Below are positions 1-64,000 of a stretch of DNA of 64,000 nucleotides, in pieces. Each line of letters begins with the position of its first letter. Within the stretch, counting starts at the first letter, position 1. A program made the translations under genes and the position numbers. Source of the stretch: an uncultured Bacteroidales bacterium (GTDB lineage Bacteria; Bacteroidota; Bacteroidia; Bacteroidales; Paludibacteraceae); the NCBI GenBank assembly GCA_902798965.1, contig CADBYS010000022.1, positions 20,652 to 84,651 of the forward strand, written 5' to 3'. Under the pieces are notes generated by a model, which was not told where the DNA came from, did not search any database, and saw nothing but the letters and a program-made list of their open reading frames with translations.

Positions 1-695
1 CCTGCGTGATGGACTTCCCCTTGCAAGAGGCTATGATTGCCGCACTGAGCAACAACGGCGAAGGCTGGGGCAACGGAATGCTCAAGTGCTATGAGGTAGT
101 GGCTGAGGATTTCCTGTACGCTCATCCCGACAACCTGCTCATCTTCAATAGCAACCACGACACCCCGCGTGTTCGCGACATGTTGCTCGACAAGAGTTAC
201 GACCGCAACAAACTCATCGTAGCACTGCTGGCTACCATGCGCGGTATTCCGCAACTCACCTACGGCGAAGAGTACGGACTCATCTCCCTCAACCCCGAAG
301 ATGTAGGTAACCACGGTGCGCTGCGCGTTAACCATCCCTGGTTCAAAGGTACAGCCTCCAAGCTGGAGCCCGAACAGGAAGACCTGTACAAGTACTACGC
401 CAAGATCCTGAACTGGCGTCGTGATTGCAAGACTATCCACGAGGGCAAACTGATGCACTTCCTCAGCCGCGACAATACGTACGCTTACGTGCGTTATACG
501 GATAAAGAGGCTGTGCTCGTATATATCAATGCCAGCAACGAGGAACGCCAGATGCCTGTGGCTCAATACCACGAGGTACTGATGAACTATCAGAAGAAAG
601 GCACGGATGTCGTTTCCGATCAGCCGTTCGACCTCAACCAGCGCATCACCGTTAAGCCGCTCACAGCTATCATCCTGCCGCTGGAGCATCTTTAA
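1..695 (+). CDS. Glycoside hydrolase family 13 (alpha-amylase type), C-terminal part
   Basis: The gene enters from outside the window; the frame is open from base 3, so the N-terminus and most of the (beta/alpha)8 barrel are missing. The visible 231 residues carry the GH13 conserved region IV (FNSNHDTPR, near visible residue 50), which holds the transition-state-stabilising Asp, followed by the MRGIPQLTYGEE segment typical of neopullulanase/cyclomaltodextrinase-like enzymes. A beta-sandwich C-terminal domain of about 90 residues ends the protein. It probably hydrolyses alpha-1,4-glucans or their oligosaccharides. Family assignment is firm; the exact specificity and the location (no N-terminus visible) cannot be told. 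Confidence 0.88.
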   Translation, partial: CVMDFPLQEAMIAALSNNGEGWGNGMLKCYEVVAEDFLYAHPDNLLIFNSNHDTPRVRDMLLDKSYDRNKLIVALLATMRGIPQLTYGEEYGLISLNPEDVGNHGALRVNHPWFKGTASKLEPEQEDLYKYYAKILNWRRDCKTIHEGKLMHFLSRDNTYAYVRYTDKEAVLVYINASNEERQMPVAQYHEVLMNYQKKGTDVVSDQPFDLNQRITVKPLTAIILPLEHL

Positions 696-702
696 TCTTT
701 CT

Positions 703-737
703 GCGAAGCGGTCTATACTCTTTTAGCGAAGCGGTCT
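703..737 (+). repeat. Two mini-hairpin repeat units upstream of rlmN
   Basis: Two copies of GCGAAGCGGTCTAT (cores at 703-709 and 726-732) fill the 42-bp spacer between the GH13 gene and rlmN. The second copy runs into the start codon: its final CTATG supplies the ATG at 738. No Shine-Dalgarno sequence is present. The same family recurs at 990, 4450, 7358, 8785 and 60395. Confidence 0.85.
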
Positions 738-1901
738 ATGGAACCACTACTTGGTAAGACATTGGCAGAACTGCAGCAGATTGCCTGCGAGGCGGGTTTA
801 CCCCGCTTCGTGGGCAAGCAGCTCTGTGAGTGGATTTACCGCCATCGCGCTACGAGTTTTGAGCAGATGACGAACATCTCGCTCAAGGCGCGACAAGCCT
901 TGCAGGAGAAATATTGCATCGGCCGCTTGGAATCTACCGCACAAGCCGTTTCTGTCGATGGCACACGCAAGTACCTCTTCCCTGTCAATCTAACAGCGAA
1001 GCGATCTAACAGCGATAGCGATCCAACAGCGCAGCGGTCTAACAGCGACAGCGGTCGCTATATAGAGTGCGTGTATCTGCCCGAGGACGACCGCACCACG
1101 CTATGTGTGAGCACACAGGCAGGCTGTAAGATGGGTTGCCGATTCTGCATGACCGGCACCTTGGGTTTTCACGGCAATCTGTCTGCCGCTGATATACTGG
1201 CACAAATACTATACTTCCCCGACTTGACCAATCTGGTGTTAATGGGCGAAGGTGAACCAATGGACAATATCGACAATGTGCTGCGCGCGCTCAACGTACT
1301 GACCTCGGAGTGGGGCTTAGGCTGGAGCGGCAAGCGCATCACGGTTTCTACGGTGGGAGTGTTGGAAAGTCGAAAGTCGAAAGTCGAAAGTCAAAAGCAA
1401 ATAGGAGAAAACGGGAAGCCTGCCTTGCAGCGATTCCTGGAAGAGACAGATTGCCATCTGGCTATATCGCTGCACAATGCGTTCCCTGCCGAGCGCGCGG
1501 CAATCATGCCGGCAGAGCGGCTCACACCCATTCAAGAAGTGCTTGATCTGGTTCGTCAGTACGATTGGACACACCAGCGCCGCTTGTCGTTCGAATATAT
1601 ATGCTGGAGCAGCATGAACGACGATCTACCCCACGCCAAGCAACTGCTTCGGCTGCTCCGAAACCTACCCTGCCGCGTCAATCTTATCCGCTTCCATCAA
1701 ACGGATACAGCGGATGCCCATAGCGGAAAGCCCGCCTCGCTCAAAGCAGACAGACCTATATTCACAGCAAGCGACGAATCGCGCATGATTGCCTTCCGGG
1801 ATTACCTCTCGGATCATGGCATCACATGCACCATTCGTCGCTCGCGTGGCGAAGACATACTTGCCGCGTGCGGCATGTTAGTCAACGCGTTACAGAAGTA
1901 A
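738..1901 (+). CDS. rlmN: 23S rRNA (adenine-C2)-methyltransferase RlmN, with two repeat-derived insertions
   Basis: Radical-SAM enzyme that methylates C2 of A2503 in 23S rRNA (and A37 of some tRNAs in characterised homologues). The CxxxCxxC cluster motif is at Cys130/134/137 (GCKMGCRFC), the GEGEPMDN motif follows near 170, and the second catalytic Cys is near the C-terminus (AACGML). At 387 residues it is about 40 longer than usual. The excess is explained by two insertions: residues 85-106, coded by four mini-hairpin repeat units (990-1055), and about residues 208-229, which include four GAAAGTC heptamers (1365-1392). Both lie in loops between conserved blocks and keep the frame, so the enzyme is probably functional. 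It ends 1 bp before a convergent gene. Confidence 0.96.
   Translation: MEPLLGKTLAELQQIACEAGLPRFVGKQLCEWIYRHRATSFEQMTNISLKARQALQEKYCIGRLESTAQAVSVDGTRKYLFPVNLTAKRSNSDSDPTAQRSNSDSGRYIECVYLPEDDRTTLCVSTQAGCKMGCRFCMTGTLGFHGNLSAADILAQILYFPDLTNLVLMGEGEPMDNIDNVLRALNVLTSEWGLGWSGKRITVSTVGVLESRKSKVESQKQIGENGKPALQRFLEETDCHLAISLHNAFPAERAAIMPAERLTPIQEVLDLVRQYDWTHQRRLSFEYICWSSMNDDLPHAKQLLRLLRNLPCRVNLIRFHQTDTADAHSGKPASLKADRPIFTASDESRMIAFRDYLSDHGITCTIRRSRGEDILAACGMLVNALQK
990..1055 (+). repeat. Four mini-hairpin repeat units inside rlmN
   Basis: Four units of 16/17 bp (990-1005, 1006-1022, 1023-1038, 1039-1055) of the form CTAACAGC-loop-GCGGT. The cores are GC-GAA-GC, GC-GATA-GC, GC-GCA-GC and GC-GACA-GC: the two-base-pair stem is kept while the loop varies. 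The total is 66 bp, exactly 22 codons, so the reading frame survives. Confidence 0.9.
1365..1392 (+). repeat. Four GAAAGTC heptamers inside rlmN
   Basis: Four perfect tandem heptamers, followed by a degenerate AAAAGC, code for part of the second extra loop of RlmN. The same heptamer family, in either orientation, is found at gene borders across the window. Confidence 0.9.
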
Positions 1902-1902
1902 C

Positions 1903-2253
1903 TTACTTACCTAAGCCTTCCAACAATCCTTCTACTGCCCCACCCAACTCAATCAGAGCATCGTGCATTCCGTTGGCACTATCGTCCAGGGAGTGCTTGG
2001 CGAACTTAGCCTTGCAACGGCCTTTCAGCTTACCTATCTCACGCTTCTGCTCGTCGGTGTATTCGTAATTATCCAGCGTTTGGCAGATATCGGCGTAATG
2101 CAGCACGGCTTCGTCCCAATCGGCTGCTGACCAATTGTCGGACTTCTGTTCAATACGTTCGGTAAACTTCTGCAAATCATTGAAAGCAGTTTCCGAGGGG
2201 TTGCAAGCCACAAACAGGAGGCTGAGCAACAGTAATGATAAAATTTTTTTCAT
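1903..2253 (-). CDS. Small lipoprotein of unknown function
   Basis: 116 residues with a lipoprotein signal: KK, a leucine-rich core and the lipobox LFVAC near residue 17. The mature part is short, charged and helical (SDNWSAADWDEAVLHYADIC). It should be lipid-anchored in the envelope. The start codon overlaps the stop of ribF by 4 bp (ATGA), so the two are translationally coupled. No function is recognised; it resembles small Bacteroidales lipoproteins of the DUF6565 kind, but that is a guess. Confidence 0.75.
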   Translation of the reverse strand: MKKILSLLLLSLLFVACNPSETAFNDLQKFTERIEQKSDNWSAADWDEAVLHYADICQTLDNYEYTDEQKREIGKLKGRCKAKFAKHSLDDSANGMHDALIELGGAVEGLLEGLGK

Positions 2254-3146
2254 ATTCTTTGTAAATCTTTGTTTATCTGTTCACGCAATTCGTCCAGCGA
2301 GTTGAAGCGTTGTTCGCTTCGCAGCCGTTCGATGAATTGCAAGGTAAGCGTCTGGTTGTACAGATCACCGTCATATCCGGGTATATGTACCTCAATCGTC
2401 TGGTGCGTATTTCCCACTGTAGGATTCGTACCGATATTCACCAGCGCCATTTTCTCGCCTACATTGCTTTCGACTATCGACTTTTGACTTTCGACTATTA
2501 CCCTAACCTTGTACACTCCCGCCGCGGGCACAAGCTTGGCTGCATCGGGCATAATGTTTGCCGTGGGGAAACCTATCTGCCGGCCAATCATTCGTCCGTG
2601 CACTACCCTTCCGGTCAGGCTGTACTCATAGCCAAGCAGGCGATTCGCGGACTCAATATTCCCCTCGCTCAGGTAATTGCGGATGCGAGTGGATGATGGC
2701 CGCTCGCCATCCTCGCTATACGGCTCGGCGCGTAGCACACGGATGCCTACGGCTTGTGCGATCGAGGCATATTGCTCGTCGCTCATGCGGCCGTCCGAAC
2801 CGAAATGGTGGTTATAACCCATGAGCAGGTACTTCACTTTCCAGCGGTCGGAGAGGTAATCCAAGAATTGCGCGGCGGTCAGAGGTTGCACTTCCGCAAA
2901 GTCAAAGAAATGCACATCGCCGAACTGCCCGAGCAGTCGTTCGCGCTCATCGAGCGTGGTTAGCAGCGGCGGATTGAAGGCATCAGCGCCCTTCAGTTGC
3001 GCCAGCACGCTGCGCGGGTGTTGCAGAAAGGTGAAGATCAGTGCCCGCAAATCATGCTCGGCAGCGTGCATGCGCAGCTGCTCAAACAGGTATCGGTGTC
3101 CCTTGTGAACGCCGTCAAAGAATCCTATGGTTGCTATTGCGGGCAT
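2250..3146 (-). CDS. ribF: Bifunctional riboflavin kinase / FAD synthetase
   Basis: Converts riboflavin to FMN and FMN to FAD. The N-terminal nucleotidyltransferase domain shows GFFDGVHKGH (residues 8-17) and SSTRIRNYL (151-159). The C-terminal kinase domain shows GRVVHGRMIGRQIGFPTANI (about 179-198) and NIGTNPTV. Between two strands of the kinase domain (about residues 218-231) is an extra segment coded by five heptamers (2467-2501), absent from ordinary RibF. First gene of a two-gene unit with the small lipoprotein. Three 29-bp repeats lie upstream of its start. Confidence 0.95.
   Translation of the reverse strand: MPAIATIGFFDGVHKGHRYLFEQLRMHAAEHDLRALIFTFLQHPRSVLAQLKGADAFNPPLLTTLDERERLLGQFGDVHFFDFAEVQPLTAAQFLDYLSDRWKVKYLLMGYNHHFGSDGRMSDEQYASIAQAVGIRVLRAEPYSEDGERPSSTRIRNYLSEGNIESANRLLGYEYSLTGRVVHGRMIGRQIGFPTANIMPDAAKLVPAAGVYKVRVIVESQKSIVESNVGEKMALVNIGTNPTVGNTHQTIEVHIPGYDGDLYNQTLTLQFIERLRSEQRFNSLDELREQINKDLQRI
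2467..2501 (-). repeat. Five heptamers inside ribF
   Basis: Units CTTTCGA, CTATCGA, CTTTTGA, CTTTCGA and CTATTAC on the plus strand, 35 bp in all, code for the extra VESQKSIVES loop of RibF on the minus strand. Confidence 0.88.
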
Positions 3147-3180
3147 GAGAACTGTTTAGTTCACGAATTAATCGAAATAA

Positions 3181-3267
3181 TCGTTCGAGTGAAACGAGAT
3201 AAGAAATAATCGTTCGAGTGAAATGAGATAAGAAATAATCGTTCGAGTGAAACGAGATAAGAATTAA
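3181..3267. repeat. Three 29-bp tandem repeats upstream of ribF
   Basis: Three copies start at 3181, 3210 and 3239, with two or three base differences. Each contains TCGTT-CGAGTGA-AACGA, a 5-bp hairpin. The inner AGTGAAACG resembles the GTGAAAC variant of the mini-hairpin family. They lie between the acyltransferase stop and the ribF start. Confidence 0.92.
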
Positions 3268-3280
3268 ACGAATGCAGTGG

Positions 3281-4417
3281 TTATATTTTTATATAAATCT
3301 TTTTCCTGTATAGCGGGTAAGCGATGCACCACATCAGGGCATCGTAGATCAGTGCGCAGACGAGTGAGCCGCCATTCTCGCCAAACACGGGCAGCATAAT
3401 CTGCTTGTAGTAGTATCCCCATACGGAATAGGTCTCGCCGCCTACATCAAAACGGATATTCGCCATAATGATGGCTAATAGTCCGCTCAGCACGAAGATA
3501 AACAGCGGGTTGACGCCAAAGCTCTCGAACGGCATCAGCCACTCGCCCTTATGGCAAACATCGATGATCCAGATGAGCAAGGCCAGCAACAACGATGCCA
3601 AGCCGCAGGTAAGCAACACGTACGATGCACTCCACAGGCTCTTGTTGATCGGGAAGGCATAATCCAACAGGAAGCCGGCAAGCAGAATGATTGTGCCCAT
3701 GATAAACAGGCGGATTACCACCAGCCTCAGGTCGTTGGTCGTGAAGATCAGTTTGCCGGCATAGCAGCCTAACAGACAGTGAGCGATACACGGTATAGTG
3801 GATAATATGCCCTCGGGGTCAAAAGCTATGCCGCCCAGGTGATACATATGTTGCTCGCCTAATATGGCGCGATCCACGCGCGAGATGATATTCTGCTCCG
3901 TAAGGTCGAAACTGCCGGAGATGCCGATGATCAGGCAGTAAGCAAACAGCAGACCTAATGCTATCTGCGGCAGGTACTTTGCTTTGCTGAGCATCAGCAG
4001 GAAACCTGCAAACAGACTCACCCACCCTAACCGGGGCAACACGCCCATGTAACGCAGCTTGGCTATCGGGTTGTTCCACAGCGCGTCAATCCACTCGCCT
4101 CCGCTGCTCAGCGTGCGGCAACAGATACCAAACCAGCCCATCGCCCAGCCGATCAGTACAATCAGCAGCGAGCGGTAGATAAGGTGACCGATAGTCTTGC
4201 AGGTCATGGCAAAGCCGCGCTTGCGCTGCGATATATACATCGCTACGCCCATCACGAACATAAAGAACGGGAAAACAAGGTCGGTTGGCGTGCAACCGTT
4301 CCATGCTGCATGACGCAAGGGCGCATAGATATGCGCCCAAGTGCCGGGGTTGTTCACGAGAATCATTCCCGCGATGGTTATACCCCTCAATACGTCTAAG
4401 CTGCGAAGCCTACTCAT
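3281..4417 (-). CDS. HGSNAT-like membrane acyltransferase (DUF5009 type)
   Basis: Multi-spanning membrane protein of about 378 residues, roughly ten hydrophobic segments. The N-terminus LRSLDVLRGITIAGMILVNNPG and the following PTDLVFPFFMFVMGVAMYIS are hallmarks of the heparan-alpha-glucosaminide N-acetyltransferase-like family, which moves acetyl groups from cytoplasmic acetyl-CoA onto sugars across the membrane. The start was placed at MSRLRSLD (4417) because codons upstream of it come from intergenic repeat DNA. The substrate is not known. It lies downstream of infB and may be cotranscribed with it. Confidence 0.82.
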   Translation of the reverse strand: MSRLRSLDVLRGITIAGMILVNNPGTWAHIYAPLRHAAWNGCTPTDLVFPFFMFVMGVAMYISQRKRGFAMTCKTIGHLIYRSLLIVLIGWAMGWFGICCRTLSSGGEWIDALWNNPIAKLRYMGVLPRLGWVSLFAGFLLMLSKAKYLPQIALGLLFAYCLIIGISGSFDLTEQNIISRVDRAILGEQHMYHLGGIAFDPEGILSTIPCIAHCLLGCYAGKLIFTTNDLRLVVIRLFIMGTIILLAGFLLDYAFPINKSLWSASYVLLTCGLASLLLALLIWIIDVCHKGEWLMPFESFGVNPLFIFVLSGLLAIIMANIRFDVGGETYSVWGYYYKQIMLPVFGENGGSLVCALIYDALMWCIAYPLYRKKIYIKI

Positions 4418-4462
4418 AGTCGAAAGCCTAATTAGTCTTTTGTCTTTGAGCAAAGCGGTCTA
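4418..4462 (-). repeat. Composite heptamer plus mini-hairpin spacer after infB
   Basis: Read on the minus strand, the infB stop codon TAG is the beginning of TAGACCGCTTTGCTC, a mini-hairpin unit (core GC-TTT-GC). It is followed by AAAGACAAAAGAC heptamers running up to the next start codon. The spacer holds nothing else. Confidence 0.82.
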
Positions 4463-7252
4463 TAATGACTTAGCTACCTCAACCTCTTCAAATGCTTCGA
4501 GTATATCGCCTTCCTTCAGGTCGTCGTAAGCTTTCAGACTCAAGCCGCACTCGGTGTTCACGCCGGCTTCCTTAATATCGTCCTTGCCATGCTTGAGCGA
4601 TGCCAAGTCGGCAGTCTTGATCACTATACCGTCGCGAATCACGCGTACCTTGTTGCCACGTTTGATCTTACCTTCACGAACCAAGCAGCCTGCGATCGTA
4701 CCCACCTTCGAGATATGGAAGGTTTGCAGAACCTCGAGCGTAGCCGTCACCTCTTCCTTGATCTCCGGCGAGAGCATACCTTCCATAGCGGCCTTCACCT
4801 CTTCGATCGCATCGTAGATGATCGAGTAAACGCGGATATCCACCTCCTCTTGCTCCGCCATCTTCTTGGCAGTGCCTGTAGGACGAACGTTGAAGCCGAT
4901 GATGATGGCCTCGGAAGCCGCAGCTAACATGACATCGCTGTCGCTGATGGCACCTACCGCCTTGTGGATCACGTTCACCTGGATATTCTCTGTCGAGAGC
5001 TTGATCATCGAGTCAGCCAGTGCCTCAGCCGAGCCGTCCACATCGGTCTTGATGATGAGGTTCAATTCCTTGAAGTCACCGATCGCCAGACGACGACCTA
5101 TCTCCTCCAAGCCTACGTGTTTCTTCGTGCGGATGGACTGCTCGCGTTGCAGCTGTTCGCGCTTCGAAGCTATATCCTTGGCTTCCTGTTCTGTCGGCAG
5201 TACGTTGAACTCGTCACCTGCCTGCGGAGCGCCGTTCAGTCCGAGCACTACTGCCGGCTCGCCCGGCTTGGCGGCCTGGATGCGCTGACCACGCTCGTTG
5301 AACATCGCTTTTACCTTGCCATGGAACGTACCTGCCAGCAGCACATCGCCCATGTGCAGCGTACCGTCCGATACGAGCACCGTAGCCACATAACCGCGCC
5401 CCTTGTCCAGCGACGATTCGATGATCGAACCTTTGGCGCGACGTTTGGGGTTGGCTTTCAGGTCGAGCATCTCGGCTTCCAGCAGCACCTTGTCCAGCAG
5501 TTCGTGAACGCCTGTACCTTTCTTGGCCGATATGTCTTGGCTCTGATACTTACCGCCCCACTCCTCTACGAGCAGGTTCATATTCGCCAGCTCCTCCTTG
5601 ATCTTGTCGGGGTTAGCGCCGGGCTTGTCGCACTTGTTGATGGCAAATACAATCGGCACGCCTGCAGCCTGCGCGTGGCTGATCGCCTCACGCGTCTGCG
5701 GCATCACGCCGTCGTCGGCAGCTACGATGATGATAGCTATATCCGTCACCTGCGCACCACGTGCACGCATGGCGGTGAACGCCTCGTGACCCGGGGTATC
5801 CAGGAAGGTGATATGCTTGCCGGTCTCGCTCAGCTTCACGTTGTACGCACCGATGTGCTGCGTTATACCGCCCGCCTCACCGGCAATCACGTTCGTGTTG
5901 CGTATATGGTCGAGCAGCGAGGTCTTACCGTGGTCAACGTGACCCATCACGGTTACGATCGGTGCGCGCGGCTCCATATCTTCCTCGTTGTAAGCCTCTT
6001 CCTCCTCGGCAATCTTCTCGGCAACCTTGGCGCTCACATATTCGGTCTGGAAGCCGAACTCCTCGGCAACAATATTGATTGTCTCGGCATCCAGACGCTG
6101 GTTGATACTTACCATCATACCCAGCGACATACATGTTCCGATGATCTTCGTCACCGGCACGTTCATCATCACAGCCAGGTCGTTGGCGGTTACGAACTCA
6201 GTGAGTTTCAGTACCTTGCTTTGTGCCTGCTCTTGTACGCGCTCTGCAGCGGCTTTCTCACGTTCCTGCTCACGGCGTTCACGTTTGTGCTTGCTGGTAG
6301 CGGTCTTACCCTTGTTCCCTTGCAGACGTGCTATGGTCTCCTTGATCTGGCGTTGTACCTCCTCGTCGTCTATCTCTACGCGTACGCCTTTCTTCTTGGA
6401 GCTGTTCTTGCCCTTCTGGTTCTTGACGTCGTTCACGTCCACCTTGTTCTGCTTGATGCGTTCGCGTTTGCGCTTCTCGCTACTGCCCGCACCGCCACCT
6501 TGCTGTGCACGGCGTTGCTGTTCGCGCTCCTCACGCTCTTTCTTCTTCTCCTCCTTCGTCTTCTGACGCGGATGAGTAGCCTGATTCAGGTTGTCGAGGT
6601 CGATCTTGCCGATCACCTTCGGCTGGTGCTTGAGCACGGGTTTGCCCAAGGTGAAGATCTCGGGTTTCTTGGGTTGCTCGGCAGGTTGTTCTTCGGCTTT
6701 GGCTTCCTGATCATTGCGTGCAGCCTCTGCAGCGGCCTGTTCGGCAGCTAAGCGCTGCTGCTCGGCAGCTTGTGCAGCAGCCTGTTCTTCGGCAGCGCGT
6801 TGTGCTTCCAGACGTGCTTGCTCTGCAGCAGCACGTTCCGATTCGAGCCGGGCAGCTTCCTCAGCAGCCAGCCTTGCAGCCTCCGCGGCTTTCTCAGCCT
6901 CCTCAGCAGCCTTGCGGGCAGCCTCCTCGGCAGCTTTCTTTGCCGCCTGAGCCGCTTCCTCCTTGGCCTTGCGGGCTTCCTCGGCGGCTTTGCGGTCGGC
7001 TTCCTGTTGGGCTGTATCCACCGTCAGCACTTTCTGGATGTCGCGTTCCTTGCGCTCCTGCTGTTGGCGGTCGGCTTCCAGACGCAACGCCATGTCCTTG
7101 TTGAACTCCTTGGCAAGCTTCATGTACACATCATCATCGATGCGCAAGTTGGGGTCGGTGTCGATTGACATACCCTGTTTTGCCAAAAATTCAACGGCAG
7201 TTGACATGCCGATATTCAGTTCCTTACACGCTTTAATCAGTTTTATTGCCAT
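4460..7252 (-). CDS. infB: Translation initiation factor IF-2
   Basis: GTPase that brings fMet-tRNA to the 30S subunit. 930 residues: IF2N domain at 1-50 ([21 protein letters not shown]), a long Ala/Glu/Arg-rich coiled coil at about 60-190, a basic linker to 340, a second IF2N-like segment near 350-400, and the G domain with GHVDHGKTS (437-445), DTPGHEAF (485) and NKCD (539). The beta-barrel and C-terminal tRNA-binding domains follow. Third gene of the rimP-nusA-infB operon. The large N-terminal extension is usual in Bacteroidota. Confidence 0.98.
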
Positions 7253-7283
7253 CTTGCTATTTCTTTTTTTTTCTTTGATTTAT

Positions 7284-7403
7284 AGACCGTTCACTCCGTT
7301 CACTAAAGGAGTAAGGATTAAAGACTTATATGTATCAGACGAGTGTAATTCGTCTTTACTCTTTCAGTGAAACGGTCTTTACTCCTTCAGCGAAGCGGTC
7401 TTA
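7284..7403 (-). repeat. Mini-hairpin repeat block between nusA and infB
   Basis: The 148-bp spacer is almost entirely repeat DNA. Two 23-bp units (7358-7380 with core GT-GAA-AC, 7381-7403 with core GC-GAA-GC) end at the nusA stop. An inverted unit (TAGACCGTTCACT) is near 7285. A variant with the 6-bp hairpin AGACGA...TCGTCT is at 7337-7355. The nusA stop codon TAA is part of the last unit. Confidence 0.82.
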
Positions 7404-8666
7404 TTTCTCGTCTTCTGCGAACTCTGCTTCGAGAATTCGAATCACATCATCGATCGTTTCCTCTTCCAGGTCGGTGCGCTCGATCAGATCTTTCTTGTCA
7501 ACCGCCAGCACAGCCTTGGCTGTATCCAGTCCGGCAGCTTTCAGGGTATCGATAACCCACTGATCGATCTCGTCGTTGAACTCGTCGAGATAGATATCCT
7601 CGATATCCTCACCTTCCATCTCACGATAAACCTCGATCTCGTAGCCGGTGAGCATGCTTGCCAGCTTGATGTTGAATCCGCCCTTACCGATAGCCAGACT
7701 CACCTCTTCGCTGCGCAGATAAACCTCGGCCTTCTTCTCTTCCTCGTTGATGGTCATCGAGGAGATCTTGGCGGGAGCCAATGCGCGCTGTATGTACAGG
7801 TTGATGTTCGAACTGTAGTTGATCACGTCGATATTCTCGTTGCGCAGCTCGCGAACGATGCCGTGGATACGTGCACCTTTTATACCTACGCACGCGCCTA
7901 CGGGGTCGATGCGGTCATCGAAGCTCTGTACGGCTACTTTGGCGCGCTCACCCGGGATACGGGCAATGTTCTTGATGGCGATGATGCCGTCGTGTACCTC
8001 CGGCACTTCCTGCTCGAACAGGCGCTGCAGGAACAGCGGGCTGGTACGGCTCAGGATAATCTTCGGGTTCTGGTTCTTGTTGTCCACCTGTACCACTACG
8101 GCACGCACGGTGTCGCCCTTGCGGTAGAAGTCGGTAGGTATCTGATTCTGCTTGGGCAGGTAGAGCTCATTGTTCTCCTCGTCGAGCAGCAGCATCTCCT
8201 TTTTCCATACCTGGTACAACTCACCCGAAACGATCTGTCCGAGTTTCTCGCTGTAACGCATGTACAGGTCTTCCTTCTTGAGGTCAAGGATCTTCGTGGC
8301 GAGCGTCTGACGCAGGTTCAGAATCATTCGACGGCCGAACACGTCGAAGTCCACCCTATCCGTCACTTCCTCACCTACCTCGGCTTCGTCGTCGAGCTTG
8401 AGGGCGTCGCTCAGGGCGATCTGTGTATTCTCGTTCGCTACGTCGTCATCCTCCATCACCAGACGGTTACGATAAACCTCCAGGTCACCCTTGTCGGGGT
8501 TGATGATCACGTCGTAGTTGGCATCGGTGCCGTACATCTTTGCAATCACGCTGCGGAACGACTCTTCCAGCACGTTGATCAGCGTCTGCTTGTCAATGTT
8601 CTTGAACTCCTTGAAGTCCTTAAAAATTTCAATCAGATTGATTGAATCTGTCTTTTTTGTTGCCAT
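7401..8666 (-). CDS. nusA: Transcription termination/antitermination protein NusA
   Basis: RNA polymerase-associated factor modulating pausing, termination and rRNA antitermination. 421 residues: N-terminal RNAP-binding domain (1-125), S1 domain (about 135-200, including KGDTVRAVVVQVD), and two KH domains with GACVGIKGARIHGI and IGKGGFNIKLAS. The acidic C-terminus (LEEETIDDVIRILEAEFAEDE) is short, as in other Bacteroidota, and lacks the extra repeats of E. coli NusA. Middle gene of the rimP-nusA-infB operon. Confidence 0.97.
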   Translation of the reverse strand: MATKKTDSINLIEIFKDFKEFKNIDKQTLINVLEESFRSVIAKMYGTDANYDVIINPDKGDLEVYRNRLVMEDDDVANENTQIALSDALKLDDEAEVGEEVTDRVDFDVFGRRMILNLRQTLATKILDLKKEDLYMRYSEKLGQIVSGELYQVWKKEMLLLDEENNELYLPKQNQIPTDFYRKGDTVRAVVVQVDNKNQNPKIILSRTSPLFLQRLFEQEVPEVHDGIIAIKNIARIPGERAKVAVQSFDDRIDPVGACVGIKGARIHGIVRELRNENIDVINYSSNINLYIQRALAPAKISSMTINEEEKKAEVYLRSEEVSLAIGKGGFNIKLASMLTGYEIEVYREMEGEDIEDIYLDEFNDEIDQWVIDTLKAAGLDTAKAVLAVDKKDLIERTDLEEETIDDVIRILEAEFAEDEK

Positions 8667-8700
8667 TGTATATTGTTGTTATTATATTCTTAGAAGAAAG

Positions 8701-8824
8701 ACCGATCGTTTCACTCACTCAAAGTCGAAAGTCGAAAGCCTAATCACCTTTCCAAACGCTAATACATTATAGGCTTTTGTCTTTGAGCGCAGCGGTCTTT
8801 TGTCTTTGAGGCGTAGCCGGTCTA
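8701..8824 (-). repeat. Composite heptamer and mini-hairpin block between rimP and nusA
   Basis: Contains AAAGTCG heptamers (8721-8734) and two copies of the composite CTTTTGTCTTTGAG followed by a mini-hairpin core (GC-GCA-GC, then GGC-GTA-GCC). The last unit ends in GGTCTA, and that CTA is the rimP stop codon read on the minus strand. No other signal is visible in the 155-bp spacer. Confidence 0.82.
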
Positions 8825-9292
8825 AAACTTAAGATCGTACTTGCAGTACTTCACCTCATCGTAGCGCCAGGTGTGGGTAACGATCTGTGTCTGTTTGCGT
8901 TTCTTGCCTTCCACTTCCACTTTCTCCTCGCAATCCACGCTGAATGTCTCTTCATCCACGCTTACCAGTTGCCCGCGGTATTTCTTGCCGTCAGCAGCCA
9001 GCACTTCCACGTTGTGCCCGAGGTGCTTATTGTACTGCATCTTCGTCTTGAAGGGGTCAACGATGCTCACGCTGCCTACCTCCAGTGCATAGTCAGGTTC
9101 ACCGGCTTGCTCCAGGTAGTCCACCAGATGTCTGTTCAGCTCTGCGCAGAAGTCCACGTCTGTACCTTCCAACCTGTCCACTTCCACCAGGACGGAGTTG
9201 TCCGGTCGTATGCTGAGCGTTATCAACTCATAGCCTGTTCCGTTGAGGAACTCATTTATCGCCGCGCGAAGATCGTGTTCAGTCGTTATCAT
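8822..9292 (-). CDS. rimP: Ribosome maturation factor RimP
   Basis: Small-subunit assembly factor. 156 residues from the start MITTEHDL at 9292, which matches the normal family length. An in-frame upstream start at 9385 would add an improbable 31 residues inside the leader. The N-terminal alpha/beta domain (VEVDRLEGTDVDFCAELNRHL, about residues 30-50) and the C-terminal SH3-like barrel (GHNVEVLAADGKKYRGQL) are both present. First gene of the rimP-nusA-infB operon, with a promoter at 9398-9405 and a leader of about 100 nt carrying a 5' hairpin. Confidence 0.93.
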   Translation of the reverse strand: MITTEHDLRAAINEFLNGTGYELITLSIRPDNSVLVEVDRLEGTDVDFCAELNRHLVDYLEQAGEPDYALEVGSVSIVDPFKTKMQYNKHLGHNVEVLAADGKKYRGQLVSVDEETFSVDCEEKVEVEGKKRKQTQIVTHTWRYDEVKYCKYDLKF

Positions 9293-9361
9293 CGTTGTTT
9301 TGTTGTTTGTATCGTGTACCGATCGTTTGTTATATGTTTCGTGCTGTTTCATTAATGAAAT

Positions 9362-9383
9362 GAGAGGACTTTTCAGTCCCCTC
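9362..9383 (-). promoter_or_regulatory. Hairpin in the rimP operon leader
   Basis: On the minus strand GAGGGGACT-GAAA-AGTCCTCTC forms a 9-bp stem (one G-T wobble) closed by a GAAA (GNRA) tetraloop. It lies about 8 nt after the predicted transcription start. There is no U-tract, so it looks like a 5' stabiliser or regulatory leader rather than a terminator. Confidence 0.55.
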
Positions 9384-9397
9384 ACTCGTTTCGACTA

Positions 9398-9405
9398 CAA
9401 AGATA
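9398..9405 (-). promoter_or_regulatory. Promoter (-7 box) of rimP-nusA-infB
   Basis: TATCTTTG on the minus strand matches the Bacteroidota -7 box TAnnTTTG. A degenerate upstream element (TTTGCAT, near 9430) lies about 25 bp upstream. It precedes the operon by about 105 bp. Confidence 0.65.
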
Positions 9406-9565
9406 GTAAATTTTTCGCACTTATGCAAACCTTCCTGCATTTTTTTGCACATATCGCGTTGATTTTTACATTTCTGCCACTTCAACAACGCAGAACACCC
9501 CTATTTTCCTCATTTTGTTGGCCGTTGGCTTTTGGTACAAATGTCAAATAACAAATGACAAATAC

Positions 9566-11053
9566 TTAAAATAAGTATCCCATCTTCACATAGAAATTCG
9601 CCCGCTTGGCATTGTCCTGTTCGTCAATAGGCATTCCCCAATCTGCTGAGAGGACGAAGTTCTCGTTCATGCCTATTTTCAGTCCCAAACCTGCAGTCAT
9701 ATGCGGCATATAGACATCGGCAGGGTTCGACGTGAAATAGTCGGAGTACTTATCCTGCGGCGTTTTGTCCGCCATGATCGCCGGCAAAGAGGTATATGCG
9801 CCGCCGGTATGGATCGTCACCAGTTCATCGAGATTATACGGCTGCGTAACTATTCCGAGATCGAAGAACGGGTTCAAGCCGATAAAGAAATGTTGCCGTC
9901 CGATATCAAAGTTCACGACGCGGAAGCGGAACTCCACATTCGCAAACGCGAACCCGTTCGCCAAGATTCGGTTAGCCATCATACCGCGCACGGAGTTTCC
10001 GCCGCCCAGACCTTCGTAGTACACACGCTGGATGAACAAGGTATTCATATAGTTGTTCATGTAGAACGGCGAGCGCCCTGCCACATTGTTCTGCACGCCA
10101 AGTCGGTAGGCGAACGTGATGCGGTCGATACCGTTCTTATCCTTGAAACAGGGCACGTAGTGGCGGAACGTGAAGTTGAACTGCAGATGGTTGTAGCCCG
10201 CCGTAGCCTGCTGACCGTAAGCGGCATTGAACGCGGCGGAATAGGTAAAGAACAGGTCGGTATAAATGCCTTTGTTCGGGCCTTGACGCTTGTCGCGCGT
10301 ATCGTAGGTTACGCCCACGCGGGCATACGGATGCCAACCCCCGTTCTTCTCATCGTCGCCTATCAGTCCCCAGGTCTTGTACTTCTCGAACAGCAGATCC
10401 TCATTCGGGTTGAGTGCTTTCTGATGATCAAGCGTCGGGTCATAGACATTCTTGCCGTTGAGCATGTTGATATCGCAGTCGTCGATGATATAGCCGAGCA
10501 CACCGACGCCAGCGTTCCACTTCAGGTTGTTGTATATTGTCCCCTCTATATCTCCGGCAACGCGGATAAGGTCGCGTTTGTACTTATAGAACACGCGCGA
10601 GCGATAGTCGGGCACGGACATCTTGGCGGAGTTCTTGTTCCACTGATGCCACGAAGCGTTATAGCGGGATTGATAACCGTTGAAACCATAGAAGTCGCAC
10701 ATCGCATCGGGCAGATACGTGGCATCAAGAGTAAGCCGGTGATTCGGGATGAGGTACTTCGAGTCGTAGTTCAAGCGGAAGATACCGTGATGCTTGGTCG
10801 TATAAGCGCCTTCGAAGTAAATTGAGTGAATATACTCCGGGTACTGCGAACCGTCGCCGTAATAGTACACGTTCGTCAGCACACCTCCCTGAAAACCATA
10901 ATCGGCATCATAGGCAATGGATGGCAGGATGCCGAAGTTCCAGCCTGTCTTGATCTTACGCCCAAGCGAATCCACTTCCTGCGGCTTGGGCTCCTTGGCA
11001 AGAAGCGTCAGCGGCATAAGTGCCGCCAAACAAAGAAATATATATTTTTTCAT
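9566..11053 (-). CDS. Omp85/BamA-like outer membrane beta-barrel protein
   Basis: 495 residues with a cleavable signal peptide (MKKYIFLCLAALMPLTLLAK). The rest is beta-strand rich and ends in an aromatic residue (VKMGYLF), as outer membrane barrels do. GLGGGNSVRGM (about residue 345) corresponds to the VRGF motif of lid loop 6 in Omp85 proteins. It lacks POTRA domains, so it resembles the short surface-antigen family rather than BamA itself. The substrate is unknown. The next gene (DUF819) ends 10 bp upstream of its start, so they are probably cotranscribed. Confidence 0.78.
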   Translation of the reverse strand: MKKYIFLCLAALMPLTLLAKEPKPQEVDSLGRKIKTGWNFGILPSIAYDADYGFQGGVLTNVYYYGDGSQYPEYIHSIYFEGAYTTKHHGIFRLNYDSKYLIPNHRLTLDATYLPDAMCDFYGFNGYQSRYNASWHQWNKNSAKMSVPDYRSRVFYKYKRDLIRVAGDIEGTIYNNLKWNAGVGVLGYIIDDCDINMLNGKNVYDPTLDHQKALNPNEDLLFEKYKTWGLIGDDEKNGGWHPYARVGVTYDTRDKRQGPNKGIYTDLFFTYSAAFNAAYGQQATAGYNHLQFNFTFRHYVPCFKDKNGIDRITFAYRLGVQNNVAGRSPFYMNNYMNTLFIQRVYYEGLGGGNSVRGMMANRILANGFAFANVEFRFRVVNFDIGRQHFFIGLNPFFDLGIVTQPYNLDELVTIHTGGAYTSLPAIMADKTPQDKYSDYFTSNPADVYMPHMTAGLGLKIGMNENFVLSADWGMPIDEQDNAKRANFYVKMGYLF

Positions 11054-11063
11054 AAATCGTCAA

Positions 11064-12236
11064 TTACGGTAACAACATCGCTATAGCCACGCCCAGATAC
11101 GTACCTATGGCGTAACCCACAAGTCCGATGGCGATACCCGAGATGAGCACTTTCTTGTTTTTCATCGCACCTACTACAGGCGGCACGAACGGAGGCGAGC
11201 AGAGCAGCGCTATCTGACTCACGCAGAACAGATCGCCGCTCACATGCATGATCCGGCACAGCAGCAAGTGCAAACCGGCTGCAACGATCATCACCCACCC
11301 TACGAACAGACCGATCATCAGCGAGCCGCCGTTCACGCTGTGTATATCGAACAGCGAAGCCACGATTACTGAGAAGATAAGGATAAAGAACATACCCAGT
11401 TCAAACGTCTTCGGCAGCTCGCGTACCTTCTTAAAGAACGAGGCGATGATTGATAGTGTGGTGATCGTCAGGATCACTACCAGTTCGTTGAGCGTTCCCG
11501 TAAGCAGCAGCGCCAAGCCGGCACCGATAGCAAGGAACAGCACACTCAGTCCCAGACCGATAAACATACCGCCTACGTTATGACGCGTAAACATGCCTTG
11601 GTAGTTCTCAATATCCTTGGTCTCGACATCGGCATCCTTGCGTCCCTTCCGCGTTATATCTTCGTATGGCAGAATCTTGCGGAACACCTTGTATCCGCCG
11701 CCGATGATAAAGAAGATATACGGCGTAGTAAGCACCATCTCAAACGCCAGGACGATAGCCATCACCGTCTTATCCACTCCAAGCGAAGCGCCCAAGGCGT
11801 TGAAGTTCATCGTGCCGCCGGTGTAGATACCTGTCATCATCGCGGCTACCTTGTTGAAATCCGGCACATCCGGCGTGCGGAAAATGAAGTACCCGCTTAT
11901 CACAGCGGCCAACACGGCTCCCAAACCGCCTACCAGCGACCATATGGTCTTAGGCAAAGCTTTGGTCCATAACTTAAAATCGCAGTTGAACAGCATCAGC
12001 GGGATAGCCAACGGCACAGTCACCGACATCAGAAGCGACTGAATCTTACTGAACGATACTGCCTCAGCAGTACCTGCATCGAAATGTACGAAACCAGTCA
12101 GCGCGAACAGGATTCCCACGGCATAGGCGGCAACCACCGTGCCGATCTTTTTCATCCATGTCCATCGCTTGAAGCACTCGATAATCACCACCGGAATCAG
12201 TACATACAATGCGATTACAATATATACTCGTATCAT
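11064..12236 (-). CDS. DUF819 family membrane protein
   Basis: 390 residues, about 11 hydrophobic segments. Conserved-looking blocks include TGIYTGGTMNFNALGASLGVDKT (about 152-174) and the closing PVVGAMKNKKVLISGIAIGLVGYAIGTYLG, typical of the YjcL/DUF819 family of predicted inner-membrane carriers. Substrate unknown. Encoded upstream of the Omp85-like gene with a 10-bp spacing. Confidence 0.82.
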   Translation of the reverse strand: MIRVYIVIALYVLIPVVIIECFKRWTWMKKIGTVVAAYAVGILFALTGFVHFDAGTAEAVSFSKIQSLLMSVTVPLAIPLMLFNCDFKLWTKALPKTIWSLVGGLGAVLAAVISGYFIFRTPDVPDFNKVAAMMTGIYTGGTMNFNALGASLGVDKTVMAIVLAFEMVLTTPYIFFIIGGGYKVFRKILPYEDITRKGRKDADVETKDIENYQGMFTRHNVGGMFIGLGLSVLFLAIGAGLALLLTGTLNELVVILTITTLSIIASFFKKVRELPKTFELGMFFILIFSVIVASLFDIHSVNGGSLMIGLFVGWVMIVAAGLHLLLCRIMHVSGDLFCVSQIALLCSPPFVPPVVGAMKNKKVLISGIAIGLVGYAIGTYLGVAIAMLLP

Positions 12237-12269
12237 TGAACTATATAACAGTTAATTATTTACCAGTTT

Positions 12270-12301
12270 AACAACTTAACAATTTAACAACTTAACGTTT
12301 T
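12270..12301. repeat. AACAAYTT octamer array at the plsC-like gene end
   Basis: Four 8-bp units (AACAACTT, AACAATTT, AACAACTT, AACGTTTT) span the stop codon of the acyltransferase gene. The same octamer, on the other strand, bridges two genes at 59608-59647. Confidence 0.82.
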
Positions 12302-13281
12302 AACGAACGAAGTTGATACACATATTCCTGCACAAACATCCAGAAAGGCAGCGGTATAAGCAGTGTGAGAGTCAGGAACAGCAGCTGCCACACATATTGC
12401 ACGGAGTTATGGAACGCCGGGTCGCTAACCTTATGCTCAATCACCAGCCGCATACCCCATAGCGGGATAGTAACAACCGCGCTCACCGCAAACAGCGGCA
12501 GGAGCAGTATAAGCAAGGGCACAACCACCCATCGCGGCAGGTATTTCTTGGGCGGCAGCAGCTTGGCTATGTTCTCTTCATAGTGCTCGTCGTCGGGTAC
12601 CCACACAATCAGTTGCCGCATTCGTACGGTCAGCTCCTCGCGTAGCGCCAGGATCATCTGCGGATACGTGACCTCGGGATGCTCCATGCTGTACGCTTTA
12701 ACGAACGCCGTAACGTTGATCGGCTCGCCGATGTTCACCGTCAGACTGTCCCACATACGGAAATAATCGCCGTACTCCAACCCCACCGGCACGATATACA
12801 CCGGTTTCTCTGCCCCGAACGCATCGTTCGCCTGCAGCGCTATGCGGAATATGCCCTTCCTGAGCGGCAGCAACGAGTGCATAGGTCGGTGCGTGCCTTC
12901 CGGCAATATGCAAAAAGGCACACCGTCGTGCAAAGTATCCACGGCTTTGTTGATCGTCTCGTCGTTGTGCCTCACCTCGTCCAAGCCGTCGCGCACACGA
13001 TTGATAGGCATGATCTTCAGCCAGTTCAGAATCTTCGCCCTCTTCGGGTCTTTGAAGATATCAGCCCGTGCCACGAACACTTTCTGCCGCCGGTCTATGC
13101 CTAAAATCGCCATCGCGTCGCACAGAGCGTTCGTGTGGTTAGGCGCAAAAATAATTGCCCCGTCGGTCGGGATGTTCTCCTTACCTACGTACCGAAAATT
13201 TCGGTACGAACGCCGGAAAATCCAATCGACGTACGGCCGCAGAAATAAATACAACCTATCGTTGTCCTGTATCTTACTCAC
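12292..13281 (-). CDS. 1-acyl-sn-glycerol-3-phosphate acyltransferase family protein
   Basis: PlsC-type enzyme expected to acylate lysophosphatidate at the inner membrane. The catalytic NHTNALCD motif (NHx4D) is at about residues 48-55. The substrate-binding PEGTHRP motif is near 124. Two hydrophobic segments lie at the C-terminus (VVVPLLILLLPLFAVSAVV and VWQLLFLTLTLLIPLPFW). At 329 residues it is longer than basic PlsC because of this C-terminal membrane region. A clear promoter lies 33 bp upstream. Confidence 0.88.
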   Translation of the reverse strand: MSKIQDNDRLYLFLRPYVDWIFRRSYRNFRYVGKENIPTDGAIIFAPNHTNALCDAMAILGIDRRQKVFVARADIFKDPKRAKILNWLKIMPINRVRDGLDEVRHNDETINKAVDTLHDGVPFCILPEGTHRPMHSLLPLRKGIFRIALQANDAFGAEKPVYIVPVGLEYGDYFRMWDSLTVNIGEPINVTAFVKAYSMEHPEVTYPQMILALREELTVRMRQLIVWVPDDEHYEENIAKLLPPKKYLPRWVVVPLLILLLPLFAVSAVVTIPLWGMRLVIEHKVSDPAFHNSVQYVWQLLFLTLTLLIPLPFWMFVQEYVYQLRSLKR

Positions 13282-13313
13282 TTTATCCTCTACATTTTTG
13301 TCGGAAAGTCCTA

Positions 13314-13345
13314 CAAAGGTACAAATTTTTTACGGAATTTGCAAA
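13314..13345 (-). promoter_or_regulatory. Promoter of the acyltransferase gene
   Basis: Minus strand: -33 box TTTG (13342-13345), 20-bp spacer, -7 box TACCTTTG (13314-13321). Near-perfect Bacteroidota promoter. Confidence 0.85.
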
Positions 13346-13417
13346 TTTTTCGTTCATTTTTTACAAAAAAATGCATATTTTGCTCAAATTGTACAAATCT
13401 GTAAGCAAAATATGCCC

Positions 13418-13438
13418 CTTTCACTTTTCATCTTTCAC
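13418..13438. repeat. Three heptamers upstream of the acyltransferase promoter
   Basis: CTTTCAC, TTTTCAT, CTTTCAC in tandem: the GAAARKN heptamer family in reverse orientation. Confidence 0.65.
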
Positions 13439-13456
13439 TTTTTCCCATTCCCAAAA

Positions 13457-13499
13457 GTGTGAACCTCAATCGGGGTCAAGTCCTGGTTTTGTCCTGCTC
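13457..13499 (-). repeat. 11-bp repeat array, copy 1
   Basis: Read on the minus strand: GAGCAGGACAA, AACCAGGACTT, GACCCCGATTG, then AGGTTCACACTTTT. The units and the terminal TTCACACTTTT match the arrays at 24538 and, with one base change, 43703. It lies in a gene-free 330-bp stretch (13282-13610), with heptamers before it and a 13-bp inverted repeat after it. Confidence 0.8.
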
Positions 13500-13540
13500 A
13501 AATCGTAACCATCCACTGCAGTGCAGGTCGGGATATAAAA

Positions 13541-13574
13541 TTAGGGCTGTAACCGGTTGGAGTTACAGCCCTAA
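13541..13574. terminator. Perfect 13-bp inverted repeat
   Basis: TTAGGGCTGTAAC (13541-13553), 8-nt loop, GTTACAGCCCTAA (13562-13574). There is no long T-run on either side, so it could be a weak bidirectional terminator or the relic of a mobile-element end beside the IS66-type orphan. Confidence 0.55.
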
Positions 13575-13610
13575 CTGTGTGTAGTCGTTTGATTTATTGT
13601 TGCGTGGCAC

Positions 13611-13835
13611 CTATACAAAAATATCTTTGTCATTTTCTGTTTTGCTTTTTAGATATGGCATTTTGGCGATGACATCATTCAGGTACAAGCCCTCGCTCGA
13701 TGGAGATGAGAGAAAACGATGTTTCCAAAAATAGAAAGTCGATAACGCAATCGAATGCGCTTCGCAGTAAGCTTTAATGCTTAAGCCGGAAGATTGCTGC
13801 TCGTGCAACAATTCTAAAAATTGATCTATTTCCAT
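13611..13835 (-). CDS. IS66-type TnpA-like small protein, orphan
   Basis: 74 residues from MEIDQFLELL (13835). The sequence LSIKAYCEAHSIALSTFYFWKHRF is the helix-turn-helix signature of the small TnpA/OrfA proteins of IS66 elements. The other IS66 genes (tnpB, the DDE transposase tnpC) are absent on both sides, and no IS ends are evident. It is therefore an isolated remnant or a domesticated DNA-binding protein. A -7-like box TATCTTTG lies at 13867-13874. It marks the start of the accessory island. Confidence 0.65.
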   Translation of the reverse strand: MEIDQFLELLHEQQSSGLSIKAYCEAHSIALSTFYFWKHRFLSSPSSEGLYLNDVIAKMPYLKSKTENDKDIFV

Positions 13836-13866
13836 AATCACATACTTTAGAAATCTAAATTTTCTG

Positions 13867-13874
13867 CAAAGATA
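13867..13874 (-). promoter_or_regulatory. Weak promoter (-7 box only) for the TnpA-like gene
   Basis: TATCTTTG on the minus strand, with no good -33 TTTG at the usual 20-bp distance. Confidence 0.4.
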
Positions 13875-13921
13875 CAAAAAAACTTTGACTCCTACAATAT
13901 GTACTCCAATGGATGCTTACG

Positions 13922-13972
13922 TGCCTCCGCTCTCCCCAAAATAAGCACAACATAGCTTGTGTTGGGGACTCC
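13922..13972. repeat. Dispersed hairpin element, copy A
   Basis: TGCCTCCGCTCTCCCC followed by a two-step hairpin (CCCCAA / TTGGGG outside, CACAA / TTGTG inside) and GGGGACTCC. A second copy with the same 16-nt head and a different hairpin is at 52652. Confidence 0.65.
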
Positions 13973-14002
13973 TTATTTGATTTGGGCGCAATTAACAAAG
14001 AA

Positions 14003-14054
14003 AGAATTACGCATAACGAGCAGTTCAAATGAGTCACTCGTTATGCGTAATTCT
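14003..14054. repeat. Perfect 18-bp inverted repeat
   Basis: Left arm 14003-14020 (AGAATTACGCATAACGAG), 16-nt loop, right arm 14037-14054. It lies directly downstream (minus strand) of the small membrane-protein gene and could end its transcript, though there is no T-run. Confidence 0.7.
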
Positions 14055-14061
14055 AAATAGA

Positions 14062-14325
14062 TCAAGCGTAAAAATCCTGCTCAATCGTTTTCCAATAATA
14101 TGATTGCTCATCAACATCAATGAAAAAATCTTCAGGTATATCGTCAAGCATCAATCTTAAACAATGGATTGTTTCTTGGGCTTCGATTAATTGTTCTTCC
14201 TGATTAACTGATGCATTTGTCTCGTCATTATAGTTATCGATGAGTTGTAAGATCCCAACAAAACATGCCAGCGCAAGCAGCGAACCGATAAAGCTGATAA
14301 GCAAATGCTGTAATGAAGTTTTCAT
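14062..14325 (-). CDS. Small single-span membrane protein, unknown
   Basis: 87 residues from MKTSLQHLL (14325); an upstream in-frame start at 14373 would add 16 residues. One N-terminal hydrophobic segment (LLISFIGSLLALACFVGIL, about 7-25) is followed by a very acidic soluble tail (EEQLIEAQETIHCLRLMLDDIPEDFF). Unrecognised. It has its own upstream element resembling the operator block of the neighbouring operons (14400-14424), so it may belong to the same response. Confidence 0.55.
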   Translation of the reverse strand: MKTSLQHLLISFIGSLLALACFVGILQLIDNYNDETNASVNQEEQLIEAQETIHCLRLMLDDIPEDFFIDVDEQSYYWKTIEQDFYA

Positions 14326-14399
14326 TGTTGTAGAATTTAAAAAGTTAGTATTAGCAGCTATTTTACTCTTCATACAATAAAACTTTTTGTTTCACGACG

Positions 14400-14424
14400 C
14401 ATATGTACTGCTTAGTGTGCAAGT
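14400..14424 (-). promoter_or_regulatory. Partial copy of the island promoter/operator block
   Basis: GTACTGCTTAGTGTGCAAG resembles the conserved block at 17809 and 20105 (GTACTGCTT.GTTGTGCAAC) but has only the left operator half. The -7 box on the minus strand is TACATATG (14400-14407), a weak match. It lies upstream of the small membrane protein gene. Confidence 0.5.
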
Positions 14425-14448
14425 ATAGCGCATATAGTTTCTTAATAC

Positions 14449-15432
14449 TTACACGTCTACTGAAAGCAAACGATTTATAGCATCTCCATAGTGAGGGTTC
14501 TTCCGCGCAATTCGCTCGGCGTCACTTATAAAGTTTGAATACGAACCATATGCAGCATCAGAATTGCTCTGAAGAAATGGATATTTCATATGTATAGTTG
14601 TGGACTTAGACGACTCTGTTCTAAAACCTCTTTTATCCTTTCTTAACAAATCGAAACCGCCCTCACTTCCTATCCATAGATTATTCGTAATAATCGCCCT
14701 ATCATGAAAATCTAAGGGGTAACTCTTATAAATAGTCAAACTAAATGGCAAATCTGGTCGTATCTGTTGAATTTTATCTATAATTAGTTTGCGTTCATTA
14801 GCTAAATCTATTCCCGGTTTTTCTTGCATAAACAACGAAATCTGGAAAGGGGCTGAAACTGGTAACTTTGTAGGCAACAATGCGTCTAAGATCATGTAGA
14901 GATTAAATTCTTTACCATTATCAAGATAATTGTCAAAGGCCATCAACGCGTTGCAACTATGTTTGGCATCTTTTAATATTTTTTCCCAAGACTGCGGTGA
15001 GTTTTTTTCTATGGATTTTCCAAAATCTGTAAATAATGATATATTGTTGATGGAAGAAGGAGTGAGTGCCATAACACCATTGTTAGATGCAATATCCTCA
15101 CCAGCCACAACAAAGTATATAGCATTCAACGAAGTCTGACCAATATCCTCAAGAGATGTATAAGAATCACATGTCATTTTTGCATATCCCTCCGTTAAAT
15201 CGGCACATCTCACCATGTTCTGGAAAATTTCATTATCTTCCAACAACTGACGAAATTTTTGTTTATCATCGTAATGGATGGTAACGTATTCTTGCGAAAA
15301 AACGTCTTTGATTATTTTACGAGCACACTCTCCTTCTGCCCAATTATCGTCCAGAGGAGAGTATGCTTTGCTTAAACGTTCAAAGAGAACTCGTAAGAAA
15401 TCTATTTCGCAATATATGATTTTATGTCTCAT
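14449..15432 (-). CDS. Putative effector with an HDR motif, partner of the AAA ATPase
   Basis: 327 residues, no signal peptide or membrane segment. No family is recognised over the N-terminal 200 residues. The C-terminal part contains FHDRAIITNNLWIGSEGGFDL (His243-Asp244-Arg245). An HDR motif followed by a short strand and a glycine turn is seen in PLD-like folds such as the MIT-domain C-terminal region, so a PLD-like phosphodiesterase or nuclease is a possible but unproven reading. The start overlaps the ATPase stop by 4 bp (ATGA), giving strict coupling, as in ATPase-plus-effector defence pairs. AT-rich compared with the core genes. Confidence 0.55.
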   Translation of the reverse strand: MRHKIIYCEIDFLRVLFERLSKAYSPLDDNWAEGECARKIIKDVFSQEYVTIHYDDKQKFRQLLEDNEIFQNMVRCADLTEGYAKMTCDSYTSLEDIGQTSLNAIYFVVAGEDIASNNGVMALTPSSINNISLFTDFGKSIEKNSPQSWEKILKDAKHSCNALMAFDNYLDNGKEFNLYMILDALLPTKLPVSAPFQISLFMQEKPGIDLANERKLIIDKIQQIRPDLPFSLTIYKSYPLDFHDRAIITNNLWIGSEGGFDLLRKDKRGFRTESSKSTTIHMKYPFLQSNSDAAYGSYSNFISDAERIARKNPHYGDAINRLLSVDV

Positions 15433-17774
15433 AGCAAATCCAACATTAAATTACCTGCTACATCACAGAAACCTTTGCCAAACCTCTTTGCAAACTTTCC
15501 ATTCGTTTGGTACTCCATGTCATAGGGTTTACCTGTTCCGGCTTCTGGCAAGTAGTAAACTTTGAATGGACATTTATCCGCAAGTTCTTGTTCATCATTG
15601 TACTTCGCTTCTGCAACAAGTACTTGACTGCAGCGAATGAGGTATTCTGAATGGGTCTCAAGAATAAAATTGACAGGATACTCTTCTGTTGCCATCTTGA
15701 ACACATCCGCCAATCGAGATTGAACTGCTGGGTGCAAATTTGTTTCGGGCTCTTCAATACAGATTGTGGTGCGAGTGAAATAGTCATCATAACAATCTTC
15801 TAGCATGTCTTCAAAAGCCGAAGTATGTTTGATTTCCTTATTTCGGTTCAAACTTGTCTTAATTGCGATTTCTATTTGCAACAACATAGATAGTAAAGGA
15901 GTATTGCCATATCCCATATCCGCCAGAAGTATCTCTCGCTGTTTGCCATTGACAGTTTTAAGCACTTTAATGTATATTCCAACACTCTCCGGGTCAGACT
16001 CAAACTTAACATCATCAATATCTAAAAGCATTTTCAGACTTTGCTTGAGGAAGGTTCCTTTTAAATAATTGTAATCCTTCTTTGTGTTGATGTCAATTAC
16101 AGATCCATCAAATTCTTCTAGAAATGAAGATCTGTCATCATAATCACGCACCACTCCGTGTTCGACTATTTGTTTCCCGTCGTCAAGTCGTAAATATTGG
16201 AACAAGACCTTGCTCAAACTGCCATTGTCATCAAATGTATATAAGCGTTTTGCATTGGCTCGAATACCACTAATATATTCTGTGTTAGATAGGAAGTCAG
16301 AACAAGTGAATATTTCTTGAAGAATAGACTCATAATACGACTCGATATATTTCAAATCAGCTTCTATCTGTTTTTCGTCTTTACCTAAAGAAGGATACCA
16401 CCAATTTAACAAAAGATTATTAACTAAAATAAATTTTGTTGTTGGAGCCTTTTGATGCGCATAAGAAGCATTATAAAATTCACGCAAAGAATCCTCTGAT
16501 ATATGATTTAATATATCGCCGTAGCCCAATCTATCAGACAGCCCTACTTTCTTGAGTTCGGAATAGATACTATCCCGATGTTCATCTTTAAGTGCACTCA
16601 CCCTTTCTTCTTGAGGAGCGCCATTAAATGCAGTCTCCAATGCATCTCTAACGTTATTGACTCTATATGCCTCAAGGAACTCTGCAAAGGTAAAGATGTA
16701 TCTACTTCTTATCCAATCTAAATGAAGTGCCTCAAAATAATCGACACGTCCATTTTCGAAATAGTTATCTTCAAGATGTTTGTAGTATTGCGAAAAAGAC
16801 GAATATGGTGACAATATATAATCATCTACCATTTCTTGTAAGTCTTGAAGAAGTGTGTCGCGGTAGTCGGATAATAGGTAGCCTTCTATAGTCAACATGC
16901 TATTAATGCGCTCATATAGAAATTGATAGATTTCTTCTTTTTTAAGTGCATCAAGGGTCTTGATTATATCAAGATTATAGATAATCCCAGTTTCGACAAA
17001 TGCTGGTGATTCTGTGCATTTGCCTACATTTTTAATAAAGTTATTTAATGCTATCAGATTACTATCAGCTACCTCTGTTTGCATCTCTGATTCTTCAAAT
17101 GTTTTTATTGAAGGAGGGACACACTGACTAAGAAGGTTTTTATCTATTGCATTTATTTTTCTTGCACTTTTAGCATATTTTATCAGTATTGGCAATACTT
17201 TATCATAGCCTCCGATTTTATAAACTGTAGAGTATTGACTTTCAAATTTAATAGATTTAGCACTATTATATAGTGTTTGCCATTCCTTGACGCGCTGAAT
17301 AATATCATCTTTTATATAACTATAATCCATTCTTGCTCCGACAGCGGCAGAATGTTTTGAATTTGGGCGATCACAATGGAATAGCATTTCGCCATTCTCT
17401 GCAAATATTTCAAGAAGAACGATTGTCGCTTCGTATGGTTTTTGTTTATCTTCATTTCTAAAAACTATCTTCACTTTTAGATTTGAGTGAAGGGGCAATA
17501 GATATGATTGATAAGAAAACTCCACAGTTATCTCATTTTCTTCTGACTCCCAATTGGTAATTTTGTCGAATCGACCTAATTCGTGTTCTCCTTTTGAAAG
17601 ATCAACTATATTATCCGCGAGCCAGTGAACATTTTTCAGCATTTGCAAAGACTTGCTGACAGAACTTTTTCCCGAACCATTTGGACCGGTTAGAATAGTA
17701 ATGGGTGCAAGTTCAAATGTGGAACCTTCTTTGTCAAATACCCTAAAGTTTTTAAGCGTATATTTTGTATTCAT
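15429..17774 (-). CDS. AAA/ABC-type ATPase, DUF3696-like
   Basis: 781 residues. Walker A GPNGSGKSS at 30-38. Near the C-terminus are the Walker B CIEEPETNLHP (672-682) and the switch motif FILETHSEYL (704-713), an arrangement shared by the AAA_15/DUF3696 and OLD-like SMC-related ATPases. About 600 divergent residues between the two halves would include the coiled-coil arm. No TOPRIM domain is seen. Such ATPases act as sensors or switches in several anti-phage systems (for example PARIS, Septu, Gabija), each paired with an effector; here the partner is the coupled HDR protein. Promoter with operator block 35 bp upstream. Confidence 0.78.
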   Translation of the reverse strand: MNTKYTLKNFRVFDKEGSTFELAPITILTGPNGSGKSSVSKSLQMLKNVHWLADNIVDLSKGEHELGRFDKITNWESEENEITVEFSYQSYLLPLHSNLKVKIVFRNEDKQKPYEATIVLLEIFAENGEMLFHCDRPNSKHSAAVGARMDYSYIKDDIIQRVKEWQTLYNSAKSIKFESQYSTVYKIGGYDKVLPILIKYAKSARKINAIDKNLLSQCVPPSIKTFEESEMQTEVADSNLIALNNFIKNVGKCTESPAFVETGIIYNLDIIKTLDALKKEEIYQFLYERINSMLTIEGYLLSDYRDTLLQDLQEMVDDYILSPYSSFSQYYKHLEDNYFENGRVDYFEALHLDWIRSRYIFTFAEFLEAYRVNNVRDALETAFNGAPQEERVSALKDEHRDSIYSELKKVGLSDRLGYGDILNHISEDSLREFYNASYAHQKAPTTKFILVNNLLLNWWYPSLGKDEKQIEADLKYIESYYESILQEIFTCSDFLSNTEYISGIRANAKRLYTFDDNGSLSKVLFQYLRLDDGKQIVEHGVVRDYDDRSSFLEEFDGSVIDINTKKDYNYLKGTFLKQSLKMLLDIDDVKFESDPESVGIYIKVLKTVNGKQREILLADMGYGNTPLLSMLLQIEIAIKTSLNRNKEIKHTSAFEDMLEDCYDDYFTRTTICIEEPETNLHPAVQSRLADVFKMATEEYPVNFILETHSEYLIRCSQVLVAEAKYNDEQELADKCPFKVYYLPEAGTGKPYDMEYQTNGKFAKRFGKGFCDVAGNLMLDLL

Positions 17775-17808
17775 ACGTATTGTGATTTATCATTTTTATT
17801 TTTCTGAT

Positions 17809-17847
17809 GCAAAAGTACTGCTTTGTTGTGCAACCTATTTGCACAAG
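17809..17847 (-). promoter_or_regulatory. Promoter/operator block of the ATPase operon
   Basis: Minus strand: -7 box TACTTTTG (17810-17817), directly preceded by TTGTGCAA-n5-TTGCACAA (17826-17846), a perfect 8-bp inverted repeat where the -33 box should be. No TTTG is found at the standard distance, so an activator or a blocking repressor is likely. The 39-bp block is repeated at 20105-20143 with only 2 mismatches. Confidence 0.75.
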
Positions 17848-17849
17848 CT

Positions 17850-18788
17850 TTAAAAAAGTGACTGATTGTCGCTGAACATATATTTAACGAATGTCTCATA
17901 ATCCGAAATGCTACGGATTGGTAATATGTGAGATGTCTTCATTTTTTTTATGTCTTTAACTCCTACGAATTCGGCAACGCCCAACTTTCCTTTTTCTATT
18001 ACCATTCTATTTGCGCCAAACACCTCGGTTTCATATTCTGAAGACTTATTATATTCTATGACTCCTATAGGACGAGGTAACTTGCTGAAAGCCTCCATTG
18101 TGTACTTTGATCCTCCAGTTACAGAACTCTGCACAAGAATTAAGCCATGAGATATTTGAGCTTGCAAATTGCTTGCGATACTCCCCGAATAACTATTTTC
18201 TTTCTGTCCAGGAAAGAATGAAGATACTATTAAGCCACCTGCTTCTATAACTGCTTCAATGTTTTTTTGATGATGCGCTGTACATGTGTTTTCGTAATCA
18301 ATCCCTCCAGATATAATTCCAACAACATTAGGTAAAATCTTATCATCCACTTTTATAACATGCTCATCAATGCCTTCCACTAATCCATTACAGAGGGAAC
18401 ATTGTTGAGAGAAATAAGCGCCCAATCGCTCAGCTATTCTATTTCCGAGTAAGGAACTATGCCTTGTTCCTATTATAGCAACAACACGTTTGAGCAAATC
18501 TGTATTCCCTTTTGCATAAATCACAGCAGGTGCATTTGGAATGGTCTTTAATTGAGACGGATATTCAGAAGAAAGAAAACTAATTATTTTAGCGTTATTC
18601 TTATCTGCTTCAAACATGTACCGTTTAGCATCATTTTGATACTGCTCTAAAAACGGCACCTGCTCCGGCTTATGCTTCTTAACAAAGTCAAAGACATCGT
18701 TAGAAATCAGCCTGTCAATATTCTGACGCAAGAAGACAGGCCCACAACCTTTTACTTGTTGTAAAATTAATATATCCTCCGTTCTCAT
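17850..18788 (-). CDS. DprA/Smf-like SLOG-domain protein
   Basis: 312 residues. An N-terminal helical part (ILILQQVKGCGPVFLRQNI, helix-hairpin-helix-like) precedes a Rossmann-like DprA/SLOG domain at about 100-245: VVAIIGTRHSS (102-112), NGLVEGIDEHV (134-144, matching the SGLA.GID block), VGIISGGIDY (156-165) and SSVTGGSKYTMEAF (221-234). The RNR segment of true DprA is replaced by IASNLQAQIS, so competence DNA processing is unlikely. SLOG proteins of this kind occur in nucleotide-based conflict systems. Its start overlaps the stop of the HAD-PRTase gene by 4 bp, making a two-gene module. Confidence 0.75.
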   Translation of the reverse strand: MRTEDILILQQVKGCGPVFLRQNIDRLISNDVFDFVKKHKPEQVPFLEQYQNDAKRYMFEADKNNAKIISFLSSEYPSQLKTIPNAPAVIYAKGNTDLLKRVVAIIGTRHSSLLGNRIAERLGAYFSQQCSLCNGLVEGIDEHVIKVDDKILPNVVGIISGGIDYENTCTAHHQKNIEAVIEAGGLIVSSFFPGQKENSYSGSIASNLQAQISHGLILVQSSVTGGSKYTMEAFSKLPRPIGVIEYNKSSEYETEVFGANRMVIEKGKLGVAEFVGVKDIKKMKTSHILPIRSISDYETFVKYMFSDNQSLF

Positions 18789-20077
18789 ATACTATCATTA
18801 ATGTTTTCAATATATCCGCATCCGTCTCCCCCATACTCTGGAGAAACGCAACTATAGAAACGATTCCCCTTTTGCCTGTTAATCTTTATTCTCATCTTCT
18901 TTCCACAAACTGGACAAACCTTGTTATCCAAAACATCAAATGTCATTTGGAATAGAGTGATAAAGAGGACTTTTTGCGCACCGCTATTCATCAACAAATG
19001 GCATATATAGTAGGCTGTTGCTCCTGTGGTTAGTTGGTCATCTATTACGATAATGCTTTTGTTATATACATCAACGTCAGAAGAAAGTCTTAAGTATTTC
19101 TCTAAATATTTTTTTCTTTCTGCGTATATCGGTTGATTGCGAAGCGAACCGGAAATAGTTTCGTCCCAACAAAAAAGTTCTTGTTTTGGTATCTCTGCAT
19201 CTATACGCATGAATACTGCTTTTAACTTATCTGTTGGAATTGTTGTCGCTTTATCAGGAATATATGTGCAGACATCCCATTTCTCATTTTTTACAGATGC
19301 CTGAGAAATATATCTTGTAACAGCAAGTGCCATGTTCTGTAAATAATCATCTGTTCGTTCCTGATTTGACAGTTGATAATACATATCTGCCCGAGCGTAA
19401 GAATCACATATGCCACTTTGCTGCCTTGCAAGACATCGAATAGCATAATAACTATTCCTATCATGAGAATCTATAACAGTGTTATATTTTATAGCACGAG
19501 TTGATTGCGTTTCTGCGAAAACACTTTCTAATGTATATAAATAATCTTGTGGCGCATCAATAACTCTATCCGCCTCGGCAAAGTCCTTTACAAAGAAAGT
19601 TGGACCATATTTAATTATTGTCATACGATCGCCTATACCATCCCTATCATCTTTTATTTCATTTGTGGTTTGATACTGAATCATCCCCATGGTCATAACT
19701 CCTAATTTACGCCCTAATTCTATATCTAATTTAGTATCACCAATAACAATACATTTACCTGATGTAAATAAATCCTGATATAGGTCATAGCCTTGTATAA
19801 AGTCTCGAACTTTACTATCATTTGGTTTGTCTGTTAAAGAAACAGCATCTACATCAAAAATCTTGGCGGCTTCATTAACATAATCCGGATGAGAATCAGA
19901 AATAATCACAATACAATCTCCCTTCTCTTTCCTTTGTAGCACGAATTCTTTTGCGCCATAGAACACGGGTATTTTATCATACGTTATTTTTGTATGACCA
20001 TCTTTATATTCTTTCCATGAAGGATGAACGGTGTTGACTAGTGTTCCATCTAAATCTATTAAGATTAGCATTGCCAT
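18785..20077 (-). CDS. HAD phosphatase - phosphoribosyltransferase - zinc ribbon fusion
   Basis: 430 residues in three parts. HAD hydrolase at 1-170: DLDGT with Asp8 and Asp10, Ser60 in IISDS, and GDTKLD with Asp114 and Asp118. ComF-like phosphoribosyltransferase at about 200-385, with the PRPP loop IIVIDDQLTTGATA (342-355). A C-terminal four-cysteine zinc ribbon has Cys388, 391, 410 and 420. The start was set at ATG 20077; a second ATG at 20071 is equally possible, and an upstream TTG at 20083 is less likely. The combination suggests making or removing a nucleotide-like metabolite. It is the first gene of a two-gene operon with the DprA-like protein, under the shared operator. Confidence 0.78.
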   Translation of the reverse strand: MAMLILIDLDGTLVNTVHPSWKEYKDGHTKITYDKIPVFYGAKEFVLQRKEKGDCIVIISDSHPDYVNEAAKIFDVDAVSLTDKPNDSKVRDFIQGYDLYQDLFTSGKCIVIGDTKLDIELGRKLGVMTMGMIQYQTTNEIKDDRDGIGDRMTIIKYGPTFFVKDFAEADRVIDAPQDYLYTLESVFAETQSTRAIKYNTVIDSHDRNSYYAIRCLARQQSGICDSYARADMYYQLSNQERTDDYLQNMALAVTRYISQASVKNEKWDVCTYIPDKATTIPTDKLKAVFMRIDAEIPKQELFCWDETISGSLRNQPIYAERKKYLEKYLRLSSDVDVYNKSIIVIDDQLTTGATAYYICHLLMNSGAQKVLFITLFQMTFDVLDNKVCPVCGKKMRIKINRQKGNRFYSCVSPEYGGDGCGYIENINDSI

Positions 20078-20104
20078 GTACAAGACTTATTTTCGTTTTC
20101 GAGT

Positions 20105-20143
20105 GCAAAGGTACTGCTTCGTTGTGCAACCTATTTGCACAAG
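20105..20143 (-). promoter_or_regulatory. Promoter/operator block of the HAD-PRTase operon
   Basis: Minus strand: -7 box TACCTTTG (20106-20113), preceded by the inverted repeat TTGTGCAA-n5-TTGCACAA (20122-20142). Same 39-bp block as 17809-17847. The predicted start of transcription is about 25 nt before the coding start. Confidence 0.78.
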
Positions 20144-20170
20144 TGGGGAGGGGGAGTTCTTTTTTGTTTT

Positions 20171-21850
20171 TTATCTGTATTTCGGATTGGTAATGTATGT
20201 TTGTCCATTAGCTGTGCGTGGTTTTGTGCGTAAAAGAATACCTTCCGTTATCAAATCAGGAATGATAAAGTTGCGGAGATAGGCCGGTGCTTTATGCAAG
20301 AGTGCTGCTAACTCCTCAGTTGAATGCTCCACGATACATGCCTCTATGATGCAAGCACGTATTTGCTCTGGTTTCATACGCTGTTTGACCTTAGGCGCAA
20401 CTATTGAATCAATCAAACGCTTGTTCGCCTCCAAATAATCAATAGCACCAGTTTGCTTGACGCTTGCAATATTAGAAGCCTCGCATGCAATATTAGGCAC
20501 GCCGCTTGCAATATTAGGGAGCCCGCTTGCAATATTAGCCTCTTCACTTGCAACATTAGGACTTTCACTTGCAATATTAGTTGCCATATTGGCCCTCTCA
20601 CTTGCCATATTAGACTCTCCACTTGCAACATTACCTTCTTTATCCTCGCGCCAAATGGTAGTTACGAACTCACCACCCAGATCAATCGTTGGGGCAAGCA
20701 GGTGCGCCTCCAGCATCTTGCGGATATTCTCTGTAATACCCGTTCCGTATTTCTCAATATAGCCGACTTGATACAACGCTTCCGCCAAGAACGGATTGTG
20801 AGGGAATGATCCATGCTCCGTCATCAGGTCTGCCTTAGTCAGGTCAACGGGAAGTCTCCCCGGATTGCGAACTACAACCCGATTACGGAAGACAGACACT
20901 TGCACACTACCCTTGCTGTTATAGTCGCGGTGAACTACCGCATTCACAATGGTCTCGAAGATAACAGGACGCGGCAACTCGAATACAGCTTCTGCATCTG
21001 GTGTAACATTGCGGGCTTCATGGCGCAACGATAGTTTCGACATTACCCAACTTGTTGCCTGCGAAATCTGGTCAAGCACATCGCCTTCGAATGTCTTGTA
21101 GTCCTCAATGGGCTTCATTACTTCGTTCGTCAGGAACCATGCGCACTTGACAACCGCTGTCGGGAAGAAGAACTGCGGATCTTTGGCAAAGAGCAACAAT
21201 GCGGCGTTGGTGGGTTTGCCGTCGCGCAACATGCGGAAATGCTTCAGCAGTTCAATCGGGGTTGTATCTTCGGGCAAGGGGAATCCGCGTTTGTTACGTG
21301 CCTTACGGATGAACTCACGGACTTTATTCGGGTCAATCTCATCCATATTGGCATCATAACGTACTTGCTCATCGAGGCTCTGCTCCTGAATGATGCCTTT
21401 ATATTTTAGGAATGCGTGCAACGACTGTTTGACCAATGATAGCAGTACTGACGGATTAGAGAACACGCGGTACGTCAGTTCGTCCTGCACACGGCGGAAG
21501 AAACGCTCCTCACGCTCATCGCGTGGTTGTTCGTCCAAGTCTTTGATGAAAGCCACGCGGTAGGCATTGCCTTCGCCGGCAGCGTTGTATTCCTTCTCAG
21601 TAGGCGACAGTTCTCCGTCAGCGGCATTGCCGTAGTATTGACCGATAAGTGCCAGATAGACCTCACTCGCTGCGGCCTCTTCCAGATAGAGTTGACGGGG
21701 ATTGGTATCCTGTGCGGCAGTCTTTTCGAAGATGAACGGCTCGAAATATTGGTTCATCAACTCATCTTGCCGGATATAATCGTAAAGCCGCAACCGCTCG
21801 GACGCGAACTCTGATTGCACACTACTGATAAAGACTTTGAACTTGGGCAT
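20171..21850 (-). CDS. DUF4062 - HATPase (AlbA-type) - wHTH protein
   Basis: 559 residues from MPKFKVFISS (21850), 13 bp after the WYL gene stop; an earlier in-frame start at 21958 lies inside the WYL gene. Order: DUF4062 domain (KVFISSVQSEFASER, 5-19), a helical middle, and a GHKL-type ATPase-like domain at about 260-400 (ETIVNAVVHRDYNSKG, RNPGRLP, EKYGTGITENIRKML). A linker of tandem heptapeptides of NIASGLP type follows, and then a C-terminal winged helix (STEELAALLHKAPAYLRNFI). Proteins of this build are common in defence and stress islands, but no activity is assigned. Likely operon with the WYL regulator. Confidence 0.78.
   Translation of the reverse strand: MPKFKVFISSVQSEFASERLRLYDYIRQDELMNQYFEPFIFEKTAAQDTNPRQLYLEEAAASEVYLALIGQYYGNAADGELSPTEKEYNAAGEGNAYRVAFIKDLDEQPRDEREERFFRRVQDELTYRVFSNPSVLLSLVKQSLHAFLKYKGIIQEQSLDEQVRYDANMDEIDPNKVREFIRKARNKRGFPLPEDTTPIELLKHFRMLRDGKPTNAALLLFAKDPQFFFPTAVVKCAWFLTNEVMKPIEDYKTFEGDVLDQISQATSWVMSKLSLRHEARNVTPDAEAVFELPRPVIFETIVNAVVHRDYNSKGSVQVSVFRNRVVVRNPGRLPVDLTKADLMTEHGSFPHNPFLAEALYQVGYIEKYGTGITENIRKMLEAHLLAPTIDLGGEFVTTIWREDKEGNVASGESNMASERANMATNIASESPNVASEEANIASGLPNIASGVPNIACEASNIASVKQTGAIDYLEANKRLIDSIVAPKVKQRMKPEQIRACIIEACIVEHSTEELAALLHKAPAYLRNFIIPDLITEGILLRTKPRTANGQTYITNPKYR
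20455..20640 (-). repeat. 21-bp tandem repeat coding for NIASxxx heptapeptides
   Basis: About eight units of 21 bp, roughly GCAATATTAGG plus ten variable bases. They encode NVASGES, NMASERA, NIASES, NVASEEA, NIASGLP, NIASGVP, NIACEAS and NIAS in the linker between the HATPase and winged-helix domains. Confidence 0.85.
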
Positions 21851-21863
21851 ATTCTCCTGGACT

Positions 21864-22847
21864 TTATTTGTATAATTGCTGCATTCTCTGTATCTTTTCT
21901 TGCACTTCCTGCCGCAGATGTTCCGGCTGGAGCACTTCGACATCATCGCCGAACTCAAGCAGGAGCGCCATCAGTTCGCGGTTGGGTTTGACGGTTATCT
22001 CAATGATGCCGTTCTCCTTGTCCTTTAGTTTTTGCGAGTGATGCAGGGGCTTGGAATGCACATATGGGAATCGGCTCGGGCTGAACTTCAATAGCACATG
22101 CTCGGCGAGCACATCAGGGATCGTTACACCTATCACATCATCGAAGTATTCCTCAAAGTCTATATCTGTAGGCTGGTATTTGGCTGTCGATGGTTCAATT
22201 GCAACAATCCTATCCAATGCGACATTTACAATCCTTCCGTGCTCGTCGGCAGCAAACAAGAACCAGCGATTGTTATATTGCTTGATATGATACGGACTAA
22301 GCGTCCAATGCACCTCGGGTTTACCGAACGGCTGATAATCGAGTTCTATCGCCTGCTGGTTGATTATGTAATTGAATAGTGACTCAAGATATTCGAGCCC
22401 GGTAACGTATGGGTTGGCATCGAAACTGATGACATTGGCAGTATGCTCGCTTTGTTGCATCTCGGCCTCCACTTTAGTCAGCAGTTCAGTCATCCATCCG
22501 AATTGCGGCAAGCCTTTCAGGCGGCTGAGCATCAGTATGGTATCTTTGAGGGTTGATAGTTCCTCTTCACTCAGCGGCAGCTGCCGGATGCTGAACTCCA
22601 TATCTTCATACTTGTAATACACGCGCCCATATGCATCTCGCAGGTGCTCTATATTGACATGATAGATTGCCTCAAACTCATTGATGTCATACTTGACGGT
22701 GCGCACACTTACCGGCGTGCAGTCATATCTGGTCAAAGCACGATTGCACGCATCGAGCAAATCCTCGATGTAATAGCGCTTGTTATGGTTGCGAAAGCAA
22801 CTATCCAACGCTTGATGACGTATGAGTTTTTGTTTGACTACGGGCAT
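21864..22847 (-). CDS. WYL-domain transcriptional regulator
   Basis: 327 residues. The N-terminal region, with a winged-helix look (RYYIEDLLDACNRAL, VSVRTVKYDINEF), precedes a WYL domain at about 160-250 (IELDYQPFG, LSPYHIKQYNNRWFLFAADE, ALDRI) and a WCX-like C-terminus (EHVLLKFSPSRFPYVHSKP). WYL proteins sense ligands, often nucleic acid or nucleotides, and control phage-defence loci. It lies between the DUF4062 gene and the decayed AlbA-type gene on the same strand with short gaps (13 and 23 bp). It is a candidate to read the island operators. Confidence 0.85.
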   Translation of the reverse strand: MPVVKQKLIRHQALDSCFRNHNKRYYIEDLLDACNRALTRYDCTPVSVRTVKYDINEFEAIYHVNIEHLRDAYGRVYYKYEDMEFSIRQLPLSEEELSTLKDTILMLSRLKGLPQFGWMTELLTKVEAEMQQSEHTANVISFDANPYVTGLEYLESLFNYIINQQAIELDYQPFGKPEVHWTLSPYHIKQYNNRWFLFAADEHGRIVNVALDRIVAIEPSTAKYQPTDIDFEEYFDDVIGVTIPDVLAEHVLLKFSPSRFPYVHSKPLHHSQKLKDKENGIIEITVKPNRELMALLLEFGDDVEVLQPEHLRQEVQEKIQRMQQLYK

Positions 22848-22870
22848 TTTATTCTTAATGATTGTGCAGT

Positions 22871-23616
22871 TTAGAGCAACTGCCAGACGCCTTTGACATT
22901 GGAGTGCTCCTTATTGATATAGCCGTTATCCTTCAGCCAAATAGTAGCTCGCTCTATCGTGCTATCATCCACACCCAAATTATCAGCCATTTGAGCTTGC
23001 TTGATTTTTGGGTTCAAGCAAATCAGTTCGTACACATTTCTAATTGTCAATGTCGGGAATGCGGGTTTTTGCCCATTTCCCTCATCATTTTCCCTCATTT
23101 TTGAGGGTTTTTGAATATTTTCCTTCACATTTTCCCCCATTTCTGCGGGTTTTTGAGTCTTTTTACCCTCATTTTCCCCCATTTTGGGGTATTTTTGTAC
23201 ATTTCCCCCATCATTTTCCCCCATTTCTGCGGGTTTTATGTCAGATTCCGATTCTATGAGTCCTTGTTCGATAGCAGAGGCGATCAGCCGGTCGGGGATA
23301 GCCGACTTATATTCAACAACCCATACGGCTGTTCCATAGTCTCCACCCCCATACTCGGTTGGGGTTGGATATTACCGTCAGTGCGTATAGCTGCTACGTT
23401 CTTCAGTAACTCATCGGTCACATCAATCGGATGAATACTGCCATCATCATTCACGCCAAGGAACAAGTAGCCCGGCTTGCGATTGTTTGGCAGGTCATTG
23501 GCGAACGCGCAAATAACCTGACCAAACTTGTCCGTATTGGTCGTGCTGATTGTTCGCTCCACGCGGTCGCTTTCCAAATCTGTAAGCAATGCTCGTATTT
23601 CGCCGCTTGGTATCAT
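22871..23616 (-). pseudogene. Decayed AlbA-domain ATP-binding protein
   Basis: Two frames of one former gene. The 5' part (23616 down to 23284) codes for an AlbA_2 domain, ESDRVERTIST...FANDLPNNRKPGYLFLGVNDDGS...DELLKNVAAIRTDGNIQP, ending in a frameshift. The 3' part continues in another frame (from about 23300 to 22871) with IPDRLIASAIEQGL, four 14-residue repeats MGENxGxxxQKPAE and a C-terminal winged helix. The whole HATPase centre is missing, so an internal deletion plus frameshift removed it. A promoter is still present at 23673-23704. It is probably no longer functional, although the two fragments could be made separately. Confidence 0.7.
23050..23235 (-). repeat. 42-bp tandem repeat in the AlbA pseudogene
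   Basis: Four units of 14 codons (MGENDGGNVQKYPK and variants) coding for a hydrophilic linker. The plus strand reads as repeated CCCTCATTTTCCCCCATTT blocks. Confidence 0.8.
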
Positions 23617-23672
23617 AATGTCAAAATATATTACAATATCTAGTTGTTGACATGAATTTTCAATTTCGCATA

Positions 23673-23704
23673 CAAAGTTACAAAAAAATTTTCAAATATG
23701 CAAG
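23673..23704 (-). promoter_or_regulatory. Promoter of the AlbA pseudogene - WYL - DUF4062 operon
   Basis: Minus strand: -7 box TAACTTTG (23673-23680), 20-bp spacer, -33-like CTTG (23701-23704, weak). Confidence 0.55.
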
Positions 23705-23878
23705 AGTAGGGAGCATTTTTTTGAGGAAAGAGAGCGAAAAAGTGAAAAATGTAAGAGCGATGGGGTTAATCAGTCCAAAATTGCCCAAAATTTATCCAAA
23801 ATTATTATGAAGGATTCTATTAATCCAAAAACAGACGATGGATTAGGCCGATGAGTATGCGAGAGGGGATGTTCTATT

Positions 23879-24081
23879 TGTGAGACGTGTCTCACATTTT
23901 AATTGTCCAGACGTGTTTGGAATATTCATTAGATTCCAGACTGCGGGGCATGAGTCATGGATGTGACGATATTTATGTGGTCGCATTTTGCGACCTCATC
24001 TTGATGTCACAATTTGTGACTTCAAGTTTAATGGCTTATTTAATGGCTCAATTGAGCCTTTATTTTTTATGAGCTCATAAA
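23879..24081. repeat. Chain of five short palindromes
   Basis: Within 200 bp: TGTGAGAC-GT-GTCTCACA (23879-23896), GGTCGCA-TTT-TGCGACC (23979-23995), GTCACAA-T-TTGTGAC (24006-24020), the perfect palindrome GGCTCAATTGAGCC (24045-24058) and the perfect TTTATGAGCTCATAAA (24066-24081). No convincing gene covers them; the 61-codon frame at 23887 has no family resemblance I can support. Confidence 0.75.
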
Positions 24082-24135
24082 TTGCTTGTTGCTTACCCAA
24101 CTTTTACCCAACTTTTTATTCTTTGAAAAATTACA

Positions 24136-24242
24136 TGAGACAGTTGAGACTCTTGAGACACTTCTAATTTTGTGATTGTATATCAGTCTGTTAGGCTGCT
24201 GCATGGCAATATAAAACTGTCTCAAGTGTCTCAACTGTCTCA
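24136..24242. repeat. 25-bp inverted repeat, 24 of 25 matching
   Basis: Left arm 24136-24160 begins TGAGACAGTTGAGAC and ends CTTGAGACA. The right arm 24218-24242 is its reverse complement with one mismatch. The loop is 57 bp. Each arm itself contains tandem TTGAGACA-like words. No target-site duplication is seen outside the arms. Confidence 0.85.
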
Positions 24243-24287
24243 AGAATCTCACGCAAAATTTTGCATGTCATTTTCTCTTGGACTTTT

Positions 24288-24403
24288 CCTAAAATTAGTA
24301 GACAGTTTTCTGCTAATTTCCCTAAACATATAGACACTCGTCCTAAGAAAGTAGACATTGTCCTAAAATTGTAGACAATCATCCGAATTTCATAGACAAG
24401 TCG
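24288..24403. repeat. Iteron-like direct repeats
   Basis: Five degenerate copies of CCTAAAAnnnTAGACAnTnnT begin at 24288, 24321, 24342, 24362 and 24383. The last four are 21, 20 and 21 bp apart, two helical turns, as in iterons bound by replication initiators. No rep gene is in the window. Confidence 0.6.
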
Positions 24404-24537
24404 GTCACCTCGCGCAGATGTGAGGGCGCGCGAGCGCGAAGATAGTTGTTCCCTGGTTGTTGCCTAATTATTCACTGACGGTTTCCTAATAGTTCCGTAG
24501 TGATTATGGGGAGCAACATAACGTTGGCATAAGGCTC

Positions 24538-24647
24538 GCTTATGTCTTGCTTAGCCTTTGCTTAGGTATTGATTAGGACTTGATCAGGACTATAGTCTAG
24601 GATAACCACGTCTTGACCATGATAAAACCACGTGTTGACCCCGATAA
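24538..24647 (+). repeat. 11-bp repeat array, copy 2
   Basis: Ten consecutive 11-bp units: GCTTATGTCTT, GCTTAGCCTTT, GCTTAGGTATT, GATTAGGACTT, GATCAGGACTA, TAGTCTAGGAT, AACCACGTCTT, GACCATGATAA, AACCACGTGTT, GACCCCGATAA. The array ends in AGGTTCACACTTTT, shared with the array at 13457. TAGTCTAGGAT is exactly shared with the array at 43703. Confidence 0.88.
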
Positions 24648-24680
24648 AGGTTCACACTTTTTGTGCGTAATCAGTAATCA

Positions 24681-24711
24681 GTGAGGGTGAGCGATTGACG
24701 CTCACCCTCAC
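24681..24711 (-). terminator. Perfect 13-bp hairpin downstream of the permease operon
   Basis: GTGAGGGTGAGCG, loop ATTGA, CGCTCACCCTCAC. GC-rich and placed 110 bp after the stop of the last permease gene. The T-run is poor on both strands, so it may be a barrier or a factor-assisted terminator. Confidence 0.65.
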
Positions 24712-24746
24712 ATATATCATTATATAGCCACTCTATGTTCGGTTAG

Positions 24747-24828
24747 TATCAATGCCGCTGCTATAACAGATGGTATCAATGCCGCTGCTAAAACAGATGG
24801 TATCGATACAACTGAAATGATTAGATGG
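24747..24828. repeat. 27-bp tandem repeats at the permease gene end
   Basis: Units TATCAATGCCGCTGCTATAA plus CAGATGG at 24747-24773 and 24774-24800, then a diverged 28-bp unit (24801-24828) that covers the stop codon and last codons of the permease gene. The array looks like a duplication outwards from the 3' end of the gene. Confidence 0.8.
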
Positions 24829-25669
24829 TATCGATAAAGAACTTCTGCTTGCGGTTGAACATCGCTATACCGATAACCAGCAGACCTGCGATGATGAGTG
24901 CGCTATAGCCGAGCGATGACCAGGCAAACTCCCCTGCCCCATAGGCGCCGTACTTGAACGATTCGATGATGGCTGTCATCGGGTTGAAGAGCATAATCTT
25001 GTGCAGCGTGGGGTTGGTAACGTAGCTGAGCGGATAGACGATCGGAGTAGCGTACATCCACAGCGAGACAAACACGCCAAAGAAGTTGGTGAGGTCGCGG
25101 TACTTGGTGGTAAGCGACGAGACGATCAATCCCAAGCCCAACGCCAAGCACTGAATCATAAAGATCAGTACAGGGAACAGCAGCAGATAGATGTTAGGAC
25201 GAAGGTTCACGCCCTTAATCACAAAGATCAGATACACGATCACGAAGGTGAGCAGCTGCAGCGAGAAGCGGAAGAGCTTGGAAGCTACGACCGAAACCGG
25301 CGACACCAGGCGCGGGAAATAGACCTTGCCGAATAAGCCGGCGTTGGTCTGGAACGTACCCGATACAGCAGTCAGGCACTCGGAGAAATACTCCCAGAGG
25401 CATATACCACTCAGATAGAAGACCGGTTGCGGGATATCGTCGGTAGGGATATCGGCAATACGTCCAAACACGACGATATACATGAACATCGTGAACAGCG
25501 GCGAGATAAAGTACCAGCCCATACCGAAGATGGTCTGCTTGAACTGCACCGTTATATCGCGCTTAATAAACAGCCAGATCAGATACTTCTTTTGCCACAG
25601 TTCCTTGAGTCCCAAGCCGCGGGAATAGGTATCCGGTGATATTTCAGTAGTCCAATATTCTTGCGTCAT
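24821..25669 (-). CDS. ABC-2 type polysaccharide export permease (Wzm-like), second copy
   Basis: 282 residues with six predicted membrane spans. The N-terminal soluble segment and QFKQTIFGMGWYFISPLFTM (about 42-61), plus TPIVYPLSYV and NPMTAIIESFKYG near the end, are hallmarks of the ABC-2 permeases that export O-antigen, teichoic acid or capsule chains. Together with the neighbouring paralogue (4-bp overlap) it may form a heterodimeric channel. No ATP-binding subunit is encoded next to it in this window. Confidence 0.9.
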   Translation of the reverse strand: MTQEYWTTEISPDTYSRGLGLKELWQKKYLIWLFIKRDITVQFKQTIFGMGWYFISPLFTMFMYIVVFGRIADIPTDDIPQPVFYLSGICLWEYFSECLTAVSGTFQTNAGLFGKVYFPRLVSPVSVVASKLFRFSLQLLTFVIVYLIFVIKGVNLRPNIYLLLFPVLIFMIQCLALGLGLIVSSLTTKYRDLTNFFGVFVSLWMYATPIVYPLSYVTNPTLHKIMLFNPMTAIIESFKYGAYGAGEFAWSSLGYSALIIAGLLVIGIAMFNRKQKFFIDTI

Positions 25670-26520
25670 ACGGTATCCATAAATGATTTTTGAACCTTAT
25701 TAAACATCATCAATCCCAGGATGAGCAGCACAAAGGTAAACAGCGTGCTATATCCGAGCCAGAGCCACGAGAACTGCCCCTGACCGAGCAGGGAGTACTT
25801 GATAGCCTCCATGACGGGTGTAACGGGGTTAAGCGACATGGCCAGGTGCAGCTTGGGGTTGGTAACCATACTGAGCGGATAAATCACCGGCGTGATGTAC
25901 ACCCACAGCGAGATGATCTTGGCGAGCATGATCTGCAGATCACGGTACTTGGTGGTCATGGACGAGAAGATCATACCAAAGCCCACGGACATGAATGCAA
26001 GCAGCAGAATCAGCACGGGGAAGAGCACGATCTGCCAATGTATAACCAGTTCCGTACCCGTAGCCACATAATAAATGTAGAACGCCGCAAAGATTGCCAG
26101 CTGGATGGCAAAAGACAACAGGTTGGTTGTCACTGCCACGAGCGGCATAATAATTCTGGGGAAATACACCTTGCCAAAGATCGCCGCGTTCGTCACAAAC
26201 GAGTTGGACGTAGCGCTAAGGCACGATGAGAAGTAGCCCCACACGGATATACCCAACAGGTAGAACAGTATAGGCGGCACTCCATCGGTAGGGATATTGG
26301 CAATACCTCCGAACACCGTGACATACACGATGACCGAGAGCACCGGCGTGATGATGAACCACAGCGGTCCGAGGATTGTCTGCTTGTACGCCGTACGGAA
26401 ATTACGGTCGACGAACAGCAAGAACATATCCCTGTAGCGCCACAGTTCCTGCCAATCGATGGTCAGCAGTTTGTCGCGGGGGGTGATTTGCAAATCCCAA
26501 TGTTGGTCGTCTTGTTGCAT
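25666..26520 (-). CDS. ABC-2 type polysaccharide export permease (Wzm-like), first copy
   Basis: 284 residues, six spans, clearly paralogous to the next gene (both have FGGIA/FGRIA NIPTD...P.LFYL, KVYFPR and a terminal FMDTV/FIDTI). Predicted inner-membrane half-channel for undecaprenyl-linked glycan export. The start lies 2 bp after the galE stop, and its own stop overlaps the following gene by 4 bp, so galE and both permeases form one operon. Confidence 0.9.
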   Translation of the reverse strand: MQQDDQHWDLQITPRDKLLTIDWQELWRYRDMFLLFVDRNFRTAYKQTILGPLWFIITPVLSVIVYVTVFGGIANIPTDGVPPILFYLLGISVWGYFSSCLSATSNSFVTNAAIFGKVYFPRIIMPLVAVTTNLLSFAIQLAIFAAFYIYYVATGTELVIHWQIVLFPVLILLLAFMSVGFGMIFSSMTTKYRDLQIMLAKIISLWVYITPVIYPLSMVTNPKLHLAMSLNPVTPVMEAIKYSLLGQGQFSWLWLGYSTLFTFVLLILGLMMFNKVQKSFMDTV

Positions 26521-26522
26521 AG

Positions 26523-27557
26523 TTATTTATTTTTTTCAGCCAAGTGACACTGCCATTTCCAAGCCGAAGCGAGGATATCGGCGGTCGGCGTTTCGGCTTT
26601 CCAGCCAAGTACCTCGTTGGCTTTCTTGGGGTTAGCCCACACCTGCTCGATATCTCCCTCACGTCGTCCGACGATCTTATACGGCAGCTGGACACCTGTC
26701 ACTTCAATGAATGTACGTACGATCTCGAGCACGCTCAATCCGCGCCCCGTACCGAGGTTGAAGACCTCCACCTGCTCTTTCGCTACGCCCTTGAGCATTC
26801 GTTCTACGGCCTTGACGTGCGCCTTAGCCAGATCAACGACATAGATATAGTCGCGGATACAACTGCCGTCAGGGGTGTTGTAATCATCGCCGAACACCTT
26901 CAGTTCCTTGCGCAAGCCGGCAGCGGTCTGCGTTACGAACGGCAGCAGGTTCTGCGGAACACCGTTTGGCAGCTCGCCGATGAGTGCCGACGGGTGCGCG
27001 CCGATGGGATTGAAATAGCGCAGCAGAATAGCGTGGAGGTTGGCGTCGGCATGTGCCTCGTCGCGGATGATCTCCTCGTTGATCTGCTTGGTGTTGCCAT
27101 AGGGCGACAGCGCTTTCTGGATAGGTGCATCCTCATCTACAGGTAGATGGTCAGCATCGGGTTGGCCATACACGGTGCACGACGAACTGAAGACGATATT
27201 ACGCACGTCATGCTGTTTCATTATATCGAGCAGCGTGATGAGCGAGCCGATATTGTTGCGGTAATAGAGCAGCGGTTTCTCGACGCTCTCGCCTACAGCC
27301 TTGCTGGCGGCAAAATGGATGACTGCCTCGATATCGGGATAGGTGGTAAACACCTTATCCATCGCATTGTAGTTGTTGCAGTCCACGTTCTCGAAAGCGG
27401 GGCGTTCGCCCACAATAGCCTCGATGCCATCCAGGACATCCACACTCGAGTTACTCAGGTTATCGACAATGGTTACCTTGTAGCCTTGTTGCATCAGTTC
27501 CACGGTTGTGTGCGAACCGATATAACCCATACCGCCGGTTACTAATATTCTTGCCAT
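26523..27557 (-). CDS. galE: UDP-glucose 4-epimerase
   Basis: Interconverts UDP-glucose and UDP-galactose. 344 residues: Rossmann NAD site GGMGYIGSHT (8-17), SSSCTVYG with the catalytic Ser/Thr region near 125, and the catalytic YGNTK (about 152-156). C-terminal substrate-binding segments (YFNPIGAHPS, NLGTGRGLSVLE) are also present. Gene order (nucleotidyltransferase, galE, two ABC-2 permeases) points to supply of galactose units for the exported glycan. A hairpin lies in the spacer upstream. Confidence 0.96.
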   Translation of the reverse strand: MARILVTGGMGYIGSHTTVELMQQGYKVTIVDNLSNSSVDVLDGIEAIVGERPAFENVDCNNYNAMDKVFTTYPDIEAVIHFAASKAVGESVEKPLLYYRNNIGSLITLLDIMKQHDVRNIVFSSSCTVYGQPDADHLPVDEDAPIQKALSPYGNTKQINEEIIRDEAHADANLHAILLRYFNPIGAHPSALIGELPNGVPQNLLPFVTQTAAGLRKELKVFGDDYNTPDGSCIRDYIYVVDLAKAHVKAVERMLKGVAKEQVEVFNLGTGRGLSVLEIVRTFIEVTGVQLPYKIVGRREGDIEQVWANPKKANEVLGWKAETPTADILASAWKWQCHLAEKNK

Positions 27558-27580
27558 AATTTCTATGATTTATCGGGTTA

Positions 27581-27600
27581 ATCAGCCAAGATTGGCTGAT
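27581..27600 (-). promoter_or_regulatory. Twin hairpin 1, between the nucleotidyltransferase gene and galE
   Basis: ATCAGCCA-AGAT-TGGCTGAT. It begins exactly 5 nt after the upstream stop codon. The same loop and position recur at 28522-28541 with a compensatory base-pair change. Confidence 0.7.
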
Positions 27601-27605
27601 ACATA

Positions 27606-28505
27606 TTAAAAGAGGGGACTCGGGTACACACCTGCATCCACGAGCGACTGAATCTTATCCACTACCATCTGGCGGTCGTCGGCGTAGGTAACGCCAAACC
27701 ACTTCGACGGTGTATCAAGCACCTCGCACGTAGCCTTGCCGGCCTTGATCAGGTCGTTAACCAAAGTAGGGATATAGAACTCCTTTTTCAGCTCTTGTCC
27801 GTATTGATGAACGAACTCGATGAATGCCTGCTCGGAATAGTCGAAATACTCGGGCGTGAATCCCCACATATTCATCGAAACGGGGGTGTTCTCCTCGAGC
27901 GGGTAATCCTTGTCATCCTCGGTAAAGACGATCTGTCCGTTCTTGCGCAAGATGTTCGTGCGCTCTACGACATCGGTCAGGCAATGGTTGGCGTCGGTTT
28001 GGCAAACACCACGGCTCACCGAACCGTTCTCGCTCAGGGTGTTGCATACACGGTAGCCCACCATGCAGTACTTGTTCTGCTTGCCCTCAACGCTTGTGAG
28101 GAAGTCAGCCAGCACCTTGAAGCTCTCCTTGCCATAGAAGTCGTCGGCATTGATCACGGCAAACGGTTCGTTGATCACTCCCTTGCCCATCAATACGGCG
28201 TGGTTGGTACCCCAAGGCTTGGTGCGCTCGGGATTGTAGGTGCAACCTGCGGGCACCTTATCCAGACTCTGGAAGCATACTTCGCACGGAACTTTGTCGG
28301 CATATTTGGCGATAACAACGCGGCGGAAATCCTCCTCGAAGTCCTTGCGGATTACAAACACAATCTTACCAAACCCTGCGCGCAGTGCATCGAACACCGA
28401 GTAATCCATGATGGTCTCACCGTTAGGTCCGAGACCATCGAGTTGCTTTAATCCTCCGTAACGGCTGCCCATGCCGGCAGCAAGAATAAATAATGTTGGT
28501 TTCAT
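27606..28505 (-). CDS. Sugar-phosphate nucleotidyltransferase
   Basis: 299 residues of the GT-A nucleotidyltransferase fold: LFILAAGMGSRYGGLKQ (5-21) is the nucleotide-binding start, and VINADDFYG (about 117-125) holds the metal-binding Asp. It resembles the UTP-glucose-1-phosphate uridylyltransferase group but lacks features that would fix the substrate. The place upstream of galE supports a role in making a UDP-sugar. Spacer hairpins lie on both sides. Confidence 0.85.
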   Translation of the reverse strand: MKPTLFILAAGMGSRYGGLKQLDGLGPNGETIMDYSVFDALRAGFGKIVFVIRKDFEEDFRRVVIAKYADKVPCEVCFQSLDKVPAGCTYNPERTKPWGTNHAVLMGKGVINEPFAVINADDFYGKESFKVLADFLTSVEGKQNKYCMVGYRVCNTLSENGSVSRGVCQTDANHCLTDVVERTNILRKNGQIVFTEDDKDYPLEENTPVSMNMWGFTPEYFDYSEQAFIEFVHQYGQELKKEFYIPTLVNDLIKAGKATCEVLDTPSKWFGVTYADDRQMVVDKIQSLVDAGVYPSPLF

Positions 28506-28521
28506 AACATATAGTATTTAT

Positions 28522-28541
28522 ATCCGCCAAGATTGGCGGAT
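28522..28541 (-). promoter_or_regulatory. Twin hairpin 2, between the YitT gene and the nucleotidyltransferase gene
   Basis: ATCCGCCA-AGAT-TGGCGGAT, 5 nt after the YitT stop. Compared with the hairpin at 27581, the fourth pair changed from A-T to C-G on both arms, which argues that the stem is selected. Confidence 0.7.
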
Positions 28542-28546
28542 GGTTA

Positions 28547-29650
28547 TTATTCGGATGTATCGATTACTATCTCGCCGTTCTCTTTGCGCTTGTGTTTGAG
28601 CCACTTGCCATACACCTCGCTGCAGTTGCCTGCTGTGATGAACGACTTGATCTTGTTGTTGCGGATGAACGCCATCAGGTTGGCGAACTCATCCTGGGTA
28701 AGCAGTGCCTGGATCTCCACCTTATCCGTGCCGCCGAATCCTCCGCGCACGTTATACAAGGTGCAACCGCGCACCAGTTCATATACGATGAAATGGCGGA
28801 TAAGTTCGTGCTCGGGACTGATGATACATACGCGTTTGCGTTTGGAGATGGATGCGGTGAAATAGTCGATAACCAGACCGTTGATCCACGTACCGATAAG
28901 ACCGATGACCACCATACGGAAGTCGTTGATCAAGAACGCCGAGCAGCAGATGATAGCTCCGCCTATACTTACGCTGGCACCTATATCGAAGTGCAGATAC
29001 TTGTTGATGATCTTAGCCAGGATATCCAAACCGCCCGTAGAGGCATTGATGTGGAACTCTATAGCCTGGCACATCGACAACAGGAACACGAAGCACACCA
29101 GGTCAAACCACACATCGCCCAAGCCTAAGCCCGCAGACATCACGGTATCCTTGACTTGCTCGAGCACCTCACCGGCACGGCTTAGCAGATACGGATTGCC
29201 GTTGGCATCCAGCACTGTTTCTCCGGCTTGCAGACGAGCCAGCACATCAGGATTGTCGATCACATGGTGGGTGAAGTTGGTATAAGGATATACCCTATCC
29301 CACACCTGCGTCAATGGACCGAGGATCATGGCTGTATAGACCGTCTTGGCACCGAATTCGTTGCCGATAAGCAAGAATGCCAACAGCAACAGGAACGCGT
29401 TGATGCCCATCACGAGGTACGAGAACGTGTCCGCACCGCCGCCAAGCAGGGTGCTGATGACGATACTTAGACCGGAGATAGTACCTACAATCAGGTGGGA
29501 TGGCATCAAGAAATAATACACGGCTGCTGCTCCCACTGCCATGCCCAGAGTCATGACGATCAGTTCGCGCCAGAACTTGCGCGTGTGCAAGGCGTGCATA
29601 AAGGCTTTGCCTTGTTCGATCCAATATTGTTTGGTAAAGTGTTCGTCCAT
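28547..29650 (-). CDS. YitT family membrane protein (DUF161/DUF2179)
   Basis: 367 residues, about six membrane segments in two internally similar halves, then a C-terminal soluble DUF2179 domain (GFGGTDKVEIQALLTQDEFANLMAFIRNNKIKSFI). An extra periplasmic or cytoplasmic loop of about 60 residues (YPYTNFTHHVIDNPDVLARLQAG) interrupts the first half. Function unknown in the family. The start at 29650 directly abuts a 14-bp repeat array. Confidence 0.88.
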   Translation of the reverse strand: MDEHFTKQYWIEQGKAFMHALHTRKFWRELIVMTLGMAVGAAAVYYFLMPSHLIVGTISGLSIVISTLLGGGADTFSYLVMGINAFLLLLAFLLIGNEFGAKTVYTAMILGPLTQVWDRVYPYTNFTHHVIDNPDVLARLQAGETVLDANGNPYLLSRAGEVLEQVKDTVMSAGLGLGDVWFDLVCFVFLLSMCQAIEFHINASTGGLDILAKIINKYLHFDIGASVSIGGAIICCSAFLINDFRMVVIGLIGTWINGLVIDYFTASISKRKRVCIISPEHELIRHFIVYELVRGCTLYNVRGGFGGTDKVEIQALLTQDEFANLMAFIRNNKIKSFITAGNCSEVYGKWLKHKRKENGEIVIDTSE

Positions 29651-29654
29651 GATA

Positions 29655-29752
29655 ACTACGTGTTAATGACTACGTGTTAATGACTGCGTGTTAGTGACTG
29701 CGTGTTAATGACTGCGTGTTAGTGACTGCGTGTTGGTGACTGCGTGTTGATG
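29655..29752. repeat. Seven 14-bp tandem repeats between lysC and yitT-like gene
   Basis: Units ACTRCGTGTTRRTG, seven copies (98 bp), occupy the whole spacer. They run 34 bp into the lysC coding region, where they encode its last residues NTQSPTRSH and its stop codon. Confidence 0.93.
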
Positions 29753-30987
29753 ACGAACTTGGCGGTTCGTCGGGTGAGCTGACTGAGCAATATGTTTCGT
29801 CCGCGTTGCTCGCGCTCGATAATGTCGGGTGTAGTGCCGCGGATGGTAAGCAGCTCCAGATGGGCGTTGTACGTTACGTTATAGTACTCCCCTAACATCT
29901 GTATAGCTTTCATCAGGCTACGCGACTCATCCACACACACGGAAACCGTAACGGCGGATGACTGGATGAGCGACACCTTGAGCTTGCATTGGCGCACTAC
30001 ATCGAAGATGCGAATCAGGCTATCCTCCAGCACGAAAGAGAAATCCTTGGCACGCATGGTGATCAGCACCTGATTCTTCCGCCAGATATACACGGGTACG
30101 TTCACGGGCTCCGTAGGAGCGTCCTTGATGATTGTTCCCGCTTCGCCGGGTGCGCCAAAAGGCTTCACGAACAGCGGTATATGCTTGTTCTCAAGAGGTC
30201 GAATCGTCTTGGGGTGTATGACCTGCGCACCGCTGTATGCCAACTCCACCGCCTCGCTGTAACAAAGCTCGGGGATGAGCACGGTGTGCTCCTCCAGCCG
30301 CGGATCGGCATTGAGTATACCCGGCACATCTTTCCAGATGGTTACGCTTTCGGCATTAAGATAGTTAGCTACAAGTGCAGCGGTGTAATCCGAGCCTTCG
30401 CGCCCCAAAGTAGTGCGATGCCCGCTTTGCATGCCGCCGATGAATCCTTGCGTAACGACTACGCGTGGCCGGTAGGGATCGTGCCAGGCATGTTGCACCT
30501 GTTGTGCGGAAGCTTGGTTGTTCACCACCGCCTCGCGGAATGTGCCGTCGGTGATGAGCAGTTCGGGCATATACCACAGCTTCGTCTTTACGCCTTCCTT
30601 GTTCATGAAAGCTGCGACAATAGCCGTGGATATGAGTTCGCCGATTGAAACGATCGTGTCGTACAAGTCATCGTAGGGCATGTTCGAGGCATTGCGATGT
30701 GCCATCACTGCGCCGAACATCTCATCGGCCATTATCTCGCTGATGTCCAGCCCTAAGTCCAGCGCGATCAATTCGTGATAAGCAAGCAGGGCTTTCCACT
30801 GTGCATCCACGCTTGGCTTGTCGCCCCGGATAATGGCATCCACTATGCTCTCCAAGGCGTTGGTGGTCTTGCCCATAGCCGATACGACTACAACCAAGTC
30901 GTCCGTCTGCTGACGAACGATGGACAGCAAGTTCCTAACACCTGCTGCATCCTTGACCGAAGCTCCGCCAAACTTGAAAACACGCAT
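29719..30987 (-). CDS. lysC: Aspartate kinase
   Basis: Phosphorylates aspartate in the lysine/threonine/methionine/diaminopimelate pathway. 422 residues: KFGGASVKDA (5-14) nucleotide site, TTLGREGSDYTAALVANYL (about 192-210) and WKDVPGILNADPRL. Regulatory ACT domains occupy the C-terminal 130 residues. Monofunctional (no homoserine dehydrogenase part). The last nine residues come from the 14-bp tandem array and are unlikely to be conserved. A heptamer array separates it from ribH downstream of... the upstream side (30991-31025). Confidence 0.94.
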   Translation of the reverse strand: MRVFKFGGASVKDAAGVRNLLSIVRQQTDDLVVVVSAMGKTTNALESIVDAIIRGDKPSVDAQWKALLAYHELIALDLGLDISEIMADEMFGAVMAHRNASNMPYDDLYDTIVSIGELISTAIVAAFMNKEGVKTKLWYMPELLITDGTFREAVVNNQASAQQVQHAWHDPYRPRVVVTQGFIGGMQSGHRTTLGREGSDYTAALVANYLNAESVTIWKDVPGILNADPRLEEHTVLIPELCYSEAVELAYSGAQVIHPKTIRPLENKHIPLFVKPFGAPGEAGTIIKDAPTEPVNVPVYIWRKNQVLITMRAKDFSFVLEDSLIRIFDVVRQCKLKVSLIQSSAVTVSVCVDESRSLMKAIQMLGEYYNVTYNAHLELLTIRGTTPDIIEREQRGRNILLSQLTRRTAKFVINTQSPTRSH

Positions 30988-30990
30988 AAC

Positions 30991-31025
30991 CTTTCGACTT
31001 TTGTCTTTTGTCTATTGTCTTTTGT
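30991..31025. repeat. Heptamer array between ribH and lysC
   Basis: CTTTCGA, CTTTTGT, CTTTTGT, CTATTGT, CTTTTGT: five units that fill the spacer from the ribH stop (31026) to the lysC start (30987). Confidence 0.9.
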
Positions 31026-31502
31026 CTATATGTTCGCCATCTGCATAGCGGTTATAGCGCCTTCCACGCCTTTGTTGCCAAGTTTGCCTCCCGCACGATC
31101 CAACGCTTGCTGCTTGTTGAGCGTAGTAAGCACGGAGAAGATAACCGGGCAATGTCCCTCGGCATTCAGCATAGTCACACCTTGCGTAACCGACTGACAT
31201 ACATAATCGAAATGCGGCGTGTCGCCTTGTATGACACAACCGATCACAATGATGGCGTGCGGTTTCTCGCGGTTCATCACCATGCGTGCGGCAAAGGTCA
31301 GTTCTACCGTGCCCGGCACATGGGTGAGCGATATGTTATCCTCATCCACGCCATGCTTGAGCAGCGTCTGACGCGCGCCATCCGCCAACGCGAAGGTAAT
31401 CTCGCTATTCCAGTCGGCTACTATAATTGCGTAGCGCTGATGTTTGAGGACATCAGCGCCCGGCAATTTAGTAGGATCATATTGACTTAAATCAATCGTC
31501 AT
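31026..31502 (-). CDS. ribH: 6,7-dimethyl-8-ribityllumazine synthase
   Basis: Penultimate enzyme of riboflavin synthesis, forming icosahedral or pentameric shells. 158 residues with ADWNSEITFALADGA (30-44), VPGTVELTFAA (62-72), GCVIQGDTPHFDYVC (about 87-101; the His is catalytic) and a C-terminal region RAGGKLGNKG. Its start overlaps the TPR gene stop by 1 bp, so it is coupled to that gene. Confidence 0.96.
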   Translation of the reverse strand: MTIDLSQYDPTKLPGADVLKHQRYAIIVADWNSEITFALADGARQTLLKHGVDEDNISLTHVPGTVELTFAARMVMNREKPHAIIVIGCVIQGDTPHFDYVCQSVTQGVTMLNAEGHCPVIFSVLTTLNKQQALDRAGGKLGNKGVEGAITAMQMANI

Positions 31503-32179
31503 TACTCAGCCAATGCAATGTACTTATCAATATCCTGAGCCTCTTGCGATTGCGGATAATTGGCCTTAAGCGACTCGAAAGCTTTCTTGGCAGATTGCTT
31601 TTTGTCCAGCTCCAGGTAAACCAAACCGGCTTTCTTGAGGCTCATCGGTGCGATGATCTCGTTGCCGCTCTTGGCAGCCGACTCAAAAGCCGAAACGGCT
31701 TTGTTGTACTCTTCCTGTTGAACATAAGCGTCACCAAGCAACTGATAAGCAGCCGGAGAGATGTTTACATCCTTAGCATCGAACTTTTTCAGATACGAAG
31801 CAGCCTCCTCATATTCGCCTAACTGATAGTGGCATATACCTGCATACAAAGCAGCCAGCTTGCCTTCCTGGAAGAAGGAGTACTTGTCGCTAATCTCAGC
31901 GAAACCAAGGCACTCGGCATCATCACCTTTCAGTGCTTTCTCGAAATCACCTTGTTGGAAATATACGACAGCTTTGGCGTTCTCGTTGCTTGCCTCAAGA
32001 TGTTTGGGCTTGATTACATACGAATTGAGCATAACCCAAGCAAATACGACAATCACTACGCCCAGAACTGTCCATTCCAAAGCATTCTGGTTAGCCTCAA
32101 TCCATTTACCTGCTGTTGAGAGTGTTTCTTGTACGTTTTCGAGGTTTTGATCCTCTTGTTTAAAATCTTTTTTTGCCAT
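31502..32179 (-). CDS. Membrane-anchored TPR protein
   Basis: 225 residues. A single N-terminal membrane segment (LEWTVLGVVIVVFAWVMLN, about 34-52) is followed by three or four tetratricopeptide repeats (AALYAGICHYQLGEYEEAASYLKKF, QLLGDAYVQQEEYNKAVSAFESAA, KAGLVYLELDKKQSAKKAFESL). It resembles the YfgM/BamD-like scaffold proteins of Bacteroidota. Probably faces the periplasm. First gene of a unit with ribH; good promoter upstream. Confidence 0.82.
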   Translation of the reverse strand: MAKKDFKQEDQNLENVQETLSTAGKWIEANQNALEWTVLGVVIVVFAWVMLNSYVIKPKHLEASNENAKAVVYFQQGDFEKALKGDDAECLGFAEISDKYSFFQEGKLAALYAGICHYQLGEYEEAASYLKKFDAKDVNISPAAYQLLGDAYVQQEEYNKAVSAFESAAKSGNEIIAPMSLKKAGLVYLELDKKQSAKKAFESLKANYPQSQEAQDIDKYIALAE

Positions 32180-32253
32180 AATATGTTGTTATTTTATATT
32201 CATTCGTGCCAATAAAGTACGCGCGCAAAGCGTACTTCTGCGGAATTAGCCTA

Positions 32254-32285
32254 CAAAGTTACAATTTTTTTTTGAAATTTGCAAA
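32254..32285 (-). promoter_or_regulatory. Promoter of the TPR-ribH unit
   Basis: Minus strand: -33 TTTG (32282-32285), 20-bp spacer, -7 TAACTTTG (32254-32261). Confidence 0.85.
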
Positions 32286-32321
32286 TTTTTCGCCAATATT
32301 CCGCAAAAAAATTGAATTCCG

Positions 32322-33482
32322 CTACGCGTTGTTTGCTCTAGATTCCAAAGTGTGCACTACCAAGTCGATGATGAATTGGCAAGTTTTGGGTTCGGAATTC
32401 TTTCGCTGGCTCTCGAGCATGGCCTCTCGGGCTTGCTTGTCGGTAGCCAGACGAATAGCTGCTTCGACCTGTTCAACCGGTCGTTTGGAGTAGAAGGACA
32501 TATTCCGCTCGTGACAGAACTCGGCATTTTCGGACTCGATACCCGGGATAGGAGCCGTATGGATCAGCGGTATATTCTTGATGATTGTTTCCGTGGTCGT
32601 TATGCCGCCGGGCTTGGACAGCACCACGTCGCAGGCATCCATGAGCAGCGACACCTGATCCGTATATCCGATAGGCACTACCCTGCTCTCCTTGGCAAAG
32701 TCGCGTTGTACGGTGTGCAGGTTGCGTTCGTTACGGCCGCACACGCACAGCACACGGTCGTTCTTGCCTATCCGCTTGATGAACTCACGCATCAAGCCGG
32801 ACATGTTGCCGAAGCCCATACTGCCGGACATTACAAGATACCAGTGCTCTTCCTTCTGGCGCAGCTTGATGCCCAGAATCTCCGCAATCTTCTTGCGCGC
32901 CTCGTCTTGCGGCTCGCGGTGGTTGAACTTCTCCACATCCACAGGTATACCGATGGGGAAGATATGATCGAACTTGAAGCCCTGACGCACGTAGAGAGGG
33001 ATCAGATCCTCGTGCGGGATAATGTAGTAATCCAGATCGGTATCGTTCAGGAAAGCATGCAAGGTGTAATCGGTCATCACGAAGAACGACGGGATACGCA
33101 ACTTGCCACGGCGCTTGACGGCTGTCAGCACTTCGGCAGCAAACAGATGGACAGAGATCACTGCATCGTAGTTGCCGGCTTTGATAAATTCGTAAATCTT
33201 ACGCCAATAGATGCTGTTGAGCAGGTAGATGGGCGACCGCTTGCCATGGTTCAGATGTTCGGAGACCCATTCGGCCAACGCATAGATCTTCGAAAACATG
33301 TTGTGTCCCTCCGTACTTTGCACGTAGGTTTTCGACACCTTGCGTGAAGCTTTCTCGCTGACTATGCCGATCAGGTCGCGCATATCCACTTCGATGCCCT
33401 GCTGTTGCATGGCAGCCAAGAGAGCCTTGCCGCTGGAGTTATGTCCTTCACCGGTATTGGCGGATAATATCAAGATCTTCAT
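32322..33482 (-). CDS. MGDG synthase / processive glycosyltransferase family (GT28)
   Basis: 386 residues. ILSANTGEGHNSSGKAL (4-20) is the membrane-lipid acceptor site of the monogalactosyldiacylglycerol synthase family. C-terminal GT-B donor-site elements include CGRNERN, GYTDQVSLLMDACDVVLSKPGGITTTE and ESENAEFCHE. It probably glycosylates diacylglycerol or a related lipid at the inner membrane. Overlaps the DUF4837 gene by 4 bp. Confidence 0.88.
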   Translation of the reverse strand: MKILILSANTGEGHNSSGKALLAAMQQQGIEVDMRDLIGIVSEKASRKVSKTYVQSTEGHNMFSKIYALAEWVSEHLNHGKRSPIYLLNSIYWRKIYEFIKAGNYDAVISVHLFAAEVLTAVKRRGKLRIPSFFVMTDYTLHAFLNDTDLDYYIIPHEDLIPLYVRQGFKFDHIFPIGIPVDVEKFNHREPQDEARKKIAEILGIKLRQKEEHWYLVMSGSMGFGNMSGLMREFIKRIGKNDRVLCVCGRNERNLHTVQRDFAKESRVVPIGYTDQVSLLMDACDVVLSKPGGITTTETIIKNIPLIHTAPIPGIESENAEFCHERNMSFYSKRPVEQVEAAIRLATDKQAREAMLESQRKNSEPKTCQFIIDLVVHTLESRANNA

Positions 33483-34600
33483 TTCTTCTCGTATTGTTGG
33501 GTACGTGAGTATAATATAGCCTCTGCTTGTCGCAGAGGATTACGTTTCTTTTGTCCCGGAGCGAACACAAACACTTCGGCAGTGACCACTCTGGCGTTCA
33601 CCGGATCAAGCCATGTATGGCTGACGTAAGGGCCACCCATAGCTTCTCCGCCGCGCATCTTCCATAGGCCTCGCACCTCAGCGGTATATGTGCTATCAAC
33701 AGTCAGCACACGCAGTTGCGGCGGGAACACTTTGTACTCCGTTCCCATGTACGTACCTTTCACTCCGGCAGAGATCAGCGGTGCCAGCACCTCATCGCGC
33801 TTGGCATTCAGGTAAGGCAGAGTGAACGTCTCGCTATCGGTGTACGGATAGCTGTACACAACCATATCGCGGCGCAACGAGCCTTTGTTGTTGCACAGCC
33901 ACAACACCTGCGTATTTGCCGTCAAGCCAAACGTGGAAACGGCTTCCAGCGTAGTGTCCATGAGCAACATGTAATCGTTGGGCACCAGCATATCGCACGC
34001 AAAATGCTTGTTCAAGCGGGCACGTATATCCTTATCCGTAGCGGCGCGATAGAAGCGCAGTTGACGCGTCATTTCCTGATTGACAAACCAATCGCGTATC
34101 TGCTCGCCGTTGTCCAGCCAATAGCGGAAGAACGCGTCCGACGAAGGTGTTTGCACATGGCACACGGCTTGCGGCGTTGACCACACTTCCCGTTGCAGTT
34201 TGACTTTCACTTGTGTATAACGTGCGCTATCCACGTCAACCCACAGAATGTTGCGCGTAGGCTTCAAGAGGTTATCGAACTGCGCAGGTGCAACCTGCAT
34301 CAGCTTGAAGTACGTCTCTTTCTGCGGCATACAAGGCATATCGGCGCCAAGCACCACACGCACCACATCGTACAGGCTGCTCACCTCCTCTATGTAACTG
34401 CTGCCGTCATTGGGTTGCAGATTCCTATCGGCCACAAGCTGACGCTGCTCCGCATTGAGCGGGCTGTTCTGCATCACAACCAGACATTCGTATATCGAAC
34501 CGGTAGCCGATCCCAGCGTCCTTCCGCCTTTTCCGCCACAACTGCTCAACGCGAGTGTCAGTATTACACTGATTACTATGCCTTTTATTATGTGTTTCAT
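33479..34600 (-). CDS. DUF4837 family lipoprotein
   Basis: 373 residues with a lipoprotein signal (lipobox ALSSC near residue 21). The mature part matches the DUF4837 family of Bacteroidota: GSIYECLVVMQNSPL, ARYTQVKVKLQREVWS and a C-terminal RGLWKMRGGEAMGGPYVSH. Function unknown; expected on the periplasmic side of a membrane. Forms a coupled pair with the GT28 gene. Three 11-bp repeats lie upstream. Confidence 0.85.
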   Translation of the reverse strand: MKHIIKGIVISVILTLALSSCGGKGGRTLGSATGSIYECLVVMQNSPLNAEQRQLVADRNLQPNDGSSYIEEVSSLYDVVRVVLGADMPCMPQKETYFKLMQVAPAQFDNLLKPTRNILWVDVDSARYTQVKVKLQREVWSTPQAVCHVQTPSSDAFFRYWLDNGEQIRDWFVNQEMTRQLRFYRAATDKDIRARLNKHFACDMLVPNDYMLLMDTTLEAVSTFGLTANTQVLWLCNNKGSLRRDMVVYSYPYTDSETFTLPYLNAKRDEVLAPLISAGVKGTYMGTEYKVFPPQLRVLTVDSTYTAEVRGLWKMRGGEAMGGPYVSHTWLDPVNARVVTAEVFVFAPGQKKRNPLRQAEAILYSRTQQYEKK

Positions 34601-34617
34601 CCTTCCATTATTAGGCT

Positions 34618-34650
34618 ATTAACACGCGATTAACATGTGATTAACACGCG
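34618..34650. repeat. Three 11-bp repeats upstream of the DUF4837 gene
   Basis: ATTAACACGCG, ATTAACATGTG, ATTAACACGCG. The word ATTAACACGC also occurs, on the other strand, within the 14-bp array at 29655. Confidence 0.82.
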
Positions 34651-34672
34651 ATTCAATCTATGTGCGGCACAA

Positions 34673-35704
34673 CTACTCCTTCCAGCGGGAAGAGTGAATC
34701 GTCCGCAAAGTAACTGAATCTGTGTCCGTTATGCTATCGGCTACTATCAAATAACAAGCCGACAAACTATCCGTTTCGATCATCTGCAAAGCTCGCTCAT
34801 ACCCAAGCACCATGCACGCTGTTGCCAACGCATCCGCTCGCATACAACTGTTGCTTTGTACCGTGGCTGACAGCAAACTGTGTTGTACGGGATAACCGGT
34901 GCGCGGGTCTATGGTGTGCGAACGTTTCTGCTCGCCATCGTAGTAGAAGTTGCGGTAGTTACCGGAAGTTGCCATCGCAATATCGGAGCACTGCAGCACA
35001 GCCTGTACTTCGTTTATCTCGCCCAAAGCGTCGTCTATCGGGCGCGTAATACCGATTCGCCACGGATTACCCTCCGCGTTGCATCCTCGCGCAACGATTT
35101 CTCCGCCTATATCCACGAGGTAATTGTTGCATCCGTTGCGAGTAAGCAGTGCAGCGATCATATCACAACTCTGCCCTTTGGCAATGGCACCGGCATCAAG
35201 TTGCACGAGCGAGTCGGATTTGACGAGATATACCAAACTGTCACCCACATTCATCAGACCGATCTTATTCATTCCGATGTGCGGCAACAATTCTGCCACT
35301 TGCTCAGCGGTGACATGTTCCCTGTTCTTAAGGCCGAACCCCCACAGATTGACGAGAGGCGCAACAGTTATATCAAAAGCCCCTTCCGACAAACGATTGA
35401 CCTCCAGTGCCGTGAAATACATATCCCGGAAATACGAATCTGTCAGACCGATTGCCGTCTTGTTGATCCGACTCAAGGTGGATTGCGGATTGAACATGCT
35501 CATTGAGGCATCGAAAGCCTTGAAGGCTGCTTGGATGGAGTCGTGCAGATCGTCGGTGCACTCATATTGAATTGCATAGTAGGTGCCAAATACCTTGCCC
35601 TGATTCTTGTGGAAGCTTGTTTGCTTCTCGTCAGGCACAAAGTACAATACAACTGCCGCAAGGGCAATCAGCGCAGTAGTTATGAGTAATCGCTTGCGAG
35701 TCAT
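34673..35704 (-). CDS. apbE: FAD:protein FMN transferase (ApbE family)
   Basis: Covalently attaches FMN to Thr/Ser of target flavoproteins such as RnfG/NqrC. 343 residues with one N-terminal membrane anchor (LLITTALIALAAVVLYFV). Conserved GTYYAIQY, MSMFNPQSTLSRIN, FDITVAPLVNLWGF, LDAGAIAKGQSCDMI and VDIGGEIVARG follow, and SHTIDPRTGYPV near 255 is the family signature. Located on the periplasmic side. Confidence 0.95.
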   Translation of the reverse strand: MTRKRLLITTALIALAAVVLYFVPDEKQTSFHKNQGKVFGTYYAIQYECTDDLHDSIQAAFKAFDASMSMFNPQSTLSRINKTAIGLTDSYFRDMYFTALEVNRLSEGAFDITVAPLVNLWGFGLKNREHVTAEQVAELLPHIGMNKIGLMNVGDSLVYLVKSDSLVQLDAGAIAKGQSCDMIAALLTRNGCNNYLVDIGGEIVARGCNAEGNPWRIGITRPIDDALGEINEVQAVLQCSDIAMATSGNYRNFYYDGEQKRSHTIDPRTGYPVQHSLLSATVQSNSCMRADALATACMVLGYERALQMIETDSLSACYLIVADSITDTDSVTLRTIHSSRWKE

Positions 35705-35724
35705 ATCATTGTTTGCGAGTCACA

Positions 35725-36609
35725 TCAGAACCACAGACCAAGTCCTATGGCACCGTTGAGTTTCTGCATATTGATCTTGTCGTCACCGGCAGCCCAGCTA
35801 AAGACTGTTTCTTTAGTCAGACCACAGGTGTTGAGCATACCTTGTCCGAACAAGTTGATAGTGCAAGGACCAACTTCCCACTCTTTGTCAAGGCGAAGTG
35901 AGATGTTGTTCACTGCAAAGTTCTTGATATCCATCGCGTTAAGTGCCTCGTTCCATGAACCGATATTGTAGATTTCACTCTTCCACGGAGATATACCGAT
36001 AGCAAAACTGAGCGTCATGTCGAGCGGCAGCGGCTGGTCGTACTTGGCTTCGATGTAGGTGGAGTACGCACGTTTGATTTCACCGTTTTCCTCTTTCAGA
36101 TCATTGCCCGCTACCATGGTATTCCAGGTCACAGACAGGGGCACTTCGCAAATCGTACGCAGGTCAATACCCACCGTTACTTCTGTCTGGCTACCTCCGG
36201 CCATTGTGCCGTCGGACTGGATCTTGCCCCAGTTGAGGAAGTCGCCGCCATCGCAATAATAATAGTGAGTTGCGCCGAGTACAAGGCCGTATATGTTGAA
36301 CATTACATAGATATCCAACTCCGGAACAAAATAGGTATTCGGATTATAGTCATCCGTTTTAGGCAGTTTGGATACAAACTTCCAGTCAGAAGCACCGATA
36401 TTTCCCCACGCTCCAACGCTTAGCGAAGTCTTTTCGCCTTCAAAACCGACAGACAGATTCGGTTGCAGACTCAAACCGCCGTTATATTGTCCACGCCACA
36501 GATAGGCTGATACAACTTCTGCACCTGCCTCATAAGCAAATTCAACTTCTGCCTTTATTGTTGACGTCACCATCAGTAACGCCATGAAAACAATTCCAAA
36601 TTTTTTCAT
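35725..36609 (-). CDS. Outer membrane beta-barrel protein, tandem paralogue 1
   Basis: 294 residues, signal peptide cleaved after about residue 20 (TIKAEV). The mature protein is strand-rich with the motif VVSAYLWRGQYNGGLSLQPN near its start and a C-terminal aromatic (GLGLWF), typical of small outer membrane barrels. The next gene is a diverged copy. No substrate or function is recognised; TorF-like porins have a similar start. Confidence 0.72.
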   Translation of the reverse strand: MKKFGIVFMALLMVTSTIKAEVEFAYEAGAEVVSAYLWRGQYNGGLSLQPNLSVGFEGEKTSLSVGAWGNIGASDWKFVSKLPKTDDYNPNTYFVPELDIYVMFNIYGLVLGATHYYYCDGGDFLNWGKIQSDGTMAGGSQTEVTVGIDLRTICEVPLSVTWNTMVAGNDLKEENGEIKRAYSTYIEAKYDQPLPLDMTLSFAIGISPWKSEIYNIGSWNEALNAMDIKNFAVNNISLRLDKEWEVGPCTINLFGQGMLNTCGLTKETVFSWAAGDDKINMQKLNGAIGLGLWF

Positions 36610-36697
36610 TCTTTTTAATGTAGTTTTTTTTAGTGGTCATTGGCCGTTAGCAGCTTGCCATTGACCGTTAAATATTATTTTTGTTATTTAATTTCAT

Positions 36698-37519
36698 TTA
36701 ATTCCAACTTATTCCGGTGGTAATGTTCCACAAGGGCTCCATACTACTCGGATTGAACATAATGGTGCCACCCAGATTTACCCGGGTATGCTCCGCTACT
36801 TTCCACGACTTATTCAGCGCAACAGCCAGATTCACCACCGCGAACTGCTTCTGATAGCCTGTGTACAGACTTTTCCACGGCGTTAGTCCTATTGTTCCGC
36901 TCAGGGTCATGTCTTGCGGCAGCGAGTGATCGTACGCCACTTCGATATACGTCGAATAGGCGCGTTTGAGCACTCCGTCGGATATGTATCCGTCCCTGCC
37001 CCACACACGTGTACACCACATCAGTCGCAGCGGCACTTGGTCGGATATGCGGTACTTTACTCTCCACTCGGTGGTTACTCCTCCGCCTCCGGGTTCATGG
37101 TTGCGCCAGTCGAAGTATTGCGACATCTTTCCGTCGGCATAGCGGTCGAAGTAATACATGTGCATAAACAAGATTGTCAACCCTTTGTAGCTATAGCCTA
37201 TCGACATATCTACCTCAGGATTGAACCCTGTGAGCGATTTTCCGGCAGCATCTTTACGTCCGTAATTCCAATCCGTTGCACCGAGGTTCCACCACGAGTT
37301 GAGGAAGAATCCCCGATAACTGACTTCCGCTTCTGCTTGCAGACTCAGCCCGCCGCAATACAATCCACGCCAAATGTAATTCGCATCCAGTTCAGCATGT
37401 GCATACCACGAAAAATCTTGTGCCTTAGCCGAATAGGTAAACAAAGAGAGCATTACTCCTACCACAAAGGGAAGAGTAAGCCCTCGTTGTTTATATTCCC
37501 CGTGATGCGAGGATAACAT
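36698..37519 (-). CDS. Outer membrane beta-barrel protein, tandem paralogue 2
   Basis: 273 residues. A long signal region, KQRGLTLPFVVGVMLSLFTYSAKA, suggests a start a little downstream may also be used. The mature start NYIWRGLYCGGLSLQAEAEV and NLGATDWNY are shared with the previous gene (AYLWRGQYNGGLSLQPN, NIGASDWKF), so the two arose by duplication. Function unknown. Confidence 0.7.
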   Translation of the reverse strand: MLSSHHGEYKQRGLTLPFVVGVMLSLFTYSAKAQDFSWYAHAELDANYIWRGLYCGGLSLQAEAEVSYRGFFLNSWWNLGATDWNYGRKDAAGKSLTGFNPEVDMSIGYSYKGLTILFMHMYYFDRYADGKMSQYFDWRNHEPGGGGVTTEWRVKYRISDQVPLRLMWCTRVWGRDGYISDGVLKRAYSTYIEVAYDHSLPQDMTLSGTIGLTPWKSLYTGYQKQFAVVNLAVALNKSWKVAEHTRVNLGGTIMFNPSSMEPLWNITTGISWN

Positions 37520-37532
37520 CTCCGATTAGTGA

Positions 37533-37781
37533 TTAGATGTTGTTTTTGGCCTCCCACGCGATGCGCAGAGCAACCTCCAAGATGCGGGTATCACCCAGCA
37601 TCACTATACCTCCATCGGGCCCCGGCTCGATGTGATAACCTGCCTCAGGCGAACCACTACCATTGAAATAAGCGCGAACCTCATCGGCCTCTACGCCCAG
37701 TTCATTAGCAATCTTGTCCATACTGCCATGAGGCAAACTATCCTTCACTTCACGAAGACGGTTAAATGTTGTACGTGTCAT
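37533..37781 (-). CDS. Small conserved protein with a helix-turn-helix look
   Basis: 82 residues: NRLREVKDSLPHGSMDKIANELGVEADEVRAYFNGSG resembles an XRE-type helix-turn-helix, followed by a glycine/proline-rich turn (HIEPGPDGGIVMLGDTRILEVA). Soluble. Bacteroidales genomes carry similar short proteins of unknown role. Located between an outer membrane protein gene and nadD. Confidence 0.65.
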   Translation of the reverse strand: MTRTTFNRLREVKDSLPHGSMDKIANELGVEADEVRAYFNGSGSPEAGYHIEPGPDGGIVMLGDTRILEVALRIAWEAKNNI

Positions 37782-37807
37782 ATTTTATTGTTTTTAAGTT
37801 ATTTTTA

Positions 37808-38353
37808 TTATTTTTGTTTTGCCCGAAGTTCCGTGCTTGATATATCAAACAGTGGCGCTTCACCAAGCAAATGTATCTCTGCATTTATCCCCTGTATCTG
37901 CTCCTCTATATGCAGCATTCCTTCTGCTCCCCTCGGATACACGTATATGGGATAATTCGCTTGTATGTAATCCCATTCCCGCCATTGGGTACGTTTGTCC
38001 CAATTATCTTGCCCGATCAGTAGGGCAAAACGATGTTCGGGATAGGATTGTTTTAGTTCGCGTAAGGTACGCGCTGTGTATGAGGGACGAGGTAAACCAA
38101 ACTCAAAGTCGCTCACGCGTACGCGCGCTATACCTTCTATTATATTCTCTTGCTGCAGTCGCGCAATCTCTTGCCTGGCAGCCTGCAGCCGCTGCTGTTC
38201 ATCAGCCAATATGCTACGTGGCTTGAGCGGGTTGTTCGGTGTTACCATCAGCCACACTTCATCCACCTCGGTGTGTGCCGCAACCCACGCTGCCAAGCCT
38301 GTATGCCCGAAATGCAGAGGGTTGAACGAACCGCCATAAACTGCCACTAACAT
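37808..38353 (-). CDS. nadD: Nicotinate-nucleotide adenylyltransferase
   Basis: Makes nicotinate adenine dinucleotide in NAD synthesis. 181 residues from MLVAVYGGSFNPLHFGHTGLA (38353); six more upstream codons are possible but non-conserved. The GSFNPxHxGH nucleotide motif is at 8-17. LLIGQDNW and the C-terminal FDISSTELRAK (ISSTxxR, adenylate binding) are both present. Followed upstream by gmk. Confidence 0.95.
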   Translation of the reverse strand: MLVAVYGGSFNPLHFGHTGLAAWVAAHTEVDEVWLMVTPNNPLKPRSILADEQQRLQAARQEIARLQQENIIEGIARVRVSDFEFGLPRPSYTARTLRELKQSYPEHRFALLIGQDNWDKRTQWREWDYIQANYPIYVYPRGAEGMLHIEEQIQGINAEIHLLGEAPLFDISSTELRAKQK

Positions 38354-38406
38354 TGCTCTATCACTCTCCAATGAACGCTGTTATTTTTTATGCTACTGCA
38401 ATCACC

Positions 38407-38961
38407 TTATCCAATGAACGCTGCTATCTCCTTATCCAAGGCCTGCTTGGTAAGATTCAGATCGTCGTTCACCAGTATGGTATCGAACAGCGGCGCATCA
38501 GCCATTTCTATCTCGGCTTTAGCCAAACGCTCTTCGATCTTCTCCGGCGAATCCGTACCGCGGTTAGTCAGACGCTCACGGAGTATATCAAGCGACGGGG
38601 GAGCGATGAAGATGGAACGGGCTTTATCGCCAAACAAACGTTTGATATTGATTCCACCTTTCACATCAATGTCGAATACCACATGGTGTCCGGCACTCTC
38701 AATGCGGTCAATCTCTGAGCGCAAGGTCCCATAGTACGTACCATGGTATACCTGCTCGTACTCCACAAAAGCGTCTTGCTTGATCAGCTCTTCAAAACGC
38801 TCACGGGTGATAAAGTAATACTCCTTACCATCCTGCTCCTTACCACGTGGCGCACGGGTAGTAGCACTGATACTTAGCTCCATATCTTGACGCGTATCAA
38901 GAAGGTGTTGCACCAGTGTTGACTTACCGGAACCGCTCGGGGCGGAAAAGATTAGAATCAT
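38407..38961 (-). CDS. gmk: Guanylate kinase
   Basis: Phosphorylates GMP to GDP. 184 residues: P-loop SAPSGSGKSTL (6-16), GMP-binding SISATTRAPRGKEQDGKEYYFI (about 32-53) and EYEQVYHGTYYGT, with DIDVKGGINIKR in the core. Complete and of normal length. Likely cotranscribed with nadD. Confidence 0.97.
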   Translation of the reverse strand: MILIFSAPSGSGKSTLVQHLLDTRQDMELSISATTRAPRGKEQDGKEYYFITRERFEELIKQDAFVEYEQVYHGTYYGTLRSEIDRIESAGHHVVFDIDVKGGINIKRLFGDKARSIFIAPPSLDILRERLTNRGTDSPEKIEERLAKAEIEMADAPLFDTILVNDDLNLTKQALDKEIAAFIG

Positions 38962-39012
38962 AAGCTACGAAATCTGATGATTAATTCCAAGATTTGTTCG
39001 TATACACCACGA

Positions 39013-40143
39013 TTAGTTCGTCAGCATGTCGCACAAACATTGCTTCCGGAATTTACCTTGCTTACGGAAAATATTGCCGTCATCCAACGGAACACTCCAC
39101 AAACTGACTGAGAGGCGAATACCTACGGCTGCACGATTGAACTTCTTGACTATTGCATTACCTTGCGAATAGTCCTGATCGGTTTGCTTGAGGTACACGC
39201 TCATACCATCCGCACGGTTGGTCTCCAACACAGAGTTGTAGCCGCGCGAGAACGAATAATCCATCGATGCAGTAGATGAGGGATCACTCATGTCCGGCTC
39301 ATGTATATTCCACTGCAACAGCGTGTTATGGTAAGCCGTCGGCTTATGTCCCCACGGATCGAACTCTGCGTATATACCTATGGCAAAGTCGGTATTGTCG
39401 CCCACCTTGAAACTGTAGTTGAGGTCGATGATCGGGTTCAGATACCACAGACGCATCGAACTACGCTGCAACTTGCGGAACTCCACACGCTCATTTGCCC
39501 GAGGACCTGCTGCAAAATATGCCGCCGAGCGCCCTTCCGGAGTTAGAGGCTCGCCGGTGGAAGGATCAATATCTCCGTCGTTTGCGTTGACAGGAACATC
39601 GGTATCAGGGAAGTACAGCGACAAGTTTGCATTCTTGATGCGCTGCCAATAGTATCCCATGATGGGATACTCGGCACGAACACCTAAGAACATGCTGAAG
39701 TTGCCGAAGTACAAGCCTAACTGCAACGGAACTGAAGCGATAAGCATCGCTTGCGTCTCTGTAAACCGACCTATCTGATAGTTTACATTAACCAACATAT
39801 TATCGGGTTCCTCCACACGCGGCATAATATAACTGTCGGCATAGCTGTAAGCCGGATTACCCGGGTTAACTCCTAAAAATGTACTTCCGGCGACCTCCAC
39901 GCCTAAACCTACACGCCAACCTACATAGTACGATGAGCGATACTTGTACGAGAAATCTACGCCTAAGTTCCCGTTAGGCATGAACTTCCCGTAGTCGGAG
40001 GTATAAAGCAGAGCGTTAGCACCTACTCTTGCAGAAAACTCAAAAGCGTGTTGTGCTCTCGTTATTTGCACGCCAAGCAAGGCTACGCATAACAGCAATG
40101 CTATGCGCAACCCTACTCGTCGTGTTGATAATTTTTTTACCAT
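39013..40143 (-). CDS. Outer membrane beta-barrel protein, unknown
   Basis: 376 residues from MVKKLSTRRVG (40143), which overlaps the nifJ stop by 7 bp; a start at 40182 would lie deeper in nifJ. Signal peptide LRIALLLCVALLGVQITRAQ. The mature part is strand-rich with aromatic belts (FSYKYRSSYYVGWRVGLGVEV, MLWYLNPIIDLNYSFKVGD-like segments) and ends unusually (KQGKFRKQCLCDMLTN), so the true C-terminal strand is not obvious. No family recognised. Confidence 0.65.
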   Translation of the reverse strand: MVKKLSTRRVGLRIALLLCVALLGVQITRAQHAFEFSARVGANALLYTSDYGKFMPNGNLGVDFSYKYRSSYYVGWRVGLGVEVAGSTFLGVNPGNPAYSYADSYIMPRVEEPDNMLVNVNYQIGRFTETQAMLIASVPLQLGLYFGNFSMFLGVRAEYPIMGYYWQRIKNANLSLYFPDTDVPVNANDGDIDPSTGEPLTPEGRSAAYFAAGPRANERVEFRKLQRSSMRLWYLNPIIDLNYSFKVGDNTDFAIGIYAEFDPWGHKPTAYHNTLLQWNIHEPDMSDPSSTASMDYSFSRGYNSVLETNRADGMSVYLKQTDQDYSQGNAIVKKFNRAAVGIRLSVSLWSVPLDDGNIFRKQGKFRKQCLCDMLTN

Positions 40144-43100
40144 TGTGTTGATAACATTCGTTGATAACTCTTGTAGCGCCATTGAGCATTCTCCTTGGCG
40201 GCATTGAACAGTTCGTCAGCCTCTTTCGGATATTGCTTCATTACGCTCGCGAAACGAACCTCTCCCTTGAGATAGTCAACAAACTTATCCCATTGAGGTT
40301 CTTTCGAATCATATTGGAACGGGTTCTTGCCCTCAGCTTCCAACATCGGGTTGTAACGCCACAGGTGCCAGTAGCCGCACTCTACAGCCTTGGCTTCCTC
40401 AGCCTGGCTCTTGCCCATACCTGCCTTCAAGCCGTGGTTGATACACGGAGCGTAAGCGATGATGAGCGAAGGTCCGGGATAAGCCTCTGCCTCACGGATA
40501 GCCTTCAGAGTCTGAGCCTGGTCAGCACCCATAGCGATCTGTGCTACATATACATAGCCGTAGGTGGTAGCAATCATACCAAGGTCTTTCTTACGTACGC
40601 GCTTACCGGAAGCAGCAAACTTGGCGATAGCGCCGATAGGCGTAGCTTTCGAAGCCTGACCACCGGTGTTCGAGTAAACCTCGGTATCCAGTACCAGAAT
40701 GTTCACATCCTCGCCCGAAGCGATCACATGATCCAATCCGCCGTAACCGATGTCGTACGAAGCACCGTCACCACCGATGATCCACTGGCTGCGTTTAACA
40801 ATATGATCTTTGTATTTCAAGATCTCCTTGCAATCGTCACATCCGCAAGCCTCCATGGCCTTAACCATCGGCTCGTACAGACGTTTGGTAACTTCTGCGC
40901 TGTTCTTGTTCTCAATCCACTCTTTGAACATAGCTTTCAGTTCGTCAGAGCACTTCTCGCACTCCTGAGCCTTGGTCATGAGGATGACAAGACGCTCTTT
41001 GATCTTCTTGTGAGCGATCTGCATACCCAGACCGTACTCGCAGAAGTCCTCGAACAGCGAGTTCGACCAAGCGGGTCCGTGACCCTTCTCGTTCGTGGTA
41101 TAAGGAGTAGAAGGTACAGAACCGGAGTAGATGGACGTACAACCTGTTGCGTTGGCAGCAATCTCACGGTCGCCAAAGAGTTGGCTGATGAGCTTCAAGT
41201 ACGGAGTCTCACCGCAACCCGAGCAAGCACCCGAGAACTCGAACAGCGGCGTAGCGAACTGCGAGTTCTTAACGTTAGCCTGGATATCTACCAAGTCTTG
41301 TTTGCTCTTTACCTTGTCGGCGCAGTACAGCCAGTTCTCAGCCTCTGCCTCTTGTCCCTCAAGCGGAACCATGCTCAGAGCCTTGCCTGTCTTCGGATTA
41401 CCCGGACATACATCCACGCAGTTACCGCAACCGAGGCAGTCCATGACGCCAACCTGAATGCGGAAGTGCATTCCCTTCATGCTGGCCGGAGCCTTAATCT
41501 CGATGGTAGCAGCATTGAAGCCCTTCTTCTCTTCCTCGTCAAGTACGAACGGACGCAGACAAGCGTGAGGACAAACGTACGCACACTTGTTACACTGGAT
41601 ACAGTTCTCGGGATTCCATACGGGAACGAACGCCGAAACGCCACGTTTCTCGAACTTGGCAGTGCCCGAAGGCCATGTGCCGTCAGCTACCTCCTTGAAG
41701 GCGCTTACAGGCAGCAGGTCACCGTCTTGTGCATTGATCGGACGAACTACTTTGTTCACAAACTCTGTGCCGTCCTTCGGAGCAACAACATCAGCTGCTG
41801 CGTCGAGTTTCGACCAAGCCGGATCGATAGCCAGCTCTTTGTACTCACCGCCGCGATCCACAGCTGCGTAGTTCTTGTTTACAACATCCTCACCCTTCTT
41901 GCCATAGGACTTAACGATGAAGTGCTTCATCTCCTCAACGGCTTTCTCTACAGGTATAACGCCCGTGATGCGGAAGAAGGCGGATTGCAGAATCGTGTTC
42001 GTGCGGTTGCCCAAACCGATCTCCTGAGCAATCTTCGTGGCGTTGATATAGTAAACCTTGATCTCGTTGTCGGCAAAGTATTTCTTTACCTTGTTCGGCA
42101 TGAACTTGGCGAGTTCCTCACCTTCGTAGATGGTGTTAAGCAGGAACGTGCCACCTTTTTGTAATCCGCGCGTTACGTCGTACATGTGCAGGTACGCCTG
42201 TACGTGACACGCGACAAAATTAGGTGTCGTTACCAGATATGTCGAGTGAATGGGCTCGTCGCCGAAGCGCAAGTGCGAGCAGGTGAAACCACCCGACTTC
42301 TTGGAGTCGTACGAGAAGTAAGCCTGGCAGTATTTGTCGGTCGTGTCGCCGATGATCTTTACGGAGTTCTTGTTAGCACCTACCGTACCGTCAGCGCCCA
42401 GACCGTAGAACTTAGCCTGGAAGAGTGATGCATCACCCATGGCAACCTCTTCACCAACCGGCAGAGAGGTGAACGTTACGTCGTCAACTATACCTACCGT
42501 GAAGTGGTTCTTGGGTTTCGGCAGAGCGAGGTTCTCGAATACTGCCAACATCTGTGCCGGCGTGGTATCGTTCGAACCCAAACCGTAACGACCGCCCACA
42601 ACGAGCAAATCTTGCATACCGAGTTCGCTCAAGGCATCCTTTACGTCCAGATACAACGGTTCGCCGTTAGCACCCGGCTCTTTCGTACGGTCAAGTACGC
42701 AGATACGTTTAACCTTAGCGGGCAGAGCCTCTTTCAAGAACTTAAGGCTGAACGGACGATACAGGTGAACATTGATCATACCGAGTTTCTTACCCTTGGC
42801 AGCCTCGTAGTCGATGACCTCGCGGATAGCCTCGCAAGCCGAACCCATACAGATGATGATGTTCTCGGCATCCTTGTCGCCATAGTACGAGAACGGACGG
42901 TACTTACGACCGGTGATCTCGCTGATCTTATCCATATAGTCGCTAACGATATCCTCAACGCCGTTGTACCAGCTGTTGCAAGCCTCACGGTGGGTAAAGA
43001 ATACGTCAGGATTCTCAGCCATACCGCGCATTACAGGACGCATTGGCGACAGAGCACGCTCGCGGAACTCCTGAAGAGCTTTCATATCAACGAGCGGACG

Positions 43101-43676
43101 CAAGTCTTCCATATCCACTACTTCCACCTTCTGGTACTCGTGCGAAGTACGGAAACCGTCGAAGAAGTTCAGGAACGGCACGCGGCTCTTGATGGTAGCC
43201 AGGTGAGCAACACCTGCCAGATCCATTACTTCCTGTACACTACCCTCAGCCAGCATAGCAAAACCTGTCTGACGGCAAGCCATAACGTCTTGATGGTCAC
43301 CGAAGATACACAGCACGTGGCTGGCCAGCGTACGAGCCGATACATGGAACACGGTCGGCAGCAGTTCGCCGGCGATCTTGTACATGTTCGGAATCATCAG
43401 CAACAAACCTTGCGAAGCGGTGAACGTTGTGGTCAACGCACCTGCTTGCAGCGAGCCGTGCACAGCACCGGCTGCACCGCCCTCGCTCTGCATCTCCTGA
43501 ACCAGGACTGTCTCGCCGAACATGTTCTTGCGGCCTTGAGCAGCCCACTCATCCACATTTTCCGCCATAGGAGATGATGGGGTGATGGGATAGATCGCGG
43601 CAACCTCGCTGAACATATACGCGATGTGCGCTGCTGCAGCGTTGCCGTCCATTGTCATAAATTTCTTTTCTGCCAT
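40137..43676 (-). CDS. nifJ: Pyruvate:ferredoxin (flavodoxin) oxidoreductase
   Basis: Decarboxylates pyruvate to acetyl-CoA while reducing ferredoxin, the central reaction of anaerobic energy metabolism. 1179 residues, all domains fused: N-terminal PITPSSPMAE (30-39), two 4Fe-4S motifs (CIQCNKCAYVCPHAC and CLGCGNCVDVCPG, about 690-760), the proximal-cluster CSGCGETPY, and the TPP/Mg site GDGASYDIGYGG with NILVLDTEVYSNTGGQ. The enzyme is oxygen-sensitive and indicates an anaerobe. Upstream lies the third 11-bp array, with no standard promoter visible. Confidence 0.98.
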   Translation of the reverse strand: MAEKKFMTMDGNAAAAHIAYMFSEVAAIYPITPSSPMAENVDEWAAQGRKNMFGETVLVQEMQSEGGAAGAVHGSLQAGALTTTFTASQGLLLMIPNMYKIAGELLPTVFHVSARTLASHVLCIFGDHQDVMACRQTGFAMLAEGSVQEVMDLAGVAHLATIKSRVPFLNFFDGFRTSHEYQKVEVVDMEDLRPLVDMKALQEFRERALSPMRPVMRGMAENPDVFFTHREACNSWYNGVEDIVSDYMDKISEITGRKYRPFSYYGDKDAENIIICMGSACEAIREVIDYEAAKGKKLGMINVHLYRPFSLKFLKEALPAKVKRICVLDRTKEPGANGEPLYLDVKDALSELGMQDLLVVGGRYGLGSNDTTPAQMLAVFENLALPKPKNHFTVGIVDDVTFTSLPVGEEVAMGDASLFQAKFYGLGADGTVGANKNSVKIIGDTTDKYCQAYFSYDSKKSGGFTCSHLRFGDEPIHSTYLVTTPNFVACHVQAYLHMYDVTRGLQKGGTFLLNTIYEGEELAKFMPNKVKKYFADNEIKVYYINATKIAQEIGLGNRTNTILQSAFFRITGVIPVEKAVEEMKHFIVKSYGKKGEDVVNKNYAAVDRGGEYKELAIDPAWSKLDAAADVVAPKDGTEFVNKVVRPINAQDGDLLPVSAFKEVADGTWPSGTAKFEKRGVSAFVPVWNPENCIQCNKCAYVCPHACLRPFVLDEEEKKGFNAATIEIKAPASMKGMHFRIQVGVMDCLGCGNCVDVCPGNPKTGKALSMVPLEGQEAEAENWLYCADKVKSKQDLVDIQANVKNSQFATPLFEFSGACSGCGETPYLKLISQLFGDREIAANATGCTSIYSGSVPSTPYTTNEKGHGPAWSNSLFEDFCEYGLGMQIAHKKIKERLVILMTKAQECEKCSDELKAMFKEWIENKNSAEVTKRLYEPMVKAMEACGCDDCKEILKYKDHIVKRSQWIIGGDGASYDIGYGGLDHVIASGEDVNILVLDTEVYSNTGGQASKATPIGAIAKFAASGKRVRKKDLGMIATTYGYVYVAQIAMGADQAQTLKAIREAEAYPGPSLIIAYAPCINHGLKAGMGKSQAEEAKAVECGYWHLWRYNPMLEAEGKNPFQYDSKEPQWDKFVDYLKGEVRFASVMKQYPKEADELFNAAKENAQWRYKSYQRMLSTQW

Positions 43677-43702
43677 ATTTTGTTTTTTTTAATTCTTAAT
43701 AA

Positions 43703-43790
43703 AACCTTGATGTGCCCCAGATAAGACCCCGGGTATAGTCTAGGATGACCCCGATAAAACCACGATCAGACCACGACTTGACCCCGATTC
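43703..43790 (+). repeat. 11-bp repeat array, copy 3
   Basis: Eight consecutive 11-mers: AACCTTGATGT, GCCCCAGATAA, GACCCCGGGTA, TAGTCTAGGAT, GACCCCGATAA, AACCACGATCA, GACCACGACTT, GACCCCGATTC, ending in ACCTGCACACTTTT. It lies in the 129-bp spacer between nifJ and the AAA_14 gene. Confidence 0.9.
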
Positions 43791-43805
43791 ACCTGCACAC
43801 TTTTC

Positions 43806-44999
43806 TTAATACAGGAATCCGAAGAGCCACAAAGGTATCGCGTTGCCGCGGCCATACTCAATGTTCGCAACAGCCGTTGGACGAATCGGTGTACGAACAG
43901 GCATCTTGTCCTTAACGTCGAAGTAATGCTTGCTGTCGATCACGAACATAGCATTTCTCTCGGTCGAGTTAATCTTGTGGCACGAGTGGATAGCATTGTA
44001 GAAGAACGTCTCGGCAATGTCTTGCTGCGTGATGTCACGCGCAAAATTCATGTACGCGATGTTCGTGTTCTGCAAATATACCTTGCTCGGCTTGCTCGGG
44101 AAGGCTTTGCCTTCGTCGTACAGCAGGTTGATCAGACGTGCACGCTGCATGTAACCCAGGTAGTTCATCGTTGTGGCGCGGCTCGTCTCGATCTGCTCTG
44201 ACAAGGTTGATACGTTCGGCACGTAAGGAGCATTCTCCATTATCAGATACAGCAACTTGCGTATCTTATTTAGATACGGTACATCAATCTGCTTGATGAT
44301 CAGCACATCTACCTCCAGCGCCATGTTCATCGTACGCAACAGCTCTTCGCTGAAGTTACGGTTCTCCAGGTACGAAGGATAGTAGCCGTGATGCAGGTAA
44401 GCATCCATGTACTGCTGCGGACGAACCTGACTGAGTACCTCACGGGCGATCAACTCGTGGTGTTGCAGGATATCGTCCAGCGAGTAGGTATCGAGCTGAA
44501 CATGTGCCTGCAGATTCAGGTACTCACGTAGTGAGAACCCACGCAGGTTGTACACCTTTACCAAGCCGGACAATTCGCGATTCTCCTCATCCTCCAAATC
44601 CATGACCGGCGAAGCGGTGAATACAATGTGCAGCGCCTTGTACTTGTCGTGGCACACGCGGAGCTCATGTCTCCAGTTCGAATACTTGAACACCTGATCA
44701 AGCAACAAGGTCTTGCCGCCTTTCTTTACAAACTCGGAAGCGAACTCGGTTATTGAATGACGCGAGAAGTAGAAGTTGTTGAAATTCACATACAACGTCT
44801 CTCCCGGAGCCTCATGAGGCAGTTTGCGTGCTTTCTCGCGAGCATAAGCGAGCAGGAAGTCGGTTTTACCGACACCACGACCGCCCTTAATGGCAATTAA
44901 ACGATCATTCCAGTCAATTTCGTCCATCAATTGACGTCTCATAGGAACCTGTACATGCTCCACCAGGTACTTATGGGTTTGAATAAATGGGTCTAACAT
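43806..44999 (-). CDS. AAA_14 / DUF4143-type ATPase
   Basis: 397 residues. Walker A IKGGRGVGKTDFL (38-50); the AAA core has LLLDQVFKYSNW in the Walker B position (the usual DE is LDQ here). A C-terminal DUF4143-like part has MENAPYVPNVSTLSEQIETSRATTMNYLGYMQ (winged helix), then a nuclease-like fold. Such STAND-like ATPases are widespread in Bacteroidota, with unknown roles. It has its own promoter behind 23-bp repeats. Confidence 0.82.
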   Translation of the reverse strand: MLDPFIQTHKYLVEHVQVPMRRQLMDEIDWNDRLIAIKGGRGVGKTDFLLAYAREKARKLPHEAPGETLYVNFNNFYFSRHSITEFASEFVKKGGKTLLLDQVFKYSNWRHELRVCHDKYKALHIVFTASPVMDLEDEENRELSGLVKVYNLRGFSLREYLNLQAHVQLDTYSLDDILQHHELIAREVLSQVRPQQYMDAYLHHGYYPSYLENRNFSEELLRTMNMALEVDVLIIKQIDVPYLNKIRKLLYLIMENAPYVPNVSTLSEQIETSRATTMNYLGYMQRARLINLLYDEGKAFPSKPSKVYLQNTNIAYMNFARDITQQDIAETFFYNAIHSCHKINSTERNAMFVIDSKHYFDVKDKMPVRTPIRPTAVANIEYGRGNAIPLWLFGFLY

Positions 45000-45057
45000 A
45001 TAAATATGTTTTTGTTTTTAAGTGGGTTACACATTGCCCAAACCATGCTTCGCATAG

Positions 45058-45126
45058 TTCGCAAATCGCGCCTTACACAGTTCGCAAAGGGCGGTTTCCA
45101 CCATTCGCAAAATGCGGGTTACACAA
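45058..45126. repeat. Three 23-bp tandem repeats upstream of the AAA_14 gene
   Basis: TTCGCAAA-nnGCGn-nTTACACAn units at 45058, 45081 and 45104, with a partial unit before and after. They lie within the gene-free 45000-45377 stretch, between the promoter at 45135 and the start codon, so they would be in the 5' untranslated leader. Confidence 0.82.
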
Positions 45127-45134
45127 TTCGGCTG

Positions 45135-45166
45135 CAAAGATACAAAAAAAATTTGATATTTGCAAG
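45135..45166 (-). promoter_or_regulatory. Promoter of the AAA_14 gene
   Basis: Minus strand: -33-like CTTG (45163-45166), 20-bp spacer, -7 TATCTTTG (45135-45142). It gives a leader of about 130 nt. Confidence 0.7.
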
Positions 45167-45315
45167 TATTTTGTAAAAAAAATGTTACAAAATTGCAAAA
45201 AAATTACTTTTTAAACTCAAGATGGCAATTTTGTGACACTTTTTGGTCATTTTGTAGTCATAACTTTACATTCTTTTATGTCACTTCAAATTTTTCTGAA
45301 CTTTTGTTCAAAATA

Positions 45316-45347
45316 TTTGCAAATGTCAAAAAAATGTTGTACCTTTG
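45316..45347 (+). promoter_or_regulatory. Promoter of tRNA-Gly
   Basis: -33 TTTG (45316-45319), 20-bp spacer, -7 TACCTTTG (45340-45347). Transcription should begin about 25 nt before the tRNA. Confidence 0.88.
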
Positions 45348-45377
45348 CACCGGAATTCTGATTTATCAAATCCGATT

Positions 45378-45450
45378 GCGGTAGTAGCTCAGTTGGTAGA
45401 GCATCAGCTTCCCAAGCTGAGGGTCACGGGTTCGAGTCCCGCTTACCGCT
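45378..45450 (+). tRNA. tRNA-Gly (anticodon CCC)
   Basis: 73 nt cloverleaf: acceptor GCGGTAG / TTACCGC (last pair G-U), D arm GCTC...GAGC, anticodon arm TCAGC-TTCCCAA-GCTGA, T arm with TTCGAGT. The first T-stem pair is A-C, a mismatch. CCA is not encoded. A terminator follows. Confidence 0.95.
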
Positions 45451-45460
45451 CCCTCAAAGC

Positions 45461-45488
45461 AAAAGGAGTCACAACGACTCCTTTTTTT
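45461..45488 (+). terminator. Intrinsic terminator of tRNA-Gly
   Basis: AAAAGGAGTC, loop ACAAC, GACTCCTTTT, then further T. Ten-bp stem followed by a T-run. Confidence 0.9.
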
Positions 45489-45558
45489 GTTCAATGTTTG
45501 TTCTATGTTGTTGCTATGTTAATGCCTGTTTCACCCGTTTACTAAGGCCTTTCTGCGC

Positions 45559-45594
45559 AAAAAAAAGAAGTTACGCATTTCTGCATAACTTCTT
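45559..45594 (-). terminator. Intrinsic terminator of tRNA-Lys
   Basis: Minus strand: AAGAAGTTA...TAACTTCTT (45565-45594, with an inner GCA/TGC pairing), followed by a run of T (45559-45566 on the plus strand is A8). Confidence 0.88.
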
Positions 45595-45604
45595 GATTTT
45601 CAGG

Positions 45605-45677
45605 TGTCCCCCGAGGGACTCGAACCCTCGACCCACTGATTAAGAGTCAGTTGCTCTACCAACTGAGCTAGGGAGAC
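45605..45677 (-). tRNA. tRNA-Lys (anticodon CTT)
   Basis: 73 nt cloverleaf: acceptor GTCTCCC / GGGGGAC (one T-G pair), D arm GCTC...GAGC, anticodon arm ACTGA-CTCTTAA-TCAGT, T arm GAGGG-TTCGAGT-CCCTC. Convergent with tRNA-Gly; the two terminators stand between them. Confidence 0.96.
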
Positions 45678-45749
45678 CTCTTGCCTCACGATCATGAACT
45701 TCTGTTCCCGAGTTACGAGCGTTTTGTTCATTTTCACGCAAAGCGACTG

Positions 45750-45781
45750 CAAAGGTACTACAATTTTTCGAGAAATCCAAA
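45750..45781 (-). promoter_or_regulatory. Promoter of tRNA-Lys
   Basis: Minus strand: -33 TTTG (45778-45781), 20-bp spacer, -7 TACCTTTG (45750-45757). Confidence 0.85.
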
Positions 45782-45819
45782 TTTTTGCCCCTTACAGCAT
45801 CACTTTTACGCCAAATTTC

Positions 45820-46302
45820 TCAATCATTGCCATGTTCGCCTTGCAAACGCTCGCAATAGATGCGTGTGGCGGACTCAACCATCCTCAGGCATGGACGTTG
45901 CCGGTAGTACTCCGCTGTACGGGCATCAGGAGCCGGCGAAACAGGCGTATCTTTGCGCAACTGCAGCAACTCGCGGCACAGATATGAGCCGTTCTGCTCG
46001 GCAAAACGATGCACCAGATTCTGTACATTGCGGTAATTGTTCTGCTTGCCTGCAGCATCCTCTCCTTTCGTTGCGCCCGACTCCAGACCTTCCAGCAACG
46101 CCATTGCCGAACAGGCACCGCACATCTCACGCAGTCTGCCTACTCCACCGCCAAACGATGCCGACAATCGTGCAGCCTGCTCCTCGGGCAAACCGTACAC
46201 ATCCGCCAAGGCACAAAAAACGGCTTGAGAACAATTCAAGCCACTTAAGAACAACTCGCGTGCGCGCAACACGCGCTCTTCCATATTTACCGTACTATTC
46301 AT
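45820..46302 (-). CDS. C_GCAxxG_C_C family redox protein
   Basis: 160 residues from MNSTVNMEERV (46302); a GTG start at 46350, directly after dnaA, is also possible. Matches the C_GCAxxG_C_C family: NCSQAVFCALADVYG, SASFGGGVGRLREMCGACSAM and YLCRELLQL carry the conserved cysteines, which may bind a metal cluster or act in thiol chemistry. Lies 50 bp downstream of dnaA on the same strand. Confidence 0.82.
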   Translation of the reverse strand: MNSTVNMEERVLRARELFLSGLNCSQAVFCALADVYGLPEEQAARLSASFGGGVGRLREMCGACSAMALLEGLESGATKGEDAAGKQNNYRNVQNLVHRFAEQNGSYLCRELLQLRKDTPVSPAPDARTAEYYRQRPCLRMVESATRIYCERLQGEHGND

Positions 46303-46351
46303 ATATTGCAATGTTACGTCGCTATTTTCACGCAACGGATCGCTGCGCACA

Positions 46352-47734
46352 TCAACCGGCGATCTGGTTCTTGATGCGGTTCACCCTTCTGCCCAGCATC
46401 ACATCCTTGGCCAGACTGCGACTGAGCACATCCAACGCGTGAGCTACAGTGGCGTGGGTACGGTTGCCGTGGCAGCGGCCTATATCGGCCAGGGTCATCG
46501 TAGTCAGCGACTTGCTCAGGAACATCGACACTTGGCGGGCAACCACTACGTCGTGCTGACGACTGTCGGATACCAACGCATCCTTCGACACATTAAACTC
46601 CTCGCTCACTGCTGCCATAATATCCTCCATATTGCGCTCACGGGGTTTGAGTGTCACGATACGACCGACCACATCACGCGCCAGATCCAGGTCAATACCC
46701 TTGTCCGACAAGGTGGAGTAAGCCAGCAGCGATGCCAGCACACCCTCCAGATCACGCACGTTGTCGCACACGTTCGTAGCAATAAAGTCCACTATCTCTT
46801 CGCTCAGCACTATGCCGTCGTGATGCATCTTGTTGAGCAGGATTGCCTTACGCAAGGCAAAGTCAGGCTTGAGCATCTCAGCCATCAGTCCCCACTTGAA
46901 GCGCGTGAGCAAGCGGTCTTCTATTCCGTCCAGATCCTTGGGCGAGCGGTCGCATGTCAGCACAATCTGCTTGCCCGACTGCTGCAGGAAATTGAAGATA
47001 TGGAAGAAGGTATCGAGCGTCGCACGCTTACCCGCGATATATTGTATGTCATCCACAATCAGCACATCGATCGTCTGATAGAACAACAGGAAATCCGGGG
47101 TACTGTTATGTGCCACGGCATCCTGGTATTGCAGTTGGAAAGTGTTCGCCGATACGTACAGCACGCGCTTGGCTGGCATCAAACGCTTCACCTCGTTGCC
47201 GATGGCGTTGGCCAGGTGCGTCTTGCCTACACCGCTGCCACCATAGATGAACATCGGGTTAAAACTTCCGATGCCCGGCTGCATGGCAACCGACAGACCA
47301 ACGGTGCGCGCCAGCTTGTTGGCTTCGCCTTGCACAAACGTATCGAACGTATAGTACGGATTGAGCTGGCTGTTGAAATCCGGCTCTTCCTTCAATGCCG
47401 GCTGCTGGGCAAGCTGAGCAGGCAACTCCGGCGCACGCGATACATCCGAAGGAATGTTCACGCCCACGTCCGAGCGCGACGAATCATATTGTACGAAATA
47501 CTCCAGCTTGATCTGGGGACCCAACACGCGGAACAATACGCGCGAGAGCAGATTCAAGTAGTTCTCCTCAATGTAATCAACAACGAACTGCGACTTAACC
47601 TGCAGCGTCAGCACATCGTTATCTAAACTCAGTGCCTGAATCGGAGCAAACCAAGTGGAGAACACAGTCGGCGTGAGATTGTCACGCAAAATGTGTAAAC
47701 ATTCAGTCCATATTTGTTGTACATTTTTTACCAT
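46352..47734 (-). CDS. dnaA: Chromosomal replication initiator protein DnaA
   Basis: ATPase that opens oriC. 460 residues from MVKNVQQIWTECL (47734); a longer frame to 47779 would start inside the promoter. Domain I 1-75 (TPTVFSTWFAPI), linker to about 120, AAA+ domain with GGSGVGKTHLANAIGNE (165-181) and VLIVDDIQYIAGK, and a C-terminal DNA-binding helix-turn-helix with CHGNRTHATVAHAL. dnaN and recF are not adjacent. Confidence 0.97.
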   Translation of the reverse strand: MVKNVQQIWTECLHILRDNLTPTVFSTWFAPIQALSLDNDVLTLQVKSQFVVDYIEENYLNLLSRVLFRVLGPQIKLEYFVQYDSSRSDVGVNIPSDVSRAPELPAQLAQQPALKEEPDFNSQLNPYYTFDTFVQGEANKLARTVGLSVAMQPGIGSFNPMFIYGGSGVGKTHLANAIGNEVKRLMPAKRVLYVSANTFQLQYQDAVAHNSTPDFLLFYQTIDVLIVDDIQYIAGKRATLDTFFHIFNFLQQSGKQIVLTCDRSPKDLDGIEDRLLTRFKWGLMAEMLKPDFALRKAILLNKMHHDGIVLSEEIVDFIATNVCDNVRDLEGVLASLLAYSTLSDKGIDLDLARDVVGRIVTLKPRERNMEDIMAAVSEEFNVSKDALVSDSRQHDVVVARQVSMFLSKSLTTMTLADIGRCHGNRTHATVAHALDVLSRSLAKDVMLGRRVNRIKNQIAG

Positions 47735-47776
47735 AGAGAGCAAAATAAATCGGAGCACAATCTCCGAAATCCGCTG

Positions 47777-47808
47777 CAAAGGTACAACTTTTTTTTGACA
47801 TTTGCAAA
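47777..47808 (-). promoter_or_regulatory. Promoter of dnaA
   Basis: Minus strand: -33 TTTG (47805-47808), 20-bp spacer, -7 TACCTTTG (47777-47784). The following gene-free 240 bp (47809-48050) is AT-rich but shows no clear DnaA-box cluster. Confidence 0.88.
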
Positions 47809-48050
47809 TTCAAGAAAGTGACATTTTTTGACATTTTTCGCACCCTATACGCTATCAATCACTTACAAAATTATCGCTGATTTCCAATACCTTTTCACCC
47901 CCCCATTTTGCCAACTTATTGATTTATAGCAAGGCGAATAGAAGACCATTCTCAGCACCCCTAAGCCGTTCGCAAACCGAACCCCAAAACTCACTGATTT
48001 TTCAGCCCCATCACTTTTTTCTTATTTATAATTTACAAGAATAAGGCTCT

Positions 48051-48596
48051 TTAAAGTAGAGTTTGCAACACGCAAATTTCTCCTTCAAGCACCCATTCAG
48101 GCAGGCATGCAACGACATGAAAATCAGCCGATTGAAAGGCTTTTTGCGATGCTGAATTTTCTTTTCTGACCATAGCATACAACATGCGAAAGTGCAGAAT
48201 ATGAGAGGTATAACTTTTTAGCAGTTTCAGCGCTTCGCGTGCCAAACCCAGATTTCTGTACGCCGGGTCAACATATACGGCAACTCCGGCTTTGCGGTTG
48301 CGAATGTCCACGTCATACAAATCCACGCACCCCGTCGGTGTGTCGTTCTGCCCCGAACAGATGATAAGCCTGAGCTGACCGTCCAGATAGATATCGCCGG
48401 TTGTACGCTGCAGGTAGTCACGCAGGTCATCCTTGCTCAGCGGGTTGTGTGTCGCGCCATCCGGCCAAGCCTCTGCATCATTCTCCCACTTGTACAACCA
48501 TGGCAGATCCGCCTGCTCCAGCTTGCGCAAGCGAACACTACCCGCCACAGACGAACCTGCCACAGGCGACTCCGGTGTGGAAAGACCCGTCATCAT
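48051..48596 (-). CDS. GNAT family N-acetyltransferase
   Basis: 181 residues. RLRKLEQADLPWLYKWENDAE (about 22-42) and GVAVYVDPAYRNLGLAREALKLL (acetyl-CoA loop R/QxxGxA, about 111-133) identify the RimJ/RimL-like GNAT fold. The N-terminal SPVAGSSVAGS is a small direct duplication in the DNA. Substrate unknown. Overlaps the following HAD gene by 4 bp. Confidence 0.88.
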   Translation of the reverse strand: MMTGLSTPESPVAGSSVAGSVRLRKLEQADLPWLYKWENDAEAWPDGATHNPLSKDDLRDYLQRTTGDIYLDGQLRLIICSGQNDTPTGCVDLYDVDIRNRKAGVAVYVDPAYRNLGLAREALKLLKSYTSHILHFRMLYAMVRKENSASQKAFQSADFHVVACLPEWVLEGEICVLQTLL

Positions 48597-49015
48597 GCAA
48601 ACAAACGCTCCATTAAGGATTTCTTGCGCTTGGGTGACTCTTCCTCATAGCCGTGAGGAACAGGCTGCAAGGCTTTGCCGCTGTGGATCATCTGATAGAT
48701 CACTCCCCAGTCGGGCAGACCGCCCAGGTTATGGTCGTCGATGAACACATCGGCATCCATCTTGCGCGATACGCGCATATCGGGCGTCTCTTCAGGGAAA
48801 GAGGAGTTTACGGCATAGAACTCCAGTCCGCGCTCGCGGCAATAGTTCACAGCATCCTCCAGCAACTTCCCTTCGCGGCAGGTGTACAGGATGATTTGAC
48901 ACATATCTTCGCGCTGCAACTTCTTGAGCGTCTCAATAGCGAACGGGATAGGCTTGCCTATCTGCGGGTATGCGTGGGTAACGATTGTCCCATCAAAATC
49001 TACTGCTATAGTCAT
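48593..49015 (-). CDS. HAD-like hydrolase, BT0820 type
   Basis: 140 residues. AVDFDGTIVTHAYP (4-17) is the first HAD motif, ILYTCREGKLLEDAV (about 42-56) the second, and DVFIDDHNLGGLPDW (88-102) the acidic last motif. The small cap-less form is common in Bacteroidota phages and genomes, with unknown substrates. Coupled to the acetyltransferase gene by a 4-bp overlap. Confidence 0.85.
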   Translation of the reverse strand: MTIAVDFDGTIVTHAYPQIGKPIPFAIETLKKLQREDMCQIILYTCREGKLLEDAVNYCRERGLEFYAVNSSFPEETPDMRVSRKMDADVFIDDHNLGGLPDWGVIYQMIHSGKALQPVPHGYEEESPKRKKSLMERLFA

Positions 49016-49035
49016 ATCATTTACAATTTATTCGT

Positions 49036-49545
49036 TTAATAAGTCGGGTTATTCTCATCCTCCCGGCGGAATTCAGCTTCGGCTTTTCCGGGTGTGGGTT
49101 TGGTGAATACGAGTGCTACAGCTCCGATTGCGGCCAACCAAAGCATTGGTTGATGTCCACCTAACAAGAAATAGGCAAAAAAACTAATTAATGAACCCAC
49201 TGCAATCAGAATCATGCGCAACGATGCGTACATGTAGTAGGTATCATATTTAAGCGATTCATCTTCAATTTTCGCGATTTTTGCACAACTACGTTTCATC
49301 CAATACAACACACCGGGAATTACCGCCAAGGTGTAAATTATCGCCAAGTATTGTATAATCATACCAACTCGTCCTGTCGGGGCAAAAACGATAGAGCGCC
49401 CTCCGCCTTCAATAGCAATACCGGTATAATTAAAATACGCTACCAGACCGGCAAGTATAATAATACAAAAATACAAACCGTAATAAATACCTTTCATAAA
49501 TTTCGGCCATGCATCAGGGCTCATGTGTTGACTTGGTTTTAACAT
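49036..49545 (-). CDS. Four-span membrane protein, unknown
   Basis: 169 residues with hydrophobic segments near 20-40 (YYGLYFCIIILAGLVAYF), 63-82, 113-130 and 135-147, and a charged C-terminal tail (GKAEAEFRREDENNPTY). No family recognised. It lies between recR and the HAD gene on the same strand with 12- and 20-bp gaps, so it is probably cotranscribed. Confidence 0.7.
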   Translation of the reverse strand: MLKPSQHMSPDAWPKFMKGIYYGLYFCIIILAGLVAYFNYTGIAIEGGGRSIVFAPTGRVGMIIQYLAIIYTLAVIPGVLYWMKRSCAKIAKIEDESLKYDTYYMYASLRMILIAVGSLISFFAYFLLGGHQPMLWLAAIGAVALVFTKPTPGKAEAEFRREDENNPTY

Positions 49546-49557
49546 AATTATTCCGTT

Positions 49558-50184
49558 TTATCCATTAAATATTGTTCTGTTCAATATGGAACGCCCGAGA
49601 GTTATCTCATCGGTATATTCCAGTTCGTTGCCGATGGCTATACCCCGTGCAATCAACGATATTGTCACGCTCTCCAGGGGTTTGCCGGCTTGCTCCAGGC
49701 TGTTCATAATACGGCGGTAGAGGTAGAAGTTCGTTGTGTCACCTTCCATCGTGGTGGGCAATGCCAGAATGATCTCTTTCACCTCACCGCTCAGCACGCG
49801 CTCCACGAGTTTGTCCACTTCTATATCTTTCGGGCCAATTCCGTCTATCGGCGAAATCACTCCGCCAAGCACATGGTACACGCCGTGGTACTGCCCGGTG
49901 TTCTCCACCGACATCACATCCTGCACGTTTTCCACCACACAGATCGTTGCGTGGTCACGCCGCGGGTTGGCACATATCGGGCACATCAGCGCATCGGAGA
50001 TGTTCCGGCACTCGCTGCAATAGTGCACCTCTTTCTTTAGGCGCGTGAGCGAATCGGCGAAGCTCTGTACATCGCCCTCGGGTTGGCGCAACAGGTGCAA
50101 CACCAACCTCAGTGCCGTCTTCCTCCCCACGCCGGGCAGCGAGGCAAACGAGTTCACCGCATTATCCAACAATTGACTTTCCAT
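49558..50184 (-). CDS. recR: Recombination protein RecR
   Basis: Partner of RecF/RecO in loading RecA on gapped DNA. 208 residues from [10 protein letters not shown] (50184). Codons upstream of it ([11 protein letters not shown] in an extended frame) come from the heptamer array and are not part of the protein. Hh[10 protein letters not shown] (18-26), zinc finger [16 protein letters not shown], and [26 protein letters not shown]...LGG are all present. Confidence 0.96.
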
Positions 50185-50187
50185 CTG

Positions 50188-50229
50188 CTTTTTGCTTTTG
50201 TCTTTTGTCTTTCGTCTTTTGTCTATAAT
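50188..50229. repeat. Heptamer array between relA/spoT-like gene and recR
   Basis: Six units: CTTTTTG, CTTTTGT, CTTTTGT, CTTTCGT, CTTTTGT, CTATAAT. They fill the spacer from the synthetase stop (50232) to 3 bp before the recR start. Confidence 0.9.
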
Positions 50230-50231
50230 GA

Positions 50232-51668
50232 CTACTGCTTCTCCTTCCACCGCGCGGGAATAACCCTATATGGATAGCGCTCGCGCATATTCACGGCGTT
50301 CGGGCAGTCGCAGTGGTGGATACGTATTCCTTTCGTCACGCTCACGAATCCGAAGATCGGGTCGCCGGGTTGCGGGTTGCAGCATTTCGACAGGGCATAA
50401 TCCACGTTCTTGACATGTATATCCACCTCCAGAGCCAGCGCGGTGTGGGTGGTAGTGGTTGTTGCCTCGCGTTGCGGACTGACTGCCGGCGTAGCATCCA
50501 GATCGGCATACACCTCCTTGAGCCGCTGCACATCCTCCTTACCCAGCGCCAAGGCCTGGTAGAAGTCCGATATGGCTTTGTAGCCCAGTTTCAGCGCCAG
50601 CTTCGTGATGTGCGCTTCATCGCAGTCGAGCTTCCAGTTCTTGAACCGCCGCTCCAGCAGTTCCCTACCCTCGGCAGCCTGCTTGTACTCCACTTCCTTC
50701 AGGGCTTGCTTGATCTTATTCTTCGCCTTGGTGGAAGCCACGAAGTTCAGCCAGTTGCTTGTAGGATGTTGGTTGGGCGAGGTGTATATCTCCACCTGAT
50801 CGCCGTTCTGCAGCGTTTGGCGGATACTTACGTGCTGGTCGCGTATCTTACCGCCCACGCAGTGGCAACCTACCTCCGAGTGGATGGAGAAGGCAAAATC
50901 CAACACCGTTGCACCAAAAGGCAACCGGCGCAGATCACCCGTGGGCGTAAATACATATACGCTCTGCTTGTCGGTGTTCAGCTTGTTGCCGTCCACCCCT
51001 TTGTACACCCAGTGCGCTGCCACACCTTTCTCGGCAATCTCGTCCATCCGGCGCGTACGGATCTGCACTTCCACCCATTTATTTTCCGGCCCGAGCACCG
51101 TGGTGTGCAAGCTCTCGTAGCCATTCTCTTTCGGCACGCTCAGCCAGTCACGCAGGCGTTTGGGGTTGGGCTGGTACATATCCGTGATGATTGAATATAC
51201 CTGCCAGCAGTCCTGCTTCTCGCGCTCCAACGGCGAATCCAGAATGATACGGATGGCAAACAGGTCATAGATACGATCCACATCACAATGCTGCACTTGC
51301 ATCTTGTGATAGATCGAGTGGATGGATTTAGGCCGTCCCTTGATGGTGAACGTGAATCCTGAATCTTTCAGTTTCTGCTCCAACGGCGTGATGAACGCGG
51401 CAATATACGCATCGCGCTCGGTCTTTTTCGCCGCCAACTCGTGGGCGATATATTTGTATTTGGTGTAGTCGGTGAACTTCAGCGCCAGATCCTCCATTTC
51501 CGTCTTGATCTGATACAAGCCTAAACGATGCGCCAGCGGCGCATGAAGCGATGCCGTCTCGCTCGCCACATGACGACGACGATCCGAATCGCCTTCCTTA
51601 TCCAACGTGCGCAACAATTCCAAACGCTCAAGAAGGATGTCGTACAAAACTTTGTTGCTATCTTCCAT
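50232..51668 (-). CDS. Shortened RelA/SpoT homologue, (p)ppGpp synthetase without HD and ACT domains
   Basis: 478 residues from [10 protein letters not shown] (51668). The synthetase domain is intact at about 105-220: [43 protein letters not shown] and VEVQIRT. TGS domain near 235-300 ([24 protein letters not shown]); CC/zinc-finger-like domain at the end ([31 protein letters not shown]). The long RSH proteins of about 740 residues begin with an HD hydrolase and end with an ACT domain. Here only the tail of the HD region remains and the ACT is missing. The gene has its own promoter, so it is not a fragment cut by a frameshift. A hydrolase must be encoded elsewhere. Confidence 0.88.
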
Positions 51669-51741
51669 AATTTTTTGCCTCAAATTTGCCAAAAATTGCC
51701 ATTATTGGTGAAATTTTGCAAATACTTATACAAATTTCGTG

Positions 51742-51772
51742 CAAAATTACAAAAAAATTTGCAAATTTCAAA
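51742..51772 (-). promoter_or_regulatory. Promoter of the RelA/SpoT-like gene
   Basis: Minus strand: -7 TAATTTTG (51742-51749), 19-bp spacer, -33 TTTG (51769-51772). It overlaps the divergent promoter of the gene at 51848. Confidence 0.65.
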
Positions 51773-51789
51773 ATATTTTTGTAACTTTG
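51758..51789 (+). promoter_or_regulatory. Promoter of the gene at 51848
   Basis: -33 TTTG (51758-51761), 20-bp spacer, -7 TAACTTTG (51782-51789). Confidence 0.85.
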
Positions 51790-51847
51790 TAGCGATTTAT
51801 CGTGAACAACGTCAAAATTGACATATAATAAACAAAAAAATACATAC

Positions 51848-52597
51848 ATGAAAACAACATTTCGTATTTTGCTTGCGTTAGCTATATGCTTCTTGGCATA
51901 TATCTGCGTTGACAGCGTTGTCACTCCTATTCAGTTCGAAGAAACGCGTGTTGCACGTGAGGAGGCAGTAGTTAAGAACCTTATCCACATCCGTACGGCA
52001 GAGGTGGAGTACAAGAATCAGCATGGCCGTTTCATGGCTGATCCCGATTCGCTCATCCTGTTCTTGCGCACTGTGCCCAAGAAAGAGGTGATGAAGGAAG
52101 GTTCACTTACCGACAAACAATTGGAGGCCGGTCTGACCGAGCACAAGGCCGTTAAGCTTATCGACAAAGCGAAAGCCAAAGCAATGAGCAAACTCAAAAC
52201 CGACGATCAGGATGCTCTCTATGCGTACATCTGGGAGAACGACCGTGACATCAAGGATGCAGGGCTGCAAGGTTTCCGCCGTGATACCATCGAGCTCAAC
52301 ATGATTCAGGCGCTTTACAAGGGACTCTTCGACGAGCAGACCATCGAGCAGATCATCTACATCCCGTACTCTGACAACCTCAAGTTCGAGTTCGAGACCA
52401 ACGATGAGTACAAGACCTCGCAAGGTATCCATGTTCCTCTGTTCGAGGCACGTGCTCCGTTCGAGACCTACCTGGCTGACCAGGACGAGCAGGAACTCGT
52501 TAACCTTATCGACAAGGAGAAGAAACTCGAACACTATCCCGGACTGAAAGTCGGTTCAGTAGATGCTCCGAACAACAACGCAGGTAACTGGGAATAA
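51848..52597 (+). CDS. Membrane-anchored protein of unknown function
   Basis: 249 residues from MKTTFRILLALAICFLAYI (51848). One N-terminal membrane segment, then a helical, highly charged periplasmic or cytoplasmic part (VAREEAVVKNLIHIRTAEVEYKNQHG and LKFEFETNDEYKTSQG). The segment IRTAEVEYKNQHGRF resembles the start of type IV pilin-like and Bacteroidales periplasmic proteins, but no family can be named. Divergent from the RelA/SpoT-like gene. Confidence 0.78.
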   Translation: MKTTFRILLALAICFLAYICVDSVVTPIQFEETRVAREEAVVKNLIHIRTAEVEYKNQHGRFMADPDSLILFLRTVPKKEVMKEGSLTDKQLEAGLTEHKAVKLIDKAKAKAMSKLKTDDQDALYAYIWENDRDIKDAGLQGFRRDTIELNMIQALYKGLFDEQTIEQIIYIPYSDNLKFEFETNDEYKTSQGIHVPLFEARAPFETYLADQDEQELVNLIDKEKKLEHYPGLKVGSVDAPNNNAGNWE

Positions 52598-52627
52598 CGC
52601 GTTCGGCAAACCGCGCTAACTGATGCC

Positions 52628-52642
52628 GCGCTGCGGCATAGA
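52628..52642 (+). terminator. Short hairpin after the gene at 51848
   Basis: TGCCGC-GCT-GCGGCA (within 52624-52638 or nearby), GC-rich, without a clear T-run; a weak terminator at best. Confidence 0.4.
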
Positions 52643-52651
52643 GCGCACGGT

Positions 52652-52705
52652 TGCCTCCGCTCTCCCCACCACAAACACTTACGTTGGTTTGTGTCGGGGA
52701 CCCCA
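52652..52705. repeat. Dispersed hairpin element, copy B
   Basis: TGCCTCCGCTCTCCCC, then a hairpin (CCCC...CAAAC / GTTTG...GGGG), then GGGGACCCC. The head is identical to the element at 13922. It sits in the spacer before rsmD. Confidence 0.65.
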
Positions 52706-52721
52706 TAAATAAAGAAAAAAT

Positions 52722-53267
52722 ATGAGGATAATCAGTGGAAAATTTAGGGGACGTCGATTGACGCCCCCTAAAAATATCACAGCACGCCCCACGACAGACT
52801 TTGCCAAAGAGAGTCTGTTCAATCTGCTCGTCAACCGGATGGATATCGACGGGGCGGATGTGCTTGACTTGTTTGCCGGCACGGGAGGTATAGGCTTGGA
52901 GTGCGTGTCGCGCGGTGCGCGCGAAGTGACGGCCGTCGAGCTGGCGCACACCCAGCAGAACTTCATCATCGCCACCTGCAAGCAGCTTGGCATACATAAC
53001 CTGCACCTCATCCGCGGCGATGTGTTCAAGTACATCAAGGCGTGCAGCATCCGCTACGACCTGGTGTTTGCCGACCCGCCTTACGCGCTCGAAGAACTGC
53101 CTACACTACCCGACCTTGTTGTCCCCAACCTGCTCAAGCCCGAAGGGCTGTTCGTATTAGAACATGGGGACGACTACGATTTCTCGAGCCATCCCCATTT
53201 CCTTGAGTTGCGCACCTACGGCAGCGTGCACTTCTCGTTCTTTAGTACTTCATCGCTCCGTCAATAG
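52722..53267 (+). CDS. rsmD: 16S rRNA (guanine(966)-N(2))-methyltransferase RsmD
   Basis: Methylates G966 of 16S rRNA using SAM. 181 residues: MRIISGKFRGRRL start, RPTTDFAKESLFNLL, SAM site VLDLFAGTGGIGLECVSRGA (about 46-65) and the catalytic VFADPPYAL (NPPF/Y-type, about 114-122). Its last 26 bp overlap the convergent fabG gene. Confidence 0.95.
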   Translation: MRIISGKFRGRRLTPPKNITARPTTDFAKESLFNLLVNRMDIDGADVLDLFAGTGGIGLECVSRGAREVTAVELAHTQQNFIIATCKQLGIHNLHLIRGDVFKYIKACSIRYDLVFADPPYALEELPTLPDLVVPNLLKPEGLFVLEHGDDYDFSSHPHFLELRTYGSVHFSFFSTSSLRQ

Positions 53268-53988
53268 GTATCACTTGACCGGATACGTACGATGACATAT
53301 CCGACGCCAGGAACAGCGCTACCTGCGCTACCTCGTCGGGTGTGCCTATACGGTGCATAGGTATGCGTTCCGCAATTATTCCTGCCAATACCTCTTCGGG
53401 CATTGCGCGCGTCATATCCGTGTCGATACAGCCCGGAGCGATAGCGTTGGCGCGTATCCCGCGAGCGCCTAACTCCTGCGCAACGGTTTTCATCATCGCT
53501 ATGATGCCGGCTTTCGATGCAGCGTAGTTCGACTGTCCGGCATTGCCGCCTATACCTACCACCGACGCAACGGAGATGATACTGCCCTTGCGCGCACGCA
53601 GCATAACCGGCGTAACGGCGTGCGTGTAGTTGAATACTGATTTCAGGTTCACACGAATCACCTCATCCCACTGCTCCTCACTCATCCGCAGCATGATGCC
53701 GTCGCGCGTGATGCCGGCATTGTTCACCAGTATATCTATACTGCCAAAATCCGCGGTCACCTCGCTTATCACGCGTTCTGCGGTGGCAAAGTCCGTAGCG
53801 TCAGCCTCATACGCCTTGGCGCGAACACCCAAAGCCTGCAGTTCCGCCTCCTCCTCGCGCACTGACTCATTCATCGCCGTGCACGTGAACGCCACGGCGC
53901 AACCTTCCCGCGCAAAACAATAAGCAATAGCACGGCCTATACCGCGACTACCACCTGTTATCAATGCTATCTTTCCTTCTAATAACAT
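53242..53988 (-). CDS. fabG: 3-oxoacyl-[acyl-carrier-protein] reductase
   Basis: NADPH-dependent reduction step of fatty acid synthesis. 248 residues: GGSRGIGRAIA (12-22) cofactor site, NNAGITRDG (about 88-96), catalytic Ser in SIISVASVVG (about 138-147) and YAASKAG (about 156-162), then PGCIDTDMTRAMPE. Complete SDR fold. Convergent with rsmD with a 26-bp overlap. Heptamers lie just upstream of its start. Confidence 0.94.
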   Translation of the reverse strand: MLLEGKIALITGGSRGIGRAIAYCFAREGCAVAFTCTAMNESVREEEAELQALGVRAKAYEADATDFATAERVISEVTADFGSIDILVNNAGITRDGIMLRMSEEQWDEVIRVNLKSVFNYTHAVTPVMLRARKGSIISVASVVGIGGNAGQSNYAASKAGIIAMMKTVAQELGARGIRANAIAPGCIDTDMTRAMPEEVLAGIIAERIPMHRIGTPDEVAQVALFLASDMSSYVSGQVIPIDGAMKY

Positions 53989-54258
53989 AATTTCCTACTT
54001 TCAATTTTCACCTTTCATTTTTCACCTTGCCTGAGTGCACAAAAAAGGTGTTGTGCCGTTTTACGCGAGAAAACTCCTGTAGAAAGGATTTGAGGTTTCA
54101 CGCACCTTTGTAATCCGACCAGTTGAACAGCTCTCTCCTTTTCGGGAGGTCATCGCAGGCAACATCGGCACGCCATTGATACGCCAGGGACCCCGGTTGG
54201 TAATATTATTTGATGAGTTTTCCGGTCTCTACCGACACAACACCTATATATGTCTATT
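53989..54258. other. Gene-free spacer with four heptamers and a conserved-looking stretch
   Basis: 53997-54024 holds four heptamers (ACTTTCA, ATTTTCA, CCTTTCA, TTTTTCA). A hairpin GCACAA...TTGTGC lies at about 54035-54055. From 54228 down to 54061 the minus strand has one open frame without a good start (contains TNRGPWRINGVPMLP and GRITKVRETSNPF). It could be a small gene, a remnant, or a structured RNA. No promoter box is seen. Confidence 0.4.
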
Positions 54259-55503
54259 TTATGTATTCCACTGAAATGTAAATACTATCTTGTTTTCGTT
54301 GGCTCGGAACAGTCCTTGCGGCGTGTAGTAGTACACATCCTGTATCGTTCCCTGGCACCACGAGAAGTTGTACGCCACTCCTACTCGTATCCAGTGCCCC
54401 GCATAGTTCACGCCCAGTGCCAGCCGTTGCCTGTTGTACAGCGTGCTGTAGGCGTAGCCGAGGTCGAACAGCCAGTGTCTGTTTGCCACCAGTTCAATAC
54501 CTGCACGCGCCGTGTGGGCGAAGCCTGTCAGCTTGTGGTACTGCATGTCGTATTGCACGCTCAGCAAGCCGTGCCGTTTCCATTGCCAGGCCAAGCCGGC
54601 ACTTGCCATCACCGGAGTGGTCATCTGCCAGCGGCTGTACATGTTCGGCGAACTGTAATCGTAGTTCATGTCAGCGCGCGTGAGGTAGCGGAACGACTCG
54701 TCGAAGTAATCCGTCTCCTTCATCTTGCCTACGGTAGGCGACTCCACCGACAAACCGATACGCAGAGCCTGTATGGGGTGGAACAGCAAACCCAGACTTC
54801 CTGCAAACCCTACCGCGTTACCTTGGGCGTTCTGCCTCAGGCTGTACTCGCGCGTCAAGCCGCGTTTGTCGGCGTACACATATTCCCACCTGTCCTGCGT
54901 CTGGCGCAACTGCAGCCACTCCAACGTGAGGCCTATGCCCCAATATACGCGGTTGGAGATGTTCATCGCGTAGTGCAGGTTGAAGTCGTTACGGTAGCCG
55001 TACTCGTCCAGCGCGGTCTCTATCCAATCCTCAGAAGCCACACGATGCCCGCTGCGGTCGTTGAGCGTCACGATACGCAGCACAGCCGAGCGCTTGGCGT
55101 ACGAGAGCATCAGGTTGTTGCTCACGATGCCCGCTATACGCTCCGGATGAATCAGTGCAAACACGTACGAGGCTTGCGACAGGTGCCAGCGCGTGTACAG
55201 CTGACCGTGATCTATGGCTTCCTGTTCCCAGAACTTGCGGAACTGTCCCTCAGCCGTTATCGAGAACTGATTGTGGCGATATACGCCCAAGCCTGCGGGG
55301 TTCAACTTAACCGCCGTCGGGTCGCCGCCCACAGCCGTCATCGCACCGCACAATCCTACGTAACGCGACGTGCCTATCAGCTCGTCATTGCCCATGGCGC
55401 ACATCGCCTCCAGACCCATCGGAACAACCGTCTGAGCCATGGCACATACGCCGGTCAGCAATGCCAAACCAACGAAACAATATGTCAAATATCGCTTGAT
55501 CAT
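54259..55503 (-). CDS. OmpP1/FadL-like outer membrane protein
   Basis: 414 residues, signal peptide LTYCFVGLALLTGVCAMAQ. SRYVGLCGAMTAVGGDPTAVKLNPAGLGVYR (about 46-76) is the N-terminal plug motif seen in FadL/TodX-like and PorV-like barrels of Bacteroidota. The remainder is beta-strand rich and ends KIVFTFQWNT. Probably a barrel taking up hydrophobic molecules, but the substrate is unknown. Coupled to the small gene upstream by a 4-bp overlap. Confidence 0.8.
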   Translation of the reverse strand: MIKRYLTYCFVGLALLTGVCAMAQTVVPMGLEAMCAMGNDELIGTSRYVGLCGAMTAVGGDPTAVKLNPAGLGVYRHNQFSITAEGQFRKFWEQEAIDHGQLYTRWHLSQASYVFALIHPERIAGIVSNNLMLSYAKRSAVLRIVTLNDRSGHRVASEDWIETALDEYGYRNDFNLHYAMNISNRVYWGIGLTLEWLQLRQTQDRWEYVYADKRGLTREYSLRQNAQGNAVGFAGSLGLLFHPIQALRIGLSVESPTVGKMKETDYFDESFRYLTRADMNYDYSSPNMYSRWQMTTPVMASAGLAWQWKRHGLLSVQYDMQYHKLTGFAHTARAGIELVANRHWLFDLGYAYSTLYNRQRLALGVNYAGHWIRVGVAYNFSWCQGTIQDVYYYTPQGLFRANENKIVFTFQWNT

Positions 55504-55760
55504 AGCGGCTTCTCACGCAATATGGCACGTACCGTATCCGGGTGCAGCAACGTTGCCGAATCCTCTATGAAGATGATCTCTTTGGCGCGGGGATTATAAC
55601 TCGGCATCAGCAGTTCCGGCTGCGCGATTCCTTCATCCCAATAGTACACATCCTCCACATAATCATCCGCTATCACGAGGCTGAGGAAAGAAATAGCAAC
55701 CACACATGCTGACAATACCACCAGCCTCCTCCCCATCCTATTTATCTTTCCATCTTTCAC
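55500..55760 (-). CDS. Small exported protein, unknown
   Basis: 86 residues; the start may also be the Met at residue 9 (MGRRLVV). A hydrophobic signal segment LVVLSACVVAISFLSLVIA is followed by a short acidic mature part (DDYVEDVYYWDEGIAQPELL and REIIFIEDSAT-like segments). Translationally coupled to the FadL-like gene, so they may work together at the outer membrane. Confidence 0.6.
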   Translation of the reverse strand: MKDGKINRMGRRLVVLSACVVAISFLSLVIADDYVEDVYYWDEGIAQPELLMPSYNPRAKEIIFIEDSATLLHPDTVRAILREKPL

Positions 55761-55766
55761 TATCTT

Positions 55767-55815
55767 CTTTTGTCCTTCGTCTTTCGTCTTTTGTCTTTTG
55801 TCTATTGTCTATTCC
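55767..55815. repeat. Heptamer array between the lrp-like gene and the small exported protein gene
   Basis: Seven units (CTTTTGT, CCTTCGT, CTTTCGT, CTTTTGT, CTTTTGT, CTATTGT, CTATTCC). The last overlaps the stop codon of the Lrp-family gene. Confidence 0.9.
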
Positions 55816-56288
55816 CCATCCTTCCACCCCTTGTGGTCAATCGGCAGCGAGCGATGTATACTCTCATCGAGCGTAGTGAGCGTCTCGGTGTTCGCTATGC
55901 CGGGGATAGTCTGTATCTGCGAGTTCAGCAAGTGCATCAGGTGCTTGTCGTCGTGCGCGTACAGCTTGATGAGCATCGAGTACGCACCCAGAGTGAACTG
56001 ACTCTCCACTATCTCAGGTATCTTCTCCAACTCCGCACAAACTTGCTTGTACATATACCCGCGCTCCAAGGTCAAACCAACATACACGCACAGGTTGTAG
56101 CCCATCATCTTCGGACTAACCTGATAGCCTGAACCTACTATCACACCGATGTCAAACATCCGCTGTACACGCTGATGAACAGCTGCACGGCTCACACCGC
56201 ACTGCTCTGCTACATCCTTGAACGGGATACGGGCGTTGAACGTGATGATCTTCAGGATGCGCTTGTCTAATTCGTCTATCAGTTCCAT
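55809..56288 (-). CDS. Lrp/AsnC family transcriptional regulator
   Basis: 159 residues: N-terminal helix-turn-helix (LDKRILKIITFNARIPFKDVAEQCGVSRAAVHQRVQRM, about 7-44) and a C-terminal RAM/AsnC ligand domain (NLCVYVGLTLERGYMYKQVCAEL, TLGAYSMLIKLYAHD). Expected to be an octamer or dimer controlling amino-acid metabolism. Divergent from the O-methyltransferase gene, with overlapping promoters. Confidence 0.92.
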   Translation of the reverse strand: MELIDELDKRILKIITFNARIPFKDVAEQCGVSRAAVHQRVQRMFDIGVIVGSGYQVSPKMMGYNLCVYVGLTLERGYMYKQVCAELEKIPEIVESQFTLGAYSMLIKLYAHDDKHLMHLLNSQIQTIPGIANTETLTTLDESIHRSLPIDHKGWKDGE

Positions 56289-56328
56289 TGATTTGACATT
56301 TTGTTAGCAAATTGTACGAATTTCGATA

Positions 56329-56360
56329 CAAAAGTACAATTTTTTTTGCAAATTTGCAAA
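56329..56360 (-). promoter_or_regulatory. Promoter of the Lrp-family gene
   Basis: Minus strand: -33 TTTG (56357-56360), 20-bp spacer, -7 TACTTTTG (56329-56336). Confidence 0.82.
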
Positions 56361-56376
56361 TTTTTTTGTAACTTTG
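56345..56376 (+). promoter_or_regulatory. Promoter of the O-methyltransferase gene
   Basis: -33 TTTG (56345-56348), 20-bp spacer, -7 TAACTTTG (56369-56376). Overlaps the Lrp promoter on the other strand, so both compete for RNA polymerase. Confidence 0.85.
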
Positions 56377-56467
56377 CGTACATTTTGTTACAAAAAGTAC
56401 AATTTTGCAATAAAAACCCGAATTTTGGGTGCTTTTGGTTGAACTATTTCATTTTTTTGCTACATCT

Positions 56468-57124
56468 ATGCTCACGCTGCAAGACTACATCGAATCGCAC
56501 ACCACTCCCGAACCGGAGATCCTCTCGCGCATCACGCGCGATACCAACCTGCACGTACTCAACGCCCACATGCTCTCCGGGCAGGTGCAAGGCGAACTGT
56601 TGCGGATGCTCAGCCGCATGATCCGTCCGCAACGCATCCTCGAGCTCGGCACGTTCACCGGCTACTCGGCTCTGTGTCTGGCGGAAGGCCTACAGCCTGA
56701 TGGCGAACTCATCACCATCGAGCATAACGACGAGCTCGAACCGACCATCCGTCGCAACCTCGCTCAGTCTCCCGCGTGCGCGCGCATACACCTTATTATT
56801 AGTGATGCCATCGAGATCCTCGACGGCTCTCGACCTTCGACTTTCGACTTTCGACTCTCGTCCTTCGACCTGGTCTTCATCGATGCCGACAAACGCCAGT
56901 ACAGCGAGTATTACCGTCTCGTCTTCCCGCTCGTCAAGCCCGGAGGATTCATCCTGGCGGACAACACCCTGTGGGACGGTCATGTCATCGACCCGGCTTA
57001 CGATAAAGACAAACAGACGGTTGCGCTCCGTGAGTTCAACCGCCTGATTGCTGACGATACCCGTGTCTCTCAGGTCATCCTACCCTTACGTGACGGATTG
57101 ACCGTCATCTACAAGCATCCGTGA
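56468..57124 (+). CDS. Class I SAM-dependent O-methyltransferase
   Basis: 218 residues from MLTLQDYIESHTTPEPEIL (56468), the start that fits the family; an earlier ATG at 56429 is less likely. ILELGTFTGYSALCLAEGL (57-75) is the SAM site and LVFIDADKRQYSEYY (135-149) the metal-binding DADK block of the catechol O-methyltransferase-like group. Between them, residues about 120-133 (GSRPSTFDFRLSS) are coded by six heptamers (42 bp) and look like a recent insertion. Substrate unknown. Confidence 0.9.
   Translation: MLTLQDYIESHTTPEPEILSRITRDTNLHVLNAHMLSGQVQGELLRMLSRMIRPQRILELGTFTGYSALCLAEGLQPDGELITIEHNDELEPTIRRNLAQSPACARIHLIISDAIEILDGSRPSTFDFRLSSFDLVFIDADKRQYSEYYRLVFPLVKPGGFILADNTLWDGHVIDPAYDKDKQTVALREFNRLIADDTRVSQVILPLRDGLTVIYKHP
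56827..56868 (+). repeat. Six heptamers inside the O-methyltransferase gene
   Basis: CTCTCGA, CCTTCGA, CTTTCGA, CTTTCGA, CTCTCGT, CCTTCGA. 42 bp, exactly 14 codons, so the frame is kept. Confidence 0.9.
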
Positions 57125-57135
57125 TTTAATTAACT

Positions 57136-58641
57136 TTAGATAATATGCAACGAGCTGGCGGCAAAAAGTACGAGGTAACCCAAGACGATACTGATCGTAC
57201 CGACAATGGCACCGATCTTGATCATATCCTTCTGCTGGAACAGATTCGTGGCATAAGCCAGTGCATTCGGCGGCGTGGAGATAGGCAACAACATTGCACT
57301 ACTCGAAGCAATAGCCACACCGATCAGAACCGTTGACGTACCGCCGATGACATCCAGCGTATCGCCCATAGCCGTACAAACGACCACGAGGATAGGCATC
57401 AGCAGCGCAGCCGTAGCGGAGTGCGAGATCAGGTTCGACAGACCATAGCACAACAGACCCGATAGGATCACAATCAGTATCGGCGAGAAGTTGCCGAACG
57501 GAATAGATTTGACAACCAGCGCAGCCAAGCCCGAGCCGTTCATCGCGTAACCCAAGGCAAAACCGCCGGCTACCATCCACAGTACCGACCAGTTGATCTC
57601 CTCCAAGTCATAACGCGTGATGATACCGAACATAGTGAACACCATGAACGGGATGAACGCCACGGTGTAGGTGTTGATACCCGTCAGCGAATCCATCATC
57701 CACAGCAGAATCGTACAAATCAGGGTGATGATGATGATCGTGGTGTGGCGGTCGCGTTTCATATCGCCTTCGATCTTCAGTTCCACAGTCTTCTGCGTGA
57801 AGGGGAAGATGGTTTTCAGCAGCCACCAAGCGATGAGAATAAGCACCACAACCAGGGGCACCATGAACAACATCCACTGACCGAAACCGATAGCCATGTT
57901 CAGTCCTTCGGGGTCGTTGAGGTACTTGAGCGCGATGGTGTTCGGGGGCGTACCGATAGGCGTACCCATACCACCGATATTGGCGGCAACAGGAATACTG
58001 AGCGCCATAGCTATTCGTCCCTTACCTGCTTCCGGCAACTGCTTGAACACCGGCGCGAGGAAGGTGAGCATCATAGCCGTGGTAGCCGTGTTACTGATGA
58101 ACATCGAGAATAGGGCGGTAACCAGCATGAAGCCGAGCAGTATGTGCTCGCTCTTCTTACCGAACGGCGCCAGCAGCACCTTGGCCAGATGAACATCAAG
58201 ACCTGACTTGGTGGTGGCAATAGCCAGAATGAAACCACCGATAAACAACATGATGACAGGGTCGGCAAACGAAGCCATGATCTGCTTGTAACTAAGTAGA
58301 CTGCCTACCTGCTGCGGGTCGCAAATCCACTTGATACCCGAGTCGGAGGTGAACAGCAGCAACAAGCCCATGATCGATACCGATGTAGCCCACGACGGAA
58401 GCAACTCCATCACCCACATCATCGTGGCATATACGAAGATGGCGATGATTCGTTGCTGAATATGCGTCAGACCTTCCATGCCGAATGACTCGGAAGGGAT
58501 AAACCACAACGTGAAAAATACACCGAAGACAAATAGGAACTTCAACGCTTTCTTCAGCAGTTTGTTCGGATCGAAACGTTTGTCATGTTTCAACTTATAC
58601 GCCTGGTGAACCAGATCGAATCCAACGAAATTCTTTAACAT
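57136..58641 (-). CDS. DASS family sodium:anion symporter (SLC13 type)
   Basis: 501 residues, about 11-12 membrane segments. SNTATTAMMLTFLAPV (about 181-196) and SHSATAALLMPILVV (about 415-429) are the two SNT-type substrate loops of the divalent anion:sodium symporters. TPIGTPPNTIALKY is also typical. Likely imports dicarboxylates, but sulfate or phosphate cannot be excluded. Own promoter; convergent with the O-methyltransferase gene. Confidence 0.9.
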   Translation of the reverse strand: MLKNFVGFDLVHQAYKLKHDKRFDPNKLLKKALKFLFVFGVFFTLWFIPSESFGMEGLTHIQQRIIAIFVYATMMWVMELLPSWATSVSIMGLLLLFTSDSGIKWICDPQQVGSLLSYKQIMASFADPVIMLFIGGFILAIATTKSGLDVHLAKVLLAPFGKKSEHILLGFMLVTALFSMFISNTATTAMMLTFLAPVFKQLPEAGKGRIAMALSIPVAANIGGMGTPIGTPPNTIALKYLNDPEGLNMAIGFGQWMLFMVPLVVVLILIAWWLLKTIFPFTQKTVELKIEGDMKRDRHTTIIIITLICTILLWMMDSLTGINTYTVAFIPFMVFTMFGIITRYDLEEINWSVLWMVAGGFALGYAMNGSGLAALVVKSIPFGNFSPILIVILSGLLCYGLSNLISHSATAALLMPILVVVCTAMGDTLDVIGGTSTVLIGVAIASSSAMLLPISTPPNALAYATNLFQQKDMIKIGAIVGTISIVLGYLVLFAASSLHII

Positions 58642-58690
58642 GTTAGTTCAATATATTAGTGTTTGATTTTCGCTACACAAAAACGGACTA

Positions 58691-58722
58691 CAAAGTTACG
58701 AAAAATTTTTGATATATGCAAG
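58691..58722 (-). promoter_or_regulatory. Promoter of the DASS transporter gene
   Basis: Minus strand: -7 TAACTTTG (58691-58698), 20-bp spacer, -33-like CTTG (58719-58722). Confidence 0.72.
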
Positions 58723-58790
58723 GATTATGGAACAATTGTTCAGAAATTTTGCATTTTTTCCCGAAAAGTTGCAAATACAATAATAAATTA

Positions 58791-58822
58791 TTTGCAAATT
58801 TGCTAAAAAATTTGTACCTTTG
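58791..58822 (+). promoter_or_regulatory. Promoter of the VTC operon
   Basis: -33 TTTG (58791-58794), 20-bp spacer, -7 TACCTTTG (58815-58822). Short leader of about 10-12 nt to the start codon at 58839. Confidence 0.87.
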
Positions 58823-58838
58823 TGGCGGATTTTGAAAT

Positions 58839-59621
58839 ATGCAGAGCATAGCAACCATACTACAGTCCTTTGAGCCGATCAGTCTGGCACAGATGGAGAG
58901 CGTGAGACTCATGAACCGTATCGACACCAAATACGCGGTGCCGATGGCTGTTCTGCCGCATATATTGGAGTCTGCCAAGGCGGACTACTTCGTGCAAGAG
59001 ATCGACGGCAAGCGCATCGCCACCTACGACACGATGTACTACGATACCGACTCGCTGGATATGTACGTTCGCCATCACGACCGCCAACTCGTCAGGCAGA
59101 AGATACGCGTGCGGCAATATGTGGATAGCAACCTCACCTTCCTGGAGATCAAGCGCAAGAACAACAAAGGCCGTACGAGCAAGAAACGAATCACGGTGCC
59201 GGGCTTTGACATCACAGCCGAGACCTTAGGCGAAAGCAAACGTTCGACATGGAGCGTGGCGGATTATATTGCGGCGAAAAGCCGGTATCAATGGGCTGAA
59301 CTGAGTCCGCACCTGTGGACGAAGTTCCACCGCATCACACTGGTGAACAAAGCCAAGACCGAACGACTGACCATTGATATGGATCTGGTATGGGACAATG
59401 TGGTGAGCGGCGAGAAAAAGACCTTCAGCGAGCTCGTCATCATCGAGCTTAAGCGCGACGGCAATGTGCCTTCCCGCATGACGCATATCATGCTCGACCA
59501 TCGCATTCATCCCCTCAAAATCAGCAAGTACTGCATCGGCACGGCGCTGACTACTCCCGGAGTGAAGATGAATCGGTTCAAACCGAAGATTCGAAAGATA
59601 GAGAAAATGTTAAATTGTTAA
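58839..59621 (+). CDS. VTC-domain polyphosphate polymerase-like protein
   Basis: 260 residues of the CYTH/triphosphate tunnel fold: RLMNRIDTKYAVP (23-35), YDTMYYDTDSLDMY (about 63-76), RQKIRVRQYVDSNLTFLEIKRKNNKGRTSKKR (basic tunnel residues) and LVIIELKRDG. In yeast this domain (Vtc4) makes polyphosphate from ATP; bacterial versions are assumed to do the same. First gene of a four-gene operon. Its last codons and stop lie in an octamer array. Confidence 0.88.
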   Translation: MQSIATILQSFEPISLAQMESVRLMNRIDTKYAVPMAVLPHILESAKADYFVQEIDGKRIATYDTMYYDTDSLDMYVRHHDRQLVRQKIRVRQYVDSNLTFLEIKRKNNKGRTSKKRITVPGFDITAETLGESKRSTWSVADYIAAKSRYQWAELSPHLWTKFHRITLVNKAKTERLTIDMDLVWDNVVSGEKKTFSELVIIELKRDGNVPSRMTHIMLDHRIHPLKISKYCIGTALTTPGVKMNRFKPKIRKIEKMLNC

Positions 59622-59647
59622 GCTGTTAAATTGTTAAACTGTTATGA
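59608..59647. repeat. Octamer array bridging the VTC and DUF4956 genes
   Basis: TGTTAAAT, TGTTAAGC, TGTTAAAT, TGTTAAAC, TGTTATGA: the reverse complement of the AACAAYTT array at 12270. It encodes the last VTC codons (LNC-stop) and contains the next start codon. Confidence 0.88.
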
Positions 59648-60396
59648 TACAAGTTGATTTAGCCAACCCTACGTTGGAGTTCCTTGAGAACGATCCCGAC
59701 ATCGCTGCACGTTTCGGTACCAGCGACAGTATCTCCTACCTGATGCACTCGATCGCCGAAGGTCTCGGTGTGAGCGCCGAGTTGATCACTATGCCGTTGA
59801 TGTTCCTGTTCAACCTGCTGGTGTCGTGGGCACTGATCTATGGCATCTACTACCGCTACAGCCGTCGCCGCGACTACTATGTGCAGTTTATGCTCTTCTC
59901 CAGCGGTATGTTCCTGCTACTGTGGCTGATGCAGATACTGGATATCCAGACAGGCTTCGTGCTTGGTCTGTTCGCCATCTTCGGAATGATACGTTACCGC
60001 ACGGAAACGGTGCCTATTCGCGAGATGAACTATATGTTCCTCATCATCGCCCTGTCGGTTATCAACTCGCTTAGCCTCAAAGCCGACGGTTTGGCATGGT
60101 ATTTGTTACTCTTTGCCAATATACTGATGTTGGCTCTGGCTTGGGGATTTGAGCTGTGGAACGGACGCAAACGCATCTCCACCAAGATCATCCTATACGA
60201 GAAGATCGAGAACATCAAGCCCGAGAACCGTGCAGCGCTGATCGCCGACCTGGAGGAACGCACAGGACTGAAGGTACTCGACATCGAGATAGGGCATATC
60301 GACTTCCTTCGCGATGTAGCCTACATCAAGATGACCTACCCGCTGGAGGCAGGGAAGATCAACAATAGTATTGACCAAATAACGAAATTCAAATAG
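59644..60396 (+). CDS. DUF4956 membrane protein
   Basis: 250 residues: four to five membrane segments (about 45-65, 80-105, 125-140, 148-165) followed by a cytoplasmic domain (ISTKIILYEKIENIKPENRAALIADLEERTGLKVLDIEIGHIDFLRDVAYIKMTYP). Matches DUF4956, a family regularly encoded beside VTC-type polymerases and probably their membrane partner. The stop codon TAG is part of the mini-hairpin repeat that begins at 60394. Confidence 0.88.
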   Translation: MIQVDLANPTLEFLENDPDIAARFGTSDSISYLMHSIAEGLGVSAELITMPLMFLFNLLVSWALIYGIYYRYSRRRDYYVQFMLFSSGMFLLLWLMQILDIQTGFVLGLFAIFGMIRYRTETVPIREMNYMFLIIALSVINSLSLKADGLAWYLLLFANILMLALAWGFELWNGRKRISTKIILYEKIENIKPENRAALIADLEERTGLKVLDIEIGHIDFLRDVAYIKMTYPLEAGKINNSIDQITKFK

Positions 60397-60459
60397 ACCG
60401 CTATGCTGATAGACCGTTTCACTGATAGACCGCTGGCGCTGACAGACCGTTTCACTGAC
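60394..60459 (+). repeat. Four mini-hairpin units across the DUF4956 / DUF2490 gene junction
   Basis: Units of 16/17 bp (60395-60410, 60411-60426, 60427-60443, 60444-60459), AGACCGC-loop-GCTGAT type, with cores GC-TAT-GC, GT-TTC-AC, GC-TGGC-GC, GT-TTC-AC. They provide the stop of one gene and the start plus first 19 codons of the next. Confidence 0.9.
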
Positions 60460-61329
60460 AGATTGATTATCGGTTTGTGCTCTGTACTCTGTATTCTGTA
60501 TTCCCAAAGCACTTTTGCGTGGGATTACAGCTCGACGGAGAATGAAGACAAGCACGCGGTACAACTGCGTATGGCTGCGAGTTACAGCAAGAGATGGAAG
60601 AACGGTCTGGGACTGCAATTGGCTCAAGATTTGCGCTTCGACCTGGCATCGAACATCACCGTCGAGACCGCCTCTGCTACCACAAGCGCGTTCGTAGGAC
60701 CACGGTTCAACAAGTCGTACACCACCCTTTCGCTCAGTTACAAACATCCGCAGTTCGAATACCTCAAAGGCGATATAGGCTACACGCTCAAGCTGACCAA
60801 CAAGGACACGCTCGACATCAAAGAGATCATGCGTCACCGTGCGTTCGTCAGCCTCACGGGTTCGTATCGCTACGAGAACTGGTCGTTCAGCCTGCGCGAA
60901 CGCGTGCTCACAGAGATCCGCATGGATGAGCTTGACCTGCATACCGCCACCGGCTATTACGAAGATAACCGCGCCAACTGGTATCTGCGCTCGAAGGTAG
61001 AAGTAGCCTACCACGCGATGAGCCAACCGCTCAAACCCTACTTGTGGTGCGAACTGGAGAATACGCTCAATGCCAACCCGCTGCAGCAGAACTACGCAGC
61101 CAACAATACCGCCAATACAGGGCATCAATATATAAGTCGCGTGCGAACAGGTTTGGGACTCGTGTGGCGAATCAACCGGCGGAACTCGCTGGACTGCTAC
61201 TACCGCTTCCAGTACAACTACCACCGCGATGTAAATGTCAAGCCCAACAAACAGACGATCCACCTGACCGAGGAACGGGCGTTTGTACATATGATCAGCA
61301 TTGCCTATCACTTTGCTGATAAAGACTGA
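60403..61329 (+). CDS. DUF2490 outer membrane protein
   Basis: 308 residues. Signal peptide with a hydrophobic core LIIGLCSVLCILYSQSTFAW. Its cytoplasmic head (LIDRFTDRPLALTDRFTDR) is coded by the mini-hairpin repeats and is unusual. The mature part is a beta-barrel of the DUF2490 type (SYSKRWKNGLGLQLAQDLRFD, YRYENWSFSLRERVLTE, YLRSKVEVAYH). Third gene of the VTC operon. Confidence 0.8.
   Translation: MLIDRFTDRPLALTDRFTDRLIIGLCSVLCILYSQSTFAWDYSSTENEDKHAVQLRMAASYSKRWKNGLGLQLAQDLRFDLASNITVETASATTSAFVGPRFNKSYTTLSLSYKHPQFEYLKGDIGYTLKLTNKDTLDIKEIMRHRAFVSLTGSYRYENWSFSLRERVLTEIRMDELDLHTATGYYEDNRANWYLRSKVEVAYHAMSQPLKPYLWCELENTLNANPLQQNYAANNTANTGHQYISRVRTGLGLVWRINRRNSLDCYYRFQYNYHRDVNVKPNKQTIHLTEERAFVHMISIAYHFADKD
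60480..60500 (+). repeat. Three heptamers in the DUF2490 signal peptide
   Basis: CTCTGTA, CTCTGTA, TTCTGTA code for the hydrophobic core of the signal peptide. Confidence 0.7.
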
Positions 61330-61330
61330 G

Positions 61331-61380
61331 GGAAAGTGAAAGGGGAAAAGTGAAAGGTGAAAATTGAAAGGATGAAAGGA
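61331..61380. repeat. Heptamer array upstream of the DUF4353 gene
   Basis: GGAAAGT, GAAAGGG, GAAAAGT, GAAAGGT, GAAAATT, GAAAGGA, then TGAAAGGA. The final GAAAGGATG provides both an AAAGGA ribosome-binding-like site and the start codon of the next gene. Confidence 0.82.
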
Positions 61381-62954
61381 TGAAAAAGATTTGGATGATT
61401 GTGCTTCTGGCAGTCGGGATGATTGCCTGCACACAGCGAAACACACCGACAGATACCACCAACACCGGTGATTCTGACACCCCGGGCGATACAGGTATCA
61501 ACGACGATAATGTGAACGATCAGAACTGGTCGGACACGATCAGCATCGTGTGGAACGGTGCGTCTGCTACGGTCACGGGGGCGAACGACAGCCTCGAGAT
61601 AACCAACAGCAATGGCTATGTCTCGATCAACTCCTCCGTCACGGCCACCTGCATCGTGTATATGCTATCCGGTAACGGAACAGGACAACTGACCATCTAT
61701 GGTTCGTACAGGCATAACATCACCCTCAATGGACTGACGCTCACCTGCTCCGATGGACCCGCTATCAACAACCAGTGCCATAAGAAGTGTTACCTTGTCA
61801 TCAACGGCACGAACACGCTCACCGACGGCTCGTCGTACGCCTCCTCGTCCGAGGACCGCAAAGCCGCGTTCTTTAGCGAAGGACAGATCATCGCGTCCGG
61901 TGCGGGTGCGCTCACCGTGAAGGGTAACTACAAACACGCCATCGCTTCGGATGATTATATCCACCTCACGGACGGTCTGACAGGCACGCTCAGCCTCACG
62001 GCCTCGTCCGATGGTCTGCATGCCAACGACGGCATATACATCAGCGGCGGCAACACCACCATCAATGCCGGCAACGACGGCGTGCAATGTGACTCGGTCA
62101 TCCTGATCAGCGGCGGCGCACTCAACATCACCGCTACCGACAAGGGCATCGTTGATTCGTTGGGTATAACCATCAGCGGCGGTACGATCGTCGTCAGCAG
62201 CAAATACAAATGTATCAAGACCAAAGCCAACCTGCTCATCAGCGGTGGGGATATACAAGTCATCTGTACAGGAACCTCTTCCGGCGGAGGCAATCCCTGG
62301 GGTGGAGGATCATCCTCGTCCAGTAGTCCCGAAGGAATAGAAGCCAAAGGAACGATCACTGTCACCGGCGGTAAGGTCTTTGCCCAAGCCAACGACGATG
62401 CCATCAATAGCGGTGGCGATATGACCATCAGCGGCGGTTTGGTTATGGCCTACTCCACCGGCAACGACGGCTTGGACGCCAACGGCAACTGCTACATCAA
62501 GGGCGGCACGGTTTATGCCATCGGCGCTTCCTCGCCCGAGGTAGCCATCGACGCCAACACCGAGGAACGCAAGCAGCTCTACGTTCAGGGCGGAACAATC
62601 GTGGCTATCGGTGGCCTGGAGTCAGGTGCCAGCCTCACGCAGAGTTGCTATTCCGCTTCATCGGTCAGCAAGAACACCTGGTACGCGCTCTACAGCGGTA
62701 GCGACCTCGCGTTTGTGTTCAAGACCCCGAGCAGCCTTAGTTCATCGACCTTCGTCGTTTCTACAAGCGGCACTACGAGCCTGAAATCCGGCGTAACAAC
62801 CAGCAGCGGCACGTCAATCCTTAACGGCTATGCCCTTTCTAACCCCACCGTCAGCGGCGGCTCATCGGTCAGCCTGTCAACATACAGCGGCAACTCCGGC
62901 GGTCCCGGTGGTGGTGGAGGTCACGGGGGCGGCGGTCGCCCCGGCGGATGGTAA
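61380..62954 (+). CDS. DUF4353 carbohydrate-binding-domain lipoprotein
   Basis: 524 residues with a lipoprotein signal (lipobox GMIAC, Cys19). The mature part is a long chain of short beta-repeats (ISGGxxxI/VxxxxxxI: ISGGNTTINAG, ISGGALNITATDKGI, ISGGTIVVSS, ISGGDIQVI, ISGGLVMAYS), suggesting a right-handed beta-helix, and it ends in a Gly-rich tail (GPGGGGGHGGGG). Such proteins are encoded near CotH kinase and VTC genes. Probably surface-exposed. Last gene of the VTC operon. Confidence 0.82.
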   Translation: MKKIWMIVLLAVGMIACTQRNTPTDTTNTGDSDTPGDTGINDDNVNDQNWSDTISIVWNGASATVTGANDSLEITNSNGYVSINSSVTATCIVYMLSGNGTGQLTIYGSYRHNITLNGLTLTCSDGPAINNQCHKKCYLVINGTNTLTDGSSYASSSEDRKAAFFSEGQIIASGAGALTVKGNYKHAIASDDYIHLTDGLTGTLSLTASSDGLHANDGIYISGGNTTINAGNDGVQCDSVILISGGALNITATDKGIVDSLGITISGGTIVVSSKYKCIKTKANLLISGGDIQVICTGTSSGGGNPWGGGSSSSSSPEGIEAKGTITVTGGKVFAQANDDAINSGGDMTISGGLVMAYSTGNDGLDANGNCYIKGGTVYAIGASSPEVAIDANTEERKQLYVQGGTIVAIGGLESGASLTQSCYSASSVSKNTWYALYSGSDLAFVFKTPSSLSSSTFVVSTSGTTSLKSGVTTSSGTSILNGYALSNPTVSGGSSVSLSTYSGNSGGPGGGGGHGGGGRPGGW

Positions 62955-62989
62955 GAAAGTTAAAAGTTGAAAGTTGAGTATTGAGAGAA
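62955..62989. repeat. Degenerate heptamers between the DUF4353 gene and the gene at 63016
   Basis: GAAAGTT, AAAAGTT, GAAAGTT, GAGTATT, GAGAGAA, fading into TTTTAAAGTTTAGAGTTGA up to the next start codon. Confidence 0.75.
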
Positions 62990-63015
62990 GTTTTAAAGTT
63001 TAGAGTTGAAAGTTT

Positions 63016-63453
63016 ATGAAAAGAATTTTTAGTATATCAGTTTTTGTACTTTGTACTTTGTCACTTTGTACCTTGTCCGCTCAGAGCCTCCTCACTCCGG
63101 AGCAGCTCGCCAAGCGCGAGAAACGCAAGAACCTCACCGTCAAGGAGTGGAACACCGACGAGAAGTCCAAAACCCGCTGGCTTGACCGCATTAAGGTCTA
63201 TGACGACCAGGGACGCTGCGTCGAGGAGATCGAGTACGCCACATACGGGCAGAAATGGCGCATCACCAGCACCTACGACGATGTGACAGGCAAGGTGCTT
63301 GAGGAGGTTGAGTACAACGACCGCAACCGCCCTACCCGTATCCGCAAGTACGAGTGGAACGCCGACGGCACCAAAGCCAAGCAGTACAACTACCTGCCCA
63401 ACGGCAAACTCTTCTCTATCAAGGTATTTGAATACATATTCTCCGACAAATAA
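63016..63453 (+). CDS. Small exported protein, unknown
   Basis: 145 residues. Signal peptide ISVFVLCTLSLCTLSAQS, whose core LCTLSLCTLS is coded by heptamers (63043-63077). The mature part is basic and strand-rich with repeated YD...G turns (KVYDDQGRCVEEIEYATYGQKWRITSTYDD; EYNDRNRPTRIRKYEWNADG), like YD/MORN-type antitoxin repeats or RHS-like strands. No family is named with confidence. Confidence 0.72.
   Translation: MKRIFSISVFVLCTLSLCTLSAQSLLTPEQLAKREKRKNLTVKEWNTDEKSKTRWLDRIKVYDDQGRCVEEIEYATYGQKWRITSTYDDVTGKVLEEVEYNDRNRPTRIRKYEWNADGTKAKQYNYLPNGKLFSIKVFEYIFSDK
63043..63077 (+). repeat. Five heptamers coding for a signal peptide core
   Basis: TTTGTAC, TTTGTAC, TTTGTCA, CTTTGTA, CCTTGTC. Confidence 0.82.
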
Positions 63454-63691
63454 ATCGGTCACAAAATAGGTATAGACACAACCTATTGATTTACAGAACG
63501 AAAGGCTCATGAGGTTCCTATAAGGTTCCTATGAGCCTTTTATAAGGTTTATGGTTCCCCATGTGGGGGCAAGGAGGGAGGATGGTAGGGACATCAACAA
63601 CCGATAACCACAACAAAGAGCCATATAGTCGGTCAAAAATTACACAAAATGATTAAAAAATGCACAAAGTTGATAAAAAAGTGCGGAAATA

Positions 63692-63723
63692 TTTGCAAAT
63701 ATCAATAATTTTTTGTATCTTTG
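63692..63723 (+). promoter_or_regulatory. Promoter of the gene at 63761
   Basis: -33 TTTG (63692-63695), 20-bp spacer, -7 TATCTTTG (63716-63723). Confidence 0.87.
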
Positions 63724-63760
63724 TAGGTCGAATTGTATTATTACACCGAAAGGAGGCAAT

Positions 63761-64000
63761 ATGAACGCTTTACAACTGAATGCAGAACTATACAGGAATC
63801 TTGGCATCATTGCCGAAGATGAGGGCATGCTTGACAAGGTTGTCAAGTATGTGCGCAATCTGGCAAAAAAGATGCAAGCTGATTCTACATTGATGACAAA
63901 AGAGGAGTTCTATGCAAAGATTGATCGTGCAGAACAGCAATATGCTCGTGGTGAATACACGACCCAATTAAGCGGAGAATCAGTCGAAGACATGCTTAAA
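63761..64000 (+). CDS. Antitoxin-like protein, partial at the window end
   Basis: 80 residues visible, open to the end. MNALQLNAELYRNLGIIAEDEGMLDKVVKYVRNLAKK followed by MTKEEFYAKIDRAEQQYARGEYT resembles the short Bacteroidales antitoxins paired with RelE/ParE-type toxins. A toxin gene would be expected just downstream, outside the window. Unusually for this genome it has a strong ribosome-binding site, AAAGGAGG, at 63749-63756, 5 bp before the start. Confidence 0.62.
   Translation, partial: MNALQLNAELYRNLGIIAEDEGMLDKVVKYVRNLAKKMQADSTLMTKEEFYAKIDRAEQQYARGEYTTQLSGESVEDMLK

Follow-up and report, generated by a model that had tools for sequence, protein, structure and literature searches.

An AGACC-tagged mini-hairpin repeat is dispersed through the genome of a probable rumen bacterium, and its unit, 5'-AGACC-[mini-hairpin]-T-NNN, keeps the tag and the ability to fold while the letters of the hairpin change, in more than 100 repeats lying both between and inside genes. 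The first-pass annotation of the window (the whole stretch of DNA analysed, 64,000 nucleotides) had proposed such a family, and analysis of the 2.85 Mb of genome examined confirmed that the repeat is real and larger than first stated. All of the window places at which the annotation had put the repeat do hold it (Table 1), and the claim of both orientations was borne out, often as inverted pairs. The check that it had suggested for an excess of copies in the genome revealed AGACC-mini-hairpin-T, searched as AGACCGNTN{1,2}CNCT with the second stem pair left free, at 134 places versus 6 for the reversed pattern (73+61 versus 1+5). Furthermore, the pattern AGACCGYN{3,5}RCT gave 98+88 matches in the whole genome versus 25+28 for its reversal, and a negative-control pattern one base longer gave 24+21 versus 22+28.

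Table 1. Repeat features of the window, with the places of their units
Feature	Position	Strand	Unit places	Context and content
Two-unit array	689..739	-	703, 726	Upstream of rlmN; hairpins GCGAAGC at 703-709 and 726-732, period 23; TRF 689-739; GGTCTA end overlaps the ATG at 738; AGACC on the minus strand
Four-unit array	988..1055	-	996, 1012, 1029, 1045	Inside rlmN, ~66 bp, frame kept, residues NLTAKRSNSDSDPTAQRSNSDSG; GC-GAA-GC, GC-GATA-GC, GC-GCA-GC, GC-GACA-GC; period 16-17
Heptad run (GAAAGTC)n	1365..1398	+		Inside rlmN, without hairpin, frame kept (LESRKSKVESQKQ)
Heptad-like run CTTTCGAC, CTTTTGA, CTTTCGA	2467..2498	+		Inside ribF, frame kept (VESQKSIVESN)
Composite	4417..4462	-	4450	Fills the gap infB / NagX-like gene; infB TAG stop (4462-4460) - ACC - GC-TTT-GC - TCAAAGACAAAAGAC - TAATTAGGCTTTCGACTA - ATG
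Composite	7283..7403	-	7367, 7390	Fills the gap nusA / infB; GC-TTC-GC and GT-TTC-AC after the nusA stop (TAA/GACC); central inverted arms
Nested 15-nt hairpin	7289-7303			Within the nusA / infB composite; GT-GA-AC-GGA-GT-GA-AC on the other strand
Composite	8691..8824	-	8787, 8810	Fills the gap rimP / nusA; starts at the rimP TAG stop (8824-8822); TAG - ACC - GGC-TAC-GCC - ... - GC-TGC-GC - ... - inverted arm ending GGTCTTTCTTCTA
15-nt hairpin with one broken pair	8704-8718			Within the rimP / nusA composite
Four-unit array	60394..60460	+	60395-60455 (four)	GC-TAT-GC, GT-TTC-AC, GC-TGGC-GC, GT-TTC-AC; period 16-17
Heptad run TTTGTGC, TCTGTAC, TCTGTAT, TCTGTAT	60474..60503	+		Directly after the array 60394..60460; read from the sequence

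The gene names used here differ in firmness: rlmN was named from NCBIfam TIGR00048 at 274 bits, below its cut-off of 290, together with PDB matches to RlmN; infB and ribF were named from NCBIfam, and the NagX-like gene from a match at 130 bits against a cut-off of 480. The first TAG of the array at 60394..60460 is the stop codon of ORF 59644-60396, which had no NCBIfam match. Composites at different loci are 84-87% alike over 82-129 bp: positions 7306-7387 resemble L062:1930-2011 (87% over 83) and L075:964-1045 (85% over 82), and the rimP / nusA composite resembles L065:2418-2544 (85% over 129) and L066:11320-11428 (84% over 111).

The statistical check of stem covariation that the annotation had called for was carried out on slots that were picked blind to content, yet whose anchors are the family's own flanks. 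Both stem positions pair in 145 of 149 slots, which are related by descent and not independent, against a mean of 85 and a maximum of 102 in 5,000 shuffles. The statement that the variants always keep the ability to pair is nearly true, but not strictly so, as half-changed stems exist, among them AC-TGAC-GC in the relative G001. At 100 of the 134 places, the second stem pair is formed in 92 (C-G 73, T-A 17, G-C 1, A-T 1), a T-G wobble in 1 and unpaired in 7. Flush stems of 2 bp or more, for which chance would give about 1 in 16, fill 59 of 63 content-blind slots at own-genome loci and 60 of 73 among the 80 loci listed from other genomes. Most stems measure 2-3 bp; a minority in the same slot are longer, at 4-8 bp, and of unrelated sequence, and the types found include GC/GC, GT/AC, AC/GT, GGC/GCC, GTCCC/GGGAC, GCACG/CGTGC, GGCGC/GCGCC and GCAGCCAT/ATGGCTGC. 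Several of the core variants listed earlier are one motif read on opposite strands (GT-TTC-AC equals GT-GAA-AC, GC-TGGC-GC equals GC-GCCA-GC, GC-TAT-GC equals GC-ATA-GC), and for this reason the covariation of 2-bp stems within the window alone amounts to one change, GC/GC to GT/AC, plus a GGC/GCC stem and the nested form. Nested 15-nt forms read GT-GA-[hairpin]-GA-AC, and four nested 15-mers have one broken pair. The loop is T.C in 126 of 137 slots and T..C in 10 of 12, which is GNA or GNNA on the other strand and agrees with the idea of a DNA mini-hairpin, GNA being a class of DNA minihairpins reported as extraordinarily stable (Yoshizawa 1997, as cited in a passage of PMC6479982).

Two arms in opposite orientation form dispersed composites of 66-133 bp (15 measured), and some arrays are single-armed, with no second end. 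The description of the element as being of minimal size therefore applies to the unit, but not to the composites, which reach about 130 bp. A T precedes the first AGACC in 12 of the 15, and CTA followed by A is found in 13 of the 15. With genes called as greedy ORFs, some of them false, 26 of 42 clusters in our own sample lie outside ORFs and 16 inside, some of the latter calls being false. Composites often run from a stop codon, the TAG of TAGACC, towards the next start; this TAG is a stop codon (offset -2) in 10 of the 26 clusters outside ORFs in our own sample, where TAG makes up 58 of 323 stops, and in 9 of 75 such clusters among the listed loci of other genomes. Arrays also lie in frame inside rlmN and ftsY.

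Copies range from 0 to 219 over 37 genomes of the genus. Of 30 nusA loci fetched, those of G000, G001 and G007 contain a strict unit and the remaining 27 lack it. The comparison of insertion sites revealed that orthologous sites differ between relatives, two orthologous pairs having hairpin units and plain heptads by turns at one linker, which counts as turnover in favour of mobile DNA; no clean empty site was found between close strains, the best flanks being those of G001 and G007 (~85-89% nt). None of 394 other genomes in the phylum sample has the tandem form, yet copies of the family exceed the control in some Flavobacterium, Saprospiraceae, Verrucomicrobia and Lentisphaera: 40 versus 4 in F. 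lotistagni, 52 versus 2 in Flavobacterium UBA7665, 30 versus 3 in Verrucomicrobia and 16 versus 1 in Lentisphaera. A Flavobacterium shows the tag AGACC, both periods (16/23) and the right end GGTCTTTCTTCTAA again. The search for loci in other genomes yielded at least 117 stretches, 80 of them listed, and because it required AGACC with GC/GT-type stems, other tags and stems elsewhere were missed. A Streptomycetaceae MAG (4+2 versus 3+0) was treated as noise, and a phage origin was set aside, viral contigs yielding 0 exact matches to the tandem pattern.

Tentatively, the family is read as non-autonomous, REP/REPIN-like mobile DNA, whose arrays are recognised by shape. The two-armed composites would have reached many intergenic positions and a number of protein linkers; the hairpin would act as single-stranded DNA, on the lagging or nascent strand, and may be recognised by tag and shape together, much as HUH/Y1 transposases read a guide sequence at the foot of a hairpin. 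Copies would spread via an enzyme acting in trans, arrays would gain and lose length locally as replication slips in steps of 7 bp, and selection would leave them at stop codons and in flexible linkers. The observations behind this reading are the tag, the pairing kept with varied stem letters, the loop class, the 7-bp phasing, the similar composites at different loci, the stop-start position, the in-frame genic copies, the differing orthologous sites and the patchy spread over phyla. Against it, a candidate mobilising enzyme was not found by the RAYT searches described below, and some rich carriers have no RAYT by the models used. Also against it are the calculated folding of five composite strands, no more than moderately better than shuffles, the lack of a clean empty site between close strains, and the independence of stems within an array.

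RAYT-like genes are present in the host genome, and the suggested look for a REP-associated transposase revealed no link: no strict unit occurs in the 27 distinct RAYT-like loci of the genus that were read (~2-5 kb each, roughly 1-2 kb either side of the gene). Two loose matches with other loops lie ~1 kb from RAYT-like genes (L233, L248), and in L230 AGACC occurs only as the centre of a long palindrome containing GTAG. Searches employed Pfam PF01797, tblastn with the host's own RAYT-like protein over 61 genomes, and a profile, A1, of eight such proteins. By all three, the relative G004, with 79 copies, has no RAYT-like match, and F. lotistagni and Flavobacterium UBA7665 have no RAYT by PF01797 or profile A1, two models with gaps of their own (G024, with 11 tblastn pieces, escapes PF01797, and G091, with a strong PF01797 match, escapes profile A1). 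Outside the genus, by contrast, 7 of 11 carriers have PF01797 matches. Within it, genomes with more copies tend to have more RAYT-like matches (Spearman 0.57, p = 2e-4, 37 genomes), and both numbers also correlate with genome size. RAYT was not linked to the repeat by these searches, though it may yet be its mobiliser. Four convergent array pairs, 1.6-5.7 kb apart, were seen among about 90 of the 134 places; a gene between convergent arrays was considered as the autonomous copy and not retained, no transposase being recognised by eye in one partly read interval.

The periodicity of the arrays bears on a second, somewhat unlikely explanation, namely that the repeat is a structural microsatellite with no dedicated enzyme, in which 7-bp slippage and template switching (quasi-palindrome correction) perfect the hairpins, GNA/GNNA forms win by folding best, and gene conversion between similar arrays accounts for spread from locus to locus. 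The unit period is 16-17 or 23-24 bp and keeps the phase of the 7-bp repeats, and hairpin units are joined in tandem by plain units of 7 bp (NNNAGAN). In a 444 kb sample, chosen partly for dense matches and with densities that are not genome averages, 7 is the commonest tandem period, as this explanation would have it (93 of 333 TRF arrays, genic arrays included; period 9: 46; 10: 31; 8: 28; 6: 8), and the heptad GAAAGTC of the rlmN run recurs there. Neighbouring units have a common NNN in 65 of 120 cases versus 14.6 expected, while their stem types are independent (52 identical versus 56 expected), a pattern that was counted in favour of both the mobile-DNA reading and this one; avoidance of identical stems between adjacent units is unsupported by the same figures. 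Rapid local remaking of hairpins would explain independent stems within an array no worse than insertion does. Perfect stems, which reach 8 bp and differ in sequence, support the microsatellite reading, as do orthologous sites with differing heptad types and the intergenic heptamer arrays known in other bacteria from passages of PMC4679880 and PMC4692102. However, a sequence-blind process does not predict the tag, periods and right end seen again in Flavobacterium, where the search itself sought AGACC, nor the lack of any tandem match in the 394 other genomes of the phylum sample.

It is doubtful that a dedicated enzyme reads AGACC plus any flush hairpin, sets this element in a 7-bp register and has carried it patchily between Bacteroidota and the Verrucomicrobia-Lentisphaera group. 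The hairpins read by shape would be GNA/GNNA-looped mini-hairpins, or nested ones with tandem G-A mismatches. On paper, AGACC can pair with GGTCT and TCAAAG with CTTTGA within a composite, setting the hairpins flush in a four-way junction; the element would then mimic a Holliday junction in the genome, a structure of which predicted minimum-energy folds show at most part.

That the repeat works in the transcript, as a terminator-like, mRNA-stabilising or translation-spacing RNA element between a stop and the next start, with selection on RNA keeping the pairing, is improbable. Composites do lie between the co-directional rimP-nusA-infB, with a palindrome and then a U-rich run, the first AGACC often makes the stop codon, and RNA folds of five composite strands reach z -1.2 to -4.4 versus shuffles; yet DNA folding of five composite strands is moderately better than shuffles by z-scores of the same size (-1.6 to -3.8), so that folding energy did not separate RNA from DNA. 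The direction of wobble intermediates did not separate them either, these being too few (T-G 3, C-A 1 among 131 slots). Minimum-energy folds of the composites form few mini-hairpins. Units in both orientations, also within coding sequence, argue against an RNA role, as do the frequent tetraloops GTTA, GACA and GCCA, which are not GNRA; the strict unit is missing from most of the nusA loci compared, and therefore no function is needed there. Rfam 15 at gathering score gave only two tRNAs in the window. Very improbable is a TA-targeting miniature inverted-repeat element, mobilised by an IS630/Tc1-mariner-like transposase, that would enter the TA of a TAA stop or TATG, duplicate TA and turn the stop into TAG: the TAG/CTA ends with their flanking bases and the rimP stops of unit-free relatives (TAA 17, TAG 4 and TGA 4 of 25 readable by eye) would suit it, but no clean empty site was found in the relatives compared, the common terminal inverted repeat is short, and single-arm arrays have no second end.

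If mobile, shape-recognised DNA is the correct reading, shape would be separated from sequence in a natural DNA repeat, one flank serving many short hairpins, and the copies would form a natural data set on the short DNA hairpins that a cell tolerates or an enzyme recognises. The enzyme could be sought by gene content, from carriers versus non-carriers in the genus, and the intergenic heptamer arrays that have long stood out as odd in bacterial genomes might be linked with REP-like elements. Annotators should also note that the repeat itself supplies some of the stop codons and protein linkers in these genomes.

Among the matches listed from open-licence PMC full text, no title or opening abstract describes an AGACC mini-hairpin family. 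The REP-type reading of the first-pass annotation is a fair analogy: like REP/REPIN, the family consists of short, tagged, dispersed palindromes in high copy, mostly extragenic, under a strong pairing constraint and in inverted pairs, here composites with both arms, though some arrays have one. In REP/REPIN, as in the present family, according to passages of PMC3733652, PMC3116915 and PMC6006769, the intervening stretch keeps its hairpin capacity via compensatory changes, the TAG of the repeat is used as a stop codon, and some copies lie in ORFs. Membership fails, however: REP stems are mostly 6-9 bp, with a range of about 5-13 bp (from a passage of PMC3733652), whereas those found here are mostly shorter and carry GNA/GNNA loops. 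Furthermore, the tag is AGACC, not GTAG or CGTC (in the 12 composites with T, TAG is preceded by A or T and in no case by G), many unrelated stems share one same flank, tandem arrays are phased by 7 bp, and RAYT-like genes have no strict unit beside them. Rickettsia palindromic elements (RPE) insert in frame into protein genes, and probably differ from the AGACC family in size and organisation. Both are palindromic repeats with different tags, RPE-4 and RPE-6 being filed as CGTC repeats in a passage of PMC3733652. Intergenic heptamer repeats, described in passages of PMC4679880 and PMC4692102 (TAACTGA in Beggiatoaceae, GGGAATC in Xanthomonas, long simple sequence repeats), are likewise tandem units of 7 bp in intergenic positions, in many cases close to start codons, and are patchily distributed across distant phyla or differ among close relatives. 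Each of those is one plain heptamer, whereas here the heptad differs from locus to locus and shares its 7-bp phase with the hairpin modules. The d(GCGAAGC)-type DNA minihairpins have the same GNA loop class on the GNA strand, but theirs is a property of oligonucleotides, not of a genomic family.

The family consists of units that read, on the strand bearing the tag, AGACC, then a 7- or 8-nt mini-hairpin, T and NNN, followed by the next AGACC; the complementary strand mostly carries GC-GNA-GC, GC-GNNA-GC or GT-GAA-AC, then GGTCT. In the window (G000:C22:20652-84651, within a genome, G000, of 2.85 Mb and 51 contigs), the motif was present at every position listed for it in the first-pass annotation. 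Across the whole genome, AGACCGNTN{1,2}CNCT, which leaves the second stem pair free, occurred at 73 + 61 places, compared to 1 + 5 for the reversed pattern used as the control, and in 100 listed places of these 134 the second stem position was paired in 92, T-G in 1 and unpaired in 7. Pairing was also assessed in two slot tests, for which sites were picked without regard to hairpin content. Of the slots delimited by AAGA[CT]C and T[CGA]AAAGA, 59/63 from own-genome loci and 60/73 from 80 listed loci of a genome-collection scan had a flush stem of 2 bp or more; some of the slots with no 2-bp stem (4 and 13, respectively) are two units taken as one slot. Between identical triplets (NNN-AGA[CT]C-X-T-NNN-AGA), both stem positions were paired in 145 of 149 slots (18/18 own, 127/131 other genomes), compared to a mean of 85 and a maximum of 102 when right halves were shuffled 5,000 times; the slot sequences share kinship, and these pairing counts are not independent events. 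A single flank of the first test holds the stems GC/GC, GT/AC, AC/GT, GGC/GCC, GTCCC/GGGAC, GCACG/CGTGC, GGCGC/GCGCC and GCAGCCAT/ATGGCTGC. The annotation had claimed that the core is always able to pair; this holds for nearly all slots, but not for the stemless ones, for nested 15-mers with one broken pair (GCGAGTGAAACGAAC, GTGATCGAAGCAAAC, GTGAACGTAGAGAAC and GTGAGTGAAACGATC), or for the half-changed stem AC-TGAC-GC that accompanies AC-TGC-GT at the orthologous rimP|nusA site of another genome, G001.

A frequent form of the 15-base hairpins is GT-GA-[7-base hairpin]-GA-AC, in which the GA/GA step would presumably be a tandem sheared G-A mismatch. In the identical-triplet slots, the loop was T.C in 126 of 137 seven-base hairpins and T..C in 10 of 12 eight-base hairpins, which on the complementary strand read GNA and GNNA, respectively; the 126 GNA loops comprised GAA (69), GCA (35), GTA (17) and GGA (5). 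GNA loops form extraordinarily stable DNA minihairpins (Yoshizawa 1997, as cited by PMC6479982), and the GAA loop exceeds GTA in stability by 6 degrees, according to PMC6479982. Elsewhere in the window, 3165-3265 holds three tandem copies of a ~29-bp repeat (TCGTTCGAGTGAAACGAGATAAGAAATAA), which includes GT-GAA-AC followed by GAGATAA where the AGACC family has GGTCTA.

Arrays have periods of 16-17 and 23-24, the latter produced by one extra 7-bp unit, NNNAGAN, as read from the sequence, and 7 was the commonest tandem period (93 of 333 arrays) in a 444 kb sample chosen partly for dense matches. Of 120 pairs of adjacent units, 65 had a common NNN (14.6 expected), while their stem types were independent (52 same, 56 expected); identical whole hairpins were found in 34 pairs (17.5 expected). 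Both the 7-bp register and the combination of common spacers with independent stem types suggest that arrays grow locally by slippage. A purely replicative origin is the main rival explanation for the family, judged less likely than the favored reading. Units are also assembled into composites, two arms in inverted order, and similar composites stand at different loci: window 8691-8824 resembles L065:2418-2544 (85% over 129 bp) and window 7283-7403 resembles L062:1930-2011 (87% over 83 bp), both fetched loci; therefore, copies moved or underwent conversion. The right end GGTCTTTCTTCTAA is common to composites of Flavobacterium UBA7665 and the window 8691 composite. Among 56 distinct first units scanned, 15 composites had a defined right end and measured 66-133 bp up to it, counting from the first AGACC; T precedes the first AGACC in 12 of these and A follows the final CTA in 13. 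In several composites, as judged by eye, AGACC/GGTCT and TCAAAG/CTTTGA are pairable, which would let the hairpins meet flush; calculated folds show this pairing at most partly.

The nusA locus was searched, with a match in 34 of 37 genomes and 30 loci fetched. Strict units were present in G000, G001 and G007 and differed among the three, and none was found in the other 27 loci; the upstream context is unreadable in G019, and G024 has a different tandem repeat. NusA of G007 is 97% identical to that of G000. In the nusA|infB gap, G000 has an AGACC composite where G001 has inverted heptad arrays of other sequence (GTTGAGN ... CTAAACA; L295:9500-9620). In two orthologous pairs (L122:1050-1230 and L203; L298:8040-8210 and L075), one protein linker has hairpin units in one member and GAAAGTC-type heptads in the other. 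In the nusA|infB gap, a different small hairpin with a variable loop, ACGC-CGNNN-GCGT, immediately precedes the infB start in L275, L280, L285, L287 and L291 (G003, G026, G006, G002 and G015, respectively).

Copies of AGACCGYTN{1,2}CRCT ranged from 0 to 219 over 37 genomes of the genus, compared to 0-2, similar to the control, in 24 genomes from other families of the order. The tandem pattern was absent from 394 other genomes of the phylum, 5 of them from the order, and matched no viral contigs. Among the matches listed, most named records belonged to Paludibacteraceae or elsewhere in the Bacteroidales, with rumen samples as a frequent source; Flavobacterium, Kordia, Saprospiraceae, Verrucomicrobia, Akkermansiaceae and Lentisphaera were represented as well. 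Copies were counted in 12 genomes chosen from these matches; one, a Streptomycetaceae MAG (6 copies, control 3), was taken as noise. The carriers include F. lotistagni, which can be cultivated, and Lentisphaera marina.

Copies of the family and of the control pattern in carriers outside the genus
Carrier	Copies	Control
Flavobacterium (three)	40, 52, 7	4, 2, 2
Kordia	19	1
Flavobacteriales MAG	4	1
Saprospiraceae (two)	60, 56	15, 7
Verrucomicrobia	30	3
Akkermansiaceae	19	7
Lentisphaera	16	1
Bacteroidia MAG	41	15

Composites fill three gaps in the window, namely, rimP|nusA, nusA|infB and infB|NagX-like gene; arrays are located at the rlmN start and where ORF 59644-60396 ends. These gene names come from family models, some with matches below the curated cut-off, and for RlmN additionally from a PDB match, whose alignment is ambiguous at the array stretch; 2 of the 10 window proteins scanned against family models had no family. 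The NagX-like gene (window 3281-4417) lies between ribF and infB in G000, and in G001 and G007 ribF directly follows infB. Window 12001-20000 has a G+C content of 42% and 35%, compared to ~50% elsewhere, and was perhaps acquired. Among 26 clusters outside ORFs in the own-genome sample, a TAG stop is formed by T and the AG of AGACC in 10, a TAA|GACC junction occurs in 2, and 6 lack a nearby gene end on their own strand; TAG accounts for 58 of all 323 stops in this sample. In loci of other genomes, 9 of 75 had a TAG stop built by the unit. Reading frame is preserved by in-gene arrays in rlmN and ftsY and by heptad runs in rlmN and ribF, and the ftsY orthologue L139 is without AGACC-mini-hairpin units.

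REP-associated tyrosine transposases (RAYTs), which the annotation had proposed seeking, have relatives in this genome, but none of 27 distinct RAYT-like loci examined in the genus (sets of 8 and 20, one shared) contained the strict unit. The G000 proteins span 344-418 aa, have both PDHLH-type and tyrosine motifs, and match PF01797 weakly and NF047646 below the cut-off. Many loci of the second set have private, longer hairpins. L233 holds one looser match, AGACC-GT-CCC-AC-T, and L248 another, AGACC-GT-TCGT-AC-T, both ~1 kb from the RAYT-like gene. L230 (G080) encodes a second RAYT-like type, which is 332 aa long. A near-perfect palindrome of 41 bp occurs three times in and around its gene, one copy being in frame; AGACC is at the center of this palindrome and GTAG is close to the end. 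In L061:1249-2283 (G000:C1), the RAYT-like gene is flanked on each side by a private hairpin repeat in three tandem copies (e.g., AAGACTCGGCAT-CGAAA-ATGCCGAGCACAGAACACC), also with AGAC at the hairpin foot, and the C-terminal part of the protein had no Pfam match. Private long hairpins are frequent in the RAYT-like loci L245-L264, several repeated in one locus, and the proteins of L245, L247, L250 and L251 have repeated inserts that separate the HUH motif from the Tyr motif.

Over the 37 genomes, unit copies correlated with RAYT-like matches, which are alignment pieces and not genes (Spearman 0.57, p 2e-4); genome size correlated with both (0.61 with matches, 0.36 with copies). G004 has 79 copies and no RAYT-like match by PF01797, tblastn or profile A1, a profile built from eight RAYT-like proteins. 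Outside the genus, PF01797 matched in 7 of 11 carriers, and the three Flavobacterium and one Flavobacteriales MAG had no match by PF01797 or profile A1. Because both models are partly blind (PF01797 misses G024, profile A1 misses G091), a RAYT may help the family, perhaps without being required.

Taken together, the resemblance to REP/REPIN elements and the signs of slippage lead us to favor, tentatively, a reading as REP-like mobile DNA in which tag and shape together are recognized and slippage acts locally. A putative trans-acting mobilizer would recognize the AGACC tag plus the hairpin shape, and arrays would lengthen locally through slippage.

REP families have already been described with compensatory stem changes, dimers, TAG stops and copies within ORFs (PMC3733652, PMC3116915), and intergenic heptamers are known as well (PMC4679880, PMC4692102). 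Among the matches listed from open-licence PMC full text, no prior description was found of the AGACC tag, 2-bp GNA hairpins, wide stem range per slot or 7-bp register; these features, not evident in the literature searched, would be what is new relative to known REP and heptamer repeats. Similar to REP/REPIN elements, which involve HUH nucleases and single-stranded DNA, the AGACC family has hairpins that vary in sequence above a conserved tag at their foot, inverted composites, a stop-codon position and a patchy spread.
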